Assembly: GCA_029339195.1 (NCBI GenBank)
Contig: JAPTJF010000024.1
Span: forward strand, 208,989-272,988
DNA from: Micractinium sp. NFX-FRZ
Lineage: Eukaryota; Chlorophyta; Trebouxiophyceae; Chlorellales; Chlorellaceae
Direction: 5' to 3'
Length of the DNA: 64,000 nucleotides
Below the pieces are notes generated by a model. The model searched no databases, was not told the origin of the DNA, and was given only the letters and a program-made list of their open reading frames with translations. Numbering within the stretch: position 1 is the stretch's first letter; every line of letters starts with the position of its first letter. The position numbers and the translations under genes are program-made. This document shows positions 1 through 64,000 of the stretch, in pieces.

Positions 1-1440
1 AGCTGCGGCCCAGCCGAACAGCTGCCTGCGCACGTCGGCTGTGTACTGACGGGGGGAGCTGTGCTGCAGCTGGTGGTGTGCCGCAAGGAGCGCTGGGATG
101 TGCCGGATGCTGGATGCTGCAACGTCCCCAAACTGGGACTCTAGTGGCTGCCCAGCAGGGGGGTGCCCCACAGCGGCACCTTGCAACACCGGGCGCGGGG
201 CTGGAGCTCATGTACTTGCTGGACTGGCGGCAGGGATTGCAGGCCGGCCCACATACGGCGCAGCGGCGGCGGGAGCCGCTGCTCAGCACCATCCGTGGGG
301 TGCCACGTCAGCAGCTGGAGTGGGGAGAGGGAGGGGTCGACTTGGCGGAGGAGAGCGGCGGCCACCACAGCCCACGGGCGGCCTGGCTCAGCACCTGGCC
401 CGACACGCACCTGCGGGGCTACATCGCGTGGGGCTGCTCCCGAGCACGAGGGCGCTGCCGCAGAGCTGCTGCTGCTCGCCCCACCTGGATCTCTCTGTAT
501 GCCCTAGCGTCGCGACGGCGGCCCTGAGAGGCCGAGCGGGGAAGGCGGGGACGCCCTGGCCGCGCTGCAGCCGCCTGCCGCTGCTTGTCGCTGGCTGCTC
601 TGCTGGGGTGTGGCGACTGCTTCCTGCGCCGAGGGACCGGATATGCGGGGGTTTGGGGCGCTGCTGGGCGGCGAAAACACGCAGAGAAGGCTTTGAACGG
701 CGCGCTGTGGGGAGCAAAGCGGGAAGCTTGTGGCTGCTTCAGGCACGCGGCGTGGGCATCCAGGCAGCCGGTGTCCACATCGCAGCGCTGCAGTTTGCTG
801 ATGACTGCAAAGCGCTGCAGGAGGGTGGCACGGTGCAGCAGGCAGCCGACAGGGCCATGTCCACGTTTGCAGCCGCCAGCGGGCAGCACCTGCCACCAGA
901 GAAGACCCACCTGTTGCCCATTGGTGCACAGCCGCTGGCTCCTCTGCCCGACACCATGCACGGCCTCAAGGTGGTGATCACTCCACCCCCCCACACCCAC
1001 TGCTGCACAATAGCCCGTTTCCGTTGCAGCACCAGGGGGGGGGGGGCGAGCAACAATTGGCTTGTCACCCACACTGCCCGCTACCGCCACGTTGCTGAAA
1101 AGCAACGCCAGCATTCCCAGGCCTGCCGACAATGCCACGATCCTACATGGGCTGACCCAACCCCATCCTCTTCTGTGATTCCCTCGACTCCGCCTGGTTC
1201 TTCCACTGCCTCGACCCTCCGCTCGATGCCCCACCACCCGGCCACTGGTATTGCCCCGCATGCACCGCTAGCGGCAACCCCCACCGCCGCCCTCGCCGCC
1301 CTCGCCGCTGCCGCACGCACCTCCACCCGCTGCCCCCAGTGCGACGCCCCTGCTGAAGACGTCCTGCACAGTCTTTTCCACTGCCCATTCTACCACACAC
1401 AGCGCCGCGCCTTCCCATACATGACTGACTGACTGAACGT
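1..1440 (+). mobile_element. Partial non-LTR retrotransposon, reverse-transcriptase remnant
   Basis: An open frame (98-1432) has two hallmarks of an algal LINE-like ORF2. Around 788-805 it encodes LQFADD, the FADD form of the catalytic YADD box of reverse transcriptase, preceded by a GVGIQAAGVHI stretch typical of the palm domain. At about 1328-1400 it ends in a C-x2-C...H-x4-C zinc-finger-like segment, as seen at the C-terminus of many non-LTR polymerases. No endonuclease domain is seen, and the part before about 530 fits poorly in one frame, so the copy looks 5'-truncated and frameshifted, or cut by the window edge. It ends with a TGA shortly before the assembly gap. The class call is firm; the clade (L1 or RTE-like) is not. 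Confidence 0.7.
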
Positions 1441-1880
1441 GGGTTACACGTCATTTCAGCACAAACCTGTGCTGCTCAATGANNNNNNNNNNNNNNNNNN
1501 NNNNNNNNNNNNNNNNNNNNNNNNNNNNNNNNNNNNNNNNNNNNNNNNNNNNNNNNNNNNNNNNNNNNNNNNNNNNNNNNNNATCAAGCGTACAGAATGA
1601 AGAATGAGCAAGGCGGGGCAGCGGAAAAAGGGGTCGAGGGAGAGTCCTCCCGAGTGGAGTGCAGTGCGGTGCGGGCGGCCGAGGGGCTGGTGCTCGGCAG
1701 GACTGACTGACTGACTGAACGTGGGTTACACGTCATTTCAGCACAAACCTGTGCTGCTCAATGAATCAAGCGTACAGAATGAAGAATGAGCAAGGCGGGG
1801 CAGCGGAAAAAGGGGTCGAGGGAGAGTCCTCCCGAGTGGAGCGCAGTGCGGTGCGGGCGGCCGAGGGGCTGGTGCTGCCG
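1423..1880. repeat. Near-identical direct duplication flanking the gap
   Basis: The segment from the GACTGACTGAACG motif (about 1423) through the gap to about 1695 is repeated at about 1701-1880 with only a few differences, for example GGAGTGCAG versus GGAGCGCAG. The offset is 282 bases including the 100 N, so the unit is about 182 bp. It is either a true tandem repeat or an assembly overlap that was not collapsed. Confidence 0.85.
1483..1582. other. Assembly gap of exactly 100 N
   Basis: One hundred N characters, the usual placeholder for a gap of unknown size. The bases on its two sides are contiguous in a second copy of the same sequence at about 1709-1880, so the real gap may be zero. 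Confidence 0.98.
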
Positions 1881-2077
1881 GCAGGCCCGACCCGCCTCTT
1901 TCTTTCCTGCCTCCTTCCACGTGTGGGAGCCTGAAAAACACGTGCTGACTCGTTTCAGGTCGCGCCTTGATGAACCCGTAATTTTCGAATTTCAAGGATA
2001 TCTAATGCTTTCCTGTCAATTTTTCACATCAACGTGTAGCTGGGCGGGTTCATCCGCCGCACTCCTCAAAAATCGCT

Positions 2078-2149
2078 TCCTTCATAGTCTAGTGGCTAGG
2101 ATACACGGCTCTCACCCGTGAGACCGGGGTTCAATTCCCCGTGGGGGAA
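2078..2149 (+). tRNA. tRNA-Glu (anticodon CUC)
   Basis: A 72-nt cloverleaf without intron. The acceptor stem pairs TCCTTCA (2078-2084) with TGGGGGA (2142-2148), using two G-U pairs. The D region contains AGTCTAGTGGCTAGGAT. The anticodon stem CACGG/CCGTG encloses the loop CTCTCAC, giving anticodon CTC. The T arm is CGGGG-TTCAATT-CCCCG. The A box and the GGTTCAATTCC B box serve as internal pol III promoters, and a TTTT terminator follows at 2153-2156. Decoding identity follows from the anticodon. Confidence 0.93.
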
Positions 2150-2178
2150 CTCTTTTCCCATCTGCAATCAATGCCGCT

Positions 2179-3295
2179 GCGCCTGGAATTTTTGTTTTGG
2201 CAACCCTCCCTCCTCCCTTTTTTTTGGCTAAAAGAGAGGCGGGTATGAAAAAAAACAAAAATCGGCCGAAAAGCCACGCTGGAGGCCCGTGGCAGCCTGC
2301 TGATGCCCTGGAAGTCCACTGGAGGCCACGGGAGGCCGCACAGCAAATTGTGTGAAGCCCTTCGACCGCTTCCGGCCCAATAGCAGCTGCATGCCGAGCG
2401 AGTTTGGCTATGTGGAGCGTTCCGCAAAGGCGCTGCTCGGCGCCGAATCGTGCGGGAGTACCACACCCGCGTAGGCGTTCTAGTGCCAGTGCCGGCAGCA
2501 GTTTGATGCCGAGCAATTGATCGATCAGCAGCGCACGATTGAGGCAGCGCACAGGTTCATAGCCCTCATAATATCGGTGTAAGGAAGCTGGAAGGGAACG
2601 ATGCCAGCTTGGTGGCAGTAGAAACCTGCTGGTCATGCATGTCAGGTCTGCGCTCAGGTCGGTAGCGGCAGAGCGCGGCAGGGTGCCCGCCGGCCGCATT
2701 CGAGCCCGATGAGCACAACGGCAAGGAGGCCAAGGTTTGCAAGAAGGCGGGGACAAACGCTGCGAACGTAGCAAGGAATAGAGAGAGCAGCAGCAGCAGC
2801 AGCAGCTGGGGCGTGCATGTGATGCGCACTGGTGGGGGCCGGGGCCGCGTCCGGGACGCCGCGTCGTCCATCGATGCGGCCAGGCATATCCGGGTCTCAA
2901 GCTAGACCAGCCATGAGCTAGCAGCCAGGATAGCAGCCGCAGTAGGAAGCCACAATACAAGCAAGCAACAGCCCGGATAATCCTAGTTTGCACCTGCCCC
3001 GCTGCAAGCAGTTGAGGCGGCACGGGCCTCATGGGCGGTGCCTGGCGCCAGCAGCGCTAGCACCAACAAACTGACCACAGGCTTAAACTTGCCGAAGCAC
3101 ATGCCCTAAACACCCCACATCACCTGTGCACCTCCAGAAGGGATGCATGGGCCACCACACGTGCTTCAGTGGGCTTCCAGTATGTGGGATTAGCTGTTTC
3201 AGCATTTTCGTACGATCTTACTTTTTACTATCAAAGCCTCCCTCCCTCCTCTCTTTTCTGAAAGTTTGAGTTGCCAAAACAAAAAATCCAGGCGC
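2179..3295. repeat. 26-bp inverted repeat pair enclosing 1.1 kb
   Basis: The arms are 2179-2204 and 3270-3295. Each is 26 bp and they are inverse complements with one mismatch; the core reads TTTTTGTTTTGGCAAC on the left and its complement on the right. The enclosed 1065 bp has no recognised gene, only a (CAG)n run at about 2787-2806. This could be the terminal repeats of a non-autonomous DNA transposon, but I see no clear target-site duplication, so it is only a candidate. Confidence 0.4.
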
Positions 3296-3460
3296 GGCGG
3301 CCCAATAGCGGGTGAAGGTCACTGCAAAAACAAAATTGTGTATGCGCAGTGCTGGGCAGGCAGCCTGGTACAAGAGCCAGCGGAGCAAGAGGGAGCAGGA
3401 CGCACACACCATGCAACGGTGACGCAGACAACGGGATAAACCCGACGGGAGACACGGGTA

Positions 3461-4118
3461 CGGACGAACCGGTGTTGTGCAGGGGGTCCAGAGGGGGGCT
3501 GGCCGCCGCAGACAGAGCAGGTCGCATGCACTCATCCGGCACATGCAAGGCCGAGGGGCAGAGAGCGAGCAGGGAGGGCCCACGCCCCTAGTCTCACAAA
3601 AAGGCAGCAGGCATGGGGCACGAAACGGCAAACCCCTACACAATATACGCGGGCAATGGGGCAGCTGCGTCCGCCAACCCGGGCGCCACCGCTGCCATGG
3701 CCGCCCCTGTCGACACGAGCGGCAGACCGGGGGGGCGGGCATGCGCAAGCACTACTGAACCTCTAAACGCCTTGCACACAGCCGACTGCACTGCCACCGA
3801 GTGGCAGAGGGACCCCTGCTGGTGCTCGGCAGACAGCGGGTACAGCGGACGAATCGGTGTTGGGCAACCCTTTGGCCGCCGCAGGCAGAGCAGGACGCAT
3901 GCACTGGGGAGCGTGGGCCCCCACAGCCAGCACATGGGGCACGAAACCCCACAGTATACAGGTACGCGGGCAAAGGGGCAACTCTGCGTCCGCCAACCCG
4001 GGCGCCACCGCTGCCATGGCTGCCCGTGTCCACCAGAGCGGCAAACCGGGCGGGGGCGTGCATGCGCAAGCGCTACTGAACCTCTAAACGCCTTGCACAC
4101 AGCCGACTACACTGCCAC
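3461..4118. repeat. Imperfect direct duplication, two units of about 320-385 bp
   Basis: Unit one covers about 3461-3799 and unit two about 3846-4118. Shared landmarks include CGGACGAACCGG (3461) with CGGACGAATCGG (3846), a GGGGCACGAAAC block, CCAACCCGGGCGCCACC, and the segment from CTCTAAACGCC (3761 and 4082). Offsets range from 321 to 385, so the units carry indels. No conserved protein is apparent in any frame. Confidence 0.75.
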
Positions 4119-4430
4119 TTAATGGCAGTGGGACCCCTGTTTTTGGGTCGTGGTGCGACAGGTGCCACACGTGCCACAGGACACCTGGGGGCATATGCTG
4201 CGTCCAGGCTGCGTCCCATGCTGCAGCACCGTGCTGTCACGCCATGCTGCGGTCCGTTCGCCGGTGCATCGGCTGTCCGGGTTCCCCAAAGCGGGTTCTG
4301 ATGTCACATCTGCACCGTTGAATTGCACCGCGAGCGGAGCCTCGCGACCCAACCGCCAACCGACTTTGCCCAAACCCGGCCGCTCGGGCCGCCGGGCCCC
4401 ACCCAGCAGCGTACACGAGCTGCAGATGCC

Positions 4431-6620
4431 ATGAAACGCGCTCAGAGGCGCGGCTTGCGGCCAGGCGCTGCCGTGCTGCTGGTCCTGTGGTTGGCGCTGG
4501 CGGCGAGCGAAGCGGCAGCAGCGCAGGCGGGCAAATCCCGGGCAGGCGCAGGCAGCAAACAAGGTGAGTCACCAAAGGCTGCTTGATCCTGCCGGGATCG
4601 CCATGCAGTAAGACTGATGGCTCTACCCTCACAGGCTGCGCCTGAGTGTGCACACCAACCTGCGCGCTGCAGCCACCGTCAGCCCTCGGCGCCGCCTCCC
4701 CAAGCCGCCTCCCCACAAAGCATCACGACCACGTGGCGACGCCAACTCAAAAGATGAGCGGACAGCCGCCGCGAAAGCCAGGCCGCGCAAACCAGCAGCC
4801 ACCCCCCGCCCAGCGCTGCCCCGGCCGGTGCCCAGGCACAAACTGCCCACCAACACTCCTCGCCCGGCAAGCGGCAGCCCCAAAACCGCCGGCCCGCCCC
4901 CCAGCGGCGCGCAAGCTGCCAGCGGCGCGCAAGCTGCTGGCAGCGTCAAACCTGTGCCGTGGTGGAGGCGGCGGCGGCCGCCGCCCCGCCCTAAGAAACG
5001 CCGGCCCCCGCCGCCACGCAACAAGCGCAAGCCCCCGCCGCCGTCCCCACGGCCGGGCAAGCCCCCCCCGCCGTCCCCGCGACCTCCCAAGCCCTCCCCG
5101 CCGCCCCCCAGGCCGCCCAAGCCCTCGCCTCCCATGCCCCCTTTGCCATCCCCGCCCTCGCCGCCCTCACCCTTGCCCTCTCCGCCCTCGCCCCCTGTGC
5201 CCCCGCCCGCACCCTCCCCACCGCCCCCGCTGCCATCCCCGCCGCCCTCCCCTCCACTACCCTCCCCGCCGCCCTCCCCTCCGTCATCCCCACCGGCACC
5301 CGCCCCGCCAGCACCCCGCCCTCCTCCCTCCCCTGGGGCCAGCATCGCAACATCCAGCTCACCCCCGCCGCCGCTGCGACGTGCAAGCCCGCCGCCTCCG
5401 ACAGTCTGCATGCCCCGCACCAATGACGGCCTGCTCGCTAATGGCAGCGAGCCAACTGTGCTGCAGTACCTGGGGGTGGCTCGCTCAACCTAGTGAGTCG
5501 GTCCTCTCTGGGCGGGGAGGCATCCGAGGAAGAGGAAGGGTCTTGTGTGCCTGTGTGTGCTGTTACGTGCAACAGCCCCGTGGCTCAGCGCACCACAGCG
5601 AAGCGCCCCGCCGGCAGGCTGGCCGCCCTGCGCTGTGCCTCACCAACCGCTGTGCCTCGCCAAACGCAGCCCACCCCCGACGCTTGCCCCCGCCTGTGCC
5701 CGCCTGCAGCCACTATTACCACCCCGAGTACCGCGTGAGGTGAGGGGAGCCTGCGGGCCTGCGTTGAGCTGAGCACAGCAGCTGGCACCAAGCGCAGAGG
5801 CAGTGCCCGCCCATCTCCCGCTGCACCATCTCTCCCCCCCTGCAGTACCGTGTACTGCGCAGACGCGTTTGCCCGGAGGTCCCAGGCCTGGCTGATGGCA
5901 TACCCATGGTGGGTTGGGGCCAGGCGGACAACTGCCTAGGCTGAGCCACGTCCCTGACCTCTGCCTTTTGGCAACCATGTGGCCGAGACCTCCTCCCTGC
6001 AGAAATTAAAAAGTTCGCGCTGTTGGGCTGGCTGACTGCAGGGTGGCCTACTGCTTCACCCCCATGACGCAAGACAAGTGCGGCAAGTGAGTGCCCAATG
6101 GGAGCGTGCCCAGGTGCTGGGAGGATTTGTGTCAGGGCCATCACACTTCTCAGCTTGGCTCCATACACGCTGCCCCCCTCACGCTCCCTCCCCTCCCCGC
6201 TTGCCCTTGCACCGCCCCCTACCCCGCCAGGTGCCTCCGCATGACCAACAACCGCACCGGCAAGCGCGGCATTGTGCGCATCGTGGACATGTGCGGGCAC
6301 GCCGGTGAGGGCGCCTGCACTGCGCGGAGTTCAACTCGCCTCGATGAATGTACAACACCGTGCTGCGCACACATGCACAGCATGGTCAGCCTGCGGCTAC
6401 ACTTGCTGTCTTGATTGGCAGTGCGCATTCTTCCCCACCGACTGGCAGCCCACCGCCTCTCAAAACATGTCTACCTCTGTGCGCCCTGCCCCCCTCCATG
6501 TGCTGCTGCCCTGCAGCCATCGACTCCGACTGGCAGAGCGCCTTCATCCCTCTGGACAGCGACGGCCAGGGCTACCTGGACGGCCAGCTGATGGTCACCC
6601 TGGAAATGGTGGCCTGCTAG
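4431..6620 (+). CDS. Secreted extensin-like barwin (PR-4) domain protein
   Basis: Seven exons: 4431-4563, 4673-5492, 5710-5739, 5846-5908, 6042-6086, 6231-6304, 6517-6620; 422 residues. Residues 1-30 form a signal peptide (basic start, then VLLVLWLALAA). A basic region and a long proline-rich stretch of PPSPP, PPPSP and KPPPP repeats follow, typical of hydroxyproline-rich algal wall proteins. The last roughly 110 residues are a barwin double-psi beta-barrel: STYHYYHPEY, STVYCADAF, DKCGKCLRMTNNRTGK, VRIVDMCGH, a DSDWQSAF...DSDGQGY segment and a final Cys. All six barwin cysteines are present. Barwin/PR-4 proteins bind chitin-like glycans, and some are nucleases. Expected in the secretory pathway or wall. 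The exon 1-2 junction is less certain: the best-looking acceptor at 4635 breaks the frame, while the one at 4673 keeps it. Confidence 0.85.
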
Positions 6621-7259
6621 CTAGCCCATGGGTGGATCAATATGGCGGCCTGCCGAGGCGGCATGAGGCGGAGCCTGGGGTTGAGCTGCTTGAGGTGGCC
6701 GGTGCTGCCGGCATGGCCACCTGATGTGATAGCCAGTCACGCTGAGAACGTTGGCCTGCGGCACAAGCCGGCTGGCGGTCTGGCCAGCCAGTCGCCCCTG
6801 CACCCCCCCCTCGCCCGGGCCATCCCCAACCCCCAAACTGTGTTTCGACGTTTTCACAACCCCAGTTTTCCTGCACCCCCGCTTGGACTAGGCATGTGTG
6901 GCATATATATACTGCATGATTGCCCCTGCTGCCTGTGGCATAGCAGGCTGACTGACCGACTGATCACAACATCAACTGACACACTCGCCGCCGGGAAGAT
7001 GCCCGCTTATCCAGGCTCCTACCCCTCCCCCCTTTTTGCCACCGATTTTCCTACTGTGCACATTCTTTTCCTATGCCCTGGCCACCCCTGTACACACCAC
7101 CTGTACCTCTGCATGCATCTGCCCTTCCATACAATCTCTGGCAATGGCCCTCTTCATATCTTTCTCTGGGATACCCACTGCGTATGAGCACCGTTAAACC
7201 ACCAGAGGGCCCCAGCCCCCAATCCCTCTTAACTGCACAGCCGGCGAGGCGCCCTCCGC

Positions 7260-7264
7260 TGTAA
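7260..7264 (+). promoter_or_regulatory. TGTAA poly(A) signal, barwin gene
   Basis: TGTAA is the usual chlorophyte polyadenylation signal. This copy lies 640 nt past the barwin stop. The stretch 6621-7394 otherwise holds only 3' UTR-like sequence. Confidence 0.4.
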
Positions 7265-7394
7265 GAATGTTCACCCAGTTACGGGATTTGTTTAATTGCG
7301 GGAGGTGGTTGCGACAGTGGCATGCAATAATGCAAGGGCAAGGACAAGCAGGGCGGCTTGCAGGCAAGTCGGACATCGTGTGAGCACTGCCAAT

Positions 7395-9223
7395 TCAGTC
7401 CAGATCCATCAGGCCGCCGTCGCCCGGTGCTGCCCCGCCGCTCCCCTGGCCATCGGCGGCCGCAGCCGCCTGGCGCAGCTCCGCCACCACACTCCCGTAC
7501 GGCTGGTAGGGCAGGCGCAGCACCAGGCTGGCCTCCAAGCCCTTGCCGCCTGCTGCGCTGCCGCCTGCCGCGCCAGGCAGCGCCAACTCAGCGCTGCCAC
7601 CCGACGCGCTCACCGCAAACGGCAGGCTTACGCCCAGCGGCTGGCAGCCCGGCGCCTGCACCCTCACCCTCTCAGCGCACACGCTGACCTGCAGGCTGCC
7701 TGGGTCCTGCTGCGCAGCTGCTGCTGCTGCAGGCGGCAGCGGCACCGTGATGCAGACTGCTGAGGCCGGCACGCCTTCATAGTCAACACGTGGATCCAGC
7801 ACCGGCTGCTCCCTCCCTAGCTGCTGCTGTGCCGTGCCTGGGGGTGTGGCGCCATCGCCGGCGTGCTGCTGCTGTTGTGGCTCCGCTGCCGCAGGCGCCG
7901 CCGTTGCCGGCGCCTGGGGCCGCTGCTGCTGCCGCTTGCTGGCCAGCAGCGCAAATGCGGGCTCCCCCTCACTGCCTGCTTCCTCCTCCCCGCCAGGAGG
8001 CACCTCTGAGATCAAAGGTGGGCCACTGCTGCCTGCTGCCATGCCGCCGCCGCCGCCGCCGCTGCTGGCATCCGCCCTGCTGCTGCTGACATCGCCGGGT
8101 GGCCCTCTGCCCAGAGCTGGGTCCACCCGAATGAACTGCGGGGGCGGGCCGCCCTCCCCCTTGTACCGCATCTTGGGCAGGCGGTACTGCGGGTCGAGCT
8201 CCAGCCCGGTCTGCAGCACAGGGCACGGGAAACAAGTGCAGGGAATGGGGTGGGTTTGCGCTTTGAGTGCAAAGGCAGCATTCAGGTGGATGGCGGGTGC
8301 TGCAGAGGGGTGCGAGGAAGCAGCCACGGCTGGAGGGCAGGGGAAGCCTCCAGCCCCGACCTGCCCCTCAGTGCCCGGCAGCCCAGCACGCCGGGGGGGA
8401 GGCATCCCATGGGGCAACAACAGAGAGCCCGGCTGTGACCTGCATGGACAGTGGACAGCTGCACCCCTTGACAAGAGGAGAGAGTGGACAGTGCTGCCCC
8501 ACACCAAGCATAGCGGGCACGCACCGTCTGCTGTGCCAAGCCCAGCGCCAGCTGGATCAGGAAGAGCTTGAGCGGGCGGTACTCGGCACAGGCTGCCAGC
8601 AGGTCGGCGCTGAGGATGCAGTCCAGCACTGCAGGCAGGCAGGCAGGACAAGGGCAAGGGCAAGGGTACCGGGGGGGTGGATGAACAGGGGTTGAACCAA
8701 AGCAGGCAGTGCGATGCAGCAGTGATAGCTGAGCTGCACCGGGTGCGCAGCCATCACAGGCATGGCCTGCAGCCGGTCAGCAGTGGCACCACCGCACGCT
8801 CCCACGCCGCCACCATGCGTGCCTCCCCCTCTGGCCACCCTCGACCCTCTGTTACCCCTGCGCTCCCGCACCCACCCAGGCAGGCCTCCCCACGGTGGTC
8901 CCGCTCGATGCGGGCAGCACCCATGCTGAGCGGGAAGCGCATGGAGGGGGGCGCATCCCCGCCCTGCGCCAGGCCCAAATGCGCCTTCACCTGCAGCCCA
9001 GTTGGTCCATACAGGCGGGCAGGCAGGTGGGCGCGCGGTTGGCCACTGCACAGTGACAGCTCAGCAAGCCTGAGCCAGGCAGCGGCACAGCTACTAGTGC
9101 ACCCAAAGCCAGCCAAAGCAGAGCCAAGCCGAGCTTGCAGCTGAGCAGATCATTACCACCCATGCGGTGCTGCTTGCAACACTGACACCCCGGCCGGCGC
9201 GGATCAAACCCAAGCAGCAGCCT

Positions 9224-9254
<31 letters not shown>

Positions 9255-9936
9255 GCAAAGGACTGCAGCGTGGTGCGCAGCAGCAGCACCCAAAAGGCGC
9301 TGCAGCATGGTGCGCGCACCTCTGCCGGCACGGCCCCGCCGCGGGCCCACCCAGGCGGCAGCGGCATCTTGGCAGAGCCGCACACATTGACAAACACCTT
9401 TTGGCCCTGCTCGTTGGCTGTCTTCACCACAAAGCTGCAGCACCCACGTGGGGCGGCGGGGTGGCAGCGGGGGCAGGTTGCAGGCTCGGGCACACGTGCA
9501 AAGGGAGGCAGGCAGGCAGCGAAAGCCCTGTACAGCCCATGCACATGTGCTGCCTGGCGGCCTGCAAGCACAGCCTCGCGACACTTTGGCGCACGGATGC
9601 ATGTACAATAGAAACCAGGGGGAGACCAGGCCCAGCAGCCTCGCGCTCACCCTGGCTCAGGGAACACCTCCAAGCGGTCGGCGGGCGGCTGCGCTGCTGC
9701 GGCTCCCCCCTGCAGCCGCTGCACTGACCCCAGCAGCTCCTGCAGGGGCGCATCGGGCGCAAGGGGCGATCTGGATTTGAGTACGGCGCCCTGCAGCCGT
9801 CGAGGAGTTCAGCTCAGGAAGTTTGGGCGGCGCTCGCCTCTAGCGGCGGCTCGCCGGCTCCCGTGCTGCTCTTGGCAAGCTGCTCCAACAGCTCTGCCGG
9901 GGATGCGAGGGTGGAAGTGGCGAGTGCCTGCGCCAT
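7395..9936 (-). CDS. PIH1-domain protein (R2TP cochaperone, PIH1D1-like)
   Basis: Six exons on the minus strand: 9936-9838, 9790-9651, 9434-9320, 8990-8876, 8628-8525, 8210-7395; 462 residues. The N-terminal PIH1 domain reads EPGFVVKTANEQGQKVFVNVC, then FPLSMGAARIERDHRGEACLVLD, and later LELDPQYRLPKMRYKG, matching the family pattern GFVVKT..KVFINVC, then (I/F)P(M/L)SLG, then PKMKYKG. A Gln/Ala/Gly-rich linker follows, and the last roughly 110 residues are a beta-rich CS-like domain (VDYEGVPASAVCITVPLPP to the stop). PIH1 proteins link clients to HSP90 and the RUVBL1/2 helicases, for example for snoRNP, PIKK or axonemal dynein assembly. The first intron appears to be a 47-nt GC-AG intron with a CTGAAC branch point; if wrong, only the first 33 residues change. 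Shares a divergent promoter region with THF1. Confidence 0.85.
9224..9251. repeat. (CAG)n microsatellite in PIH1 intron 3
   Basis: About nine CAG units on the plus strand, inside the intron between exons 3 and 4 of the PIH1 gene. No coding role. Confidence 0.85.
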
Positions 9937-10910
9937 GACTGCCGGCAGCGTTGACTGTCCTCAATACAAGCACGGGTTGGATTGCCTGTAAGTTTAGCAG
10001 CAATCGAACGATTGTTGGGCTGCAATTGAGCAGACTTCATAAAGCTGTCGCGCCAGCGCAGCGCCACCGTGCACGCCGTGGCCGCCGCGCCAGGTGCACC
10101 AGAGGGACGCATGTTGCACAGGGCAGGCTTGTATATGAGAACGCTGATTTTCTATGGGCATTACATTCATTCTCTTGGTGCTGTCCATCTTGCATGAACC
10201 TCTGGGGCTGGCTGCCAGAACGTGGCGACCTCCACTGGGGCTCTGCCGCCCTGTTGCTGCTTGGCGGGCAGACGCCAGCACAGGACGGATGCACATGCAA
10301 CACCCAGTCAAACTCTCGTGCCTGGACCTTGCCACATTGGTCGTGTTCTGACTGGTGAATACGTGGCCAGCTACTTCTGCGTCATGCCTGCATTCCCCGC
10401 TTGCTCCCCGGCGCAGCAGGGCTCCTAGAAGTGAGCAAGACGCATTCCTTTGCCTTCACTCTTTTCCCACCATGCCAGCGCGCCTCCTCCCCGCTACTGC
10501 GCCACCCATGTTACTGCCAGATATAAGAACCTTGACAATCAGTAAAATTGCCTGGGCAGGCAGCGCTGAAGTCGCCGCACTGCTGCCGCCTGCAGCGGCG
10601 CAGCAGCGGCGGCGGCGGCAACCCACTTTCATCAAGGGCGAGAAGTGCATTGCGTGGCGTTTGTGAGTACGGTGCATATGTCATAGGCACAGAATTGGCG
10701 CTCCAGAGGCCGCTGCCTGCCTCCAGCCCGCCCCTATCTCGGCAAGAGTTTCAGCCCTCGTGGCACCGCGACGCAGGACGCCACTTCAGCTCCTGTGCCC
10801 ATCGCCGCCCTTTGTCGCCCCCCACGCAGCCTCCCGCCAGCCCCTCTGCACGCAGCGCTCGATCAGCGCCACAGCAGCTCGGCAGCAACACAGGCTCGTG
10901 GCCAGCAGCC
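9937..10910. other. Divergent intergenic region, PIH1 and THF1
   Basis: 974 bp between two oppositely directed start codons. It must carry both promoters and 5' UTRs. I see no gene and no convincing TATA box or duplicated motif. Confidence 0.5.
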
Positions 10911-13900
10911 ATGCAGGCAGCAGCAGCCGCCACTGGCGTGATGGCGTCCCGCCCGATGCAGGCAGCCCGCCCCAGGTGCGCTGCACTGGCTGGGCGGACC
11001 ACGCAGAACCGCACCACCACCCACACCGCTCCGGCCCACCAAGCGCATTCCCCTCCTCTGCCCTGCAGGGTGCAGCAATTCGTTGCCCCGGCGCCACGGC
11101 GGCGCGCCAGCTCCAGGCAGCTCGCCGTGAGCGTGCGCGCCGAGCGTGAGTGGGCGGCGGCGGGCGGTCTGGGTAGGAGGCGTGAGGGCGGACGCTGGGT
11201 CTCGTGTCGCTGCATATTGATGCATCACTGGCAATTGATCTGATCAACCGCAAGCCTGATCACGAGGCTGCCTGAGGGCAGCCACTCTCTGAGTGCAAGC
11301 AGCCCTGCTCGGCGGGGCCGTCCAAGCGCCGTGCGGCGCCCACACAGCGCCCGCAAAGCCAGCCGCCCGGCAGCAAAACACGCCCCACGTCAGCGGCTCA
11401 GTTTTGCGGCCGGCAGCAGCAGCATAACTTTCCAGGCGGTACCCTGGGTGGCAGGATACATGGCTGGCCAAGTGGAAACGGCAGCCGTGGGGGCATGCGG
11501 AGGCCCGCTCAGGAGCAGCCCGGGTGTAGCCCGCTCAGCAGCCCCTGCCGTGCCGCCGCTGCCCCAGTCTTGCTGCACTGCCAAGCAGCACGGCTCACCT
11601 GCCACAGGCGCTCCCCACTCAGCACCACCGGCCTCCACAGCACCCCTCTGCCCTGCCATCCGTCAGGGATCATTGCATCCCTCCCCCCCATCTTGTTTCC
11701 TCCCCTCCTAAGCCACAGCCGCCATTCCATGACCAATGAGGGGCACTCCCTTGTGGGTTGCTTCCACGAACCCTCCCCATCCCCTCACCTTACCCGCACA
11801 ATGCCGTCCTCACCCGCCGACCTCGTACTGTGCACACAACTAAGCGCTGCCCTCCCCCCTGTTCTCTGCAGTGTACGACCCTCCCACCGTCGCCGACGCC
11901 AAGAACAAGTTTGTGAGCGCCTTCAAGAAGCCCCTGCCTGCCATCTACTCGACGGTGGTGCAGGAGCTGCTGGTGCAGCAGCACCTGTTCCGCTGGAACA
12001 AGCAGTACCGGTACAGCGAGGTGGGTGCTGGGGCAGGGATTACTAGTTGCCAGTTGTTGGGTGCACTGAGGACCAGCTTTATTGGGTGCAGTGACGACCA
12101 GCTGGATTTGTGTGTAGAGTTGAGAAGTTGGAGAGGCCCGGCTGGTGCAGCAGCACACGTTCCATGGGGACTGCAGCGTGCAGCGAGGCAGGCGAGGCGT
12201 GGTGGGTCCAGGCTCACGCCTGCCGTCATGTGCCTCAACTCTTCGCGGCAGGAGGGCGGGGTGCCCTTGGCAAGTGAGTACACAGTGAAAGACCGTGAGT
12301 GCCACCCCGTCTTGTTGCCGGGCCACCGCCCTGGGCACAAGGCGGCCCCCTTGCGCAGGCGCTGCTGGTACTTTGTTGTAACCTTGTGTCTCCTGTTGTG
12401 TGCCCCCTCCCCTCCCCGTGCTGCGCCAACAGGTGACCGCCCTGGGCATCCGGAGCATCTTTGAGCAGGTCCTGGGGGGCCTGCCTGAGGCGGAGCGCGA
12501 GCTAGGTGCGCAAGCAGCGAATAAATCGAGCCGCCATATTGAGCCGCCAGGCCACGTTTGTTGGCCAGAGTTGTCTCCAACGTTTTGCGCTTGGTGATGG
12601 ACACCTGTCTGACACAGGCCGGCAGCCGATGCCAGGACCTCTAGCGGCTGTGGGAGCATTGGGGCCCTGTATGTGCCTTGCATTGCGCCTCATGTGCCCC
12701 GCTGCGCCTCGTGCTGCAGTGCAGTGTTTGGCTGCCTCTCAGCCTTGTGTTCCCCGGTCCCACCATGTCTTACGTGTGTGTGTGCTCTCGTCCTTTCTTC
12801 CCCGCAGTGTTTGATGCCTTCATCCAGGCCCTGGAGGAGGACCCCGCACAGTACCGCAAGGGTGGGTGCAGTACCGCGCGCCAGCAGGGGAGGAGAAGGC
12901 TGTGCGTTGGTGGATCATTGAAAGTGGCACACCTATGATGGTGGCGTTCCCAATCGCCCACGCTGCCCCACGCCTGCCTCACGCCTGCCCCTGTTCTGCC
13001 CCTGTTCTGCCCCTGCCGCAGACGCTGCTGCCATGGAGGAGTGGGCGCGCGGCCAGACGGCCATCACTCCTGACGCTGCCGGCGACATTGGGCAGAAGGC
13101 GCTGGCAGTGGTGGCGGCGTCGGCGGCAGAGGTGCGCGCCGCCTGCAAAGCGCGCTGCCGGGCAGGCTGGCCCCGTGCCGTGCCGCCCGCTCTGCCTGCC
13201 TCCCCCTGCTGCGCCCTGCTTGCCAGCTGCTGCACCTGCCACGCCCGCATCTCCGCTGCACCTCATCTGCTCATGCACTTGCCCGCCCACACCCCAGTCC
13301 CCCCTGCACTTCCCCTCCCCTCCTGTGCCTCCCTTGTCGTGTGCCGGGCTGCTCCCCTTGTGCACCGAGCCCGTTGCCTCTCCTTGCATGCCTGCTGTTT
13401 CTGACAACCCCTTCATTGTTCCCGCTGCTGCAGGGCAAGTTCCTGTACACCAAGTTCTTTGCCGTGGGCCTGTTCCGCATGGTGGAGCTCACCGGTGGGT
13501 GGGGCGCTGTGGGGGCAGGGCAGGCAGGGTGGTCATGAAGCTTGCCATTGGGTGGGGGCAGGGCGGGCAGGGCGGTTGTGGGGCACTGGTGCGAGAGTGC
13601 GCTGTCGCAACAGGGGCGGCAGTAGCAGCAGCGGCGGCGGCAGGGGGGCTGACTACAGGCGTGGGCGTGGTCCGCGTGGTGGAGGGGTTGTGCGGTGGGG
13701 CGGGGCGGGGCGGGGCGGTTGGGCAATCTGGTTGGATGGGGCGGGCAGGCAGGCAGGTAGGATGGGGACCGGCTGCGACTGACCCACGCACTTCTCCACC
13801 TCACGCACCCCACGTCTTTTCACCCGACCCTCCCCCACATCTATCTGGTTCTCTTCCGTCCATCTCTCTGTGCCTGCAGGCTCCAAGGACCCCAAGACGC

Positions 13901-14390
13901 TCACCGGCCTGGTCAAGGCGCTGGGCCTGAGCCAGGAGCGGGTGAATGCCGACCTGATGACCTACAAGGGGGTGCTGTCCAAGCTGGAGTCGGCCAAGGA
14001 GATCATGAAGGTGCGGTGTTGCATTGTGTTGCATTGCGTGGGGGGCGTGAGTGTTGCATTGTGCTGGTTGGGACGACATTGTGAGCAATGCAGGGGTGTG
14101 GGCGGTTTGGAGCCCCCGTCGGGGTGCATGCCAGGTTTGCAAGAAAGATGCCTGAGAGGTGCCCCGGCCTTGTGGAGATGCAGCGGCGCGAGCAGCAATG
14201 CACAGGACTTTATTTGAAATCGACCGGGCATCAAGGGACACCTTGTTTGACGTGCTCTGTCTGTTTGGGCCCGCAGGAGTTCCTGGCGCGCGAGAAGAAG
14301 AAGCGGGAGGAGCGCGAGGCGGAGAAGGCTGCCAAGGCGGCTGCCAAGGCGGCCCCCGCTGAGGCGGCCCCCTCTGAGTCCACCGCCTGA
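10911..14390 (+). CDS. THF1: THYLAKOID FORMATION 1 / Psb29 protein
   Basis: Nine exons: 10911-10975, 11069-11145, 11872-12020, 12433-12505, 12808-12861, 13022-13131, 13434-13494, 13880-14010, 14277-14390; 277 residues. The first roughly 45 residues are an Ala/Arg/Ser-rich chloroplast transit peptide. The mature part follows the family closely: YDPPTVADAKNKFVSAFKKP, then IYSTVVQELLVQQHLFRWN, VFDAFIQALEEDPAQYRKDA, MEEWARGQTA, FLYTKFFAVGLFRMVELTG, and a lysine/glutamate-rich coiled coil at the C-terminus. THF1/Psb29 is needed for thylakoid biogenesis, for FtsH protease accumulation and photosystem II turnover, and for sugar signalling in plants. Length fits the family. Intron 3 holds a weak copy of the exon 3 segment (about 12142-12170 versus 11968-11997). 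Confidence 0.95.
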
Positions 14391-15636
14391 GCAGCAGGGC
14401 CAGTAGCTGGCACATGCCGACAAGCCCGCTGGCCGGCATGCGCTGGCCTGGGCTGCTGGCGCCTGCTGCAGTGCAGCTCGCCTCCGTACTCGCCCTCTGA
14501 TGCGGTGTGCACAGCCGCCACCGCGCTCGCGCCCACCTGCATGCACCCTCACCACTTGCGCGCACCGCCGCACTCCATCCCTGCACTCACTCACTTCGAT
14601 GCCTGCAGTTTTGTTGCGCCCGCCCGCCGGGCCCCATACGCCTGCCACAAACGAGAGACGCACCCCAACCCACTGCGTTTAATTTTCCCGCACCTTTCCC
14701 GTGCCCTGCCACGAGCGGCGGGCAGTTCCGTAGGCGCGCGGTGCCGCGCCGGCGCCGCCCTTTCCCTTTTCGTCTACCCCACGATTTATGCTCCCTGCTT
14801 CGTCTGTGGCACAGTTTGCCTCCCAACTCCTGTCAGCTTTGGTGTTATGAACTGCCTCTCACCGCACAACCCAAGTTGCCGCAGAGGGCAGGAAGAGTGT
14901 TGGACCGGGTAGTGGATGCAACAGTCCAGATTCGCAGTGTGTGCAATCAGGTTGTGCTCTAGCTGCCTACCCAGAAAGCGTCCCGCAGCTCCGAGGGGGG
15001 TTGGCGTGCCCTGGGTGCTGCTCGCAACCCCTGGGCAGCGAGCACGAAAAGCTGACCATCTCCCTGTGCCTGGCCGGTCCGGGCACCACCGCAGCGTGCA
15101 GTGCAGCAAGGCGTAGGCGCGCTTGCCTGCTTGATCAGGTGTGTGCAGTTCCACAGCGCTGGCCCTCCAGGGCATGAAGCACATGGGGGGGCTTGCTGGG
15201 GTGTGAGAAACAGGCAAGCGATGGGCAGCACAGCGTCACGCGGCGGGGAGTGGGCAGGCGGGCGGGAGCAAAAAATGGGTCAGCAAGTGCGGGCACGAGC
15301 TCGTCGGGAGTGCCGGAAACAACGTGCAGGTGGGGAGGAAGTCAAGGAAAGGCGGGGGCAGGCGCGGGTGGCCATCGCCGTGCAACATGCTGTGCTGCGG
15401 CGGGCATGCCATGCTGGTCCGTGCTGTGCAAGCCCGCCTCCAAGTTACGGAAAAGAGCAAGGCGCCCGCGGCACCTGGTGCCCCCGCTGCCGCCGGCGCC
15501 GCTGTAGCTGACGCCGCCAGCGCGTCTGTCAGTCGTCCCCTGCCCTGCCTGCCACGTTGGCTGCAGCCAACAAGCTCCGCCATCGGCTGGGGGCACCAGC
15601 AGGCGGGGCAGGGAGGCGCCTGCTGCAGTCCTGCGC
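14391..15636. other. Convergent intergenic region, THF1 and Rxt3-like gene
   Basis: 1.25 kb holding the two 3' UTRs. No gene recognised. No clear TGTAA signal was found for either gene. Confidence 0.5.
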
Positions 15637-18600
15637 CTACTGAGCGGGCGCCGCCGCCGCGGCCCCATTCGGCTTGCCGGTCTGCGGCGTGAAGTGGATG
15701 CGTACCAGGGGGTACAGCTGGCCGCGCAAGCTCACGCCGGTCGCGCCCCACTGCGGAGCAAGCCGAGAAGGAGGGGTGGGAGGGGTAAGGAGGCATGGGG
15801 ACACAAAGCCAGGCGGGTGATGCCAGCAAAGGACAGCCAGAGGCATCCTGTTCTTGCCTTAGCGGCTGCCCCCCTCACAGCAAGCGCGAGGCACTCGTGG
15901 GAGTGCTGCGTGACCGCTTGCCCAACACCTCGCACGATCCTCTGAAACCTCCCCCAAAACCTCCTCCCATGCCACGCCCCGCCTCTCCCATCCACCACAT
16001 GTCTTATGTGGATCTCCCCCCGCCCCCCAGGTCCTCCCTGCATGGCTCCCTCCTTCTCCCCAAAAGGCAGGGGCAACCCGAACTATTGCACAAGCGCACG
16101 CCTGCCCCCCCAACACACAGACCCAACCATAAGCCCCACCCACCCCACCCACGTACATGCGCAGCTGGCAGCAGCAGGGCAGCACCCATCTGCACGTCCT
16201 CCCACCCACCCCACACCACCCCCATCGGCTGGCAGCAGCAGTGCGGCGCGCCTACCTGGATCTCCTCCCAGCTCAGGTCGTCGTGCAGCACGGCCCGCTC
16301 CCCCTCGGGCAGAGGCGCCCCCAGCTTCTGCATCAGCGCCGCCGGCAGCGGGCGGCGGCAGCGGGAGAAGCGGTAGCGCTCCGCCCCGCCGCCCGCCGCC
16401 TCGCCGTCGGCCTCGTTGCCGCCGCCGGCGCCGCTGCTGCTGGCTGAGGGCAGGTGGGCCAGCTCAAACCGCTCCCTGCAAGAGGCAACAGGGGGTGCGC
16501 ACTTGAGCAAGCCTGTGTGTCTGTGTGTGTTTCTGTGCTTCATGATGCGATGTTAATGTTATTTGGTTTTCTAACGCTCACTACACAGGCAGCAGCAGGG
16601 CCAACAGAGGGACAATGGTGTCGGGGCGCCACCAGGGAGCAGCCGGCACAGGCACATGTTGGCCGACGTCATCGCATGCAGCGCACACTAGGCCGGGCCA
16701 GACACAGCGGCATGTGTACCCCAGGCATCTGTGTGTTGCCCCTGCCCCAGTTGCCCCCTCGCTCATACGCGCGGCGGCAGGCAGAGCGCAGAGGGCCTGT
16801 GGGTCCACAGCCCTGGCACGACCCCGGCACATCAGAATGCTACGCATCAGAATGCAACGCGCATGCTGAATGCAACACCGGCACGCACCCGTGGGTCTCC
16901 ATGTACAGCACCGAGGCCTTGAGGCGCGCCGAGGTCCACTCGTGCGGCTTCAGCCCTCGGTCCGCCACCGCGTGCAGGTTGTACTTGGGCCACGGCTCAT
17001 TCACCAGGTTGAACATCACAGTCACCTCCTGCACTCATTTGGATTGAGACGCGCGTCATTTAGCACACGGGATGATACGCTCTTCTTTACTGGCTGGCCA
17101 GCGGCACGCACTCTGGCAGAGGCAGCAGCAGAGGCACCTCCTCCCCCCCTCAAATCCTGCCCCGTCTGCAGCCGCCCTGAAGCGCACTGCGCTGTGCCTG
17201 CGCCCGTGCGCCAGCGAGGGCACGCACCTGCACCTGCCGCTGCCGCCCGCCGGCGCCGCTGCTGCGTGTGATGATGCGCTCCATGTGCGACGGGGTGAAG
17301 GTGGGAGCCGCCGCAGGCACGCCCTGCAGGCAACACCAGCGGTGATAAGGTTCGTTGGGAAGCCGGCAAGGTCATAGCCAGCGCAGAGACGCAGCCAGAT
17401 GAACGCGTGTGCATGCGTGCGTGCACAGGACATGCCCGCCAGGACGTATGCAACACTCACTACCGGCCGGGGTGGTGTTGTCATGCCATGCACAGCACGG
17501 CACAGCATGCACAGCACAGCACAGCATGCCGTGCACAGCATGCAGCCCACCTCCAGGTTGGGTGCCAGGTCCACGCTGGCCCCGCTGCGCGTCACCACCC
17601 AGCACTTCTCCACGCCGTACGAGCAGCCCTGCTGTTGTCGGGGCACGGCACGGCACAGCACGGCAGGGGTGAGCACAGCACGAGTGGGCACACAGCGTGG
17701 GAGTACATGGCAGCCTGTTCATCTCCGGTGGGCTGTGGTGGGCCACAGCACAGCATGGGAGCAGCGGGTGTGGCTGGTGTTGGCGGCTGTCGGCAGGTGC
17801 GTGGACCGACACTTGGCTTGAGCAGGGTCTTCCTTCCCTTCCCTCGCATGCGGCGCATGCCTTCTTGTCTCGCTTGGTGCCGCCAGGGGCACAATCAAAC
17901 AGGGTTCGACTTGCTAACCATGCATTGCCACAACCAGCACCGAATCCACTCACCTCAATCGGCGCAGCCCAGGCGCGCGACCGAATGGAGTTTCGGGCGG
18001 TGGATGGGTAGCGCTCCAGCGGCGCCTGCGGCTTCAGCACCGCCCGCACCTCCGCCACTTGCGCCGGCGGGTGCGTGACTGCGGGCAGGCAGGCGGGCAA
18101 GCGGCGACAGTGGCGGCAGGGTGACAACAGCAGGAGGGTCCGCTTGTGTGACCACAGAATCTCTTCTGGGTGCCACTTGCCAAGGCAGGTATGCAGGATC
18201 TCTGCACCCGCTGCTGCGGGCGGCCACCACCCAGGCAACCCCACCCCTCGCCGTGCCGCTCATCCCCGTGCACATCAGTGGTGCCAGTACCGTGGCCGCA
18301 GTGCATGAGAGCCAGCAACAGGTACTCGTCCTTTTGTGTATACAACACTGGCTCACTTTCAAGGTCCACTAACCCTCTTTGCAGCAACGACACCATTAGG
18401 GTTCCCTGATTCATACTCGCATGGCCACGGTTAGTTAGCTTAGCTTTAGCCCCCCACCTCCCCCACCCCACCCTCCCAACCACCACCCCCCCAGCCAGCC
18501 GAGCGAGCTCACGTGAGTGGTACCAGTAGCCGCAGTGCATGAGTACCGCCACCAAGTCGGAATCCTCTGTGTAGACGTCGCTCCCCCACAGCTGCCGCGC

Positions 18601-18776
18601 CCGCACCTGCCGGTTGTTGCTGGTCAGGCAGTGGGCGGGGATGCGCACCTGGGCGCGTGCACGGTAGGGAGGGAGAGGTAGGGAAGGGAGCGGGGAGCGT
18701 GGGTCAGGAGGGAGGCGGGGGGACAAAGGGGATTGCAGGGGCGGTAGGACAGGCAGGCCAGGCGTGGGGTGCCCCA

Positions 18777-18815
<39 letters not shown>

Positions 18816-19889
18816 CAGCAGGCTCTGTTCAAGAGCCGCAGCGCAGCAAAGATGCTAGCCAGCATGGCCTGGCCAGCCGGCACTGCGCTGCTAGCGTGGC
18901 ACGCTGCAGCGGCGCAGCGACGTCACCCCATGCACCGCATGCCCGCACTCACTACCCCGGGGCGCTGCCATGACGTTGACAGGCACCACCGCCATCGCAT
19001 GCCCACTTTGCCACGCCCCGCTGGGCCCAGCCGTGCGCACCCCACAGCTGTGCAACAACACAGGTGCACAGCACAGGTGCAGGTCCACATGTTTGGCTCG
19101 GCTAGGTGTACACACCTCCACCGACTGCGAGGCGCCCTCCTTGCTGTAATAGCTGCGCAGGTCCCGCAGCGGCTCCCCATCCTTATACATCAGCATGGGC
19201 AGCCGAGGGCCTGCGGGGCGGGTGCATGGGCAGGCGGGCAGGCAGGTAGGTAAGCCGGCGAGGGCGGGCCGGCCGGCGTGCCAGCTGGGGTGTGCGCAGC
19301 CAGGTGTGGCGGGGCAGCTGGGGACAGCCGGTATGAAAGTGCAGCGGCCACACGGCTGCTGCGTGGCAGCAGCGCCTCTGCGCTGTGCTGCTGTGTGGCA
19401 TGCACAAGCCTGCGAGTAGGCTGGTGAGGGTGGACGGGCAGCAGCACCGGGAACACCCCCATTGGCAGCACAATGTAGCAGTGCTTCTGTGCCCAAGTGG
19501 CCGGGCGAACTGGACAGCAGCACAGCTGCCAGTCCGGCAAAGGGACGCAGAGCAGCCGCCACTGCATGCACTGCTGCAGACACATGCGCTGCTGCACGGC
19601 TGCTGTGGCGCTGCAGCACAGGCTTTGTGTCGGCGCAGCGGGCAGCATGCATGCCCCGTCCTGGCACCCCAACGGGGCAGGGTGCAAACACGACAGCAGG
19701 CAGGCACACCAGGGCCACCGGCAGCAGCAGCTCGGCAGGCACACCCAGAACCACAGCAGCCAGCAGCCCACCTGGCTTTTTGACCTCCGCTAGCACAGCA
19801 CCCTGCTGAGCCATCCCAGGCTGGTCCAGCCGTGGCTTGGCAGCCATCTGTGCCACCCCTCCGTTGACCTCGGCTGGACGCTTGGACAT
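15637..19889 (-). CDS. Rxt3-domain protein, HDC1-like histone deacetylase complex subunit
   Basis: Nine exons on the minus strand: 19889-19772, 19210-19116, 18648-18513, 18078-17954, 17628-17551, 17323-17228, 17028-16889, 16475-16256, 15750-15637; 373 residues. The core matches plant HDC1 and fungal Rxt3: VRIPAHCLTSNNRQVRARQ, LWGSDVYTEDSDLVAVLMH, RNSIRSRAWAAPIE, CSYGVEKCWVV, VTVMFNLVNEPWPKY, and TSARLKASVLYMETHG. Rxt3/HDC1 is a subunit of the Rpd3-type deacetylase complex (nuclear, transcriptional repression). It is much shorter than Arabidopsis HDC1 and keeps mainly the conserved domain. The same frame is open upstream to 20162 and could add 91 residues; I chose 19889 because the following MSKRPAEVNGG is a plausible start. 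Intron 3 holds a decayed copy of the LMHCG-coding junction near 18285-18345. Confidence 0.88.
18780..18812. repeat. (CTG)n microsatellite in Rxt3-like gene intron
   Basis: About eleven CTG units on the plus strand, within intron 2 of the Rxt3-like gene. Only a repeat; no product. Confidence 0.85.
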
Positions 19890-20924
19890 TATGCCGCCGC
19901 TGCCGAGTGCCGTGCCTTGCGCTCTCTCCCCCAGTCTCGGATGTCCTGCTGGCAGCTGGCGCCTCAGGTGGACTGCCCTCTGTCGACGATGCTGCCCTCC
20001 TGGGAGCCGCCAAGGGCGCTGGGGAAGGCCTCCTGCCGCCGGCAGGCGGTGCTGGTGCGGCAGGGGTTTGGAGGGTGAGCCTTTCCCAGCCTGAGGCCTG
20101 CTGATCGGCTCCGGCTTGCGAGGCGAGTGGGGCGGCAGTGTGGTCCCGGGGTACAAACTCAACAGTGGGCAGTGGTTGACGGAGGACCGGGGACCGGGCT
20201 CTATTGGGCGCAGCAGCAGCTCAGCAGGGGGGGAGGTGCGTGCAGTTTGGCTCCCCGGCCTGTCGGGATGCTCTGGCTAGGGTGCATCTGTGTCGTGCAT
20301 GCGCGCACTGCAAGCAGGCTTGACCGCGATACAGATGAGAGATTTCAGGGGCCACCGCCGGCCCCGCCTTGCAACCCGCCGACGCAGCCGTGCACAGGCG
20401 TGCGCTGCAGCAGCTGTGGGTCCCAGAAGCATGAGGGCACGAGGGCCTGGCATATCCATTGTTGTGTTCCAAACCATCAATAACGTGCAGGCCGAAGAAC
20501 TGTGGGTGTGTCGTGCCTCCTCAAAACCGCCGGGTTGCGTCAACCAATGCAGGTGCGGGGTGGGCACACAGTGGACGCTCCGCGAGGGCGGGTGTCTTGG
20601 TCAGCAATACATTAGCGCTGCGCTTTGGTGGAGGGCAGATCAGAAGGTCAATGCCCAACAACCCTTGGATGTCCAACCTCTTTCTCCTGGCTAGCCATGG
20701 CTCGGCGCCAGGTTTGCGCCCGCCCGCCAGCTGTGCGCTGGCGAGAAGTTACCCTACACCTGCGGCGAGCACCCAACCCGCCTTCTCACCCACTCTTCTG
20801 GGGTCTTCATACCTCCAATTGCGCTGGCCCGGTACCTGTGCCTGCCAGCAAACCTCGTGACGTTCGCCGGCAAAGCAACGCGCATTCCAAGCACTGGCCG
20901 TGTCCAGCCTGATCAGCTATTTGT
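19890..20924. other. Divergent intergenic region, Rxt3-like gene and GT8
   Basis: About 1.0 kb with both promoters. The part up to 20162 stays open in the Rxt3 frame and may be an N-terminal extension. No other gene is supported. Confidence 0.45.
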
Positions 20925-23358
20925 ATGCAGCATGATGCGATCGCAGCAGTCATGGGCCTGGCCAGCCGAGTGAAAGAGGGCAGCGGCAGCGCAGCCGACT
21001 TGGAGGTCGGGGCCGCGCACTGGGAGGGCCTAAAGCTCCGCTCCCGCCCCTCCTCCACCGATCTAAGCGGCCTGGGGGCTGCGGCGGACAGGTGCGCTGC
21101 GTCAACCTCCACCGGCCTTCAAAACGCGGTCTGCACTGTGCTTCGTCTCCGGCTCCTGCAGCCTGCCCGATGCCCCGTTGTGAAATTCTGGAGCATTCTG
21201 CCTCTCTTGCAGGCCCTCGTTTGGCAGCCGAGCCAAGGGCCTGACGGGTGGCAGCAGTGGCGGCGCAGGCCGCTCGCCGCGCCTCACACCAGCCCTGGGC
21301 TCGGTGCTGCGGCGCAGCTGGAGGCGCAGCCTGAGTGCGGCGCTGGCGCTGACGCTGGCGCTGGTGCTGCTGTTCCGCCACCGCCAGCTTTACCGCACCG
21401 GTCAGGATGCAGTGGCCAAGCTGTACTATGGTCTCGACCCCAACATGCTGGGCCGCAGCGATGCGCTCTTCCCTGCACCCGTCTGCTGCCGCGACGAGGC
21501 ATGCCAGCACCCACGTGGCAGTTACGGCGGCGACGGCGATGGCAGCAGCACCCAACAGCAGCAGCGGCAGCACCCACGTGCAGCGGTGGTCACCTATCTG
21601 CGGGACGACAGCTACCTGCCGCTGCTGGCGCAGCTGGACTGCACGCTGCGCCGCTCAAACCCGCACCTGGAGCTGGGGCTGATGCACGTGGAGGGTGAGC
21701 TGGCGCCCGCCAGCCTGGACCTGGCACGTGCCCTCAACATCACCCTGCTGCCCGTGGAGCCGCTCGACTTCCCAAACACCTACGAGGCCAGGTGCGGCCA
21801 AAACATCCGCCAGCGGCGCGGCTGCTGGGCTGCTGGGCGGCATGCATTGCGAACAGCATGTGCCCAGGAGAAGTGGTGCTCTGTGATCACATCGCCACGC
21901 GCCTGCCTGCTTGCCTGCGAGCCTTGTACACCAAGCAGCTGCCTGAGCCCCCTGCTTTCCCACCCGCCGTCGCCCTTCATGACGTGCAGGTACGGCCGCA
22001 ACTGGCTCAAGGTGCGAGCGCTGGGGCTGACCCAGTACGACGCGGTACTGCTGGTGGATGCTGACGTGGCGGTGGTCAGCAGCGGGCTGGACGCCATCTT
22101 CTCGCTGCCCGTGGAGTTTGCCGCGGTGTGGGACCAGAGCAAGTGGCTCAACAGGTGCGGTGGCAGGGGGAGGGGAGGGGCAGGCAGGGGATGCGGCAGG
22201 CATGCGGGTCGGGGGCGCAAAGCAGGCAGGACGCTGAGAATGGGGTGTAGGCGGGGCAGGGCGGCACGGCGAGGCAGGGCAGCAGGCCTGCTGGGGGCTT
22301 GTAAGAAGCTCCTCTCCTGCTGCCTGTGCTGGCATGCTGGCATCTGCACTGCTGCCGTGCCAGTGCACCAGCATTGGTCCTGAATAACGCCAGCACCATC
22401 CATCTGCCAACCCCACTCACAACTGCCTGTTTCTCCTTGGTCTCTGCCTCCACCCTTGCGTGCCCGCAGGTTCCGCACAGCCGTCACCGGCATCAACGGG
22501 GGCGTGTTCCTGCTGCGCCCTTGCGCTGCCGTGGAGGCTCACATGGTGGCGTTGGTGGAGGAGCACCCCAAGCTGCGCTTTGTGCACAACACCGCAGAGC
22601 AGGACTTCTTTGGCTGGTGAGCAGGAGGTTGGGGCAGGCGTGTAGTGGGGATGGGAGACGGGAGAGGTGGGGGGGAGCAGGCGTGGACCGGGAAGACTGG
22701 GGAGCGGGTGGATATTTCAGGCGTAGATGGGAGGCGGGAGACTGGACAGAGGGTGTTTTGCCGGCTCAGCAGCTAGTGCAGGCCGGCGGTCATGTTGCCA
22801 TCCCTCTCACCCCCACCCCCACTTGGCCTTCCTCCCTGCAGGTACTACCGGTACACGGGTGCCACGCTGCCGCTGCAGTGGAACTGCCAGGCGGAGCAGT
22901 GCCTGGTGGGGGGCCTCACTGTGGGAGGCGTGCGCCCAAAGATAGTGCACTACACGGGGAACAAGCCCTTCAAGGGGGCGCGGCCTGGCTCCTTGGGGCA
23001 CGAGTACTTGTGCACGGCCCAGGAGCTGGCGCAGCGGGCGCAGGGCATCATGCCGGCGGGTGCTGCACCCGCGGCGGCGGCGGCGGCGAGCGAGGGCGCG
23101 CCGATGGGACAGCAGCAGCAGGAGCAGGCGGGCGAGGCACAAGAGCAGGCGGAGGTGGAGGCTGCAGCTGCTAGAGTGCAGCAGGAGGGGCAGCAGCAGC
23201 AGCAGCAGGAGCAGCAGCAAGAGGAGGAGCCTGCAGTGAAGGTGCAGCCGCTGGGCGGCGGTGAGCCGGCCCTGGATGGCGCCACTCTGGAGAGCGTGCC
23301 CGTCCCAGACGCTGGTGCGTTTGTCCAGCACGGCGACAGGCAGCTGCCTGGACACTGA
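20925..23358 (+). CDS. Type II membrane GT8-family glycosyltransferase (glycogenin-like)
   Basis: Five exons: 20925-21091, 21213-21791, 21990-22154, 22470-22616, 22842-23358; 524 residues. A cytosolic N-terminus is followed by one membrane segment at about residues 93-109 (SLSAALALTLALVLLF), so the catalytic part probably lies in the Golgi lumen. The GT8 fold is shown by AAVVTYLRDDSYLPLL, NTYEARYGRNWLKVRAL, the metal-binding DxD motif D272-A-D274 in LLVDADVAVV, TGINGGVFLLRP, and the H389-x2-G-x-KP motif (HYTGNKPF). GT8 enzymes transfer hexoses from nucleotide sugars (glycogenin, galactinol synthase, glucuronyltransferases); acceptor and sugar cannot be told here. The last roughly 100 residues are Gln/Glu/Ala-rich and partly CAG-encoded. 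A second ATG at 20952 is possible. Confidence 0.85.
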
Positions 23359-23716
23359 TGCAGTTCAACCACGCATTCCGCTGCCCAGTCCGAACGTGCC
23401 TTGCAGCACTGAATGCCTAGAATGCGCACTAGGGCCCCTTCTGCACACCCTTTGTCCCCACCCCAGGCGGGTCTGCCGGCAGCCCATGTCAGAGCTGCCC
23501 TGCATTTCGAGCAGCCTGCCGAGCTTTTGTCCTCTGCTTGTGTTTCACCCTCCCTTGTAGACTGGCTTTGTGCCCATACCACGACTTTTCCCCTTGCCGT
23601 GATCCCCTGATTTTTCTCCCTGTTTTCGCCTTCCCCTCATTGGAGGGCCTCCCTGCGTTTGCCCCCTCTGTTTACCCTCCATTGATCTTCCCCAGCAATG
23701 CCTGGGTTCTCTGCGC

Positions 23717-23721
23717 TGTAA
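23717..23721 (+). promoter_or_regulatory. TGTAA poly(A) signal, GT8 gene
   Basis: TGTAA about 360 nt past the GT8 stop and about 90 nt short of the stop of the convergent RBMX2-like gene. Confidence 0.5.
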
Positions 23722-23809
23722 ATGTGCTTGCATCACATCACAGATTGCGGGAGCTGTCACGCAAGTTGGAAGGGGCAAGGAGGGCAGTGCTGTGTTGTAC
23801 CACGCTGCC

Positions 23810-26308
23810 CTACCGCCGTCTCGCGGGAGACCGGCTGCGACGGGGGTGCTGGCGGTGCCGCTCCGGACTGCTGCGCGACCGCCCCCTGTCCCTGCCACGG
23901 CTGCGCGAGCGTGACCGCCTGGGCTCCTGCCTGTCGCTGCCGCCATCCCTGTGCCCGCCGCCACGCCGAGGCGGCGAGCCGCTGCGCTGCAGCCGCACCG
24001 GCGACCGTTCCCGCCCCCGCGACTCTTCCCGCTCCTCCCTGCCCCGCTCCCGGCCCGGCGGCGGCGGCAGCGGGCCATGCCGCCCGCCCGCCTGCTGCGC
24101 GTGCGGCAGATCTGCCGCCCCCTGCTGCTGCTGCTGGCCGCGCTCCTGGGCTGCAGGTGGGGGCGGCGACGCCTGCCGCTGCCCCTCCTCGTCGCTGCTG
24201 TCTTCGGAGGAACTGCTGCCGCCCTCCTTGCCCTTCCGCTTCTGTTCCTTCTCCTTCTTCTTCTTCTCCTGCACGCCACGTGAAGGATGGGAGAGCGATC
24301 CCGAAACAAGAGCAGCACATGAGAAGAGGGGCACGCAGGAGAGACACAAGGGACATCAAGGGGTCCTTGCTTCAACATGCGCTGCTTGCCTCGCACCAGG
24401 CTGTGCCTGCCAGTGCACCTGCCTGCCTGGCTGCAGCACGGTGTCCTTGCCAGCCCGTCAAGCAGCCACCCCGGCAGCTCAGGACTCGAGAACACTCTTA
24501 AGTATGCTGCCCGCCGCAACAACGCTTCACCCCACCCCTCTGCCCCCACCTTCTTGTGCTTCTTCTTCTTTTCCTTCTTCTCCTTCTTCTCCTTCTTGCG
24601 CCCGCCTGCCTCTGCTGCTGCCCCTGGCGGCGGCGGGCCCCACGTGCTGCCGCCCTGCCGCATGCCGCCGCCTCCAAAGCCGCCGCCGCCAGCTGCCGCT
24701 GCCTCGGCAGCCAGCTCCTGCTCCCGCTTCTTGCGGGCAGCTTCCGCCTGGATCTCAGCCCAAGTCTTGATCTTCTTCTCAGCCGGGGCTTGATTCAGCA
24801 GAGAGAACACGCTGTTGCCGCCACCCCACGGCTCGTTGCTGCCGCCGCCGCCGCCGCCGCCGCCCTGCTGCTGCTCCAGCTGCACCTGCTGCTGCTGCTG
24901 CTGTGCACCCTGCTGCTGCTGTTGCTCCTCCTCCTCTTCCTCCTCATCGCTTTCCGGCACCGGCTCGCCTTCCAGCTGCAGGCAAAGCAGGTGCAGGGTG
25001 GAGGGAACACAAGGTCAAGGTTGTGAGTGGGAGGCAGCCAGGGAGAAAGACGCGCAAGGGCATGCCGAGGCTGGCAGTTGCCAGGCTGCTGCTTAAGCCT
25101 CCCCACACCAGGCAGCGAGCAGAGGGGGCTGCTGTCTGCCATGCCCCTGCGTGCAGCTCTCTACTTCTGCCTGCGATCATGCCCCAGCTGCATGCCATTC
25201 CATTCATCCACCTGCCCAACTCTGCCCATTCAACTTCCACCACTGCTCCTGCCTCTACCCTGCGACCCTCGCCGTCCATCCTGTCCCACCGCCCCTTTAA
25301 GGGTAATACAGAGGAGAAGGAAGAAAGCTCCCCACCTCATGCTGGCGCCTCCATCCATGTGCGCCACACGCACCCCACGCCCGCCCGTCCACATCCCCCG
25401 CATACCAGCAAGTAAACTTTTCCCCACCTCTGCTCGCTCAGAGCTGGCCCGACTCCACGAGGGCCGTGCACACCACCCTGCCCTCCACCATGCTTCCACC
25501 CTCACCACACCGCTGCTTTGCCCTGGCCCACGCCCACCTCTGCACGCTTCCGCTTGTAGCTGTCGACATGCTCCACCCGCACCACGCGCCCCGCCACCTT
25601 TGCCCCGCTCAAATTGTCCACTGCAAGCACCGTGCTGCGCTGATCTTCGTATGCCAGGAAGGCAAAGCCGCGGGACTTGCCTGCAGAAGCATTAAAAACA
25701 ACTTGTTTATTTTCTGAACTTTTCACAAGTTTCGTTGGGGAGAGAGCGGCATGACATGCGTGTCTTCGAGTTCTGCGTGCCGTATGCAGACACGGAGAGC
25801 CTGGAACTTGCCTTCAAGCGGCAGCTGCAAGCAGGCATGCAGCAGCATAGGCTCTGTGTGCAGCAGTATAGGTGTATGGTTTGCGCAGCACCGTGTGCAA
25901 GTGCAGCAAGCAGAGCAACGCCCGCCGCTGCCGCCGCCGCCGCCGCCACTGTGCCTGCCCTTCATCAGCTGCGGTTCTCAACTGAGCAATGCAACCTTTC
26001 TCATCTCATCATGTGCACTGCACCAACAGGCGCGCAGAGGCCTGCGCAGCGAGCGCTCTCATCACCCCGCCATCTCCCGCCGCCTTACCCGTCTTCTTGT
26101 CACGCACGAGGTGCGCATCCACAAGCTCTCCATACTGCGCAAACACCGCCAGCAGGTCGCCCTCCGTGAGCTCGAAGGGCAGGCCGCCTGCGAAGACGTA
26201 GGCGCTGTGCTTGAAGCGGTCGTGCCAGGATGCCTTGTCGGTAAGGCCGAGCTCGATCTCCGCCTTGGTGACCTTCTGCGTGTTCTTGATTTGCGTGAGC
26301 GGATTCAT
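23810..26308 (-). CDS. RBMX2/Ist3-like RRM splicing factor with RS tail
   Basis: Four exons on the minus strand: 26308-26089, 25680-25538, 24975-24550, 24268-23810; 415 residues. The start MNPLTQIKNTQKVTKAEIELG, then SWHDRFKHSAYVFAGGLPF (RNP2) and GKSRGFAFLAYEDQRSTV (RNP1), LAVDNLSGAKVAGR and RVEHVDSYK, is the signature of RBMX2 / yeast Ist3 (Snu17), the RRM subunit of the RES complex in the activated spliceosome. After the RRM (about residues 35-113) come an acidic and Gln-rich segment, a Gly-rich patch, lysine-rich runs and a C-terminal RS domain (SRSRSRGRDRGRSRSSPERH), longer than in yeast. Nuclear. Start is fixed by family alignment. Head-to-head with the FAD oxidase gene. Confidence 0.92.
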
Positions 26309-26626
26309 GTCGCTTTGCTGGTGCTGGGACTATCCAATGCTGGCTGGGCCACGCCCAGAGTGCGGATGCAAGGGGGAGCGGAAGGAACAAGAGGCGACAA
26401 AGGGATCGCCACGTTGGACGGTTTCTTCCGTGCCTCCCGGCTGCCTTGCTGCTCCTCCCTGGGCGCATGCTTGATCACAAATGTGTTCAAGCTGCAATTC
26501 ACAACTAACGTCCCGCTCCAGCCTCCCAGGCGCCTTCTACGGGCTGCACAAGTCGGGGCAAGGCCTAGCCAGCTCCACAGCTGCCTGCACTCCAACCGGA
26601 GTCTCGGAATTGGCGACAACCGATCA
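26309..26626. promoter_or_regulatory. Bidirectional promoter region, RBMX2-like and FAD oxidase genes
   Basis: 318 bp between two divergent start codons, so both promoters and 5' UTRs must fit here. No clear TATA box. Confidence 0.45.
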
Positions 26627-28738
26627 ATGGTCTATACACTTGTCGTCGCCGCTGCGGCAACTGGGCGCACCCCCGCCGCCACCGCCGGCTCCCGCCGCGC
26701 CGCCGACGTCGCTGTGGTCGGCGGCTCGCTGCAGGCGTATGCCGCCGCATACCTGCTGGCCCGGCGCGGCAAGCGCACCGTGGTCATCGAGCACGCCTCC
26801 CCACAGCAGGCGCTGGCTGCCAGGGGCAGCGGTCCAGGCCAGAGCGACATTGTGCTGCACCTCCCCGCCTCCACGCCCCACCTAGTCAAGTGAGCGAGGC
26901 GTGCGTGCGCTGCATTGAGTCCAGCTGTTCAGGCAAGGCACTGGCTGGGGACTGCCACAGTCGGCCTTGAAGATGCCGATGCACCATGGTGCACCTACAT
27001 TGGTTGCGTTGGTGTTCAGCCATGCGCGCATGAGCCATGCTTGCATACCCACGAGCAACGTGCGCTTCCGACTACTTGCCCGCCGCACCCGCACCGCTTG
27101 TGCGCCCGGTTGCAGTGAGGCCACCGAGGCCCTGGCGCTCTGGCGGGGCATCGAGGCTGCAGCGGAAGCTCGCGGCCTGCTGCAGCTGTGCGGCAGCATC
27201 GATGTGGCGCCCGGCCGGGGCAGCAGCGCAGCCAGCGCAGCGTTGGGAGAGATGCAAGACGCCAGCCAGGTGTGGTGTGCGCCGGCAGATGGGCACTGCG
27301 TGCAACCTGCCTGCCCGCCCTGCCTGCTTGCTTGCATGCCTTCCCTGCCCTGCCCGTTGCCTCTGCCGCCTGCATGGCACGCCTGCCGTGCAGTGCACTC
27401 CCTGGTCCTGGGGGCGCCCTGAGCTCCGTCCTTCTGCTGCCCAGATCCCCCCTGGCACACCCCACTCACCCCTTTGGCATGTGCATGCACCCCCTGCATC
27501 CCCCTCATCCCCCGCCCTGCCCTGCCCCGCAGGCGGCGGGCCTGTCATTTGGAACGCTGTCTGGAGAGGAAGTCACTGCCTCCTTCCCTCGGCTGCGTGC
27601 CCCGCCCGGCTCCGTGGCACTGTACACCACCGTTGGTGGCGTGGTGCAGCGCAGGCTGGCGGCAGCCGTGCTGCGGGCCATGGCGCAGCGCGCTGGCGCC
27701 GATGTGGCGCCCGCCACGCTGCTGGGATGGCGCGACGCCGGCAGCCACTTTGCGCTGCGCTGCGCCCCAACGGATGATGCAGCGGCGGCAGCAGCCGGGG
27801 CAGGGGTGGAGGGGGAGGTGTTCTGGGAATGCGAGCAGCTGCTGCTGCTCCCCGAGGCGGCGGCGCAGCAGGATGCGCTGGCAGCGTTTGGGCTGTCTGT
27901 GTCCGGCGTGCAGCTGCTGCGGGTGCCGGCGGGGCGGTGGCAGGCGCAGGAGGAGTGCGCCGCGCTGCCGGTGTGGCAGCTTCTGGGCACGGGCAGCAGC
28001 CGGGGGGTGGATGACCCCACAGCCATCGACAGCTGCTGGGGCGCCCCTGTGCTTGACTGGGCTCGGGGCGGCATCATGATAGCGCAGAGCCTGGCGGACG
28101 GGCAGGCGGCAGGCGGGGAGGCGGCGGCTGGCGGCAGGCAGCAGCAGCGGCAGCAGCAGCGGCAGGAGCGGGGGGCGGGCAGCGAGGCGCAGCAGCAAGC
28201 AGATGGGGAGGACTTAGTTGCGGCGGCGGTAGCAGCGGCGGCAGCGGTGCCTGGGGCAGCGGCAGCGGCGATTGGGAAAGAGGAGGAGTGGGAGGCGGAG
28301 GAGCGGCCGGGGTCGGAGGAGGCGGTGGATCGCGAGTTTCAGCGCTTGGCGGCAGAGCAGAGCACAAGGGCAGCGGCAGAGCGGCGGCTGGCGGCGGCAG
28401 GCAGGCTGGCGGGGCAGCTGGTCTACGGCCTGGGCTCCCGCCTGGTACGCCCTGCCAGCTGGCAGCTGACGGCGGTCTCCACGCCAGATGGGGAGCCAGC
28501 AGTGGGCCACCACCCCGGCTTTGAGCAGGGGCGGGTGGTGGTGGGATTCCCAGCGGCCGGCACCGCCCCGGGCTGCCTGCCTGGCGACCAGCTGGCGCCG
28601 CTGCTTGCCAGGCTGGCGGTGAGCAAGCTGCTGGGGCAGCCGGCAGAGGGGGCGGATGCGGCCGTGGTGGCCCTGGAAAGGGAGGCCCTAGGGGCGGAGG
28701 CACAACAGACGGAGGCAGACACCTGGGGCCTGTGGTGA
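26627..28738 (+). CDS. FAD-dependent oxidoreductase, sarcosine-oxidase-like (DAO family)
   Basis: Three exons: 26627-26889, 27116-27269, 27533-28738; 540 residues. After a short Ala-rich leader, ADVAVVGGSLQAYAAAYLLARRGKRTVVIE (quoted here only in part as VVGGSLQAY and RTVVIE) is the FAD-binding Rossmann segment. AAGLSFGTLSGEEVTASFP, then APPGSVALYTTVGGVV, then LAAAVLRAMAQRAGADV follow the order of monomeric sarcosine oxidase and N-methyl-amino-acid oxidases. The C-terminus has STPDGEPAVGHHPGFEQGR and VVGFPAAGTAPG, the second FAD-contact region. The residue matching the covalent-FAD cysteine before the TPDG motif is not Cys, and GHSR-type residues near the FAD are not obvious, so substrate and activity are unclear. 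A low-complexity Gln/Ala/Glu insertion (about residues 290-385) interrupts the domain. A plastid leader is possible. Confidence 0.75.
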
Positions 28739-28764
28739 TTTTCATTCGACAGATGTCATAGACT

Positions 28765-28769
28765 TGTAA
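28765..28769 (+). promoter_or_regulatory. TGTAA poly(A) signal, FAD oxidase gene
   Basis: TGTAA only 27 nt past the stop; a very short 3' UTR is implied. Confidence 0.6.
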
Positions 28770-30260
28770 CAGATGGGTGCATCCAGTGTGCGTGCCTAAG
28801 GCTCCGCGCCGGGGCTCAAGGTGGCCAGGCCCCCAGCGGCCCGGTAGCCTGTAGCCGGTGCCGCCTAGGAACGCATCCTGACGTGTGCAGCCTTTGCGTG
28901 CCTGACCAGCCTCTCTGCTTCTGATTCTTGTGTCGCTCCACTTGCAAGCAGTGTGAGCCTCCTGCCAGCTGCGGGAGCACCCCCACGTTCAGCTGTGTGC
29001 ACCGTAGGCAGCAGCATGCAAGGAACCAGCATGTCAGGGTGCCGTGGCAGGGCGGGGCTGGACTGGAGGGGACAGACAGGGGCAGCGAGGCTGCCATTGG
29101 GCTGGGCTCTGTGAATTCGAGGGGGAGGCCTGTGCTTTCGTGGGTGAGCCCCCTGGTCGAGACCCCAGCACTTCCGCAATGTTCAAGTCGGACAGTAGAG
29201 CTTCTCGTCTCCACTTTGGTGCCCCTCGGTGCATCACTCACTCACTCCCATCAGTGCATCACTCGCCTTGCCCTGTACTGTAGAAGCTGCCAGCACGGAT
29301 GGGCGCCTGGTTACACAGAGGTCAGGGCCGCGCCCGCGCCACGGGTTGGCAGAGGGCAGGCGGCCGGGCACCCAGCAATGACAGTGAAAGCTTTCAGAAG
29401 AAGGGGCAGGGCAGGGCAGCAGGAGAAAAGCGTTGCATACGGGAAATGGGGAGGCAGGTGCTGTCGCGTGGAACGGGTGGGCCAGCACTGGGCGGGGAGA
29501 GGGGAGCGAGGAAAAGGGGGGCGACAAAGGGAGACATGGGAGGGCGACGCCGGGCAGGCGGGGCCAGGGGTGCCGGCCGCGCAGTACGAGCAAGCTTGCC
29601 TGGGACTCGAGGCCGGGAGGTGGGTGGGTGGGGGCACAAAGAGAGACCATTGGTACAAAACCGGCAGTGCAGGGTGGCTCAGGAGGTTCTGTCTGCATTT
29701 GCAACGAAATGACCGTGTGGGGTTGGGGGCACAGGGGGGCACAGTGCCGGGGCAGGGGAGCGCACTGCGCACTCAAAAGTGTCCGCCGCAGGCCATGCCC
29801 GCACTGCAATACTCAGCCAGGCAGGCCACCAGCCTTGGTAGCTTGCTTCAGCAGGCAGGGGGGCTGGCCGGTGGCATACTTTGCACGCATTTGGGAGGGA
29901 AGGGGGACAGCGTGGAGGAGAGATATAGACGCGGGGGGAGGCTTGGAATGCCAGCCTTGCATGCGCGCACGCATGCAGGAATCATGCCGCGGCAGCCACC
30001 GCTTGCAAAAGGGGAGGGCTGCTCGGCGTCAGGCACTCAACTCGACTCGGAGAGAAATAGCAGGGGGATGGCAGGAAGGAGGGGTGCAGCGCACTGGGCC
30101 GCCGGGCGTGGGGGCCAGCCAGCGGCAGTGGTTGCGCGCACGGGTGTGCATAAGCATATGGGGTGGCATAGCGGTGTGCGGGTGTGTGCATTGTGCGTGT
30201 GAATGGCATGGTACGGGTGCTTGCAGCACTGGCTCAAAGAATTTGCTGGCCAAGCATTGC
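28770..30260. other. Intergenic region, FAD oxidase and pyruvate kinase 3' ends
   Basis: About 1.5 kb between convergent stops. Open frames on both strands show no family motif. Probably the long pyruvate kinase 3' UTR plus spacer. Confidence 0.5.
29311..29315 (-). promoter_or_regulatory. Possible TGTAA poly(A) signal, pyruvate kinase
   Basis: TTACA on the plus strand, i.e. TGTAA on the minus strand, about 945 nt past the pyruvate kinase stop. It is the only such pentamer I found in that stretch. Confidence 0.35.
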
Positions 30261-33200
30261 TCAGCTCTTAGAGCCGCTGATCTTGCGCCACAAGCCCCGC
30301 TTCTTGCGCCCGCCGGTGGGCGGCTGCTCAGCGGCAGCAGCGGCAGCGGCCAGAGGCGCCGCTGGCTGGGCCAGAGGCGCCGCCACCGCCGCCTCATGAA
30401 CCGGAGGCAGCGTGGGCGGGGCAGCCGGCGCCGGCGTGGGAGCGGCGGCGGCGGCAGCAGGTGGGGCAGGGGCCACAGCGGCAGACACCGCCGGTGCAGC
30501 CTCGACTGCCGCCGCCTGCACCGCGCCTGTGCCGGGGCCTGTGGCGGCCGCGAGTCAGTGGGCCGCGCCATTGGCATTGTGCATCACCAGGCCGTCGTTG
30601 CGCTTGCCGTGCAGCACAGAGCTCCTGCACACGGGCAGCAGGCAGCGGGGGTGAGCGATGGGTGGGCGCGGGACGGCGGCAGGTGGGCAGGGCAGGGCAG
30701 GGCAGGGCGGCGAGCGCCCTTCCGTCAGCGTCTGGCGTCGCACGGCAGGCGCACAGCAGGCCCCTCCTCCTTGCCCTCCTCCTCTGCTGCGGGCACGCAA
30801 GGCAAAACACCGGCTCGAGCACGCAGGCAAAGGCAGGGGCAGGGGCAGAGGCAGAGGCAGGGGCAGGCGCTCAGAGGCGGGAAAAGGCAGGGGCAGAGGG
30901 GCAGAGGGGCAGGGGCGGTGGTGCAGGCGGGCGCTCACAGGCGGGCGACGTTGGTGCGGCGGGCGGGGGGCGCCGTGGGCACCTCGTCGTCATCCTCCTC
31001 CGGGATGTTGTGCCCGGCGGCCTGTGGTTGAAAAGAAGACAGATGGGACGGGGAATTTATATTCAAGGATTCAGATACGCAAGGTTGTGGCCGGCGGCCT
31101 GTGCCAGAGACAAGAAATGGGGGGTTCAGGGACGGGATGTTGTGCCCGGCAACCTGTGTTTGAAAAGAAGACAGATGGGACATGGCAGTTAAATTCAAGG
31201 ACTCGGAAAACGAATGTTGTGCCCGGCGGCCTGTCTTTGAAAGGATCAAACATTATTAGGGCCCTTGGATGCATGCACAGGATGCCGACGAGGTGCATCC
31301 CCATCTCCTGTGTGCAGGTACACACCGCCCCCCCATTACACCAGCCGCCCCGTTACACCGCCCGTTACACCAGCCCTTGCCGCGTGTGATGCCCAGATAG
31401 GGGTTCGGCTTTAAGGGTTAGGGTGATGCACGCTGTTAGAAGAGCCCACTTTGAGCATGGTGATGAGGCTTTCCCTTCCCCTTGCACATACACTGGCGCC
31501 CCCTTCACAACAGTGTTGCCACATGTGCTGCAACTGCTCCCAGGAACGCCCTCCCACCTTGAGCATGTCGATGCAAACTTGGGTTGAAATTGTAACGATA
31601 GAAATAATAGGTTTAGGTTGATGCACGCTTAAGAAAGCCCCCGCGCACCTTGAGCATGTCGATGAGGCTCTTGGGGCGGATGCGCTTGATGCCCATGCCG
31701 TGCTCGTCCACAGACACAATCTGCGGCAGGGAGGGAGGAGAGGGGTGGGGTGGGGTGGGGCGGGTTCGGAGGCAGGCATTACAGCACGACGTGTTCGTGA
31801 CTCTGAAGGCAAGCCAAACGCAGGCGTGTGGGGAGTGGGTCTCGTTTACTGGCCCCCCGCCTCACGTCGCCACCCGAACTCGCGTGTGCCCCTTCCAACA
31901 AGGCAACTCCTAGGCGCTTGAAGAGTGAGGACCGCCGCTCCTCCTTGTTTCTGACAACAACGCAACACTTACAACAATGCAACAATGCAACACCCCCCGC
32001 CCACCTTGACCATGAACTCGTCGTGGGCGGAGCGCGAGACGACGGTGACGTGGTCGTTGGGCGCCACCCACCCATTGGCCAGCGCCAGCTGCACAGCCTC
32101 CTCAATCAGGCTCTCGCCCGCCACTGCAGATTACACGCGCAGGAGGAGCGGCAGGCGTACAAACGTTGTTAGGGAGGAGGGCCGAAGTGTGGTCGCGGCA
32201 AAAGGGGAGGAGGGGAGGAGGACGGAGGAGCCAAATGCACCGCCGCCATGCCCGAGCCAACGCCAGCCCGTGCATCAATGCCAGAGAGAGGTGTGTCAGC
32301 CGGCAAGAGGCGCGCGACAGCAGGAGCTGCAGTAGCAGCAGGCGGCGGCACCCAACAACACCCGACGGGCAAGCAGCAGCTGGCTGGGGACCAGGCCCGG
32401 CGGCGGGCGCACCAGAGGGCGTGGGCGCGGCCAGCATGGGCAGCAGGCCGGAGGTGAGCAGCGCCTGGCGTGCGGTGCTGCACCCCTCCAGCTTCCACTT
32501 GAGGCCGTCTCGCTTGAGGTAGGGGACGACCAGGGTCATGACGGGCACGGCGGGGCGGTACTTGGCCACCATGGCAGCCGTAGTGCCTGCAGCAAGGAAG
32601 AAGAACAGTGTTTCTGAGGTGTCTCAGAAGGCGCGGCAAAACCTCAGGACCAGCACCGGCGGCAGCGGTGCCTGGGAGCAAGGAAGTGACTGGAAGTTGA
32701 GGCGAGACGCGTGGAGGCGTGGGTGATGACAAATCAAACAGATCGAGCCAGGACCGCAGCCGCCCACAACTGCTGCGGATCACCAACCGTGTACGGCGTT
32801 GGCTGCCCAAGGCATCAACCGTAGGCTCCAACAACAGAGTTTGCACCGCCCCATGTTCCACGTCAGCACCGCCACCAGCCGTCAGAGCCTCACCGGTGTG
32901 GCTGACCGCCACCAAAAGAGCTTGAGTCCCTTCCCCCTCCCCCGGATCCCCTGAAAGCCTCCATTCTCCCCTGAAGCCTCCTGGTATCCCCACGAAAGCA
33001 CCGCCGGTGTGGGTGACCACCACCTTGAGCTTGGCCCGACCTTGTCCCCTCCTGTATCCCCACGAAAGCCTCCTTTATTCCCTAACGCCTCCCCATTCCC
33101 CATGAATCATAGCCTCACCGGTGTGCGTCACCACCACCATGAGCTTGGCGCCGACCTTGTCCGCCGACTTGACGGCAGAGGCGGCCACAGACTCCAGCTT

Positions 33201-35986
33201 GGCGGTGTAGGTGATGGGGGCGTTCATGTTGCTGCCCACGCTGCGGGAGGGGCGGGGGGGGGGGGAGGGGAGCGGGGCAACAGCGAGTGAGTTTAGTACA
33301 GGTGCTGGGGGGCGCTCATGTTGCTGCCCACGCTGCGGGAGGGGGCGGGGGACGGGGAGTGGGGCAAACACTGAGCGAGTTTGTGCAAGGCCGCTGAGGC
33401 AGGCGGTGGTGCGAGGTGGACACGGGTGATGTGTTGTTTGTTTTGGGGGGCTGGGGCAGGAAGCAGTGGAGGGAAGAGGGGGGAAAGAGGACATGTGTTG
33501 CACGCGCTTTTGAGGCGCCGCCCATTTGAGGCAGCCCTCCTCGCCGCGGCAGGCGGGCTATGGTGCCACGGAGCGATGCCCAGCCCTCCTGCTCCCCTGC
33601 CCCCGAACATGACACAGAGTTAAAGGGTATAAAACGCAGCACCCAGGGATGAGTGGCTCACCGGGGCAGTTGTGCCATGGAGGCCATGGAGTGGTGCATG
33701 CCGCCGTGGTCTGAGCCCAGGGATGCGTGGGAGATGGTGCGGCCCAGCTGGCGGTGGCGCGGCAGCTCCGGGTCCTCGTCGCTACCCAGGAAGTACTCGC
33801 TCTCCTGCGGGGATTGAGGAAGCCAGGGAGAAGGTCAGTGTGCAGGAAATGGGGGGAGCCCTAAGAACAGGGGCTACCTTCGAACGGGGTAAGCGTACGT
33901 GGCTCAAAGAGCAGCTCAGCAGCTGCCGGCGGCCCAGCACCCGCCACCTGTCGCCAACTCACCGCGTGCAGGTGGTCAAAGTGGTTGGCGTGGTCAAACA
34001 CCTCCTCAGCTGCCCGGCAGATGTCCACCACTGCGGGGCAGGGCGGGGCGGGAGGGGAGAGCAAGGTGAGTGTGTGCGTGCAAGCCGCGGGTTGCGGGCC
34101 GGCGAGGGCCCACCCCCCCCACACTGCCGACCAACTCCAAGGGCAAGCACACATGAATCCTCCGTGCAAGTGCAAACACACATGTGTGTCGGAACAAAGA
34201 GCGCCCCTCTGCCACCGGTGGCGACCGTATCCGCCGCTGGCTGCCGCCGGCCCGCCCGCCCCAGCAACGCACTCAACGACAGGCACAGTATAGCTAACCA
34301 AGTGACCGCAGGTGACCACAGCCCCTTACCCGTGTTGACCGTCTCCAGCGCGTAGTTGCCGCGGTACGTCTCCGCCCCCAGCATGATGGCGTCCACACCA
34401 TCCAGCACAGCATTGGCAATGTCCGTGGCCTCGGCGCTGCAGGAACGGGACGATGACAGAACACAAGTTGAAGGTCTTGTGTCAGTAAGGCAGTCCAGCA
34501 CAGCATTGGCAACTTCCGTGGCCTCGGCGCTGCAAGACCAAGAAGGGAGGGAGGGGGGAGTTGGGGTGTGCGTGAGCGGGAGCACAGGGCTGCGACGCTG
34601 CCCAGCACACCGTTGGCAATATCGGTGGCCTCAGCGCAGCGAAAGACAGCCCACCGCAGCAAGGGGGCAGCGCGAGATGCAAGCAAGCAAAGGAGGAAGG
34701 CAGAGAGCCTGGGCTCACCGCGTGGGGCGGGGCGTGCGGATCATGGTGTCGACGACGCGCGTGATGATGGAGGGGCGGCCCAGGATGGCGCACGTCGAGA
34801 TCATGGCCTTCTGGATCATGGCCATCTTCTCGGGGACCTGCAGGCGCAGCAGCGATCCCAGCGGTGGAAAAAGGGGTTGCCGGTCAGAAGGGCCATGATT
34901 CCCCCGGCCAATGGCCCATGCATTTCCACTCACAGCCTCCCCACGTCCCGGCGCGGGGCGCCACACGGAACGATGCCGGCGCCTGCGTGCCCCCTTCCCT
35001 CCCTACCCCCGACGGCTTTCCCTACTGCCCGTTTGTCCAGGAAGCACACACAACCGCAGCCTCAACCCGCCGGGTCGCCTCCTCCTCCCAGCCATGACCA
35101 AAGCTTCACCACATCCAGGCCCAGGCCGCCACTGGAGATCACACAAGGGAAGATGTATGAATTGCACCAAACACACACACACAACCGTCAGCGCCTGATG
35201 CATTTTGACCAATAGTCAAGTCGCACTCACCACATCCAGGCCCAGGTTGCCGCGTGAGATGATGATGGCATCAGAGGCGTCCACCAGGGTGCGGAAGTTG
35301 AACAGGCTCTGCCGCGTCTCGCACTTGGCGATGACCTGGCGGCAGGCGGGCAGTGGGGAGGCGGCAGGGAGGCGAGCGGGGGGTGATGCGTCGTGTTTAC
35401 AGGCGGGCGCTGGCTAGGCGGGCAGAGGCAGGAGTGCAGGCACGGCAGTGAGGCAGGCGGGATAGGCTTCGAATGTTCCTCACCTTGGTTTTGTGGTGCC
35501 GAAGCATGGAGAACTCCATCCCCCCCACCCTCCCGCACTCACACACGATCCCCACCTTGGTGTTGTCGGCGCCGATGGATGCCAGAAAGTCGCGGCACTC
35601 CATCACATCCTCGGCAGACCGGCAGTAGGAGAGGGACACAAAGTCGACCTCAAACTCGCTGCAGGGGGCGGGGCGGGGGAGGGGGGGCGCAGGCAGAAAG
35701 GGGTTGTTGGAGCGGGCGGGTGAGGCGGTGGGAGGGGGGGCACGCGGTCGAACCTTCGCATCGTACTTGTTGCTGCTGCTGCTGCTGCGCGCGCTATGAG
35801 CTAGTAAGTTAGCTAGAGCTAGATTCACTGAAGGCACCAGCCCTGCTGCTGCTGCTGCTGCTGCTGCTGCAGCAGCCGTTGCTTCGTGCTACCTGTGTCT
35901 CAGCACTCACTTGCAGAGGACCGGCCCTACTGCTGCCCCTGGCCGGGCGTGCCGTGCTGCCCTGCCCATCTGCAGAGCCTCAACCA

Positions 35987-36024
<38 letters not shown>

Positions 36025-39000
36025 AGGCTATGAACTAGTAAGGTGACTGCAGCAGCACTCACTTGCAGAGGACCTGGATGGCCTGCTTGTCAAAGTCGGT
36101 CAGCGCGGGCAGGTCGTTCTGCAGGTTGCTCAGGCTCTCTGCAGGGAGGGGGTGGGCGGCAGAGGGGAATGGGGGAGGCGGGTGGGTGAGGGCGTGGCCT
36201 ACAAACAAGAGCATTCCGAACACCGGGAGCGCTGTGTGGGGGCAGACGGTGAGCAGGCCCCTGCCCTGCCTTGCCCTGCCCTGCGTGCCGCCCACACCAG
36301 CTTCTGTCCCGCTTCATCCCACCCCACCCCACCGCACCGTTGGAGCGCTCGGTGTGGAAGCCCAGGAGGAGGGCCCCTGCTGCCTGTCCTGACCCTTCTC
36401 CCAGCACCCCACATATTGCTTGTTCTCACACACAACCAACACCCACCCACCGTTGGAGCGCTCAGTGTGGAAAACCATGAGCAGTCCGTCCAGCACGGCG
36501 TCAGAGTTGGCGGTGCACACCACGTTGTTGCCGCTCACCTCCTCAACCTGCAATCACAGAGGGAAGAGGTGCAGGAAGAGGAGCAGGACGATGGCAAGGG
36601 TGGGTGTGCGCGCGGCGGCGAGTCGGCAATGGCGGCGGCGCGCGGCACACGCCGCCCCGGTGCGCCGCCTCAAAGGTTGCGTGTTCAGAGGAAGGGTTAC
36701 CACGGCGCGGGAGCTTGGCGGCCACCCACGCACGCGCTCTCTCCGCATCAGCCAGCAGGCAGCCAGCAAAGGCAAGCAGCCAGGCAGCACAGCCGGGTGC
36801 AGGCCGCGTTTGCCTACGAGGGGACTCAAGGTCAACTCCCAAGCAAAGGACCAAAAAACCTTGGACATGTAAAGAAGCGAAGCTATCCGGAAATAAAAGT
36901 AACATCCACTATAGCAGCCAGGGTGCGGCCGCTCACCGTGAGGAAGACGGAGGATTCGTCGGCGCCGGTGGCCAGGTAGCGCCCCAGGAAGATGGAGTCG
37001 CCAGCCTGGCAGGTGGGTGATGTGGCACGATGACATGGCAGGGAGGGTGAGAGTCACGTGGCATGCTGCATCTCACAGCTGCTGTGACCTGGGGGCACGC
37101 GATGGGCAGCCGTCGCAGAGCACAGGCAGGGGACAGCACAACACAGAACAGCACGGCACAGCACAGCACGGCACGGCACAGCGTGGCGCAGCGTGCCTCA
37201 CCTCGCACATGGCGGGGAACTTGGGGTATGTGATGGGCAGCACCTCGTTGGTGCACTCGGCGCTGGTGTCGGTGGTGATGGTGACCTGGCGGGGGGAAGG
37301 CGGGGGGGAGGGGAGGGGCAGGAAGAGGAACGGGGGTCTGTGTGTGCGTGTGTATGTGTGTTGGGCTGGTGGCGGTGTGGGTGAAAGATCGACGCGCCCG
37401 TGCTGACGACGAGCTGGGCAGGGAGGGAAGGTGTATTGGAATAGGGATGCTGGTTGGGTAGGTGCTGCTCGACGGCACGCTGCGGCGTGAAGGGCAGGGG
37501 CAGCGTGAGAGAAGGCTCCGAGCAGCGCTGCCCCCACACTGTGCCCACCCCTCCCTCAAGGGCGCCTCTTGCACGAGTGCACTTTTAGATCCCCACCCGC
37601 CTGCTCAGTGCCAAGCCAGTGTCAGCTGCTCGATGCGCAGCACAGCACGCACAGCACAGCGCAGCGCAGCACGCACCCGCTGCCCCTTGGTGATCTTCAG
37701 CTGCTCAAAGATGCCCGGCCACCCGCTCTCGTCCACCCCGTATTTCCGCTTGATCATCAGCTCGCGGCCCAGGCAGTCCAGCATCACCGCGCACAGCCTG
37801 CACAGAGGGGACACAGCACAAGGAGGAGCACAAGCACACAGTGAGGTTAGGAGTGAAACAGTGTGGTGCACCCCCCGGCTGCCCAGAGTCGCCGCGCACA
37901 GCCTGCACACAGGGGCGTTGCTGGGCGATGGGTGCCAGTGGCGCGGTGGGACTGCAGGCAGTTGGGCACTACCGCACACAGCCTGGAGAGAGAGGATACT
38001 AGTGCACCATGTGGGCACGAGTCGCAGGGGGGGCAAAGTTGGAGTACGGCCCTGGCAGTCCAGCAGCGTCGCCGCACGCAGCGGTGGTGCAAGTGTGTGG
38101 ATGGGCCAGTAGCTAGGGATCCAGGCGCGGCACGAACACAGTCCAAAAAACAAGGCCAAGGGCGCGCCCGCCTCTTGCTGTTGTGCCTCGCGCCTTTTTA
38201 ACCGAGCAGCAAACAAGCATGCCGGCAATGACAAGGGCGCGCCCGCGCACCTCTTGGTGCGGCGCATCGCCTCTTGCAGGTTGAGCAGCGAGGTGCGGTG
38301 GTATTCGATGGGCGCCCACGTGAGGTCGATGCGCGCGCACGTCACCCCCGCCTCCAGCAGCGCCACCAGCTTGTCCACCGTCTGGCAGGCGGGGCCCACG
38401 GTGATGACGACTGCAGGCCGGGGGGGCGGGGGGGGGGGGGGAAACATTCAGATACACCATCAGGTGAATGGCAGAGCAGGAATCGGAGGGCTCACGGTGA
38501 TGACGAATGCGAGCGGGGGAGGGGGTCCCGGGGCGAGGGGGCAGGGGGGCAGCAGCAACACAGGTTGAGGGCTGGACAGGAGATGGGGGCAGGCGGGGCC
38601 CATGGTGGTGACGGCTGCACGTCGGGTAGTTTGGCAGGAGATGGGAGCGGGTGGCAAATGGGCCAGGAGGTGGATGGCAAGGGTGCAGAGAACACAGTGG
38701 AGGGCTAGGCGAAGAGGCAGGAGATGGGTTGGGGGCGGGAGTTGGGAGAGGGGGAGGATGAGCGGGTGCTGGGGCAGGGTGGGGGCAGGAGACGGGCAGG
38801 CGGGCGGGGTCTGCAGTGATTCCGGCAGCAACCGTGGGGCGAGGGAGCAGGAGGGGAGACGAAGAGAGCGGGAAGGCGAAGAGAAGTTGGGTGGAGAGAG
38901 GGGCAGAAGGCAGGGGAAGCGGGTGGAGATGGGGAGGTGAGGGGGAGGTGAGGGTGGAGGCGGTCAAGAGGCCAGAAGACATGAGCGGGCATAGAGGCAC

Positions 39001-39571
39001 GGCGCCAGGAGGTGAGAAAAAAGTGATGCTAGGAAGGGAGGGATGCAGGCGGGCGAACACGGGACGCGCACTGAGGTGGGAGGATGCAGGGACGGGTGCG
39101 GCGATGCACAGCCAAGAGAAGCGTGTGTGGCACGGGCGACAGAAACGGGCCCAAGTGGCTCGGCCAGCAGGAGGCGCCCGCCAGAATGCTGAGGAAGTTT
39201 GCACAGCCGTGTGAATTCATTGATTGATCGAGCACAACCGGCGCCACAGGAGCAACCACAGCCTGCAGCTGCGCCACGACTGCGGCAGCCGGGGCGGCAG
39301 GCAGCCGCTCGCCGCGGCCCGCCTGGCAGATAGCAGGGCGGCTGGCGCGCTTGCATTGTGGGCGGCGAATTTGTGGGGCCCGTTAGCGGCCCTGGGGCGT
39401 TCAGGGCAAGGGAGGGTCCGCGGGGCAACAAAGCCCCAGCGGCCAGGGCAACTCACTCTTCGTCTTGGCTGGGGTGCTGCCCTCCTTGGGCAGCGATGTC
39501 AGCACTTGCGCGAAGTCATCGTTCTTGAAAAAGTGGCACTTGGCCTTGGTAATATGCTGCCGCTGCGCCAT
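30261..39571 (-). CDS. Plant-type cytosolic pyruvate kinase
   Basis: Twenty exons, all in phase: 39571-39457, 38410-38251, 37797-37677, 37285-37202, 37005-36937, 36547-36451, 36138-36063, 35658-35556, 35335-35231, 34837-34719, 34436-34330, 34030-33963, 33804-33662, 33240-33119, 32586-32413, 32123-32005, 31720-31649, 31021-30939, 30624-30588, 30515-30261; 742 residues. It makes pyruvate and ATP from phosphoenolpyruvate and ADP. Landmarks: [33 protein letters not shown] (E281, metal ligand), [11 protein letters not shown] (N305, where many kinases have the RGDLG Asp; plant cytosolic forms also have Asn), [54 protein letters not shown]. No transit peptide is evident, so cytosolic. An Ala/Pro-rich tail ending [16 protein letters not shown] depends on a 72-nt last intron; without it the frame stops at 30555 (668 residues). 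Many introns hold copies of exon edges. Confidence 0.92.
31001..31245. repeat. Tandem copies of pyruvate kinase exon 18 acceptor junction
   Basis: The true acceptor (exon starting 31021) lies in TTGTGCCCGGCGGCCTGTG. Copies with the same exon edge plus intron edge are centred on 31098, 31153 and 31230 (successive spacing 77, 55, 77). The copies at 31021 and 31153 also share about 20 bp of intron (AAAAGAAGACAGATGGGAC). Confidence 0.85.
31418..31680. repeat. Copies of pyruvate kinase exon 17 donor junction
   Basis: The donor-side edge CACCTTGAGCATGTCGATG (true exon end at 31649) recurs at 31558 (91 bp away) and, as CACTTTGAGCATGGTGATG, at 31450 (a further 108 bp). The outer copy also repeats the neighbouring GGTTAGGGTGATGCACGC segment seen at about 31613. 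Confidence 0.85.
32888..33150. repeat. Three copies of pyruvate kinase exon 14 donor junction
   Basis: The true junction at 33118/33119 (CTCACCGGTGTGCGTCACC) is echoed at 33005 (114 bp) and 32894 (111 bp). Both copies keep the exon part, including ACCACCTTGAGCTTGG in the first. Confidence 0.88.
33222..33348. repeat. Copy of pyruvate kinase exon 14 acceptor junction
   Basis: CATGTTGCTGCCCACGCTG at the true acceptor (exon start 33240) is repeated 92 bp away at 33332, including the following GCGGGAGGG of the intron. Confidence 0.88.
34397..34641. repeat. Three copies of pyruvate kinase exon 11 acceptor junction
   Basis: The true exon start is 34436. A nearly perfect second copy sits at 34529 (93 bp) and a third at 34636 (107 bp). 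In translation they read [24 protein letters not shown] and [12 protein letters not shown]. The first two are joined by one open minus-strand frame. Confidence 0.92.
35843..36076. repeat. Duplicated CTG arrays plus copy of exon 7 donor junction
   Basis: Intron 7 of pyruvate kinase has (CTG)n runs at 35843-35870 and 35988-36024. The exon 7 edge CAGCACTCACTTGCAGAGGA (true junction at 36062/36063) is repeated at about 35902-35921. A GCTATGA(G/A)CTAGTAAG segment also occurs beside both arrays. Confidence 0.8.
37783..38080. repeat. Copies of pyruvate kinase exon 3 acceptor junction
   Basis: GCGCACAGCCTGCAC at the true acceptor (exon start 37797) recurs at 37902 (105 bp). Weaker forms lie near 37985 and near 38057-38075, the last retaining GGCAGTCCAGCA from inside the exon. 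Confidence 0.8.
38395..38625. repeat. Copies of pyruvate kinase exon 2 acceptor junction
   Basis: CACGGTGATGACGACTGC (exon start 38410) is echoed at 38506 (96 bp) and 38614 (108 bp) with progressive decay. Confidence 0.7.
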
Positions 39572-41768
39572 GTTGGGCACAGGCCCTAGCCGATGGGGTT
39601 GGAGGCTGGAGCGGGGTCCTGAGCTGTCGGTGGGTGCCCCGAGACTCTATTTCCCGTGCCGATGCTGGACAGCGGATGGCCGGCGGTGGAGACATCCCAG
39701 GCATGCACTGGCGGAGGTACACCAGCCGAGGTACACCTCCCGCTGCGCCAGCATCGTCTTCCGCCAGCTCCTTGTAGCAGGCACATTGTGGAAAGGCGTG
39801 TCGGAGGTCCTTTTGGAGCTGCGGGAGGGGCATGCAAGCCGCATCGGCCCAGATGCATGGGGGGAGTTGTGTTTGCAGCCTCTTGCTGCATCTGAGCGGA
39901 CGAGCAGCCGCTTTGGCACGGGAACACACAACGTATTGCAAGAGGGCGGCTTGCGGGCGCTGGCCTGGGGGCGGCCGCGGTCGCGCGCACCGCCGCCGTT
40001 GCCGCCAAGTGGCCCAGCATCCCAGTATGCGGCCGCCGCCGCAGCTGCCCAGTTCTGCCCCATTGCCGTCCAGGCATATTGCTGCACATGCAGTGCGCAA
40101 TTGCACCTGCTGGATGCTGCCAACGTGGGGCTGTGCTGCAACAGGCTGAGTCGGAGGTGTGGCGGTCGCCGTGCATGTGCACGTCAAGGTGCACCTGCAG
40201 GCGCTGCCACTGCCCACGCCATGCTGGGATGGGAGCAACGCACACATGGGAAGGGGCACCGGAAGAGAGGGAAAGAAGTGCAACTGTATTGTTAGTGGGG
40301 GCACACTGGCGGCAGTTTGGTTCCGCACCCACGCAGCGTGGTGTTGCCGCCACTGCGTGCCGAGGAACTTGAGACCTCCGCTGATGAATCCGGGGGTCCA
40401 GTCTGCAGCACAGTACTCAAACTTCTTGAAGAAAGAGCAGGATTGGTGCTGGGAGAACGTGCTATAGTCCCAGGCCCGACGACTCCTTGACTGCTGCTGC
40501 ACACCGCTTGTGGGGCTGCACAGGTCACTCCCGGCCCTGCCGCTCCTGGGCCTGCTGCTCCATTCCTCTGGCTGCCCAAATCCTGCTTGGGACCCACGAT
40601 TGGCACAGCACGCCGCTGCTGCATGCCGAGGCACGTGCGGCGGCAGGTGCAGCTGCGGCACTGCCACAGCTCATGTCCGATGGCGCTGCCAGAGCAGGTA
40701 GCCTGCATTTGCCATCCATTGGTTGCCAGTTTGCTCAGCCTCATCTAGTTGAGTTTGATGCATTGTGTGTGCGTGGCTTCCACTAGGCACCGGCAGTGCC
40801 CAGGCAATCAGCATGGGCGCATGTGGGCGCGCACACGCGGCGGAAGCTAGTGCACCTGCTGGCACTGATGCGCCGCTCCTCTGCTCCCCCCACCCCCCCT
40901 TCCTGCCTGATCCTCCGCCTGCATCCCTTGCCTGCATGAGTGTCGCAGTCCAGTCGGTGGTCAATTCTTGAGCCACACACAGGCTCTAAGAACCCCCCAT
41001 GCGGTCCAACCGCATCACAGACCCTGCAGCAATTACATGGTGTAATGAGTATAAGAGAAAGGAGTAAGGACTGCTGCCTGTAGGTGAGAAGGCGTCCCGC
41101 AGCTTTCATGCCATGCGTGCTGTGCACCATCCAAGGAAGTTCCAGCGCGACCCCTCCCCCTCCTCTGAACTGAACTGAACCTAATTCATTTCAGGAACCT
41201 GAACCCAATTCATTTCAGGGTGCAGGATCACGTGCACAACTCCACACCAACCTTGCTGTGTGTCGCCACTAACGGGGCGAGCTCCACACCCAACCGCAAC
41301 CCAGGTGCCCGCACTTCCGACAGCATGGAACAGCACATTGCCTGCCTGCTTGTGAGCTGCTTGCGCTGCTGCACGCGAGGCCAAGCCGGCGCTCCGTCCT
41401 GGGCTGCGTCTCCTCACTCTCCCCAGACTTCACCCCACCCCAATCCACCCCCCCGCCACTGCCGCCTACTCACCCTCGGCATGTGCATCACTGGGCAGGG
41501 CACCTATACCTGACCCCCGCTCATGGGCTAGTGCCACTGCCCAGCAAAGAAGAAGAGGAAGGGACACTCTGCCGCTTCACCCTCTGTCTCAATCCCTCCC
41601 GCCTGTGGTTTCAGAACCTGACGTTCAACGGTCCCGCCGCTGCGGTCCCGCCTCTGCTGACCGGGCGGCTCACCCCTCCCTTCTGCCCCCCTCCCTTCTG
41701 CCCCCCTCCCCCGCCGGCCCACCCTCGGCCTTCTTCCCACTGATATCTCCCCCCAGATCCGGTCCGAG
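39572..41768. other. Divergent intergenic region, pyruvate kinase and solute-binding-fold gene
   Basis: 2.2 kb between two divergent starts. Long open frames on both strands lack recognisable domains and I do not call a gene. It should contain both promoters. Confidence 0.45.
41175..41219. repeat. 21-bp direct repeat, period 24
   Basis: CTGAACCTAATTCATTTCAGG at 41175-41195 is followed by CTGAACCCAATTCATTTCAGG at 41199-41219, with one mismatch. It is an unusually AT-rich motif for this genome and might be a regulatory site; function unknown. Confidence 0.8.
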
Positions 41769-44700
41769 ATGGCCCCACGCTCAGCAATTACCGCCAGCCT
41801 GCTCCTGGCCACTCTCCTGGCGGCTGCCTGCCACGCCGCCACGGGTCGCGGCCTGCTGCAGGCCGCCCCGGCGGACGGGGGCGGGGCCACCAAAGTGGGC
41901 GTGTGGAAAGACATGCCCGAGCCCTCCAAATGTGAGAGCGGGCGGCGGGCAGGCGGGGCAGGCGGGGCAGGGGCGATTTGATAGCGTGTGGGTGGTGCCA
42001 AGGAGGGTGGGAGGTCAGCGGGCACCCCTCGCCCCCGCCAGCACCAGTCAGCTAGCTGGCGGGCCATCACTCGCACGTGGGTCTACCCCGACACCCACAA
42101 CATAAGCGTGCCCCCCCCTGCCCTTGGTTCTTTCCCCGCCCCTGTGCAGCTTTCGAGGACGCCATCCTCAAGCGCGTGGATGAGCTGGCGGGCCTCAACT
42201 CGCAGGTGGTGGTGCTCGACACGCTGGACGAGCGCATCACGGCCCTGGAGAACGGCACCGTCAACTGGGTGATTGCGGGTGCGCGCGCTGGGAGGCTGCC
42301 TGTGGGAGCACCTGGGTGGGTGCAGGTGCACTGGCTGCGTGTGCACTGGAGGGGTGCAGGTTCGCTGGGCCGCCTTGTGCTGCCCATGTGCTAGCCACGT
42401 GTGCGCTGGGAGGTAGCAAGTGTGCACACACGGCGTCACTGCCGTGCGGGTGCCAGAGCCGGTTACACTGCGCTGCACTGGCAGGATGCGCATGGCAGGC
42501 ACCTGCACAGTGGAGCATGCATGCATGCATGCATGCATGTTGTGGTGCCGCTTGCCAGCCTGCAGCCTGAGCCACCCTGCGTGCGGGTAGCCTGGACTTG
42601 CTCACCTGGACTTGCTCACCGTGTCCTCAACTAGGGGAGCTGTGTGCCTGTGTGCAGGGTTCTCGGTTACGCCTGAAAGGGCGCAGCGAGTGCTTTATGT
42701 GGAACCGTATTACTTTTCTGCGGGTAAGGCGCATGTGGAGGGTGTTTCTGGGAGGGTGGGGGTGGGGCAGAGCAGGCAGGCGGTGGGTCGACGTGGCCGC
42801 ACCACAGCATGCACGCCGCGCGCTGGGCACACAGACGGCACGCTCCAGAGGCAATGCGCCCCCAGCTGCTCGCACTAGCCTGGTGTTACTGAGCAACTGC
42901 CGGCTGGGTGTTGCCAGAGAGAGGAGCACCCGCTTTGCCGGCGACCGCATGCACATGAGGGCACGCAGGATGAGCAGTGCACACACACCCTCCCAGGCCT
43001 GCCTCCTCATATCCCCCGCCTGCCCCCCGCCTGTTGCACAGCACCTCGGGGCCCTGCTGCCACACTTCCCATCCCCTCCACTCCTCCCTGCCAGTGCCGT
43101 GCCTTGGTAGACGTCTGGTGCGCCCAGGAATGCTGCCTCAAGCTCATGCCTTTGGGCTGCAAACTCCCCTCCCCGCCACCTCACCCCCCTCCTCCCCACT
43201 CCCTGCAGGTGCCGTCCTGTTCACGCCCCAGGGCAACGCGCCAGAGGGCGTCCAGGGGTGGGAGGACCTGAGGGGCAAGAAGGTGGTCGCCCTGCAGGGT
43301 GCGTCGCCTGCGCAGCTGGGGAGGGTGGGTGGGTGGGTGGCCAGCGCCCTTTTGGAGGGTGGCCTGGGTCGCTGTGCAGGGGTTGGGTGGGGCCCGGAGC
43401 GGGCCGGTCTGCCCTCGTGGGAGAGGGGGGCCCTCTCCCACCATCCCGCCTCAACCCCGGCAGCGCAAGCTGGCTGGGGCAGAAGCAGAGTGCATGGGCA
43501 ACTGGTGTGTCCTCCCCCAAGCTGACCTTGTGTCCAGCAGCAAGGGCAGCGCTGGGCCCCAGCCGGGGGCGGCGCGCTGGCGTGTGCCTTGGCGCTGCTG
43601 CCAGTGGCTGGCATGCCCCTGGTACATGCAGCGCTGCCCGGGCCGCCTGGCCCTGGCGGCAAAGCGCATCGCCCCTGTGCCCACCTCCCAGTCGCAGTGC
43701 ATGCGTCCGGTAGCTCATCAGCCCTCCTCCTGCACTCTTCCTTTCCTCCTTCCTGCTGCTGCGCTGCTCAACGCCTCCTCCCCCTGCCGCACTGTTCCTT
43801 TCCCCTCCCTGCTGCTGCGCTGCTCAATACATCCTCCTCCTGCTGCGTGGACTGACTGCCCCGTCTTCCCGCTGCAAAAGGGAGCCGAGGGGAATGGGCA
43901 GGGAAGGCCACTGTGTCATGCGGCCGCCCCGTGTCCCGCTGTACTGCCCCACAGGCTACTATGCCAACGACGCTCTGGAGAAGCAGTATGGGGCCCAGCT
44001 CGTCTTTGCCACCGACCTGGCCGGTGAGTTTACATGTTCACAGCCCAGAACAGTACTGGCTGGCGCCAGGCAGGACGGTGCAGGCAGAGGGCGGGGTGGT
44101 GGCCTCCGGGGCAGCGGGCGAATTGAGCATGTGCTGTGTTGTGTTGTGGTGTTGCAGCGGGCAATGGCCTCCCCCGCAAGTTGCGCTGCTATCCGCGGTT
44201 CTGTTGTTGACTACTGCTCAGGGCCTCCCCCTTGCGTGCTCGGCATGCCCCTCTTCTCTGCCCCCACTGGGCCTGCCCCTGCCCGGCGACCTGCCCCTGC
44301 CCTGCTGCTGTGGCCTCTGCCCCACCCCACGCCTGCCTGGGGCGCCCCCCTGCTGCCCTTCCCCTCGACTGCCTGGGGCCTCCCCCTGCTGCCCTGCCCC
44401 ACGCCTGCCTGGGGCGTCCCTCTGCTCTGGAGCCCTTTGGGTTGAGGCAGAGGGGTGCTTGACAGACTCGGCTGGACGCCCGCTGGCCCCTCCCCCCTGC
44501 AGACGCCGCCCGCCGTGTGCAGCAGGGCGAGGGCGTGGGGTATGTGTACGACAGCACTGACGTCACCCCGGCAGCAGGTGGGGGCCTCAAGATTGTCGCC
44601 TCCCTCCCGCCCCTCCTGCCCACCCCCTACGGCATCGCCGTCAAAAAGGGGGACACCCAGCTGGCCGACAAGTGAGGCCAGCGGCTGCATGTGCTGTTGC

Positions 44701-45327
44701 TGTTTGGGGGTTTATTCCTCTGGCCGGCATGCTGTGCGCGCTGGGCGAGGGGGTGTCGGGCCTGCGGGCCAGCCGACGCGCCGGGTGGGCGTGGGCTTTG
44801 TGGGGCCTCCCACTCACAACCGGCGGTGGGTGGCCAGCCATGCGGTGGCCAGGCCTGCCTTTGCTCTGCCCGCTAGACTGCCGAGCAGTGTGCAATGTGC
44901 CTTGATGACCCGCCCTGCTGCCCGCCTGCACTGCACTGCCTGCAGGATCTCCAAGGCACTGATGCAGATGGCCACTGGCGGCGCCGACAGCGACCTCGCC
45001 CGCTTCGAGAAGGTGGGCGCTGGCTGGCAGCCTGGGTGGCTGGCTGGCTGGCTGGCTGCATTGAAACAGCTACTATTGTACTCTGTCTGTTGCCGGCCCA
45101 TATACACAGTTCCTACAGATTCCACCTCCATATACCCTCCTCCCCATAGGCCGTCTCCCTCCCGCCCGCCAACTCCGCCCTGACGCCTCACCTGCCTCCC
45201 CTCCCCTCCCCACCACCCCGCCCAGATGTACTTTTTGTCGGCTGGAGCCCCTCCCAACCCAGACCTGGCAGCGCTGGTCGCCGACCCCTCTGCCAAGACC
45301 CTGCTCACCACGCCCATCACGGGGTGA
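41769..45327 (+). CDS. Secreted bacterial-type solute-binding (SBP family 3) protein
   Basis: Eight exons: 41769-41931, 42150-42278, 42658-42723, 43209-43298, 43955-44023, 44503-44671, 44946-45012, 45226-45327; 284 residues. Residues 1-24 are a signal peptide (ITASLLLATLLAAACHA). The rest follows the periplasmic-binding-protein-like II fold of family-3 amino-acid-binding proteins: FEDAILKRVDELA, VNWVIAGFSVTPERAQRVLYVEPYYFSAG (domain 1), then GVQGWEDLRGKKVVALQGGYYANDALEK (hinge and domain 2), and LPTPYGIAVKKGDTQLADKISKALMQM. The TPER...PY arrangement is the typical ligand-binding region. No membrane segment or receptor domain follows, so it is probably extracellular or vacuolar. Ligand unknown; amino acid is a family-based guess. 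Introns and neighbours show it is nuclear, possibly of old bacterial origin. Confidence 0.82.
42515..42540. repeat. (ATGC)n microsatellite in intron
   Basis: About six ATGC units in intron 2 of the solute-binding-fold gene. Because GCATGC is self-complementary the run can form hairpins. Confidence 0.9.
43725..43850. repeat. 57-bp tandem duplication in intron 4
   Basis: GCACTCTTCCTTTCC...TGCTGCTGCGCTGCTCAA occurs twice with offset 57 (43732 and 43789). Pyrimidine-rich; intronic. Confidence 0.8.
44329..44430. repeat. Three copies of a ~36-bp unit in intron 5
   Basis: Units starting near 44329, 44366 and 44401 share GCCTGCCTGGGGC and CCCTGCTGCCCT. Intronic tandem repeat in the solute-binding-fold gene. 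Confidence 0.8.
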
Positions 45328-46390
45328 GGGCAGCCCCCCGTCTCGAGACGAGCAGCCTGAGTGAGCAGCTCATAGAGCTGTCAGCTGCCTTGGGCTGGGC
45401 ACACCGCACTCTCGGGGCCCTTTGCCGGGCCGCGCCTGCCGGCACCCGTCTCCGGCTCCGACCCAACAGACCCCTCCAGCCAAAGCCAGCCTGAGCAATT
45501 GCCGTTATTGCCCTGCATGCGGCTGAGCAGGCGCCAGGGTCTCTTTCCTGAACAGTCCAGACCAACCCCTCCTGGCTGGAAGCGCTCCCCGTTGCCACCG
45601 CTCCGAGCACGCGACCTGCTGGCAAGAACAGGGCACTGCTGCATGCACACGGCGCCCGATCGAATCAAAAAATAAAATTGCGCCATGTACAGCGCACCAG
45701 AGTGCACCACCCGCATGTGTGCAAGTTTTTTTGGCCTGTGCTAAGGGCCGCCGAACGCGGCCTTGTAAATACTTGGCAGTGTGCTGAGGACAGGCATCCA
45801 CCGGTGACCACCGGTGACGCACAAGCAAGTGATGGCACTGGGCATGTGGGGCCAAGCAGGGCGGTCGCTGGCGTCCCGAGTTTCAATGGGGTCAAGGACT
45901 CAACTGCGCATAGTATCACAGCTTGTTACTTTTGACACGGATATATATTGGTCTGCTTGTTGGCAAGGGCTTCCCAACCACCGGGCGGCGGCAGGAACTG
46001 GAGCAGCGGTGCTGCCGCCAGCGACGTCATCGTCATCTTGTTCTTCTGTCTGAACCGATTGCCACGCGGCGGCTGTCTCCACTACAGCCTCCTGGAAGCT
46101 GTATGGCACGCGCCAATCTACCACACACGGCGTGCCAGCAAGTGCGCCAGTTGGCGCCGCGTTCCATGCTGCTGCACCGTGCGCGTGGTGACCATGCTGC
46201 GCCTCCTCGGGTCTTCCATGTGCCGGCCCGTTGGACAGTGCACTCATTCATTAATCGCTCTCAACACGCCACCTTCCTGCTCCTGGCCTAGCTCTCCGAC
46301 TTCTATCCCCTACAGCCCTCCCTGAGCACGATCCGGCCAATCTTTTTTGCCTCGCCGCGTTCGCCCATTCCTCGGCCCTCCCTCGCTACC
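45328..46390. other. Intergenic region with possible TATA box
   Basis: 3' UTR of the preceding gene, then the probable promoter of the small ORF. ATATATATTG at 45941-45950 is the best TATA-like element I noticed in the window, about 440 bp before the ATG. Confidence 0.4.
45764..45768 (+). promoter_or_regulatory. TGTAA poly(A) signal, solute-binding-fold gene
   Basis: TGTAA about 440 nt past the stop, in an AT-richer stretch. Confidence 0.55.
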
Positions 46391-46675
46391 ATGATGACCC
46401 TCGCGCACGCTCGCGCTGCTCTGCCCGCGGCCGTGAGGCCGGCCACATCTCGTGCGCCAGCCAAGGCTCCGCATCCGTCCCCTGCGCTGCACGTGCCCGG
46501 CTCCAACCACATCCTCCCCCTCAAGCCCGCCGCTGCGGCCACTGTGGCGGCCCCCGTGGTCGCCGCTGAGCAGGTGGTCCAGGCGGCCCCGGCCGGCCTG
46601 GCGACCGCCGAGTCGGCGCAGCCCAAGCAGCGCTCGGTCATCGACCGCCTGCTCCACTGGGAGGACTATCAGTGA
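46391..46675 (+). CDS. Small unknown protein with plastid-leader-like N-terminus
   Basis: 94 residues in one exon. The start MMTLAHARAALPAAVRPATS, rich in Ala, Arg and Pro, resembles a chloroplast transit peptide. The middle is Ala/Pro/Val-rich and the end, KQRSVIDRLLHWEDYQ, looks like a folded conserved tail. I do not recognise the family. The ending is uncertain: TAT CA|GTGAGA at the stop is also a good donor, and an acceptor CCTTGCAG near 47318 could replace the last residue with about ten others (HRCAVMTHNA). A TGTAA lies at 47409-47413, which would fit either form. Confidence 0.5.
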   Translation: MMTLAHARAALPAAVRPATSRAPAKAPHPSPALHVPGSNHILPLKPAAAATVAAPVVAAEQVVQAAPAGLATAESAQPKQRSVIDRLLHWEDYQ

Positions 46676-48078
46676 GAAGTGCCCAATCCTGGGGAGCCCC
46701 TTCTGATCAAATCCGGGCCCCCCTTTTTGAACTGAACAGCGAACCCGCCTCCGCCTTCCGCTTCTCAAAACCCGAGCTGAAATGCCCTTTGCCTTCTCGC
46801 CTGCCCCAGCCTCGCCCCTGTCCTTGCGCGCCAGCCCTGTTGGCTGCGCCGCCTCCCCTCCTCCTCCCCTGAGTGTACTGCTAGCCCCTGCCCATGATAC
46901 ACGCGCGCCCCCACACGACACTATTCTTCCTACCCTCGTGTAGCCTGATGCGATTGGCCGCCGCCCCTTCCAATTGTGGCGGTGGCGGCCCCGCCCTGAG
47001 CACCCCACCCCCTGCCCTGAGTGTCCCCTGTCTTTGCACATCTTCTTTGCCAGTCCTCCTCACCCTGTCTGCCGCACCCCCTGGCCCTGCTGTGGCGGGG
47101 AGCCTGCCCGCCCCGAGAAGAGATCCCGTGCAGCACCCTCAGCTGCCTGCCCCAACCCCCCCTGCCTGGCGCGGCCCTCCCCCACCCCACCCCACCCCTC
47201 CGTCCCATCCCCACCCCACCTCTCAGCACTTGTCTGCCTCTTTTCACCCCCTGTCGCTGTCTTTATTCCCGTTCCCCTTTTGCCTATGATTTGTCCCGAT
47301 TGATTCATCTCCTTGCAGCCGCTGTGCGGTAATGACACACAATGCATGATGCACAGCGGCTCACGCCCCCTATACAAACACTGGTGGCATGCCCACCCTC
47401 CCAATGTATGTAAAGCATGCCACAGTCGCTGGAGGTGACAAGAGCAGCGCACAAGGAGGCCGAGGGGTGTGGTTGGCAGCGGGGGCGCCCAGGTGACACC
47501 CCACGAATGGTGTTGCGCAACAGCTGCCGGTTGGAGAGGGTGGCTTGGCTCACCGAAGGGCGCGAGGCGGAGGCCGCACACCAGATGCAGCACACTTTGC
47601 TGAGCCTAATGCAGTTATGTTCTGGGACCAGCAAGGTAAAGTTGATGTGCTGCACATGTATGCAAGCATGGCCACTCTGTGTGACGCGCCGCCCGCCATC
47701 CAGATACCGTGCAGCCCTGCCCCTGCCCTCGTGCCTGCCCGTGAAGCACTTTGCCAACACAGGGGCAACCTCCCAACCCACCGTGAGCATTCAGTGAACA
47801 AGAGGCAACGGTAAGGCTCCAGGTGGTATGATTACATGCTTGGGGAGAGGAAACAGGGAGCAGGGGCCAGGCGGAGCCTCAACAATACAAGAGGGTGGGG
47901 CAGGAGGGGGCGGCGCTATGGGCGGCACCCACCGCTAAGGACTGGTGCGTGCCGGATGCCGCTGTGCGCAATGCCCTGGCTGGTCTGTCCTGCCCTGCCC
48001 AGCCCTGCAAACCGCCAGCCAGCTGTTTCACTCTCCATCTCAGCGCCAGCTCGGCGCCAGCTGGGCGCCAGTGCCAGC
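46676..48078. other. Intergenic region before proteasome beta-2
   Basis: 3' UTRs of the small ORF (+) and the proteasome gene (-). C-rich tracts, no further gene. Confidence 0.5.
47832..47836 (-). promoter_or_regulatory. TGTAA poly(A) signal, proteasome beta-2
   Basis: TTACA on the plus strand, about 245 nt past the minus-strand stop at 48079. Confidence 0.5.
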
Positions 48079-51000
48079 TCAGCTCTCCATCTCCATGGGC
48101 TCCCCCTCCACCACTGTGACCGCCTTCTTGACGTCGTAAATGCGCTCCCGCACCACGGCTGCAGTTGGAAAGGGCGGTTGCACGGGCGGGGGAAGAGGGG
48201 AAGGTGGGAAGGGGACGGCTGGTTGAGAAGGGGCCAGGCAGGCAGGACAGCAGGACGGCGGCAGCAAGGGCAGGGCAGGGGTTGCGGAGGAGAACGGCAG
48301 CAAGGGCGGGGCAGGGGTGCGGAGCACGGAGGCAGCACGGGCAGGCAACACAGGCAGCTGGGCTTGGAGGGGTGCCGTAAGCAGGGCGTGGTGTGTGTGT
48401 CGTGGGCTTACAGGGCAAGGGCAAAGTGCGTGCCGGCAGCAACACCAGCAGCGGCCGGAGTGCCGGCAGCAGCTCCAGCAGCGGCACCAGCAGCGGCACC
48501 AGCACCAGCAGCGGCAGCAGCATCAGCAGAGGCACAATGAGTGGGGTGCCAACTCACGTACGGAGCCCGACGCAAACCGCTGGGGGAACTGCCGCTCGTA
48601 TGTCTTGGCCTGCAGGGGACAAGAAAGGACCACGCAATAGTAACATGACTAGACTCTGAGTGTCTCATAGCCGCTGTGTAAAATATACTGGCCTGAGGGG
48701 AGAGGAAGGGGTTCCCACAGCGCGCAGCGCCAGGGCCACAGCGCCAGCCCACCCCCACCCCCACCCCCTTCCGCACTCACACGCCTCCCATGCTGCCACA
48801 AGTTTGAGGTGAACAGACGTGTCACCCACCGTCAGTCAGTCAGTTCTCATGCTACCACAGCATGAGAAGGCCTGTGGCCCCCAGGCGCAGCTACTCAGCA
48901 AGCAAGCAAGCAGGCAGGCAAGCAAGCTGTAGGCTTCCCACCTGCAGGTACTCGTGGTTGCGCTTGTACTCCACCCCCTCCTGGGTGATGACGCACAGGT
49001 CCACGTTGCTGCCGCTGCCCAGGTCGTTGAACACGCCGCTCCTGCACACATTGAACCAAGGCAGAGGGCCGGGGCACGAGGCGCTGGGAGGGGCGCACGC
49101 AGAGGAACAAGGGGCAGGCCCAGGTTGCTGCCGGTTCCCAGGTCGTTCAACACGCCGCTCGCGCACAGAGCATGGGGGTGGCAGGGTGCCAGCTAGGTGG
49201 GTGCGGGGCGTGGCAAGGCGCCAGGGGGGCTTGCTGGGCCCGGCAGAGAGCACAGCAACCACCTGTTCATCCCACACCCACGCCTGCGCCTGATGATAAA
49301 CTGCTGATGCCCGTCTGGGCCACATGGTCCGTCCCCCCATGTGCCCATGTGACCCCTCCACGTCCCCAAACCAACCTTCCTGTTGCATGTGGCCAACCCG
49401 CAGCCCACTGCGGGAACACCGCTCCGCCCTCACACCATCCTTGTGCACCCACCGCCATGACACCCCCCCTGGCTTGTGCGCTCGTGCACCCTCAAACGAC
49501 CGCCTTGAGGTGCAAATGCATGCACGCTCTCTTGTGTCAACCAACCCACCTGATGGCGCGTGCCACCAGGTCCAATGCCTCCTCTTTGCTCATGTCATCC
49601 TTGTACCCCGCCTCGAACACCGCCATGGCATTGAGGCTGCACAGAGGGGGGCAGCAGACGTACAACAGGGAGGCTGTGAGGCACAACAATCGAATGGAGG
49701 TTCATGCCATTCTTGTGCCCGGCCTCAAACACGGGCTTACAGTGGAGGCTGCAGGGCAGAGCAGGGAGCGCAGATGCGGGTGCAGTGTGCAAGGCGCAGC
49801 AGGGCAGGGCTGGGCTGTGCAGGATGTGAAAGGAGGCGCAAGCAGGCAGTGGGAAACAGCGCAGGGTGGCGAAGCAAAACTGAGCAGGCAACCAGCCAGG
49901 CTTCGACCGCCGCTGCCCACGGCTGCATCCGGGCCCAAAGCTGTGGGCATGCGGCAGACGGCGCACCGACAGTGAGGCAGAACAGCGGCAGTGCCTCATT
50001 GCTGTCGCATCGCGCTTCATGCCATGCAGGTGCCATGCAATGCGACCAACCAGCGCCTCACCTGCCGCTGCCCATGGTTGCAAAGGGGAGCGAGTCTGTG
50101 GAGCCGTGCGGGTAGACGGTGAACAGGTGGGGGCCCCGGAAGTCGACCCCGCCCAGCACAAGCGCCGCAGACACATGGCCCTGGTACCTACAGCACACAC
50201 AAGGATGCGGTTGCACGGTTGTACACAACAGAAATTGCATGGAAGGCCAACTATCATGGAAGCTTGGCGCCGCGCGGCGAGCAGACGTATGCCCCCCATG
50301 TGGCCTCCACCCCCTCCACTAGAACGCACGTAGGCAAGGAGGCCATGCCCACCGCCTCACACCTGAACAGGTGGCTCTTGAGCAGCGTCATGGATGTGAC
50401 CACCCGCGACTGCGTGCCCGTGGCGTAGCGGTGCAGCTCCAGCTGGCTCGCCACCATGCCCGTCACCTGCAGAGGCGGGGGGCGGGAGACTAGCAATGTG
50501 CGTAAGTGCACAAGCCTATTAACAAGTGCAAAGGTGAATTCTTGAAGACGGGGCATCGCAGTGGGGCAGCCCCAGCATTTAGCACCCATGCCCATCACCT
50601 GAGGGGGCATGCGTGTGTGCAGAGCGGAGAGATGCACGTGCCGCGGATGTGGGCGCGAGGCCGTGCAACATTCCCAACCGCTCTGCCCTGCTCATGGCCC
50701 CACAGTTTCCTCAGTCCACAATCCCCACCGCCGCCACGCCCCCACATAAGCTGCCACCCCGAGGCCACCCGACAGTCCCCTCCCTGGCCTCCACGCACAT
50801 TCTCTGTGTCTGCTGCCGTGCCCGCCCCGCAGCAGTAGATGTTGGGCGCGATGAAGTGGATCTTCTCGCAGTTCTTGTCCGCCACTGTGGTGCCTGCTGT
50901 GGACCGGGTGTCTGCGCCTAGTACCACGCCGTCCTGCGGTAGTGCGAGGCGGGTGGTAGGGGACAGGTGGTGCAGCATGGGCGGAAGTACCGTGTGGAAG

Positions 51001-51530
51001 GTGGGCGGGCCGAGCAGGCTTGGTCGGTCGGGGCACAGGCGTGGCAAGTATTGACTGTGCAAGGCGGGTGCTGCATAGCCGATAACAGCATCTGCAGCCC
51101 TGCCCGGGTACGTTTGCTTGCTGCCTACAGCACCACAGGAATGCTCAGGCCGCCGGTGCGCAGCTGCGACGGTGCATCGCCGGGCAGGGGTGGCAGGCAG
51201 CAGCGGCAGCAGGTGCACCGGCCTGGTCACAGACTGCAGTGCCCCGACGCATGACTCCTCCCCTCATGCATCAGCCAGCCAGCCGGCCAGGACACAGCAA
51301 GCAGCAGCAGCTGCAATTGGCAGGCCCTGCTGCCGCCGCCACCGCCAGTGGCACCCCGCCTGATCAGGTGGCCCGCTCAAGTGCCTACCGTGCTGAGCCC
51401 TACGCACCTTGAAGATCACCCCGGCGATGGTGGTACCCGTCTTGGTGAAGCCCGGGTGCGTCACGCCCTTCTTCTCAAAGAACTCATTCCGCTTGCACAG
51501 GTCGAAGTTAAAGCCGCCCTGCTGCGCCAT
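48079..51530 (-). CDS. 20S proteasome subunit beta type-7 (beta-2, trypsin-like)
   Basis: Eight exons on the minus strand: 51530-51408, 50933-50799, 50466-50363, 50187-50062, 49636-49550, 49041-48942, 48609-48558, 48158-48079; 268 residues. The propeptide ends in FTKTG and the mature chain starts with [11 protein letters not shown], so T33 is the N-terminal nucleophile (Thr1). D49 (position 17, in GADTRST) and K65 (position 33, in KNCEKI) complete the active centre. Later landmarks are [49 protein letters not shown], and [21 protein letters not shown]. The C-terminal arm ([19 protein letters not shown]) wraps beta-3 in this family. Acts in cytosol and nucleus. Divergent from coatomer zeta. 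Introns 4 and 5 carry copies of the next acceptor junction. Confidence 0.96.
48985..49165. repeat. Copy of proteasome beta-2 exon 6 acceptor junction
   Basis: CCCAGGTCGTTGAACACGCC with the true acceptor (exon start 49041) is repeated as CCCAGGTCGTTCAACACGCC at about 49138-49160, 119 bp away. The flanking GTTGCTGCCG is repeated too. Confidence 0.88.
49569..49755. repeat. Copy of proteasome beta-2 exon 5 acceptor junction
   Basis: The exon 5 edge (exon start 49636; CATCCTTGTACCCCGCCTCG...TTGAGGCTGCA) is echoed at about 49705-49752 as CATTCTTGTGCCCGGCCTCA...GTGGAGGCTGCA, 112 bp away. Confidence 0.8.
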
Positions 51531-51935
51531 CCTGCCGCCCCTCCACGCTCGGCTGGCAAGCTGGGGGCTCTGGAAACGGCGATCGAGCGGTCTGGGCGAT
51601 CGGAGTGGAGACTGGCACGGCTGGTTGGGCTGGCGATCGACGGCAGCTGTATATGTGTCGGGCGGGGGGTAGGCAGCCAGGCAGGCTCAGAGGGCCTCGG
51701 CAAGGCGCCTGCCAGCGCAGAGCAGGCCGAGCACGACATTTTGCCGCTGCCCCATTCCGTGCATCCATCACGCCTGTGGCTCGCTGCCAGGTATCCAAAC
51801 CCTGCTCCAACACGTCTCTGCTCCTTCCCTGCCTGCCCGCTCACTTCTGCCAGACACTTGATCGCACTCGTCTCACAGTCGCCCGCCGCCCCCTAGACTC
51901 TCCTCCAGGCGTCAGCGGCGAGTGGCACAGCCAGG
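51531..51935. promoter_or_regulatory. Bidirectional promoter region, proteasome beta-2 and coatomer zeta
   Basis: 405 bp between divergent starts. The octamer GGCGATCG, with a palindromic CGATCG core, occurs three times, at 51578-51585, 51595-51602 and 51632-51639, followed by TGTATATGTG. These may be shared promoter elements. Confidence 0.4.
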
Positions 51936-54739
51936 ATGACGGAAATCGTGGACCCCACCATACCGGTCGTCAAAAACATGCTGCTGCTGGACTCTGAGGG
52001 CAAGCGGATTGCGGTCAAGTACTTTACGCCCGAGATGTGAGCACAAGCGCCCCGCTGCAGGCCTCGCAAGCGCCCCTACTGCCCACAGCGACGCCACCCG
52101 CCACTGCACTACCGCCGGTGCCGCCCCGCGCTCCGCTGCGCTGCCTGCCCCTTGCCCCTGCTCTTTTGCACTTTCCCGCGTCCCTCAGCGTCCTGGTGAA
52201 CTCTCTTGAAAGTTTTCTTTCGTGCAGGAACAGCGTGGCGTCGCAGGCCAACTACGAGAAGTCGGTGTTTGCCAAGACGGCGCGCACCAACGCGCGGGGG
52301 GAGGGTGAGCGTCGGCACGCAGCTTGGCTGGCTTGCTCTCAGCAGGCTGCGCGCCCGCGGCCCCTATTGTTGCTGGAGCTCCCGCTGATGCTGCCCCTGC
52401 TGCTGCAACTGCCTGCGTGCTGATCGGTGCTGCTGCTGCTGGTGCCGGGTGCTTGCTGCTTGTCGTCGCAGCCAGCACCCAACCGCCCATGTTGTGCCCG
52501 CCTGGTGCATTCCCCTGCGTTGCTGGGTGCTGCAGCCAGGGTTGTGAAGGTGGTTCGGAACTCATCATTCATGTGATGTCGTATCCGTGAACGTTGTTTC
52601 GTCCATTCCTTGTTTATTCTGCAGCAAACCGCGGTGTTGGTCCGCAACTTCCTCCCTCCCGACCATCTCAATGTACAACGTGCCCGTGTCCTGCATGCCT
52701 TCCAATTCCATGTGCAGACGAGACCATGGTGTTCGGCGCTGTGGTGGTGGTGTACATATTCTTTCCTGATATCCAGTCAGCAACTCACTGTGTGCCTTCA
52801 CACCTTCCAATTCCGGGTGCAGCCGAGATCATCATGTTTGACGACGTGGTGGTGGTGTACAAGTTCCTGGGTGACCTCATGTTCTACGTGACGGGGGACC
52901 AGGACGAGAACGAGGTGGGTGGGCAGCTGAGGCAGAGGGGGAGGCACAGCGGGGCGGGGGGTGGTGCCACAGAGGTTGTTTGGAGGGTGGGCAGAGGGCC
53001 CCCCAGCATGCTCTACATCCACTGGGGATCAGGGCAGCACGGCAGGGATGGAGAGCCAGGGATGGGCGAGCAGCCGAGGGCAGGCCTGTGGTCCAGCAGT
53101 TATCGCGCAGCGCACGGAGAGCGGCGGGCGGCAGGTGCAGAGTGCGGGGCAGTGGCTAGCAGGCGCACTTGGAAGCGCTGCCCTGCCCCCCCACCGGCCG
53201 GCCCAGCTTCATGCGCCCTGACGTCCAAGGTTTCACATGCCCCCATGTACTGCCTGCCCTGTCCCGCAGGTGGTGCTGTACAGCGTGCTGCAGGCATTCT
53301 ACGAGTCCATCAACTTGCTGCTGCGGTGAGGGGGCGCAGGGCACTTAGGCTGGGTCAGCGGGCAGAAACCTGTGTTTCTGTGCTAGGCTAAGCCTGCCGT
53401 ACCCTTGCTAGAAACAGCCTGTGCGCAGCAACGTGTGCACAAGTCCATCAAACCTGCTGCTATGCTGAGGGCAGGTGGGCACCGTGGGTGAACCGGGCTG
53501 CTGACCAGGCCGAGCCACGGATGTGTGAAGGACTCGAAACTTCCATGACGCAAAAAGCACTTGCTTTGGTGCTGCAGGAATGCTGTGGAGCAGAAGGCAA
53601 TGTGCTGAGAATCCGAAGCAGCGCTCCACCAATGTCAAGCCATCTTTGTATGCCCCATGTTGCTGCCGCAGGAATGCTGTTGAGAAGAAGACGGTGCTGG
53701 AGAATCTGGACCTGGTGCTGCTGGCCATGGACGAAATTGTGGACGGAGGGTGAGGGGGCAGGACGCATTCTTTGCTGACCATGTGGGACTCATTTTGGAA
53801 GGGCCTTGTATGCGGCTTGGTTCGCATGATGAGACGGGCAGGGGGGCGGCTGCTAGGCTGGCTGTGTGGTCCCATCTTACACCCACTCACCTTCCTGCCT
53901 GCCCCTGTGTGTCATGTCATGCTGCAGGCTGATCCTGGAGGCTGATCCTGGAGACGGACGCTTCCACTCTGGCCACCCGCATTGTGCACCCACCTCACGC
54001 CTGCCTGCCCCTGTGCGTCATGTTTTGAGCTCCCATCTTACCCCTTGTATTATCATGCTGCAGGCTGATCCTTGAGACGGACTCCTCCACGGTGGCCACC
54101 CGCGTGACGATGCGCCAGGACGGCGACGGCAGCCCCATGAGCGCAGACGCAGCCAACGTGAGGCCGCCCTGCCTGCTGTGTGGTGCCTTGCCTGTCGTGC
54201 GGTTGTGCACGGTGCTGGGTGGTGTGTGTGCGTGTGTTGGGGATTGGGGCAGGGTGGATTGCACGCCTACGGAATCAAGCACTCGACATATGCATGAGCT
54301 GGTGCTTCTCAGCGGCTGCACAGCATGATGTGCCCTGCTTGGGGGGCTGTGCTGCGCACTTCTGCGCTGCCAGCTGTCGTGCCGGCTGCAGGCCTGCCCG
54401 CACACGACTCGCGCTGGCTGGCCGCACGTGATGGCCTGCACTGCAAGCTGCGCAGCGCTTGTTAGCCGGTGCCGCATGCCTGCGCTGCCTCCTCCTTCGC
54501 TGGCTGCCACTGCTGCCGTGGTGCTGGGGCATGCCACGGCCTCATCCAACCGCCCGCCCCCTGCATCACCCTTTTTCCTGCCCCTTCGGCTTCCCCAAAC
54601 AACACCCTTCCTGCCCCCTCGCCTTCCCCAAACAACACCCTTCCTGCCCCCTCGCCTTCTGCAGAACCCCGGCCTGGTGACGCTCTCGCAAGCATTCGGG
54701 TCCATCAAGGAGCAGGTGGCGCGGTCGCTACTGAAATGA
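51936..54739 (+). CDS. Coatomer subunit zeta (COPI coat)
   Basis: Seven exons: 51936-52036, 52228-52304, 52823-52914, 53270-53325, 53672-53749, 54064-54157, 54665-54739; 190 residues. The longin-like small subunit is shown by VVKNMLLLDSEGKRIAVKYF, NYEKSVFAKTARTN, VVVVYKFLGDLMFYVTG, VLYSVLQAFYESINLLLR, NAVEKKTVLENLDLVLLAMD, EIVDGGLILETDS and the end FGSIKEQVARSLLK. Zeta pairs with gamma-COP in the F-subcomplex of the COPI coat, acting in retrograde Golgi-to-ER vesicle transport. Length fits the family. Introns 2, 4 and 5 contain copies of the following acceptor junction; intron 4 also echoes the exon 4 donor junction near 53430-53470. Confidence 0.95.
52681..52880. repeat. Copy of coatomer zeta exon 3 acceptor junction
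   Basis: CTTCCAATTCCGGGTGCAG before the true exon (start 52823) is matched by CTTCCAATTCCATGTGCAG before 52718, 105 bp upstream. Both are followed by GAGA(T/C)C and later GTGGTGGTGGTGTACA. The upstream copy is open and in frame with the true exon. Confidence 0.9.
53572..53712. repeat. Copy of coatomer zeta exon 5 acceptor junction
   Basis: GCAGGAATGCTGTTGAGAAG at the true exon start (53672) is matched by GCAGGAATGCTGTGGAGCAG at 53578, 94 bp upstream, then GTGCTG(A/G)AGAATC-like sequence in both. Confidence 0.85.
53890..54110. repeat. Copies of coatomer zeta exon 6 acceptor junction
   Basis: CATGCTGCAGGCTGATCCT occurs at 53928 and at the true exon start 54064, 136 bp apart, both followed by GAGACGGAC...GGCCACCCGC. 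The upstream copy has a further 13-bp duplication (GGCTGATCCTGGA). Confidence 0.88.
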
Positions 54740-56000
54740 AAATGCAACACCCGCAGCAGCACACACAAATGCAACACTTCACAACAGGCGGCACGCACGC
54801 GGCGGCCGCCGGCTGAAGCACCCCACACGTGCAGCTGGCGGTTGGGCGCTGCAGCACCGCGCGCAGCTCCGTTCATGCAGCCGGCCGCCTCCTTCCTTTC
54901 TCTGCGTGCCTGTTTGGCGCCCTCGCAGGGCAGCCTGGCGTGGACTGCTTTGCGCGTGCAATGATTGATTTTCGCTTTTGCTACCTCTGCCGATTCTCCT
55001 CCTCCATGGAGGCAGCCTGCCCACACTTGGAACCAACTTGTACTGGCCACCATCCCAGTCCACAGTGCTGCGTGCTCTTGGCCAGCGGCGGCAGCAGAGA
55101 CCCATCCACACAGCCGGCACCGGCGCACAGAGCGTGGGTACAATTGCACAGTTGAGCGCAGGGCGCATTGCCGCTGCTGCGTGGCGCGCTTCTGCGCACA
55201 ACAGTTGGCAGTGGGGCAGGGAAACAGGGGAGTGGGCTATGGCAGCGGAGGACCAGGCAACCAGCTGCGCGGCCAAGGCACAGACAAAACTAAGGGGGGA
55301 TGGGTTGGGGGGCGGAAATTGAGCCGGGCAAGAAGGGAGGGAGCGCTCAGCGCTGTGTTGACTTGCGGCTCCAAAGCCAATACGGGTGGGTGCGATACAA
55401 AGCGGTGGAAAAAGTGAGCAGGTGGCGCTCATGGCAGGCGGCAGTTCCCGCGAGCAAAGGGGTTGTCTGATTTAAATTGACGGAGAAAAGGGTTGGTTCG
55501 GTTCGAAAACTCACAAAACACACTGATGGGAGGGATGGGCGCACGGGGGTGCACACAAGCTACGGTCTAAAATTGCACCAGGGGTGCGCTTGGGGGCAGT
55601 TGAGCGAGCCCCGCCGAGCTCCCTGGCCGAGAGGGAAGAAAGGGGGGCAAGGAATTGGCAGTGTGGGAGATCCATAAAGGGGAGGGTCTGCCCCGTCTCA
55701 TACGTTGATCGTCGTCAAGAGGAGCGCAAGCGAACAAACAAACTTCAGTGGCTGAGGGGGGTGCGGCGCCAGGTGGCGCCGTCTCAGGTGAAAACGTGGG
55801 GTGGCAAGGGCGCCCTGGCGGGATGTCTCTAGGGCGGGACCACAGGCGGCACAGCGGAGCGGGCGCCCGGCGGCTGCGCTTCCAGGCAGTGGGGGGTAGC
55901 GCCATGGGGGTTCCGTAACAGCTTCCCCCCGGCGCCGCAGCCGCCTGTGGGAGCTGGGGTGCCAGGGTGGCATCAGCACAGCACAGCACAGCGTGCCACC
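54740..56000. other. Convergent intergenic region, coatomer zeta and NAD kinase
   Basis: 1.26 kb with both 3' UTRs. No gene and no clear TGTAA signal found. Confidence 0.5.
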
Positions 56001-59000
56001 TCAGTTGAGGTCCATGCTGGAGGCCGCGCTGCCCACGCTGCACATGCTGCTGACCGCTGCGCCTGCTGAGCTGCCGCTGCCATTGCTAATGCCGCTGCCG
56101 TTGCCGTTGCTCGCCCCGCCGTGGGAGGCCAGCTGCTTGGAGAGCAGCACCTGGTCAAGGGGCTGCTGCTCGATGCGCTCGCTCCACTGGAAGCAGCGCT
56201 GGATGGAGGAGAACCAGTCGGTGGTCTGCGGCATGGGGAAGAAGGACACATTAGAGGTAACAGGCGGCAATAGAGGGAGGAGCGCTGGAAGCTGTGCTGG
56301 ACAGAGGAACCAGTCGGTGGTCAGCAGCATGGGGTCGGAGAGATAAGTGAGATAAGAAATGGGTAGAAACAGGAGCGCTGGAAGCAGCGCTGCATGCAGG
56401 AGAACCAGTCAGGGGTGTGCACAACAGGAGGGAAGGCTTGCAGTGAGTGAAGGGCTGGGGTAAGAGGGAGGAGCACCGGAAGCAGCGCTGAATGGAGGCG
56501 AACGGCCAGAGGGACAACAACACGTGCAGACAGAACACGCGCCTAGTCTGCGGGCCCTTTTACTTCTGGGCTCAGGGCTTGGGGGGCATGCGCGCGCGCG
56601 GACGGGCGGGCGGGCCAGAGTAACAAACTATCAAGCAACCAAGCAGTGGGGACCCACCTGGTCTGCGTGGTTGATCGTGGGCACCGGGTTGGGACTCATG
56701 CGCACGCGTATCGAGTCGCCCTGCACCAGCTCCCGGCTGTCCCGCCCGTCAAAGCAGACCACAGCGGGGCAGCGCGCGTCGGGGGAGATGCGCAGCTCCA
56801 GCTCAACATAATCCGGCAGGATGACGGGGCTGCAAGGGACGCAGGTGACATGGCAATAGTTAGTATGGGATGCGAGTAGCACACCTGCACTACCCATCAG
56901 CCCTGCACGTAGTATGGGCAGGATGACGGGGCTGCAAGGGGTGCCACGAATCAACAGTGATGTGTAGCAAGAGAAAAAGGGACAGAGGTGGGGATGCGAG
57001 TGCCGCACGTAGTCAGGCAGGATGACGGGCCTGCACGCAATGCAGGCGACACAGTGATGTATGTGAACGGGTGAGGCAGAGAGCAGGAGAGTGTTGAGGA
57101 TGCAAGTGCAGCACGTGAGCCGGTAGGATGACGGGGCTGCACACCATGTTGTAAAGGAGTGAGCACGGAAGAGCAACGTCCACAGCCAGGCCCCTCCCCA
57201 GCAGCATCAGTTACAGTGGGTGGCTGCCCCTGCTGGAGGCGCTCAGGCTCACCGGAAGTTGAGGGAGTGTGGGCAGATGGGGGTGAAGAGGATGGCGGGC
57301 ACCGAGGGGTGAACCATGGAGCCGCCTGCAGTGGGGAGGCAGGCAGGCAGGCAGGAGGCAGGGCAGGAGTGTGTGTGTGCAGTGCGGTGGGTGCAGGGGG
57401 AGGAGGAAGGGAAGAAAGGGAGGGACCAGGAGGGGTGCGCCATGGAGCCGCCTGCGGTGGGGCAGAGGCAGGCAGAAGGCGGAGAGAACGCAAGTGTGGG
57501 CACTGTGGTGGGTGCAGGGGGAGGGGGCCGGCAAGAGGCTGGCGGGGCAGAGGGGTGCATCAAAAAAATTGACTGCGAGGCGGCCCGAACGTCACACCAG
57601 CTGCATGTTTGGCGGGTTCAGGAAAGCGGAGTGCGACCAGCATGACACCATCAACACCACCCCACCTGCCCGCCCCACCTGCCGCCACGTTGTACGCTGT
57701 CGAGCCGGTGGGCGTGGCCAGCATGACGCCGTCCGCCTGCACCTTCGTGATCAGCTGGTCGTGCTCATACACCTGGAGAGAGAGAGAGGGTGAGGCAGGG
57801 GCAGTCCAAAGCAAGTGCGGGTTCGGGGGGGGGTCGTGGCGGCGCAGAGGAGGCAGGGTGGGGAGTGCGGGGCGTGCTCGCACACCGGCTGCTGCCATGT
57901 TGCCGCCTGGCCTGCCGCCGGGCACCCACGGCGCAGCAGTGGCACGCGCAGCCGAGGGAGTCGTACCTCGATTTTGGAGAGGTACGGGTTGGCACCCCGA
58001 GAGAGGACCACCTCGTTGAGCACCTCAAACGCCTCGGAGGCCTCGCTGGCGCCGTGCCTGCAGGGGGCAAGGACAGACACGCCACTTTCTATCTTTACAG
58101 ATGTAGTGCAGTTAAAACAGATGTTGCGATTGTGCGTCTGTCCAGCACACTGTAGCCGCGGTTGCATCCTTTCTATTGATCACAATAGCGTGATTGCAGC
58201 CCGCTCCCCAGCCTCGCCGGAGCAGGCAGTGGCAGGCCGTGTTGCTTGTTGACCGCCGGAGCGCAGGCGCCGTCGCCGCTGCGGCCCCCAGGCCACACCC
58301 AGCAACAAGGCGGTCAGCCCCGCAGGCCAGACCCAGCAACAACGCAAGCAGCCCGCAGGCCAGACCCAGCAACAAGGCGGGCAGCCCCCCAAGCCACACC
58401 AGCAACAAGGCCGGCAGCCGCCCGCCCTCCGACCCCTACCTCCAGATCTCGCACTGCAGGCGCATGCGCAGCGTGATGTGCACGCCGCGCAGCGGGCTGG
58501 CGTCGGCCGAGGAGACGAGCTGGCAGGAGGCGAGCTCTTGGCAGCCGTGCACCACGTTGTGCAGGTGCCGCTGGTAGTCGGCGTAGCTGCGGGAAGGCGG
58601 AGCAAGAAGGAGGAAGGCAGAGATGGTGAGGGAAGGCAGGTGTGGAGGCAGTTGTGAGGGCAGTCGCGCCCCGCGTGGTGCTGGTGCTGCTGGTAGTCGG
58701 CACAGCTGCGGCACGGGAGATCGCTTTGCAACCAACGTTGACATTGCTACTGTGGCCTACTGTCGGAGGGCCTCGCCAGCTGTCCAACCATCCTGTGCCT
58801 GGCTCCTGCCCTCTCCACCCAAGTGTGGGAATGCGCAGCATGCGCGGGCCACTGTGCCCGCTCACTTGTGTGCTGTGAGGAAGCCCAGCGAGCCGAGCTT
58901 GAAGGAGATGATGGGGGGCAGGGCGGAGCCAAACAGGCTGGCAGCTGCAGCACAAGGGATGGGCAGACTTGGTTGAGATGCGGGAGGGAGGGAGGCTGGA

Positions 59001-61121
59001 AGGATTGATGGGGGGCAAGGCGGAGGCACACAGGCTGGCAGATGCACCACAGGGATCAAGGGAAGGGTGGAGTGTGTTGCTGTTGACATCAGCAGCCTGG
59101 AAAAAGGCGTGCGGCTGGCAGCGGGCACGGCGGTGCAGCTTGCAGCGCAGGCAGCCTGCAGCTGACTGACCGCTCTGCTTCTCGCCCCTGACCCTCCCTA
59201 CACATGCACCTGACCCTCGCCCCACACCGTGCATCAAGCACCCCGCGAACCAGCCCAGGCAGCCCACCGTGCAGCAGGGTGCCGTCCCCTCCCAGGCAGA
59301 CGATGAAGTCGACAAATGAGTGCAGCTCAGGCAGGTCCTCCGGCGCATAGCTGTCCACCCACTTCATGCACAGGCCCTCCTGCAGGGGTGCGGGGGTGAA
59401 GTGTGGGAACCAGGGCGGAGAGCAGGAGGCAAGGTGCTGCGGCGCATAGCATGTCCACCCACTTCATGCACAGGCCCTCCTGCAAGAGGGTGGGAGTAAG
59501 GGCGGATGGTCAGAGGCAAGGTGGTACGGTGCATACGTGCCCACCCACTTGCAAGCACAGCCCCTCCAACATGCCCGCCCCGCCCGCTCCTCGGTGCCTG
59601 ACGCAACCTCAACCCCTGTGCTCCATTCACATGTTCACATGCCCCCCTCACTCACCAGCTCCCGGTAGTCGCGCGGCTTCACCACCACCCTTCATGCTCA
59701 CCCCATTCCCACCTCCACACCCAAGCTCCGTCCTGCTCATGCATGATCATATATGCCCCCCACCCTCCCCTCACCAGCTCTTTGTAGTCGTGCGGCTCCA
59801 CCACCACCCGCATGCCCAGCTCCTCCCCCAGGTAGCGCAGCACATCCACATACTCCTCCATCAGCTCATCCCCCAGCTTCTTCAGCACCATGACGCTGCA
59901 GGGGCAGGCAGAAAGGGTGAATTGGTTATTGTTGTGATTGATATGAATCAAGTTCTTTATTCATGTTTTCTTTTTTTGGGCACGTGCAGTGAGTAGGCGC
60001 CTCCATGGCCCAGATTCTTCAGGACCATGACGCTGCAGGGAGGGGAGGGGGCATGGTGTAGGCGAAGGAGGGAGCAGGGGAAAGGCGGCAGATGGTGGGC
60101 GCGGGAGCACCGCCCGCCACGCTGCATATAGAACTCCGCCCACCGCCTCCCTGCCTGCCCTGCAGCATACAGCAAGGCTGCTTGGGCAGCAGCAGCGGCA
60201 GCGGCGGCAGCAGCAGTCTGCCGACAGCCGCCTGGCGCGCCGCTGCGCCATTCCCGGGCCGGGCTGGCCGCCACATCCCTGGAAGTCGCATACGATGATT
60301 AGGCACAAGAGCAGCACGGGTGCAGAGGTCCCCAGGCTGCCTGCTCACCGGCGGGGGCGTGTCTTCCACACCAAGAGCTGCTGCTGGCTGCTGGGGCAAG
60401 CAAACTGCAAGTTGCCGCTGGCTGCACGGGTGGGTGGGGACAGGTGGGATTTGGGGGATGGGGCACGTCAAGCAGCGAACAGCAGGGCGTGGGGCAGGCG
60501 GCGACAGCTGCTTGGGGCGGGCCAGGCCCGGCGCAGAGAGGCGCAGAGGCAGGCGAGCACGGCAGGCACTGCCGCGAGCGCAGGCGAGCAGCCACCGCTG
60601 TTGCTTGCTTCAGAGCAGGCGAATTGCAGGTTGGCGGGCTGGCAGGCGCCGAGCAGATGTGGCGTGGATGGGCAGGCAGGGGCCGGGGCAAGTGCAAGGG
60701 GGAATGGCAGGCAAGGGCCGGCAAGGGGCACGCAGCGGCACGCACGCTGCACGGTCTCGCGGGTGCACGAGTGGCCGTCGCTGCGCAGCAAGTACAGCTC
60801 GCTCTTCTGAGGCCACTGCATGGCAGTGCGCTGATCCTGCTGCGTGCTGGAGCAGGGTGCCTCGCAGGCAAACCGCGGCACCTGCACCATGCTGCTGCTG
60901 CTGCTGCTGCTGGCGGGCACCGCAGCTGCCGCCAGGCTCGTGGCAGCGCCCGCGGCACTGCCGCCGCCGCAGGTGCCATTGCTTGAGCAGTCCCCGCCGG
61001 TCGCCGGGGCTGCCTCCGCAACGCAGGCCAGACGGGGACGCCGCTGGGAAAAGGCGCGGGAGTGCTGAGGGAGCGGAGGGGCGGGACTGCGCGCTCGGCA
61101 GCTCAGTCGGGAGACTTGCAT
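56001..61121 (-). CDS. NAD kinase, probably plastid-targeted
   Basis: Eleven exons on the minus strand: 61121-60746, 60421-60349, 59895-59775, 59379-59268, 58944-58866, 58586-58440, 58057-57967, 57772-57679, 57325-57253, 56829-56658, 56225-56001; 520 residues. It phosphorylates NAD to NADP with ATP. Landmarks: [21 protein letters not shown]; the ATP-binding G220-G221-D222-G223-T224 motif in [50 protein letters not shown] (from D347), the NAD-binding signature; and [23 protein letters not shown]. The N-terminus ([13 protein letters not shown]...[11 protein letters not shown]) is Ser/Arg/Ala-rich and looks like a plastid leader. The C-terminal tail is Ser/Gly/Asn-rich. Almost every intron carries copies of its downstream acceptor junction. 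Confidence 0.95.
56188..56510. repeat. Array of NAD kinase exon 11 acceptor junction copies
   Basis: AGGAGAACCAGTCGGTGGT (true exon start 56225) is followed at 96 bp by AGAGGAACCAGTCGGTGGT (56321), then at 95 bp by AGGAGAACCAGTCAGGGGT (56416), and about 98 bp later by a weaker copy near 56488-56510. GGAAGC(A/T)G(C/T)GCTG precedes each. Confidence 0.9.
56816..57146. repeat. Regular ~100-bp array of NAD kinase exon 10 acceptor junction
   Basis: GGCAGGATGACGGGGCTGCA at the true acceptor (exon start 56829) recurs at 56931, 57030 and 57136, spacings 102, 99 and 106. Several also keep the upstream exon bases (GTAGTCAGGCAGGATG). Between copies the sequence has diverged. Confidence 0.92.
57304..57470. 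repeat. Copy of NAD kinase exon 9 acceptor junction
   Basis: CCATGGAGCCGCCTGCAGTG (exon start 57325) is repeated as CCATGGAGCCGCCTGCGGTG with edge at 57451, 126 bp away. The GAGGGGTG preceding it is repeated too. Confidence 0.9.
58911..59060. repeat. Copy of NAD kinase exon 5 acceptor junction
   Basis: GATGGGGGGCAGGGCGGAG...CAGGCTGGCAG at the true exon (start 58944) is repeated at 59005-59041, 97 bp away. A similar but weaker copy of the exon 6 junction lies at 58705 (119 bp from 58586). Confidence 0.85.
59341..59580. repeat. Copies of NAD kinase exon 4 acceptor junction
   Basis: CACCCACTTCATGCACAGGC CCTCCTGCA at the true exon (start 59379) is copied almost perfectly at 59455-59483, 100 bp away. 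A weaker third copy is near 59537-59570. Confidence 0.9.
59652..60036. repeat. Copies of both edges of NAD kinase exon 3
   Basis: The acceptor edge (exon start 59895, CACCATGACGCTGCAGGG) is echoed at 60032, 137 bp away. The donor edge (exon end 59775, CTCACCAGCTC...GTAGTCGTGCGGC) is echoed about 117 bp away at 59655-59690. One exon is therefore flanked by echoes on both sides. Confidence 0.85.
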
Positions 61122-61204
61122 GGCGCACGGGTGGTCTAACCCAACAGACCGCAGCGGGCGTCGAAGAGCGGCAGAGCGGCGTGAGGAGCAGGGGGGGGGT
61201 CGTC

Positions 61205-61774
61205 TCAGCTCAGGTTGTGCTCAGCGAATAGTCGCTTGCGCTCGCTGGCTGCGCCTGCAATTGAACTGCATGCACCCACAAGTGTGATGGGATGGCGGGT
61301 GTGGAGAGAGCGGGATGCGTTCCGTGCTGGCGAGGATCGCAACCTCTGAGCGTCGCTCAAGTACCAAGGGGCCTCTCCCTTGCGTTTTTTAGCTTCATTC
61401 ATCCCACAATCAGGACATATCGAAATATAACATCGAAAGGCAGCAAAAAGGGGCGCCTTGCTTCGAGCTTGGTGCCTCTTAGGGTTTTTGCCCGCCGCCG
61501 ACAGCGGGCGTGGCGTTGCCAGGCAGCAACACAATCCCACTAGGCCACAACAGCCACCACCAAAGTTCCGGTGCTCATGATAAGGTGGCATCGTTAGCAA
61601 CACAGGTGCTGGTGAGGTGCCGCAGCAATCAGCTGCGCCGCTGCTCACGAGTGCTCGTCCTCCTCCGCCCTCCGCTGCTCCCTTTGCCCCTGCCCTTCCC
61701 CATCCCTCCCCCTGCCATTCCAGGGCTTGGACTCCGACTTCTTTTGTTGTTGGGCCCCCCTGGTTGGCACTCAA
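61205..61774 (-). CDS. Unrecognised ORF upstream of NAD kinase
   Basis: An unspliced minus-strand frame of 189 residues ending AASERKRLFAEHNLS. It ends 84 bp before the NAD kinase start. The tail looks like a genuine C-terminus, preceded by a CTGCAG-like acceptor near 61256, but I recognise no domain; an inner part (GGGCCGLVGLCCC) is odd and Cys-rich. It could be the last exon of a small gene whose other exons I cannot place, or noncoding. Confidence 0.2.
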   Translation of the reverse strand: MSANQGGPTTKEVGVQALEWQGEGWGRAGAKGAAEGGGGRALVSSGAADCCGTSPAPVLLTMPPYHEHRNFGGGCCGLVGLCCCLATPRPLSAAGKNPKRHQARSKAPLFAAFRCYISICPDCGMNEAKKRKGEAPWYLSDAQRLRSSPARNASRSLHTRHPITLVGACSSIAGAASERKRLFAEHNLS

Positions 61775-62141
61775 TTGGATTCAAGTTGAATGTGCGCATC
61801 ACCGCGTCATTCCTGTGATCGCACGCCGGACGTCAACCACTGCTCTCCCAGCTCCCTGCTCTGCTCTGGCTGTGGTGTGCCAACTCTTATGCTGTGCTTG
61901 GATGTTGCGCGAGGCGCGTGGTACCGCCATGCATACAGCACAACATATCAACTAATTGCACGCCTGGGCTTCTATCACGCCTCGCTGCACCACTCATCAG
62001 CCGCTACGCTGTGCGTTGCGCACGCGCCTCACCGGCCATCAATAATTCTGGCATCATGCCGCTCCGCCGTCGCTGCACCCGGCTGCGCCTGCGCCTCCCT
62101 AGCAGCCTGCCCACGGTCACTACGCCCTGCTTGCTCTCTCC
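61775..62141. other. Spacer before cupin gene 3' end
   Basis: No gene recognised; probably 3' UTR of the cupin-5 gene and spacer. Confidence 0.4.
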
Positions 62142-63773
62142 TCAGTCCGCCATGAGCCGCTTAATCCAGGCAGCGGCCTGAGGGAAGTCCGCCAGCAGGC
62201 GCGCCTTGTCTCCAAACTCAAAGGCGGAGAACTCAAAACCTGCAAAGTGACGATGGGGGCGTGCGAGGTACATGCACTCGTAAGAAGCGCCTTGTGCTTG
62301 CACGCAAGTGCCGAGCGCTCACAACACGTGGCAAAAGAGGAAAGTGAGGTCTGTGTTTGTGTTGTTATATAAGAAGCACCGGGTTGCCAGCGCAGGCTGT
62401 CCAGCAGCAGCCTCTTGCCCGCCAGGGCCTGTGCCGCAGTGTTGCTGCAGGAAGCATAGACAGCCGGAACGAGCACGCAAGGCCTGGTGGTCCCCAGGCT
62501 TGCGCCGCAGAGCAGCCCACCAGCGCCCGCGCCCCAACCTCTAAAGGCCCACACGCCACACACAGCTGCTACCACGCCACACACAGCTGCTACCAACCCA
62601 CACACAAGCGCCCCCCGCACCTACCTGGCGCCACAGTGCACCCCACCAGAGCCCAGTCCGTGGCATCCCCAGGCGCAGCTCCAAACCAGGTGTTGGGCGG
62701 CACCACGTGCTGCAGCTGCTGGCCGGCTGCCAGGTCACGCCCAAGCACGGTGGTGCGCACGTGCCCGGGCGCTGCTGCATCTAGCTCTACTATCGTGATG
62801 GGTCCGCCTGCAGTGGGAAAGGGGGTGGGCCAGAGGTGCGAGCACCGGTTAGCCCGACCTTGCATTCTGGACAAAAATCAGGACAAGCAGACGCCAGGTG
62901 GTTACTTTGCACGGTGGTGTGCGCACGCGCCCGGGGCTGCTGCATGTTTTTTAAAATTCACGACTTGGGACGCCTGCACTGCGATTGGGGTGACGCCAAT
63001 GCAAGCAACTGCCTGCCATGGTCTGGATGCCAGCAGGGGCCAGCTGCCTTCAGGCCTTGATTGATTGGGCAGCCAGGCAGGCATGCTCGGCAGCAAGGTG
63101 GCGTGATGCAAGGCATGCCACTGCTGCAGGCAGAGGCAGGGTGCGCCACTGCAGCCAGCCAGATGTTCAGACTGGGAGCGCTTCCAGCCTGCCAGCCTGG
63201 GATGCGCACGCAACTCGTGCTCAGCACTGCGGGATGGTTTGCCTGGTTGCCGGGTTGCCATGCCGCATCCACCCCCCTGCAGGGCAGCTTCAGGTGTTGG
63301 CCCGCACCCACCCTCTGGAAGGCCCCAACTCCCGCACCCATCCATGTCCACACACACTTGTTAAAAAAACCCACCCCCCACCCACCCAGGTAAGCGTGCC
63401 AGCATTCGGAGGCGTCGAGCCTGTGCAGCTTTGACTTGGCCCCTCGGGGCAGCAGGTAGAGGATGGCTGTGCTGGCGCTCCGCCCGCCCTCCCCTGCCAG
63501 CTGTCGGCTGTCCCGGAACGTCTCCTTGTAGAACCCGCCCTCTGGGTGAGGCTCCAGCTGCAGCTGCTGGCGCAGCTGCTCCACGCTCGGCTGCAGTGCA
63601 GGGGGCAGCAGGCGGCGTGCGCATGGCGCTCAGCGCTGGCGGCGGCGCAGGCGGCGCAGGCGGCGCAGGCGAGCGAGCCAACGGCGGTCGGCGGCGGTGC
63701 CATGCAGCCATGTGATTTGGCGGCTATCTGGCACACTCAATTAGACATGTCTGGGGTTTGGTACCTCTGCCAT
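62142..63773 (-). CDS. Cupin-5 (DUF985) family protein
   Basis: Four exons on the minus strand: 63773-63765 (tentative), 63590-63386, 62807-62625, 62239-62142; 164 residues. The family core is clear: LQLEPHPEGGFYKETF, RSASTAILYLLPRG, SKLHRLDASECWHAYLGG, then TTVLGRDLAAGQQLQHVVPPNTWFGA, and VAPGFEFSAFEFGDKARLLADFP to the end. Cupin-5 proteins are small beta-barrels related to RmlC-like cupins; most have no known substrate. The reading frame lacks an ATG before a TGA upstream of exon 2, so I join a 9-nt first exon (MAE) at 63773 through a GT-AG intron, which gives a normal start. That exon is uncertain. Probably cytosolic. Confidence 0.85.
62747..62945. repeat. Copy of cupin exon 3 segment in intron 2
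   Basis: GCACGGTGGTGCGCACGTGC plus CCGGGCGCTGCTGCATC inside exon 3 (62747-62785) is repeated as GCACGGTGGTGTGCGCACGC plus CCGGGGCTGCTGCATG at about 62908-62945 in intron 2, about 160 bp away. Confidence 0.8.
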
Positions 63774-64000
63774 GCTGTCGGTGGGCCGGACGAAGAGTGA
63801 ATTCAGAGAACCGCCGCGATCGCCGAGTTTCTAGGAAGCACAGGGGCCAGGGTTGCCTTCAAAACGTCTATTGCGCAGCATACATATGATTGTGCGCAAC
63901 ATCAAACAATGCAACTCTCTGCGCAGAAGAAGAAGAAGAAGTATACGCGGTATGCGTGATTCGGCAAATGCCCGGGAGGAAAACGAGGGCGCAAGCCCAC
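63774..64000. other. Right window edge, no gene recognised
   Basis: Probable promoter side of the cupin gene. It contains a short (GAA)n run near 63927-63940 and nothing else I can support. Confidence 0.4.

What the first reader, a model, noticed from the sequence alone, without database searches (positions are those of the whole stretch)
31001..60036. Introns carry tandem copies of the neighbouring exon-intron junction
Seen directly: in pyruvate kinase, NAD kinase, coatomer zeta and proteasome beta-2, at least 20 intron segments are recognisable copies of an adjacent splice junction. Each includes coding bases, the splice site and adjoining intron bases. Measured acceptor-side spacings include 92, 93, 94, 95, 96, 97, 99, 100, 102, 105, 105, 106, 107, 112, 119, 119, 126, 136 and 137 bp. 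Donor-side spacings are similar (91, 108, 111, 113, 114, 121). Copies decay with distance. Weaker cases occur in THF1, the Rxt3-like gene and the cupin gene. This fits repeated local tandem duplication seeded at exon edges, an unusual route of intron growth that I cannot match to a named element.
Basis: partly seen in the sequence, partly recalled or inferred. Interest (0 to 1): 0.92.

Follow-up and report, generated by a model that had tools for sequence, protein, structure and literature searches.

The report
Introns grow from duplicated splice junctions
In the sampled part of this green-alga genome about one intron in four carries faded copies of the exon edge next to it, mostly about 110 bases away, which points to introns lengthening step by step by copying their own splice junctions.

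Summary
Confirmed, and not confined to the reported stretch. In 314 kb (window plus five 50-kb stretches) my gene finder gave 442 testable introns. A 45-bp exon edge matches its own neighbouring intron at p<=.005 in 69/442 acceptor and 71/442 donor tests; reverse-complement controls give 6 and 3, wrong-intron controls 4/255 and 2/251. Outside the reported stretch 95/397 introns carry a copy.

Of 140 copies 104 lie 80-142 bp away; this spacing does not depend on how much exon was copied (14-62 bp, once 79). The intron part of the unit is recognisably duplicated too in 30 of 97 cases, so at least those are tandem duplications. Copies mutate evenly over codon positions; introns with copies are longer. 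Intergenic DNA and intron interiors are poor in this class: simulated uniform duplication predicts roughly 100-200 internal pairs, 16 were seen.

Best reading: repeated tandem duplication straddling splice junctions, silent because the outer splice site beside the complete exon stays in use. What targets junctions and sets the step is unknown. The geometry is published for one potato gene; my searches listed no genome-scale report, but the first Chlorella genome paper was not readable.

The parts
31022..31648 (-). Predicted intron near the 3' end of the pyruvate kinase model with acceptor-edge copy 31133-31150 (P 132) and donor-edge copy 31451-31472 (P 199); doubtful, terminal exons of this model are uncertain
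   Evidence: intron-part homology of the unit 67/81
33005..33047 (-). Copy of donor-side exon edge, intron 32587-33118, P 115, 40/44; second copy 223 bp away
   Evidence: whole unit also found by TRF as 32946-33162 period 114
33296..33332 (-). Copy of acceptor-side exon edge, intron 33241-33661, P 92, 32/37
33545..33579 (-). Copy of donor-side exon edge, intron 33241-33661, P 118, 26/36
34216..34249 (-). Copy of donor-side exon edge, intron 34031-34329, P 115, 25/35
34494..34529 (-). Copy of acceptor-side exon edge, intron 34437-34718, P 93, 34/36; a second copy lies 200 bp from the exon
35110..35141 (-). Copy of donor-side exon edge, intron 34838-35230, P 121, 26/32
36338..36371 (-). Copy of donor-side exon edge, intron 36139-36450, P 113, 29/34; second copy at 228
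38047..38082 (-). Copy of acceptor-side exon edge, intron 37798-38250, P 285, 29/36; another at 105
38172..38212 (-). Copy of donor-side exon edge, intron 37798-38250, P 79, 26/41 (weak)
38588..38613 (-). Copy of acceptor-side exon edge, intron 38411-39456, P 204, 24/26; another at 96
49116..49160 (-). Proteasome beta: copy of acceptor-side exon edge, intron 49042-49549, P 119, 40/45
49704..49748 (-). Copy of acceptor-side exon edge, intron 49637-50061, P 112, 32/45
49907..49946 (-). Copy of donor-side exon edge, intron 49637-50061, P 155, 29/40
50557..50598 (-). Copy of acceptor-side exon edge, intron 50467-50798, P 132, 31/43
52719..52761 (+). Coatomer zeta: copy of acceptor-side exon edge, intron 52305-52822, P 105, 34/43
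53007..53041 (+). Copy of donor-side exon edge, intron 52915-53269, P 129, 27/36
53419..53461 (+). Copy of donor-side exon edge, intron 53326-53671, P 138, 29/43
53578..53621 (+). Copy of acceptor-side exon edge, intron 53326-53671, P 94, 34/45; my gene finder first took it for an exon, but the protein without it aligns full length to relatives
53941..53982 (+). Copy of acceptor-side exon edge, intron 53750-54063, P 123, 36/42
56376..56416 (-). NAD kinase: copy of acceptor-side exon edge, intron 56226-56657, P 191, 36/41; another at 96
56543..56592 (-). Copy of donor-side exon edge, intron 56226-56657, P 110, 33/50
56991..57029 (-). Copy of acceptor-side exon edge, intron 56830-57252, P 201, 33/44; another at 307
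57409..57451 (-). Copy of acceptor-side exon edge, intron 57326-57678, P 126, 34/45; another at 246
58661..58705 (-). Copy of acceptor-side exon edge, intron 58587-58865, P 119, 36/45
58999..59041 (-). Copy of acceptor-side exon edge, intron 58945-59267, P 97, 39/44
59434..59479 (-). Copy of acceptor-side exon edge, intron 59380-59774, P 100, 43/46; second copy at 187
59656..59700 (-). Copy of donor-side exon edge, intron 59380-59774, P 118, 37/45
60004..60032 (-). Copy of acceptor-side exon edge, intron 59896-60348, P 137, 25/29

Best explanation
SHOWN in the 314 kb examined: introns contain direct copies of the adjoining exon edge, on both the acceptor and donor side, most of them spaced 80-142 bp (median 112 outside the window). 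The exon part is 14-62 bp (once 79; shorter ones would escape detection); spacing does not depend on it. Where the intron part is still readable, the whole unit (exon edge plus the rest of the ~110 bp from the intron) is tandemly duplicated. Some junctions have a second copy one more step of similar size away, as a rule more faded. Copies decay as non-coding DNA. This class is concentrated at splice junctions and scarce in intron interiors and intergenic DNA. INFERRED: a tandem duplication of about 110 bp that straddles a splice junction is silent, because the splice site beside the complete exon stays in use and the truncated copy is left in the intron. The intron is longer by one step, and the junction can be duplicated again. 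INFERRED, weakly: because internal duplications are missing, the mutation itself is drawn to splice junctions, most likely by something tied to transcription or splicing there (polymerase pausing, R-loop edges) or to chromatin at exon edges, followed by local re-copying of about 110 bp.
For: Excess over controls; 95/397 introns outside the reported stretch; spacing peak and its independence of the exon part; exon part ends by about +60; tail homology 30/97 and explicit whole-unit alignments; of 30 junctions with a second copy the nearer one is more like the exon in 24, and the second step is 80-142 bp in 24; uniform codon-position mismatches, acceptor 124/725, 137/722, 140/717 and donor 103/545, 95/544, 114/548; copies in 5/59 introns of 120-180 bp but 46/80 of 400-600 bp; 41 of 57 intron-intron pairs at 80-140 bp exon-like against 5 of 54 at 20-50 bp, and 3 pairs in 65.9 kb intergenic; simulation of uniform duplication; the two NAD kinase paralogues have the same exon layout but share only 2 of 14 copy-bearing junctions.
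Against: Tail homology is found in only 14 of 29 cases with exon-copy identity >=.85, where simulation expects .84-1.0, so either the intron part decays faster than the exon part or some copies are not simple tandem duplications. Copy-to-copy identity lies below both copy-to-exon values in only 16 of 30 arrays and above the farther one in 12, so the exon is not clearly the source of every copy. Genes differ strongly (chi2 144, df 51), and 48 junctions of four kinase paralogues have none. The stop-codon control, which argues for junction targeting, is small (2/51). Intron tiles away from junctions are also above the nominal 1% (10-18/160). Third codon positions show almost no extra change, which is odd unless synonymous sites are strongly constrained. 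No related genome or RNA data were available. Exons come from my own gene finder.
Confidence: 0.6

Rival explanations
1. Ordinary random tandem duplication everywhere in genes, with purifying selection removing those that change the mRNA; junction copies are only the visible survivors because one partner (the exon) does not decay.
For: Explains why copies sit in introns, why the exon part is short (a duplicated splice site with truncated exon loses against the complete one; the classic duplicated-splice-site experiments are recalled, not read) and why copies decay neutrally.
Against: Simulation with the same kind of detection predicts 6.0 to 0.03 internal pairs per junction copy depending on age, about 200 in sum for the 104 observed divergences (my arithmetic; 87 of the 104 reach the score cut of the simulation). 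The same simulation also over-predicts tail-to-tail pairs of the junction units themselves about twofold (about 86 by my arithmetic, 41 exon-like pairs seen); even halved, about 100 internal pairs are expected against 16 seen, 11 of which start within 55 bp of a donor. Intergenic DNA has 3 pairs in 65.9 kb. Copies over stop codons, equally silent, are 2/51 (P .009).
Confidence: 0.2
2. Copies are maintained: short-tract gene conversion from the exon, or selection for an RNA signal, keeps the exon-derived piece similar while the intron around it turns over.
For: Exon part outlasts the intron part in about half of well-preserved cases; exon-level co-occurrence of acceptor and donor copies, 25 against 15.4 within-gene null; in a kinase paralogue pair exon columns are 88% identical, other aligned columns 63%.
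Against: Splice dinucleotides in copies survive at about the neutral rate (32/50 and 24/37) and mismatches are even over codon positions; fading with distance in 24 of 30.
Confidence: 0.12
3. A mobile or introner-like element carrying exon-like ends inserts near junctions.
For: Near-constant spacing of about 112 bp resembles a fixed-size insert.
Against: Units are private: 7 of 104 have any other blastn hit in 314 kb, the printed ones 24-35 bp long; of four whole-genome queries three match only their own locus, and one also hits an exon of a paralogue; a fifth, 7-kb query matched elsewhere only through two repeat stretches. Each copy derives from its own exon.
Confidence: 0.03
4. Artefact: assembly duplication, low complexity, or unrecognised real exons (repeated exons, alternative exons).
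For: My gene finder took 12 copies for exons.
Against: About 20% mean divergence; reverse-complement and wrong-intron controls near background; coatomer zeta without the copy aligns over its whole length to the Micractinium protein.
Confidence: 0.03

Closest known systems
Tandem duplication across an intron-exon boundary in potato RdRp (PMC4974935, abstract and passages seen)
   Same: [quoted passage not shown] a small piece of the upstream exon copy becomes intronic.
   Different: One gene, one event, and it made a new intron with a cryptic donor; here pre-existing introns lengthen, in about a quarter of the introns tested, on both donor and acceptor side, with a near-constant step.
[quoted passage not shown]
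   Same: Short tandem duplication in a gene absorbed by splicing.
   Different: That model needs an exonic AGGT that supplies both splice sites of a new intron; here existing junctions are duplicated and no enrichment of GT-starting or AG-ending exons is seen.
Novel Drosophila intron positions by intron sliding or tandem duplication (PMC2891723, abstract seen)
   Same: Exonic duplication followed by intronization of one copy.
   Different: New positions (25 cases in 31 genes, only some by duplication) from coding sequence with a proto-splice site; not lengthening of existing introns.
Introners (PMC9860276, passages seen)
   Same: Genome-wide change of intron content; reported mainly in fast-evolving lineages such as green algae.
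   Different: Dispersed similar elements; here the units tested are private to their own junction.

Membership tests
[quoted passage not shown]
   whole-unit homology in 30 of 97 cases; not shown for the rest
[quoted passage not shown]
   exons starting GT 12/69 with copy, 71/373 without; exons ending AG 37/71 and 208/371
[quoted passage not shown]
   NAD kinase paralogues have the same 11-exon layout although their copies differ, which speaks against; no outgroup genome
Junction-crossing tandem duplication as in potato RdRp | unit spans intron 3' side and exon 5' side (or the mirror) | tested here: met
Junction-crossing tandem duplication as in potato RdRp | creates an additional intron and changes the mRNA | tested here: inconclusive
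   coatomer zeta only: the protein without the copy aligns full length to relatives, which speaks against; no RNA data for any gene
Introner elements | near-identical sequence shared by many introns | tested here: not met
   7 of 104 units with any hit elsewhere in 314 kb; whole-genome queries 4, 72-74
Introner elements | short target site duplications and terminal inverted repeats | not tested
   no shared element found to test
Minisatellite or simple tandem repeat turnover | short head-to-tail units independent of gene structure | tested here: not met
   the class at 80-140 bp is mostly junction-bound (41 of 57 pairs exon-like); the separate 20-50 bp class in introns is not (5 of 54)

The most novel reading that the evidence does not exclude
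A mutational process aimed at splice junctions re-copies about 110 bp around either splice site, so that introns lengthen in near-constant steps using their own exon edges as template; splicing makes each step silent, which turns it into a ratchet that builds introns in this lineage.
Probability: 0.4. Interest if true: 0.9.

Novelty: new variant of a known kind. Interest (0 to 1): 0.75.

Why it matters
How introns lengthen, apart from transposons, is poorly documented. Here one genome shows a common, stepwise, self-templated route whose steps can be counted and, with relatives, dated, and it hints that splice junctions themselves attract mutation. It also warns annotators: copies can keep open frames and splice-like ends and are easily called as exons.

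Tried and rejected
Tried: (1) exons were taken from a self-trained HMM gene finder seeded with hand-read pyruvate kinase exons. (2) An extension with loose X-drop to measure the exon part overran into random sequence and was replaced by strict local alignment. (3) 'Young' cases chosen by strict-alignment identity (script ended in an error after printing) were mis-selected; redone with the 45-bp identity. (4) Recursive splicing through AG|GT was tested through exon start and end dinucleotides and not supported. (5) Spacing modulo 3 shows no clear bias (26/15/23 acceptor, 15/20/23 donor). (6) Exon length does not set the spacing. (7) Expression as driver: only proxies; copy fraction correlates with GC3 (rho .48), but a citrate synthase-like gene (C1 gene 2) has 1/26. 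(8) Paralogues: kinase genes on L028-L031 gave no copies; the NAD kinase paralogue L032 gave six. (9) A correlation of first and second step length (rho .71) came from 16 of 20 arrays that I had picked by hand; with all 20 it is .25 and with all 30 arrays .17, not significant, so I withdraw it. Breakpoint microhomology was not measured. Rows dropped before counts: 518 introns to 442 usable (intron >=120 bp, exons >=45 bp, no N), 12 copies called as exons merged into introns; 36 of 140 copies outside 80-142 bp left out of the anatomy tests (several are second-step copies); 97 of 104 cases used for tail homology (alignment >=25 bp); tile scan on the 160 introns of 330 bp or more.

Full report
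What was examined. The window is part of contig C24 of a 66.1-Mb, 838-contig assembly. Coatomer zeta from the window is closest to Micractinium conductrix (91%) and Chlorella vulgaris (90%) among the 120 hits listed of 652, so the organism is probably a chlorellacean alga; the species was not determined. I analysed the window plus five 50-kb stretches (C1, C3, C5, C8, C12 positions 50001-100000), 314 kb in all, about 0.5% of the assembly. A self-trained hidden-Markov gene finder gave 64 genes, 594 exons and 534 introns. Twelve called exons that were copies of a neighbour were put back into introns, leaving 518 introns, 442 of them testable.

The first 45 bp of an exon match the last 300 bp of the upstream intron at p<=.005 in 69 of 442 tests, and the last 45 bp match the first 300 bp of the downstream intron in 71 of 442; about 2 are expected. 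Controls: reverse complement 6/442 and 3/442; exon start against its downstream intron 4/255; exon end against its upstream intron 2/251; coding start against 5' flank 1/44; coding end against 3' flank 2/51, one of these in a repetitive proline-rich end. 118 of 442 introns have at least one copy, in every stretch sampled: W 33/81, C1 24/82, C3 15/57, C5 17/87, C8 12/66, C12 17/69.

Spacing. Acceptor copies: 59 of 69 at 83-137 bp, none below 83, none at 138-164, the rest at 165-285; donor copies: 44 of 71 at 80-140, four below 80, the rest up to 299. Non-significant best hits are spread broadly. The range 80-142 bp holds 104 cases: exon part 14-62 bp with one of 79, median 39; remainder 26-113, median 71.5. 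Exon parts below about 14 would not be seen. Spacing is the same in every class of exon part (83-138 bp for the shortest, 88-141 for the longest), so the step length, not the exon part, is the steadier quantity. Acceptor and donor sides behave alike. The two sides of one exon do not share a step length (rho .09, 19 exons), nor do first and second steps within an array (rho .17, 30 arrays).

Anatomy. Homology covers the exon edge to about +55 and then stops. The intron part of the unit is significantly homologous in 30 of 97 cases, 14 of 29 when the exon copy is >=85% identical; simulation expects .84-1.0 for those. Clear whole-unit examples are the intron 32587-33118 (also found by TRF), C1 35353, C3 28620 and C5 29330. 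The shortfall is not explained: intron parts may decay faster, or some copies may not be simple tandem duplications. A second copy (score >=78, no p-value) is present at 30 of 140 junctions; the second step is 80-142 bp in 24, and the nearer copy is more like the exon in 24. Copy-to-copy identity is below both copy-to-exon values in 16 and above that of the farther copy in 12, so many but not all arrays look as if the exon were the repeated source.

Fate. Exon-copy mismatches are even over codon positions (acceptor 17.1, 19.0, 19.5%; donor 18.9, 17.5, 20.8%), and the splice dinucleotide survives in 32 of 50 acceptor and 24 of 37 donor copies whose alignment reaches the junction, about the neutral expectation. 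Copies therefore behave as non-coding DNA. Introns with copies are longer (median 383.5 against 259.5 bp); the share with copies rises from 5/59 at 120-180 bp to 46/80 at 400-600 bp, then 7/19 above 600. Longer introns also give more room for a copy, so length alone does not prove growth.

Junction-specific or general? In 160 introns of 330 bp or more, 45-bp tiles were tested for a copy 78-142 bp intron-ward (nominal 1%): exon edge 48/160 (acceptor) and 43/160 (donor), exon interior at +45 1/115 and 2/116 (from +60 to +90 1 to 5 of 60-99), intron tiles from -45 outward 10-18/160, which include array members. Of 57 intron-intron pairs at 80-140 bp, 41 contain exon-like sequence at a 1% null; of 54 pairs at 20-50 bp 5, of 26 at 50-80 bp 5. 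Intergenic DNA has 3 pairs at 80-140 bp in 65.9 kb. I simulated uniform tandem duplication with the observed step lengths, exon part capped at 55 bp and neutral decay, one event per intron: 6.0, 4.4, 1.7.39.09 and .03 internal non-exon-like pairs per detected junction copy for rising age. Weighted by the 104 observed divergences this is about 200 pairs (my arithmetic). The simulation also over-predicts the tail-to-tail pairs of junction units about twofold (about 86 against 41), so roughly 100 is a fairer figure; 16 were seen, 11 of them starting within 55 bp of a donor. Plain random duplication filtered by selection is therefore a poor fit, unless internal repeats are erased much faster.

Heterogeneity. 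Genes differ (chi2 144 on 51 df) and copy fraction correlates with GC3 (rho .48, p 3e-4, 52 genes). Acceptor and donor copies meet at the same exon more often than a within-gene shuffle gives (25 against 15.4, p .0005), less clearly at the same intron (22 against 17.9, p .10). Slower change of some exons would make their copies visible longer, so part of this may be detection. Four kinase paralogues have none in 48 junctions (chance 2.6e-4). A NAD kinase paralogue at C98 has the same exon layout and six copies at p .005, of which two lie at junctions that also carry one in the window gene (10 of 20 junctions; junctions matched by eye). Copies thus seem to come and go within the life of a gene pair.

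Not an element. Blastn of the 104 units against 314 kb finds other places for 7, the printed hits 24-35 bp long. Four whole-genome DNA searches with copy-bearing stretches find the locus itself, its own copies, or one exon of the NAD kinase paralogue; a 7-kb query matched elsewhere only at two repeat stretches.

How it most likely works. A tandem duplication of about 110 bp straddling a junction leaves the outer splice site beside the complete exon and places a truncated junction inside the intron. If the outer site wins, the mRNA is unchanged and the intron has grown; the copy decays and the junction can be duplicated again. That the truncated site loses fits the limit of about 60 bp on the exon part (inference; duplicated-splice-site experiments are recalled, not read). 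Why the mutation is drawn to junctions and why the step is about 110 bp is open; polymerase pausing, R-loop edges or nucleosomes at exon edges are candidates without direct evidence here.

Compared with what is known. The potato RdRp gene has one tandem duplication crossing an intron-exon boundary, which made a new intron (PMC4974935, abstract and passages). The Rogers model needs a duplicated exonic AGGT (PMC3443670, passages); no such enrichment is seen here. Ten library searches (lists capped at 10-20, two empty) showed no report of the genome-wide pattern in their listings. The C. variabilis NC64A genome paper is not held; I have a vague, unchecked memory that repeats of exon ends in introns may be mentioned there, so priority is uncertain. 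The Coccomyxa, Auxenochlorella and chlorovirus papers, searched for intron terms, do not describe it in the passages shown.

Verdict. Real in every stretch sampled, junction-bound intron growth by copying of exon edges; a new variant of a known kind, with the targeting unexplained.

Noticed in passing
L028 and L029 (kinase paralogues, C684): Exon columns are 88% identical (775/882) while other aligned columns are 63% (990/1561) and most introns hardly align by eye, so intron sequence turns over fast relative to coding sequence.
   Followed up: partly
L029, last intron: Tandem duplication of about 51 bp inside the intron, absent from the paralogue L028 (read by eye): the short-period class of repeats is separate and recent.
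   Followed up: no
all contigs sampled: Strong differences between genes in copy frequency (chi2 144, df 51) and a correlation with GC3; flavodiiron-like and GFAT-like genes rich, citrate synthase-like and ferric reductase-like genes poor (names by my reading).
   Followed up: partly
window 48430-48535 and 52355-52466: Two GC-rich repeat stretches inside introns (proteasome, coatomer) with dozens of similar places genome-wide.
   Followed up: no
window 1483-1582: Run of 100 N.
   Followed up: no
L032 (C98:32001-41000): Second NAD kinase gene with the same exon layout and its own, mostly different junction copies.
   Followed up: yes
12 places in 314 kb, e.g. window 53578-53601, 59459-59479, 59988-60032: Junction copies are called as small in-frame exons by a gene finder; public annotations of such genomes may contain the same errors.
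   Followed up: partly
104 copies with spacing 80-142: Third codon positions show hardly more mismatches than first and second, so exons changed little even at synonymous sites while copies lost about 18%; unexplained.
   Followed up: no
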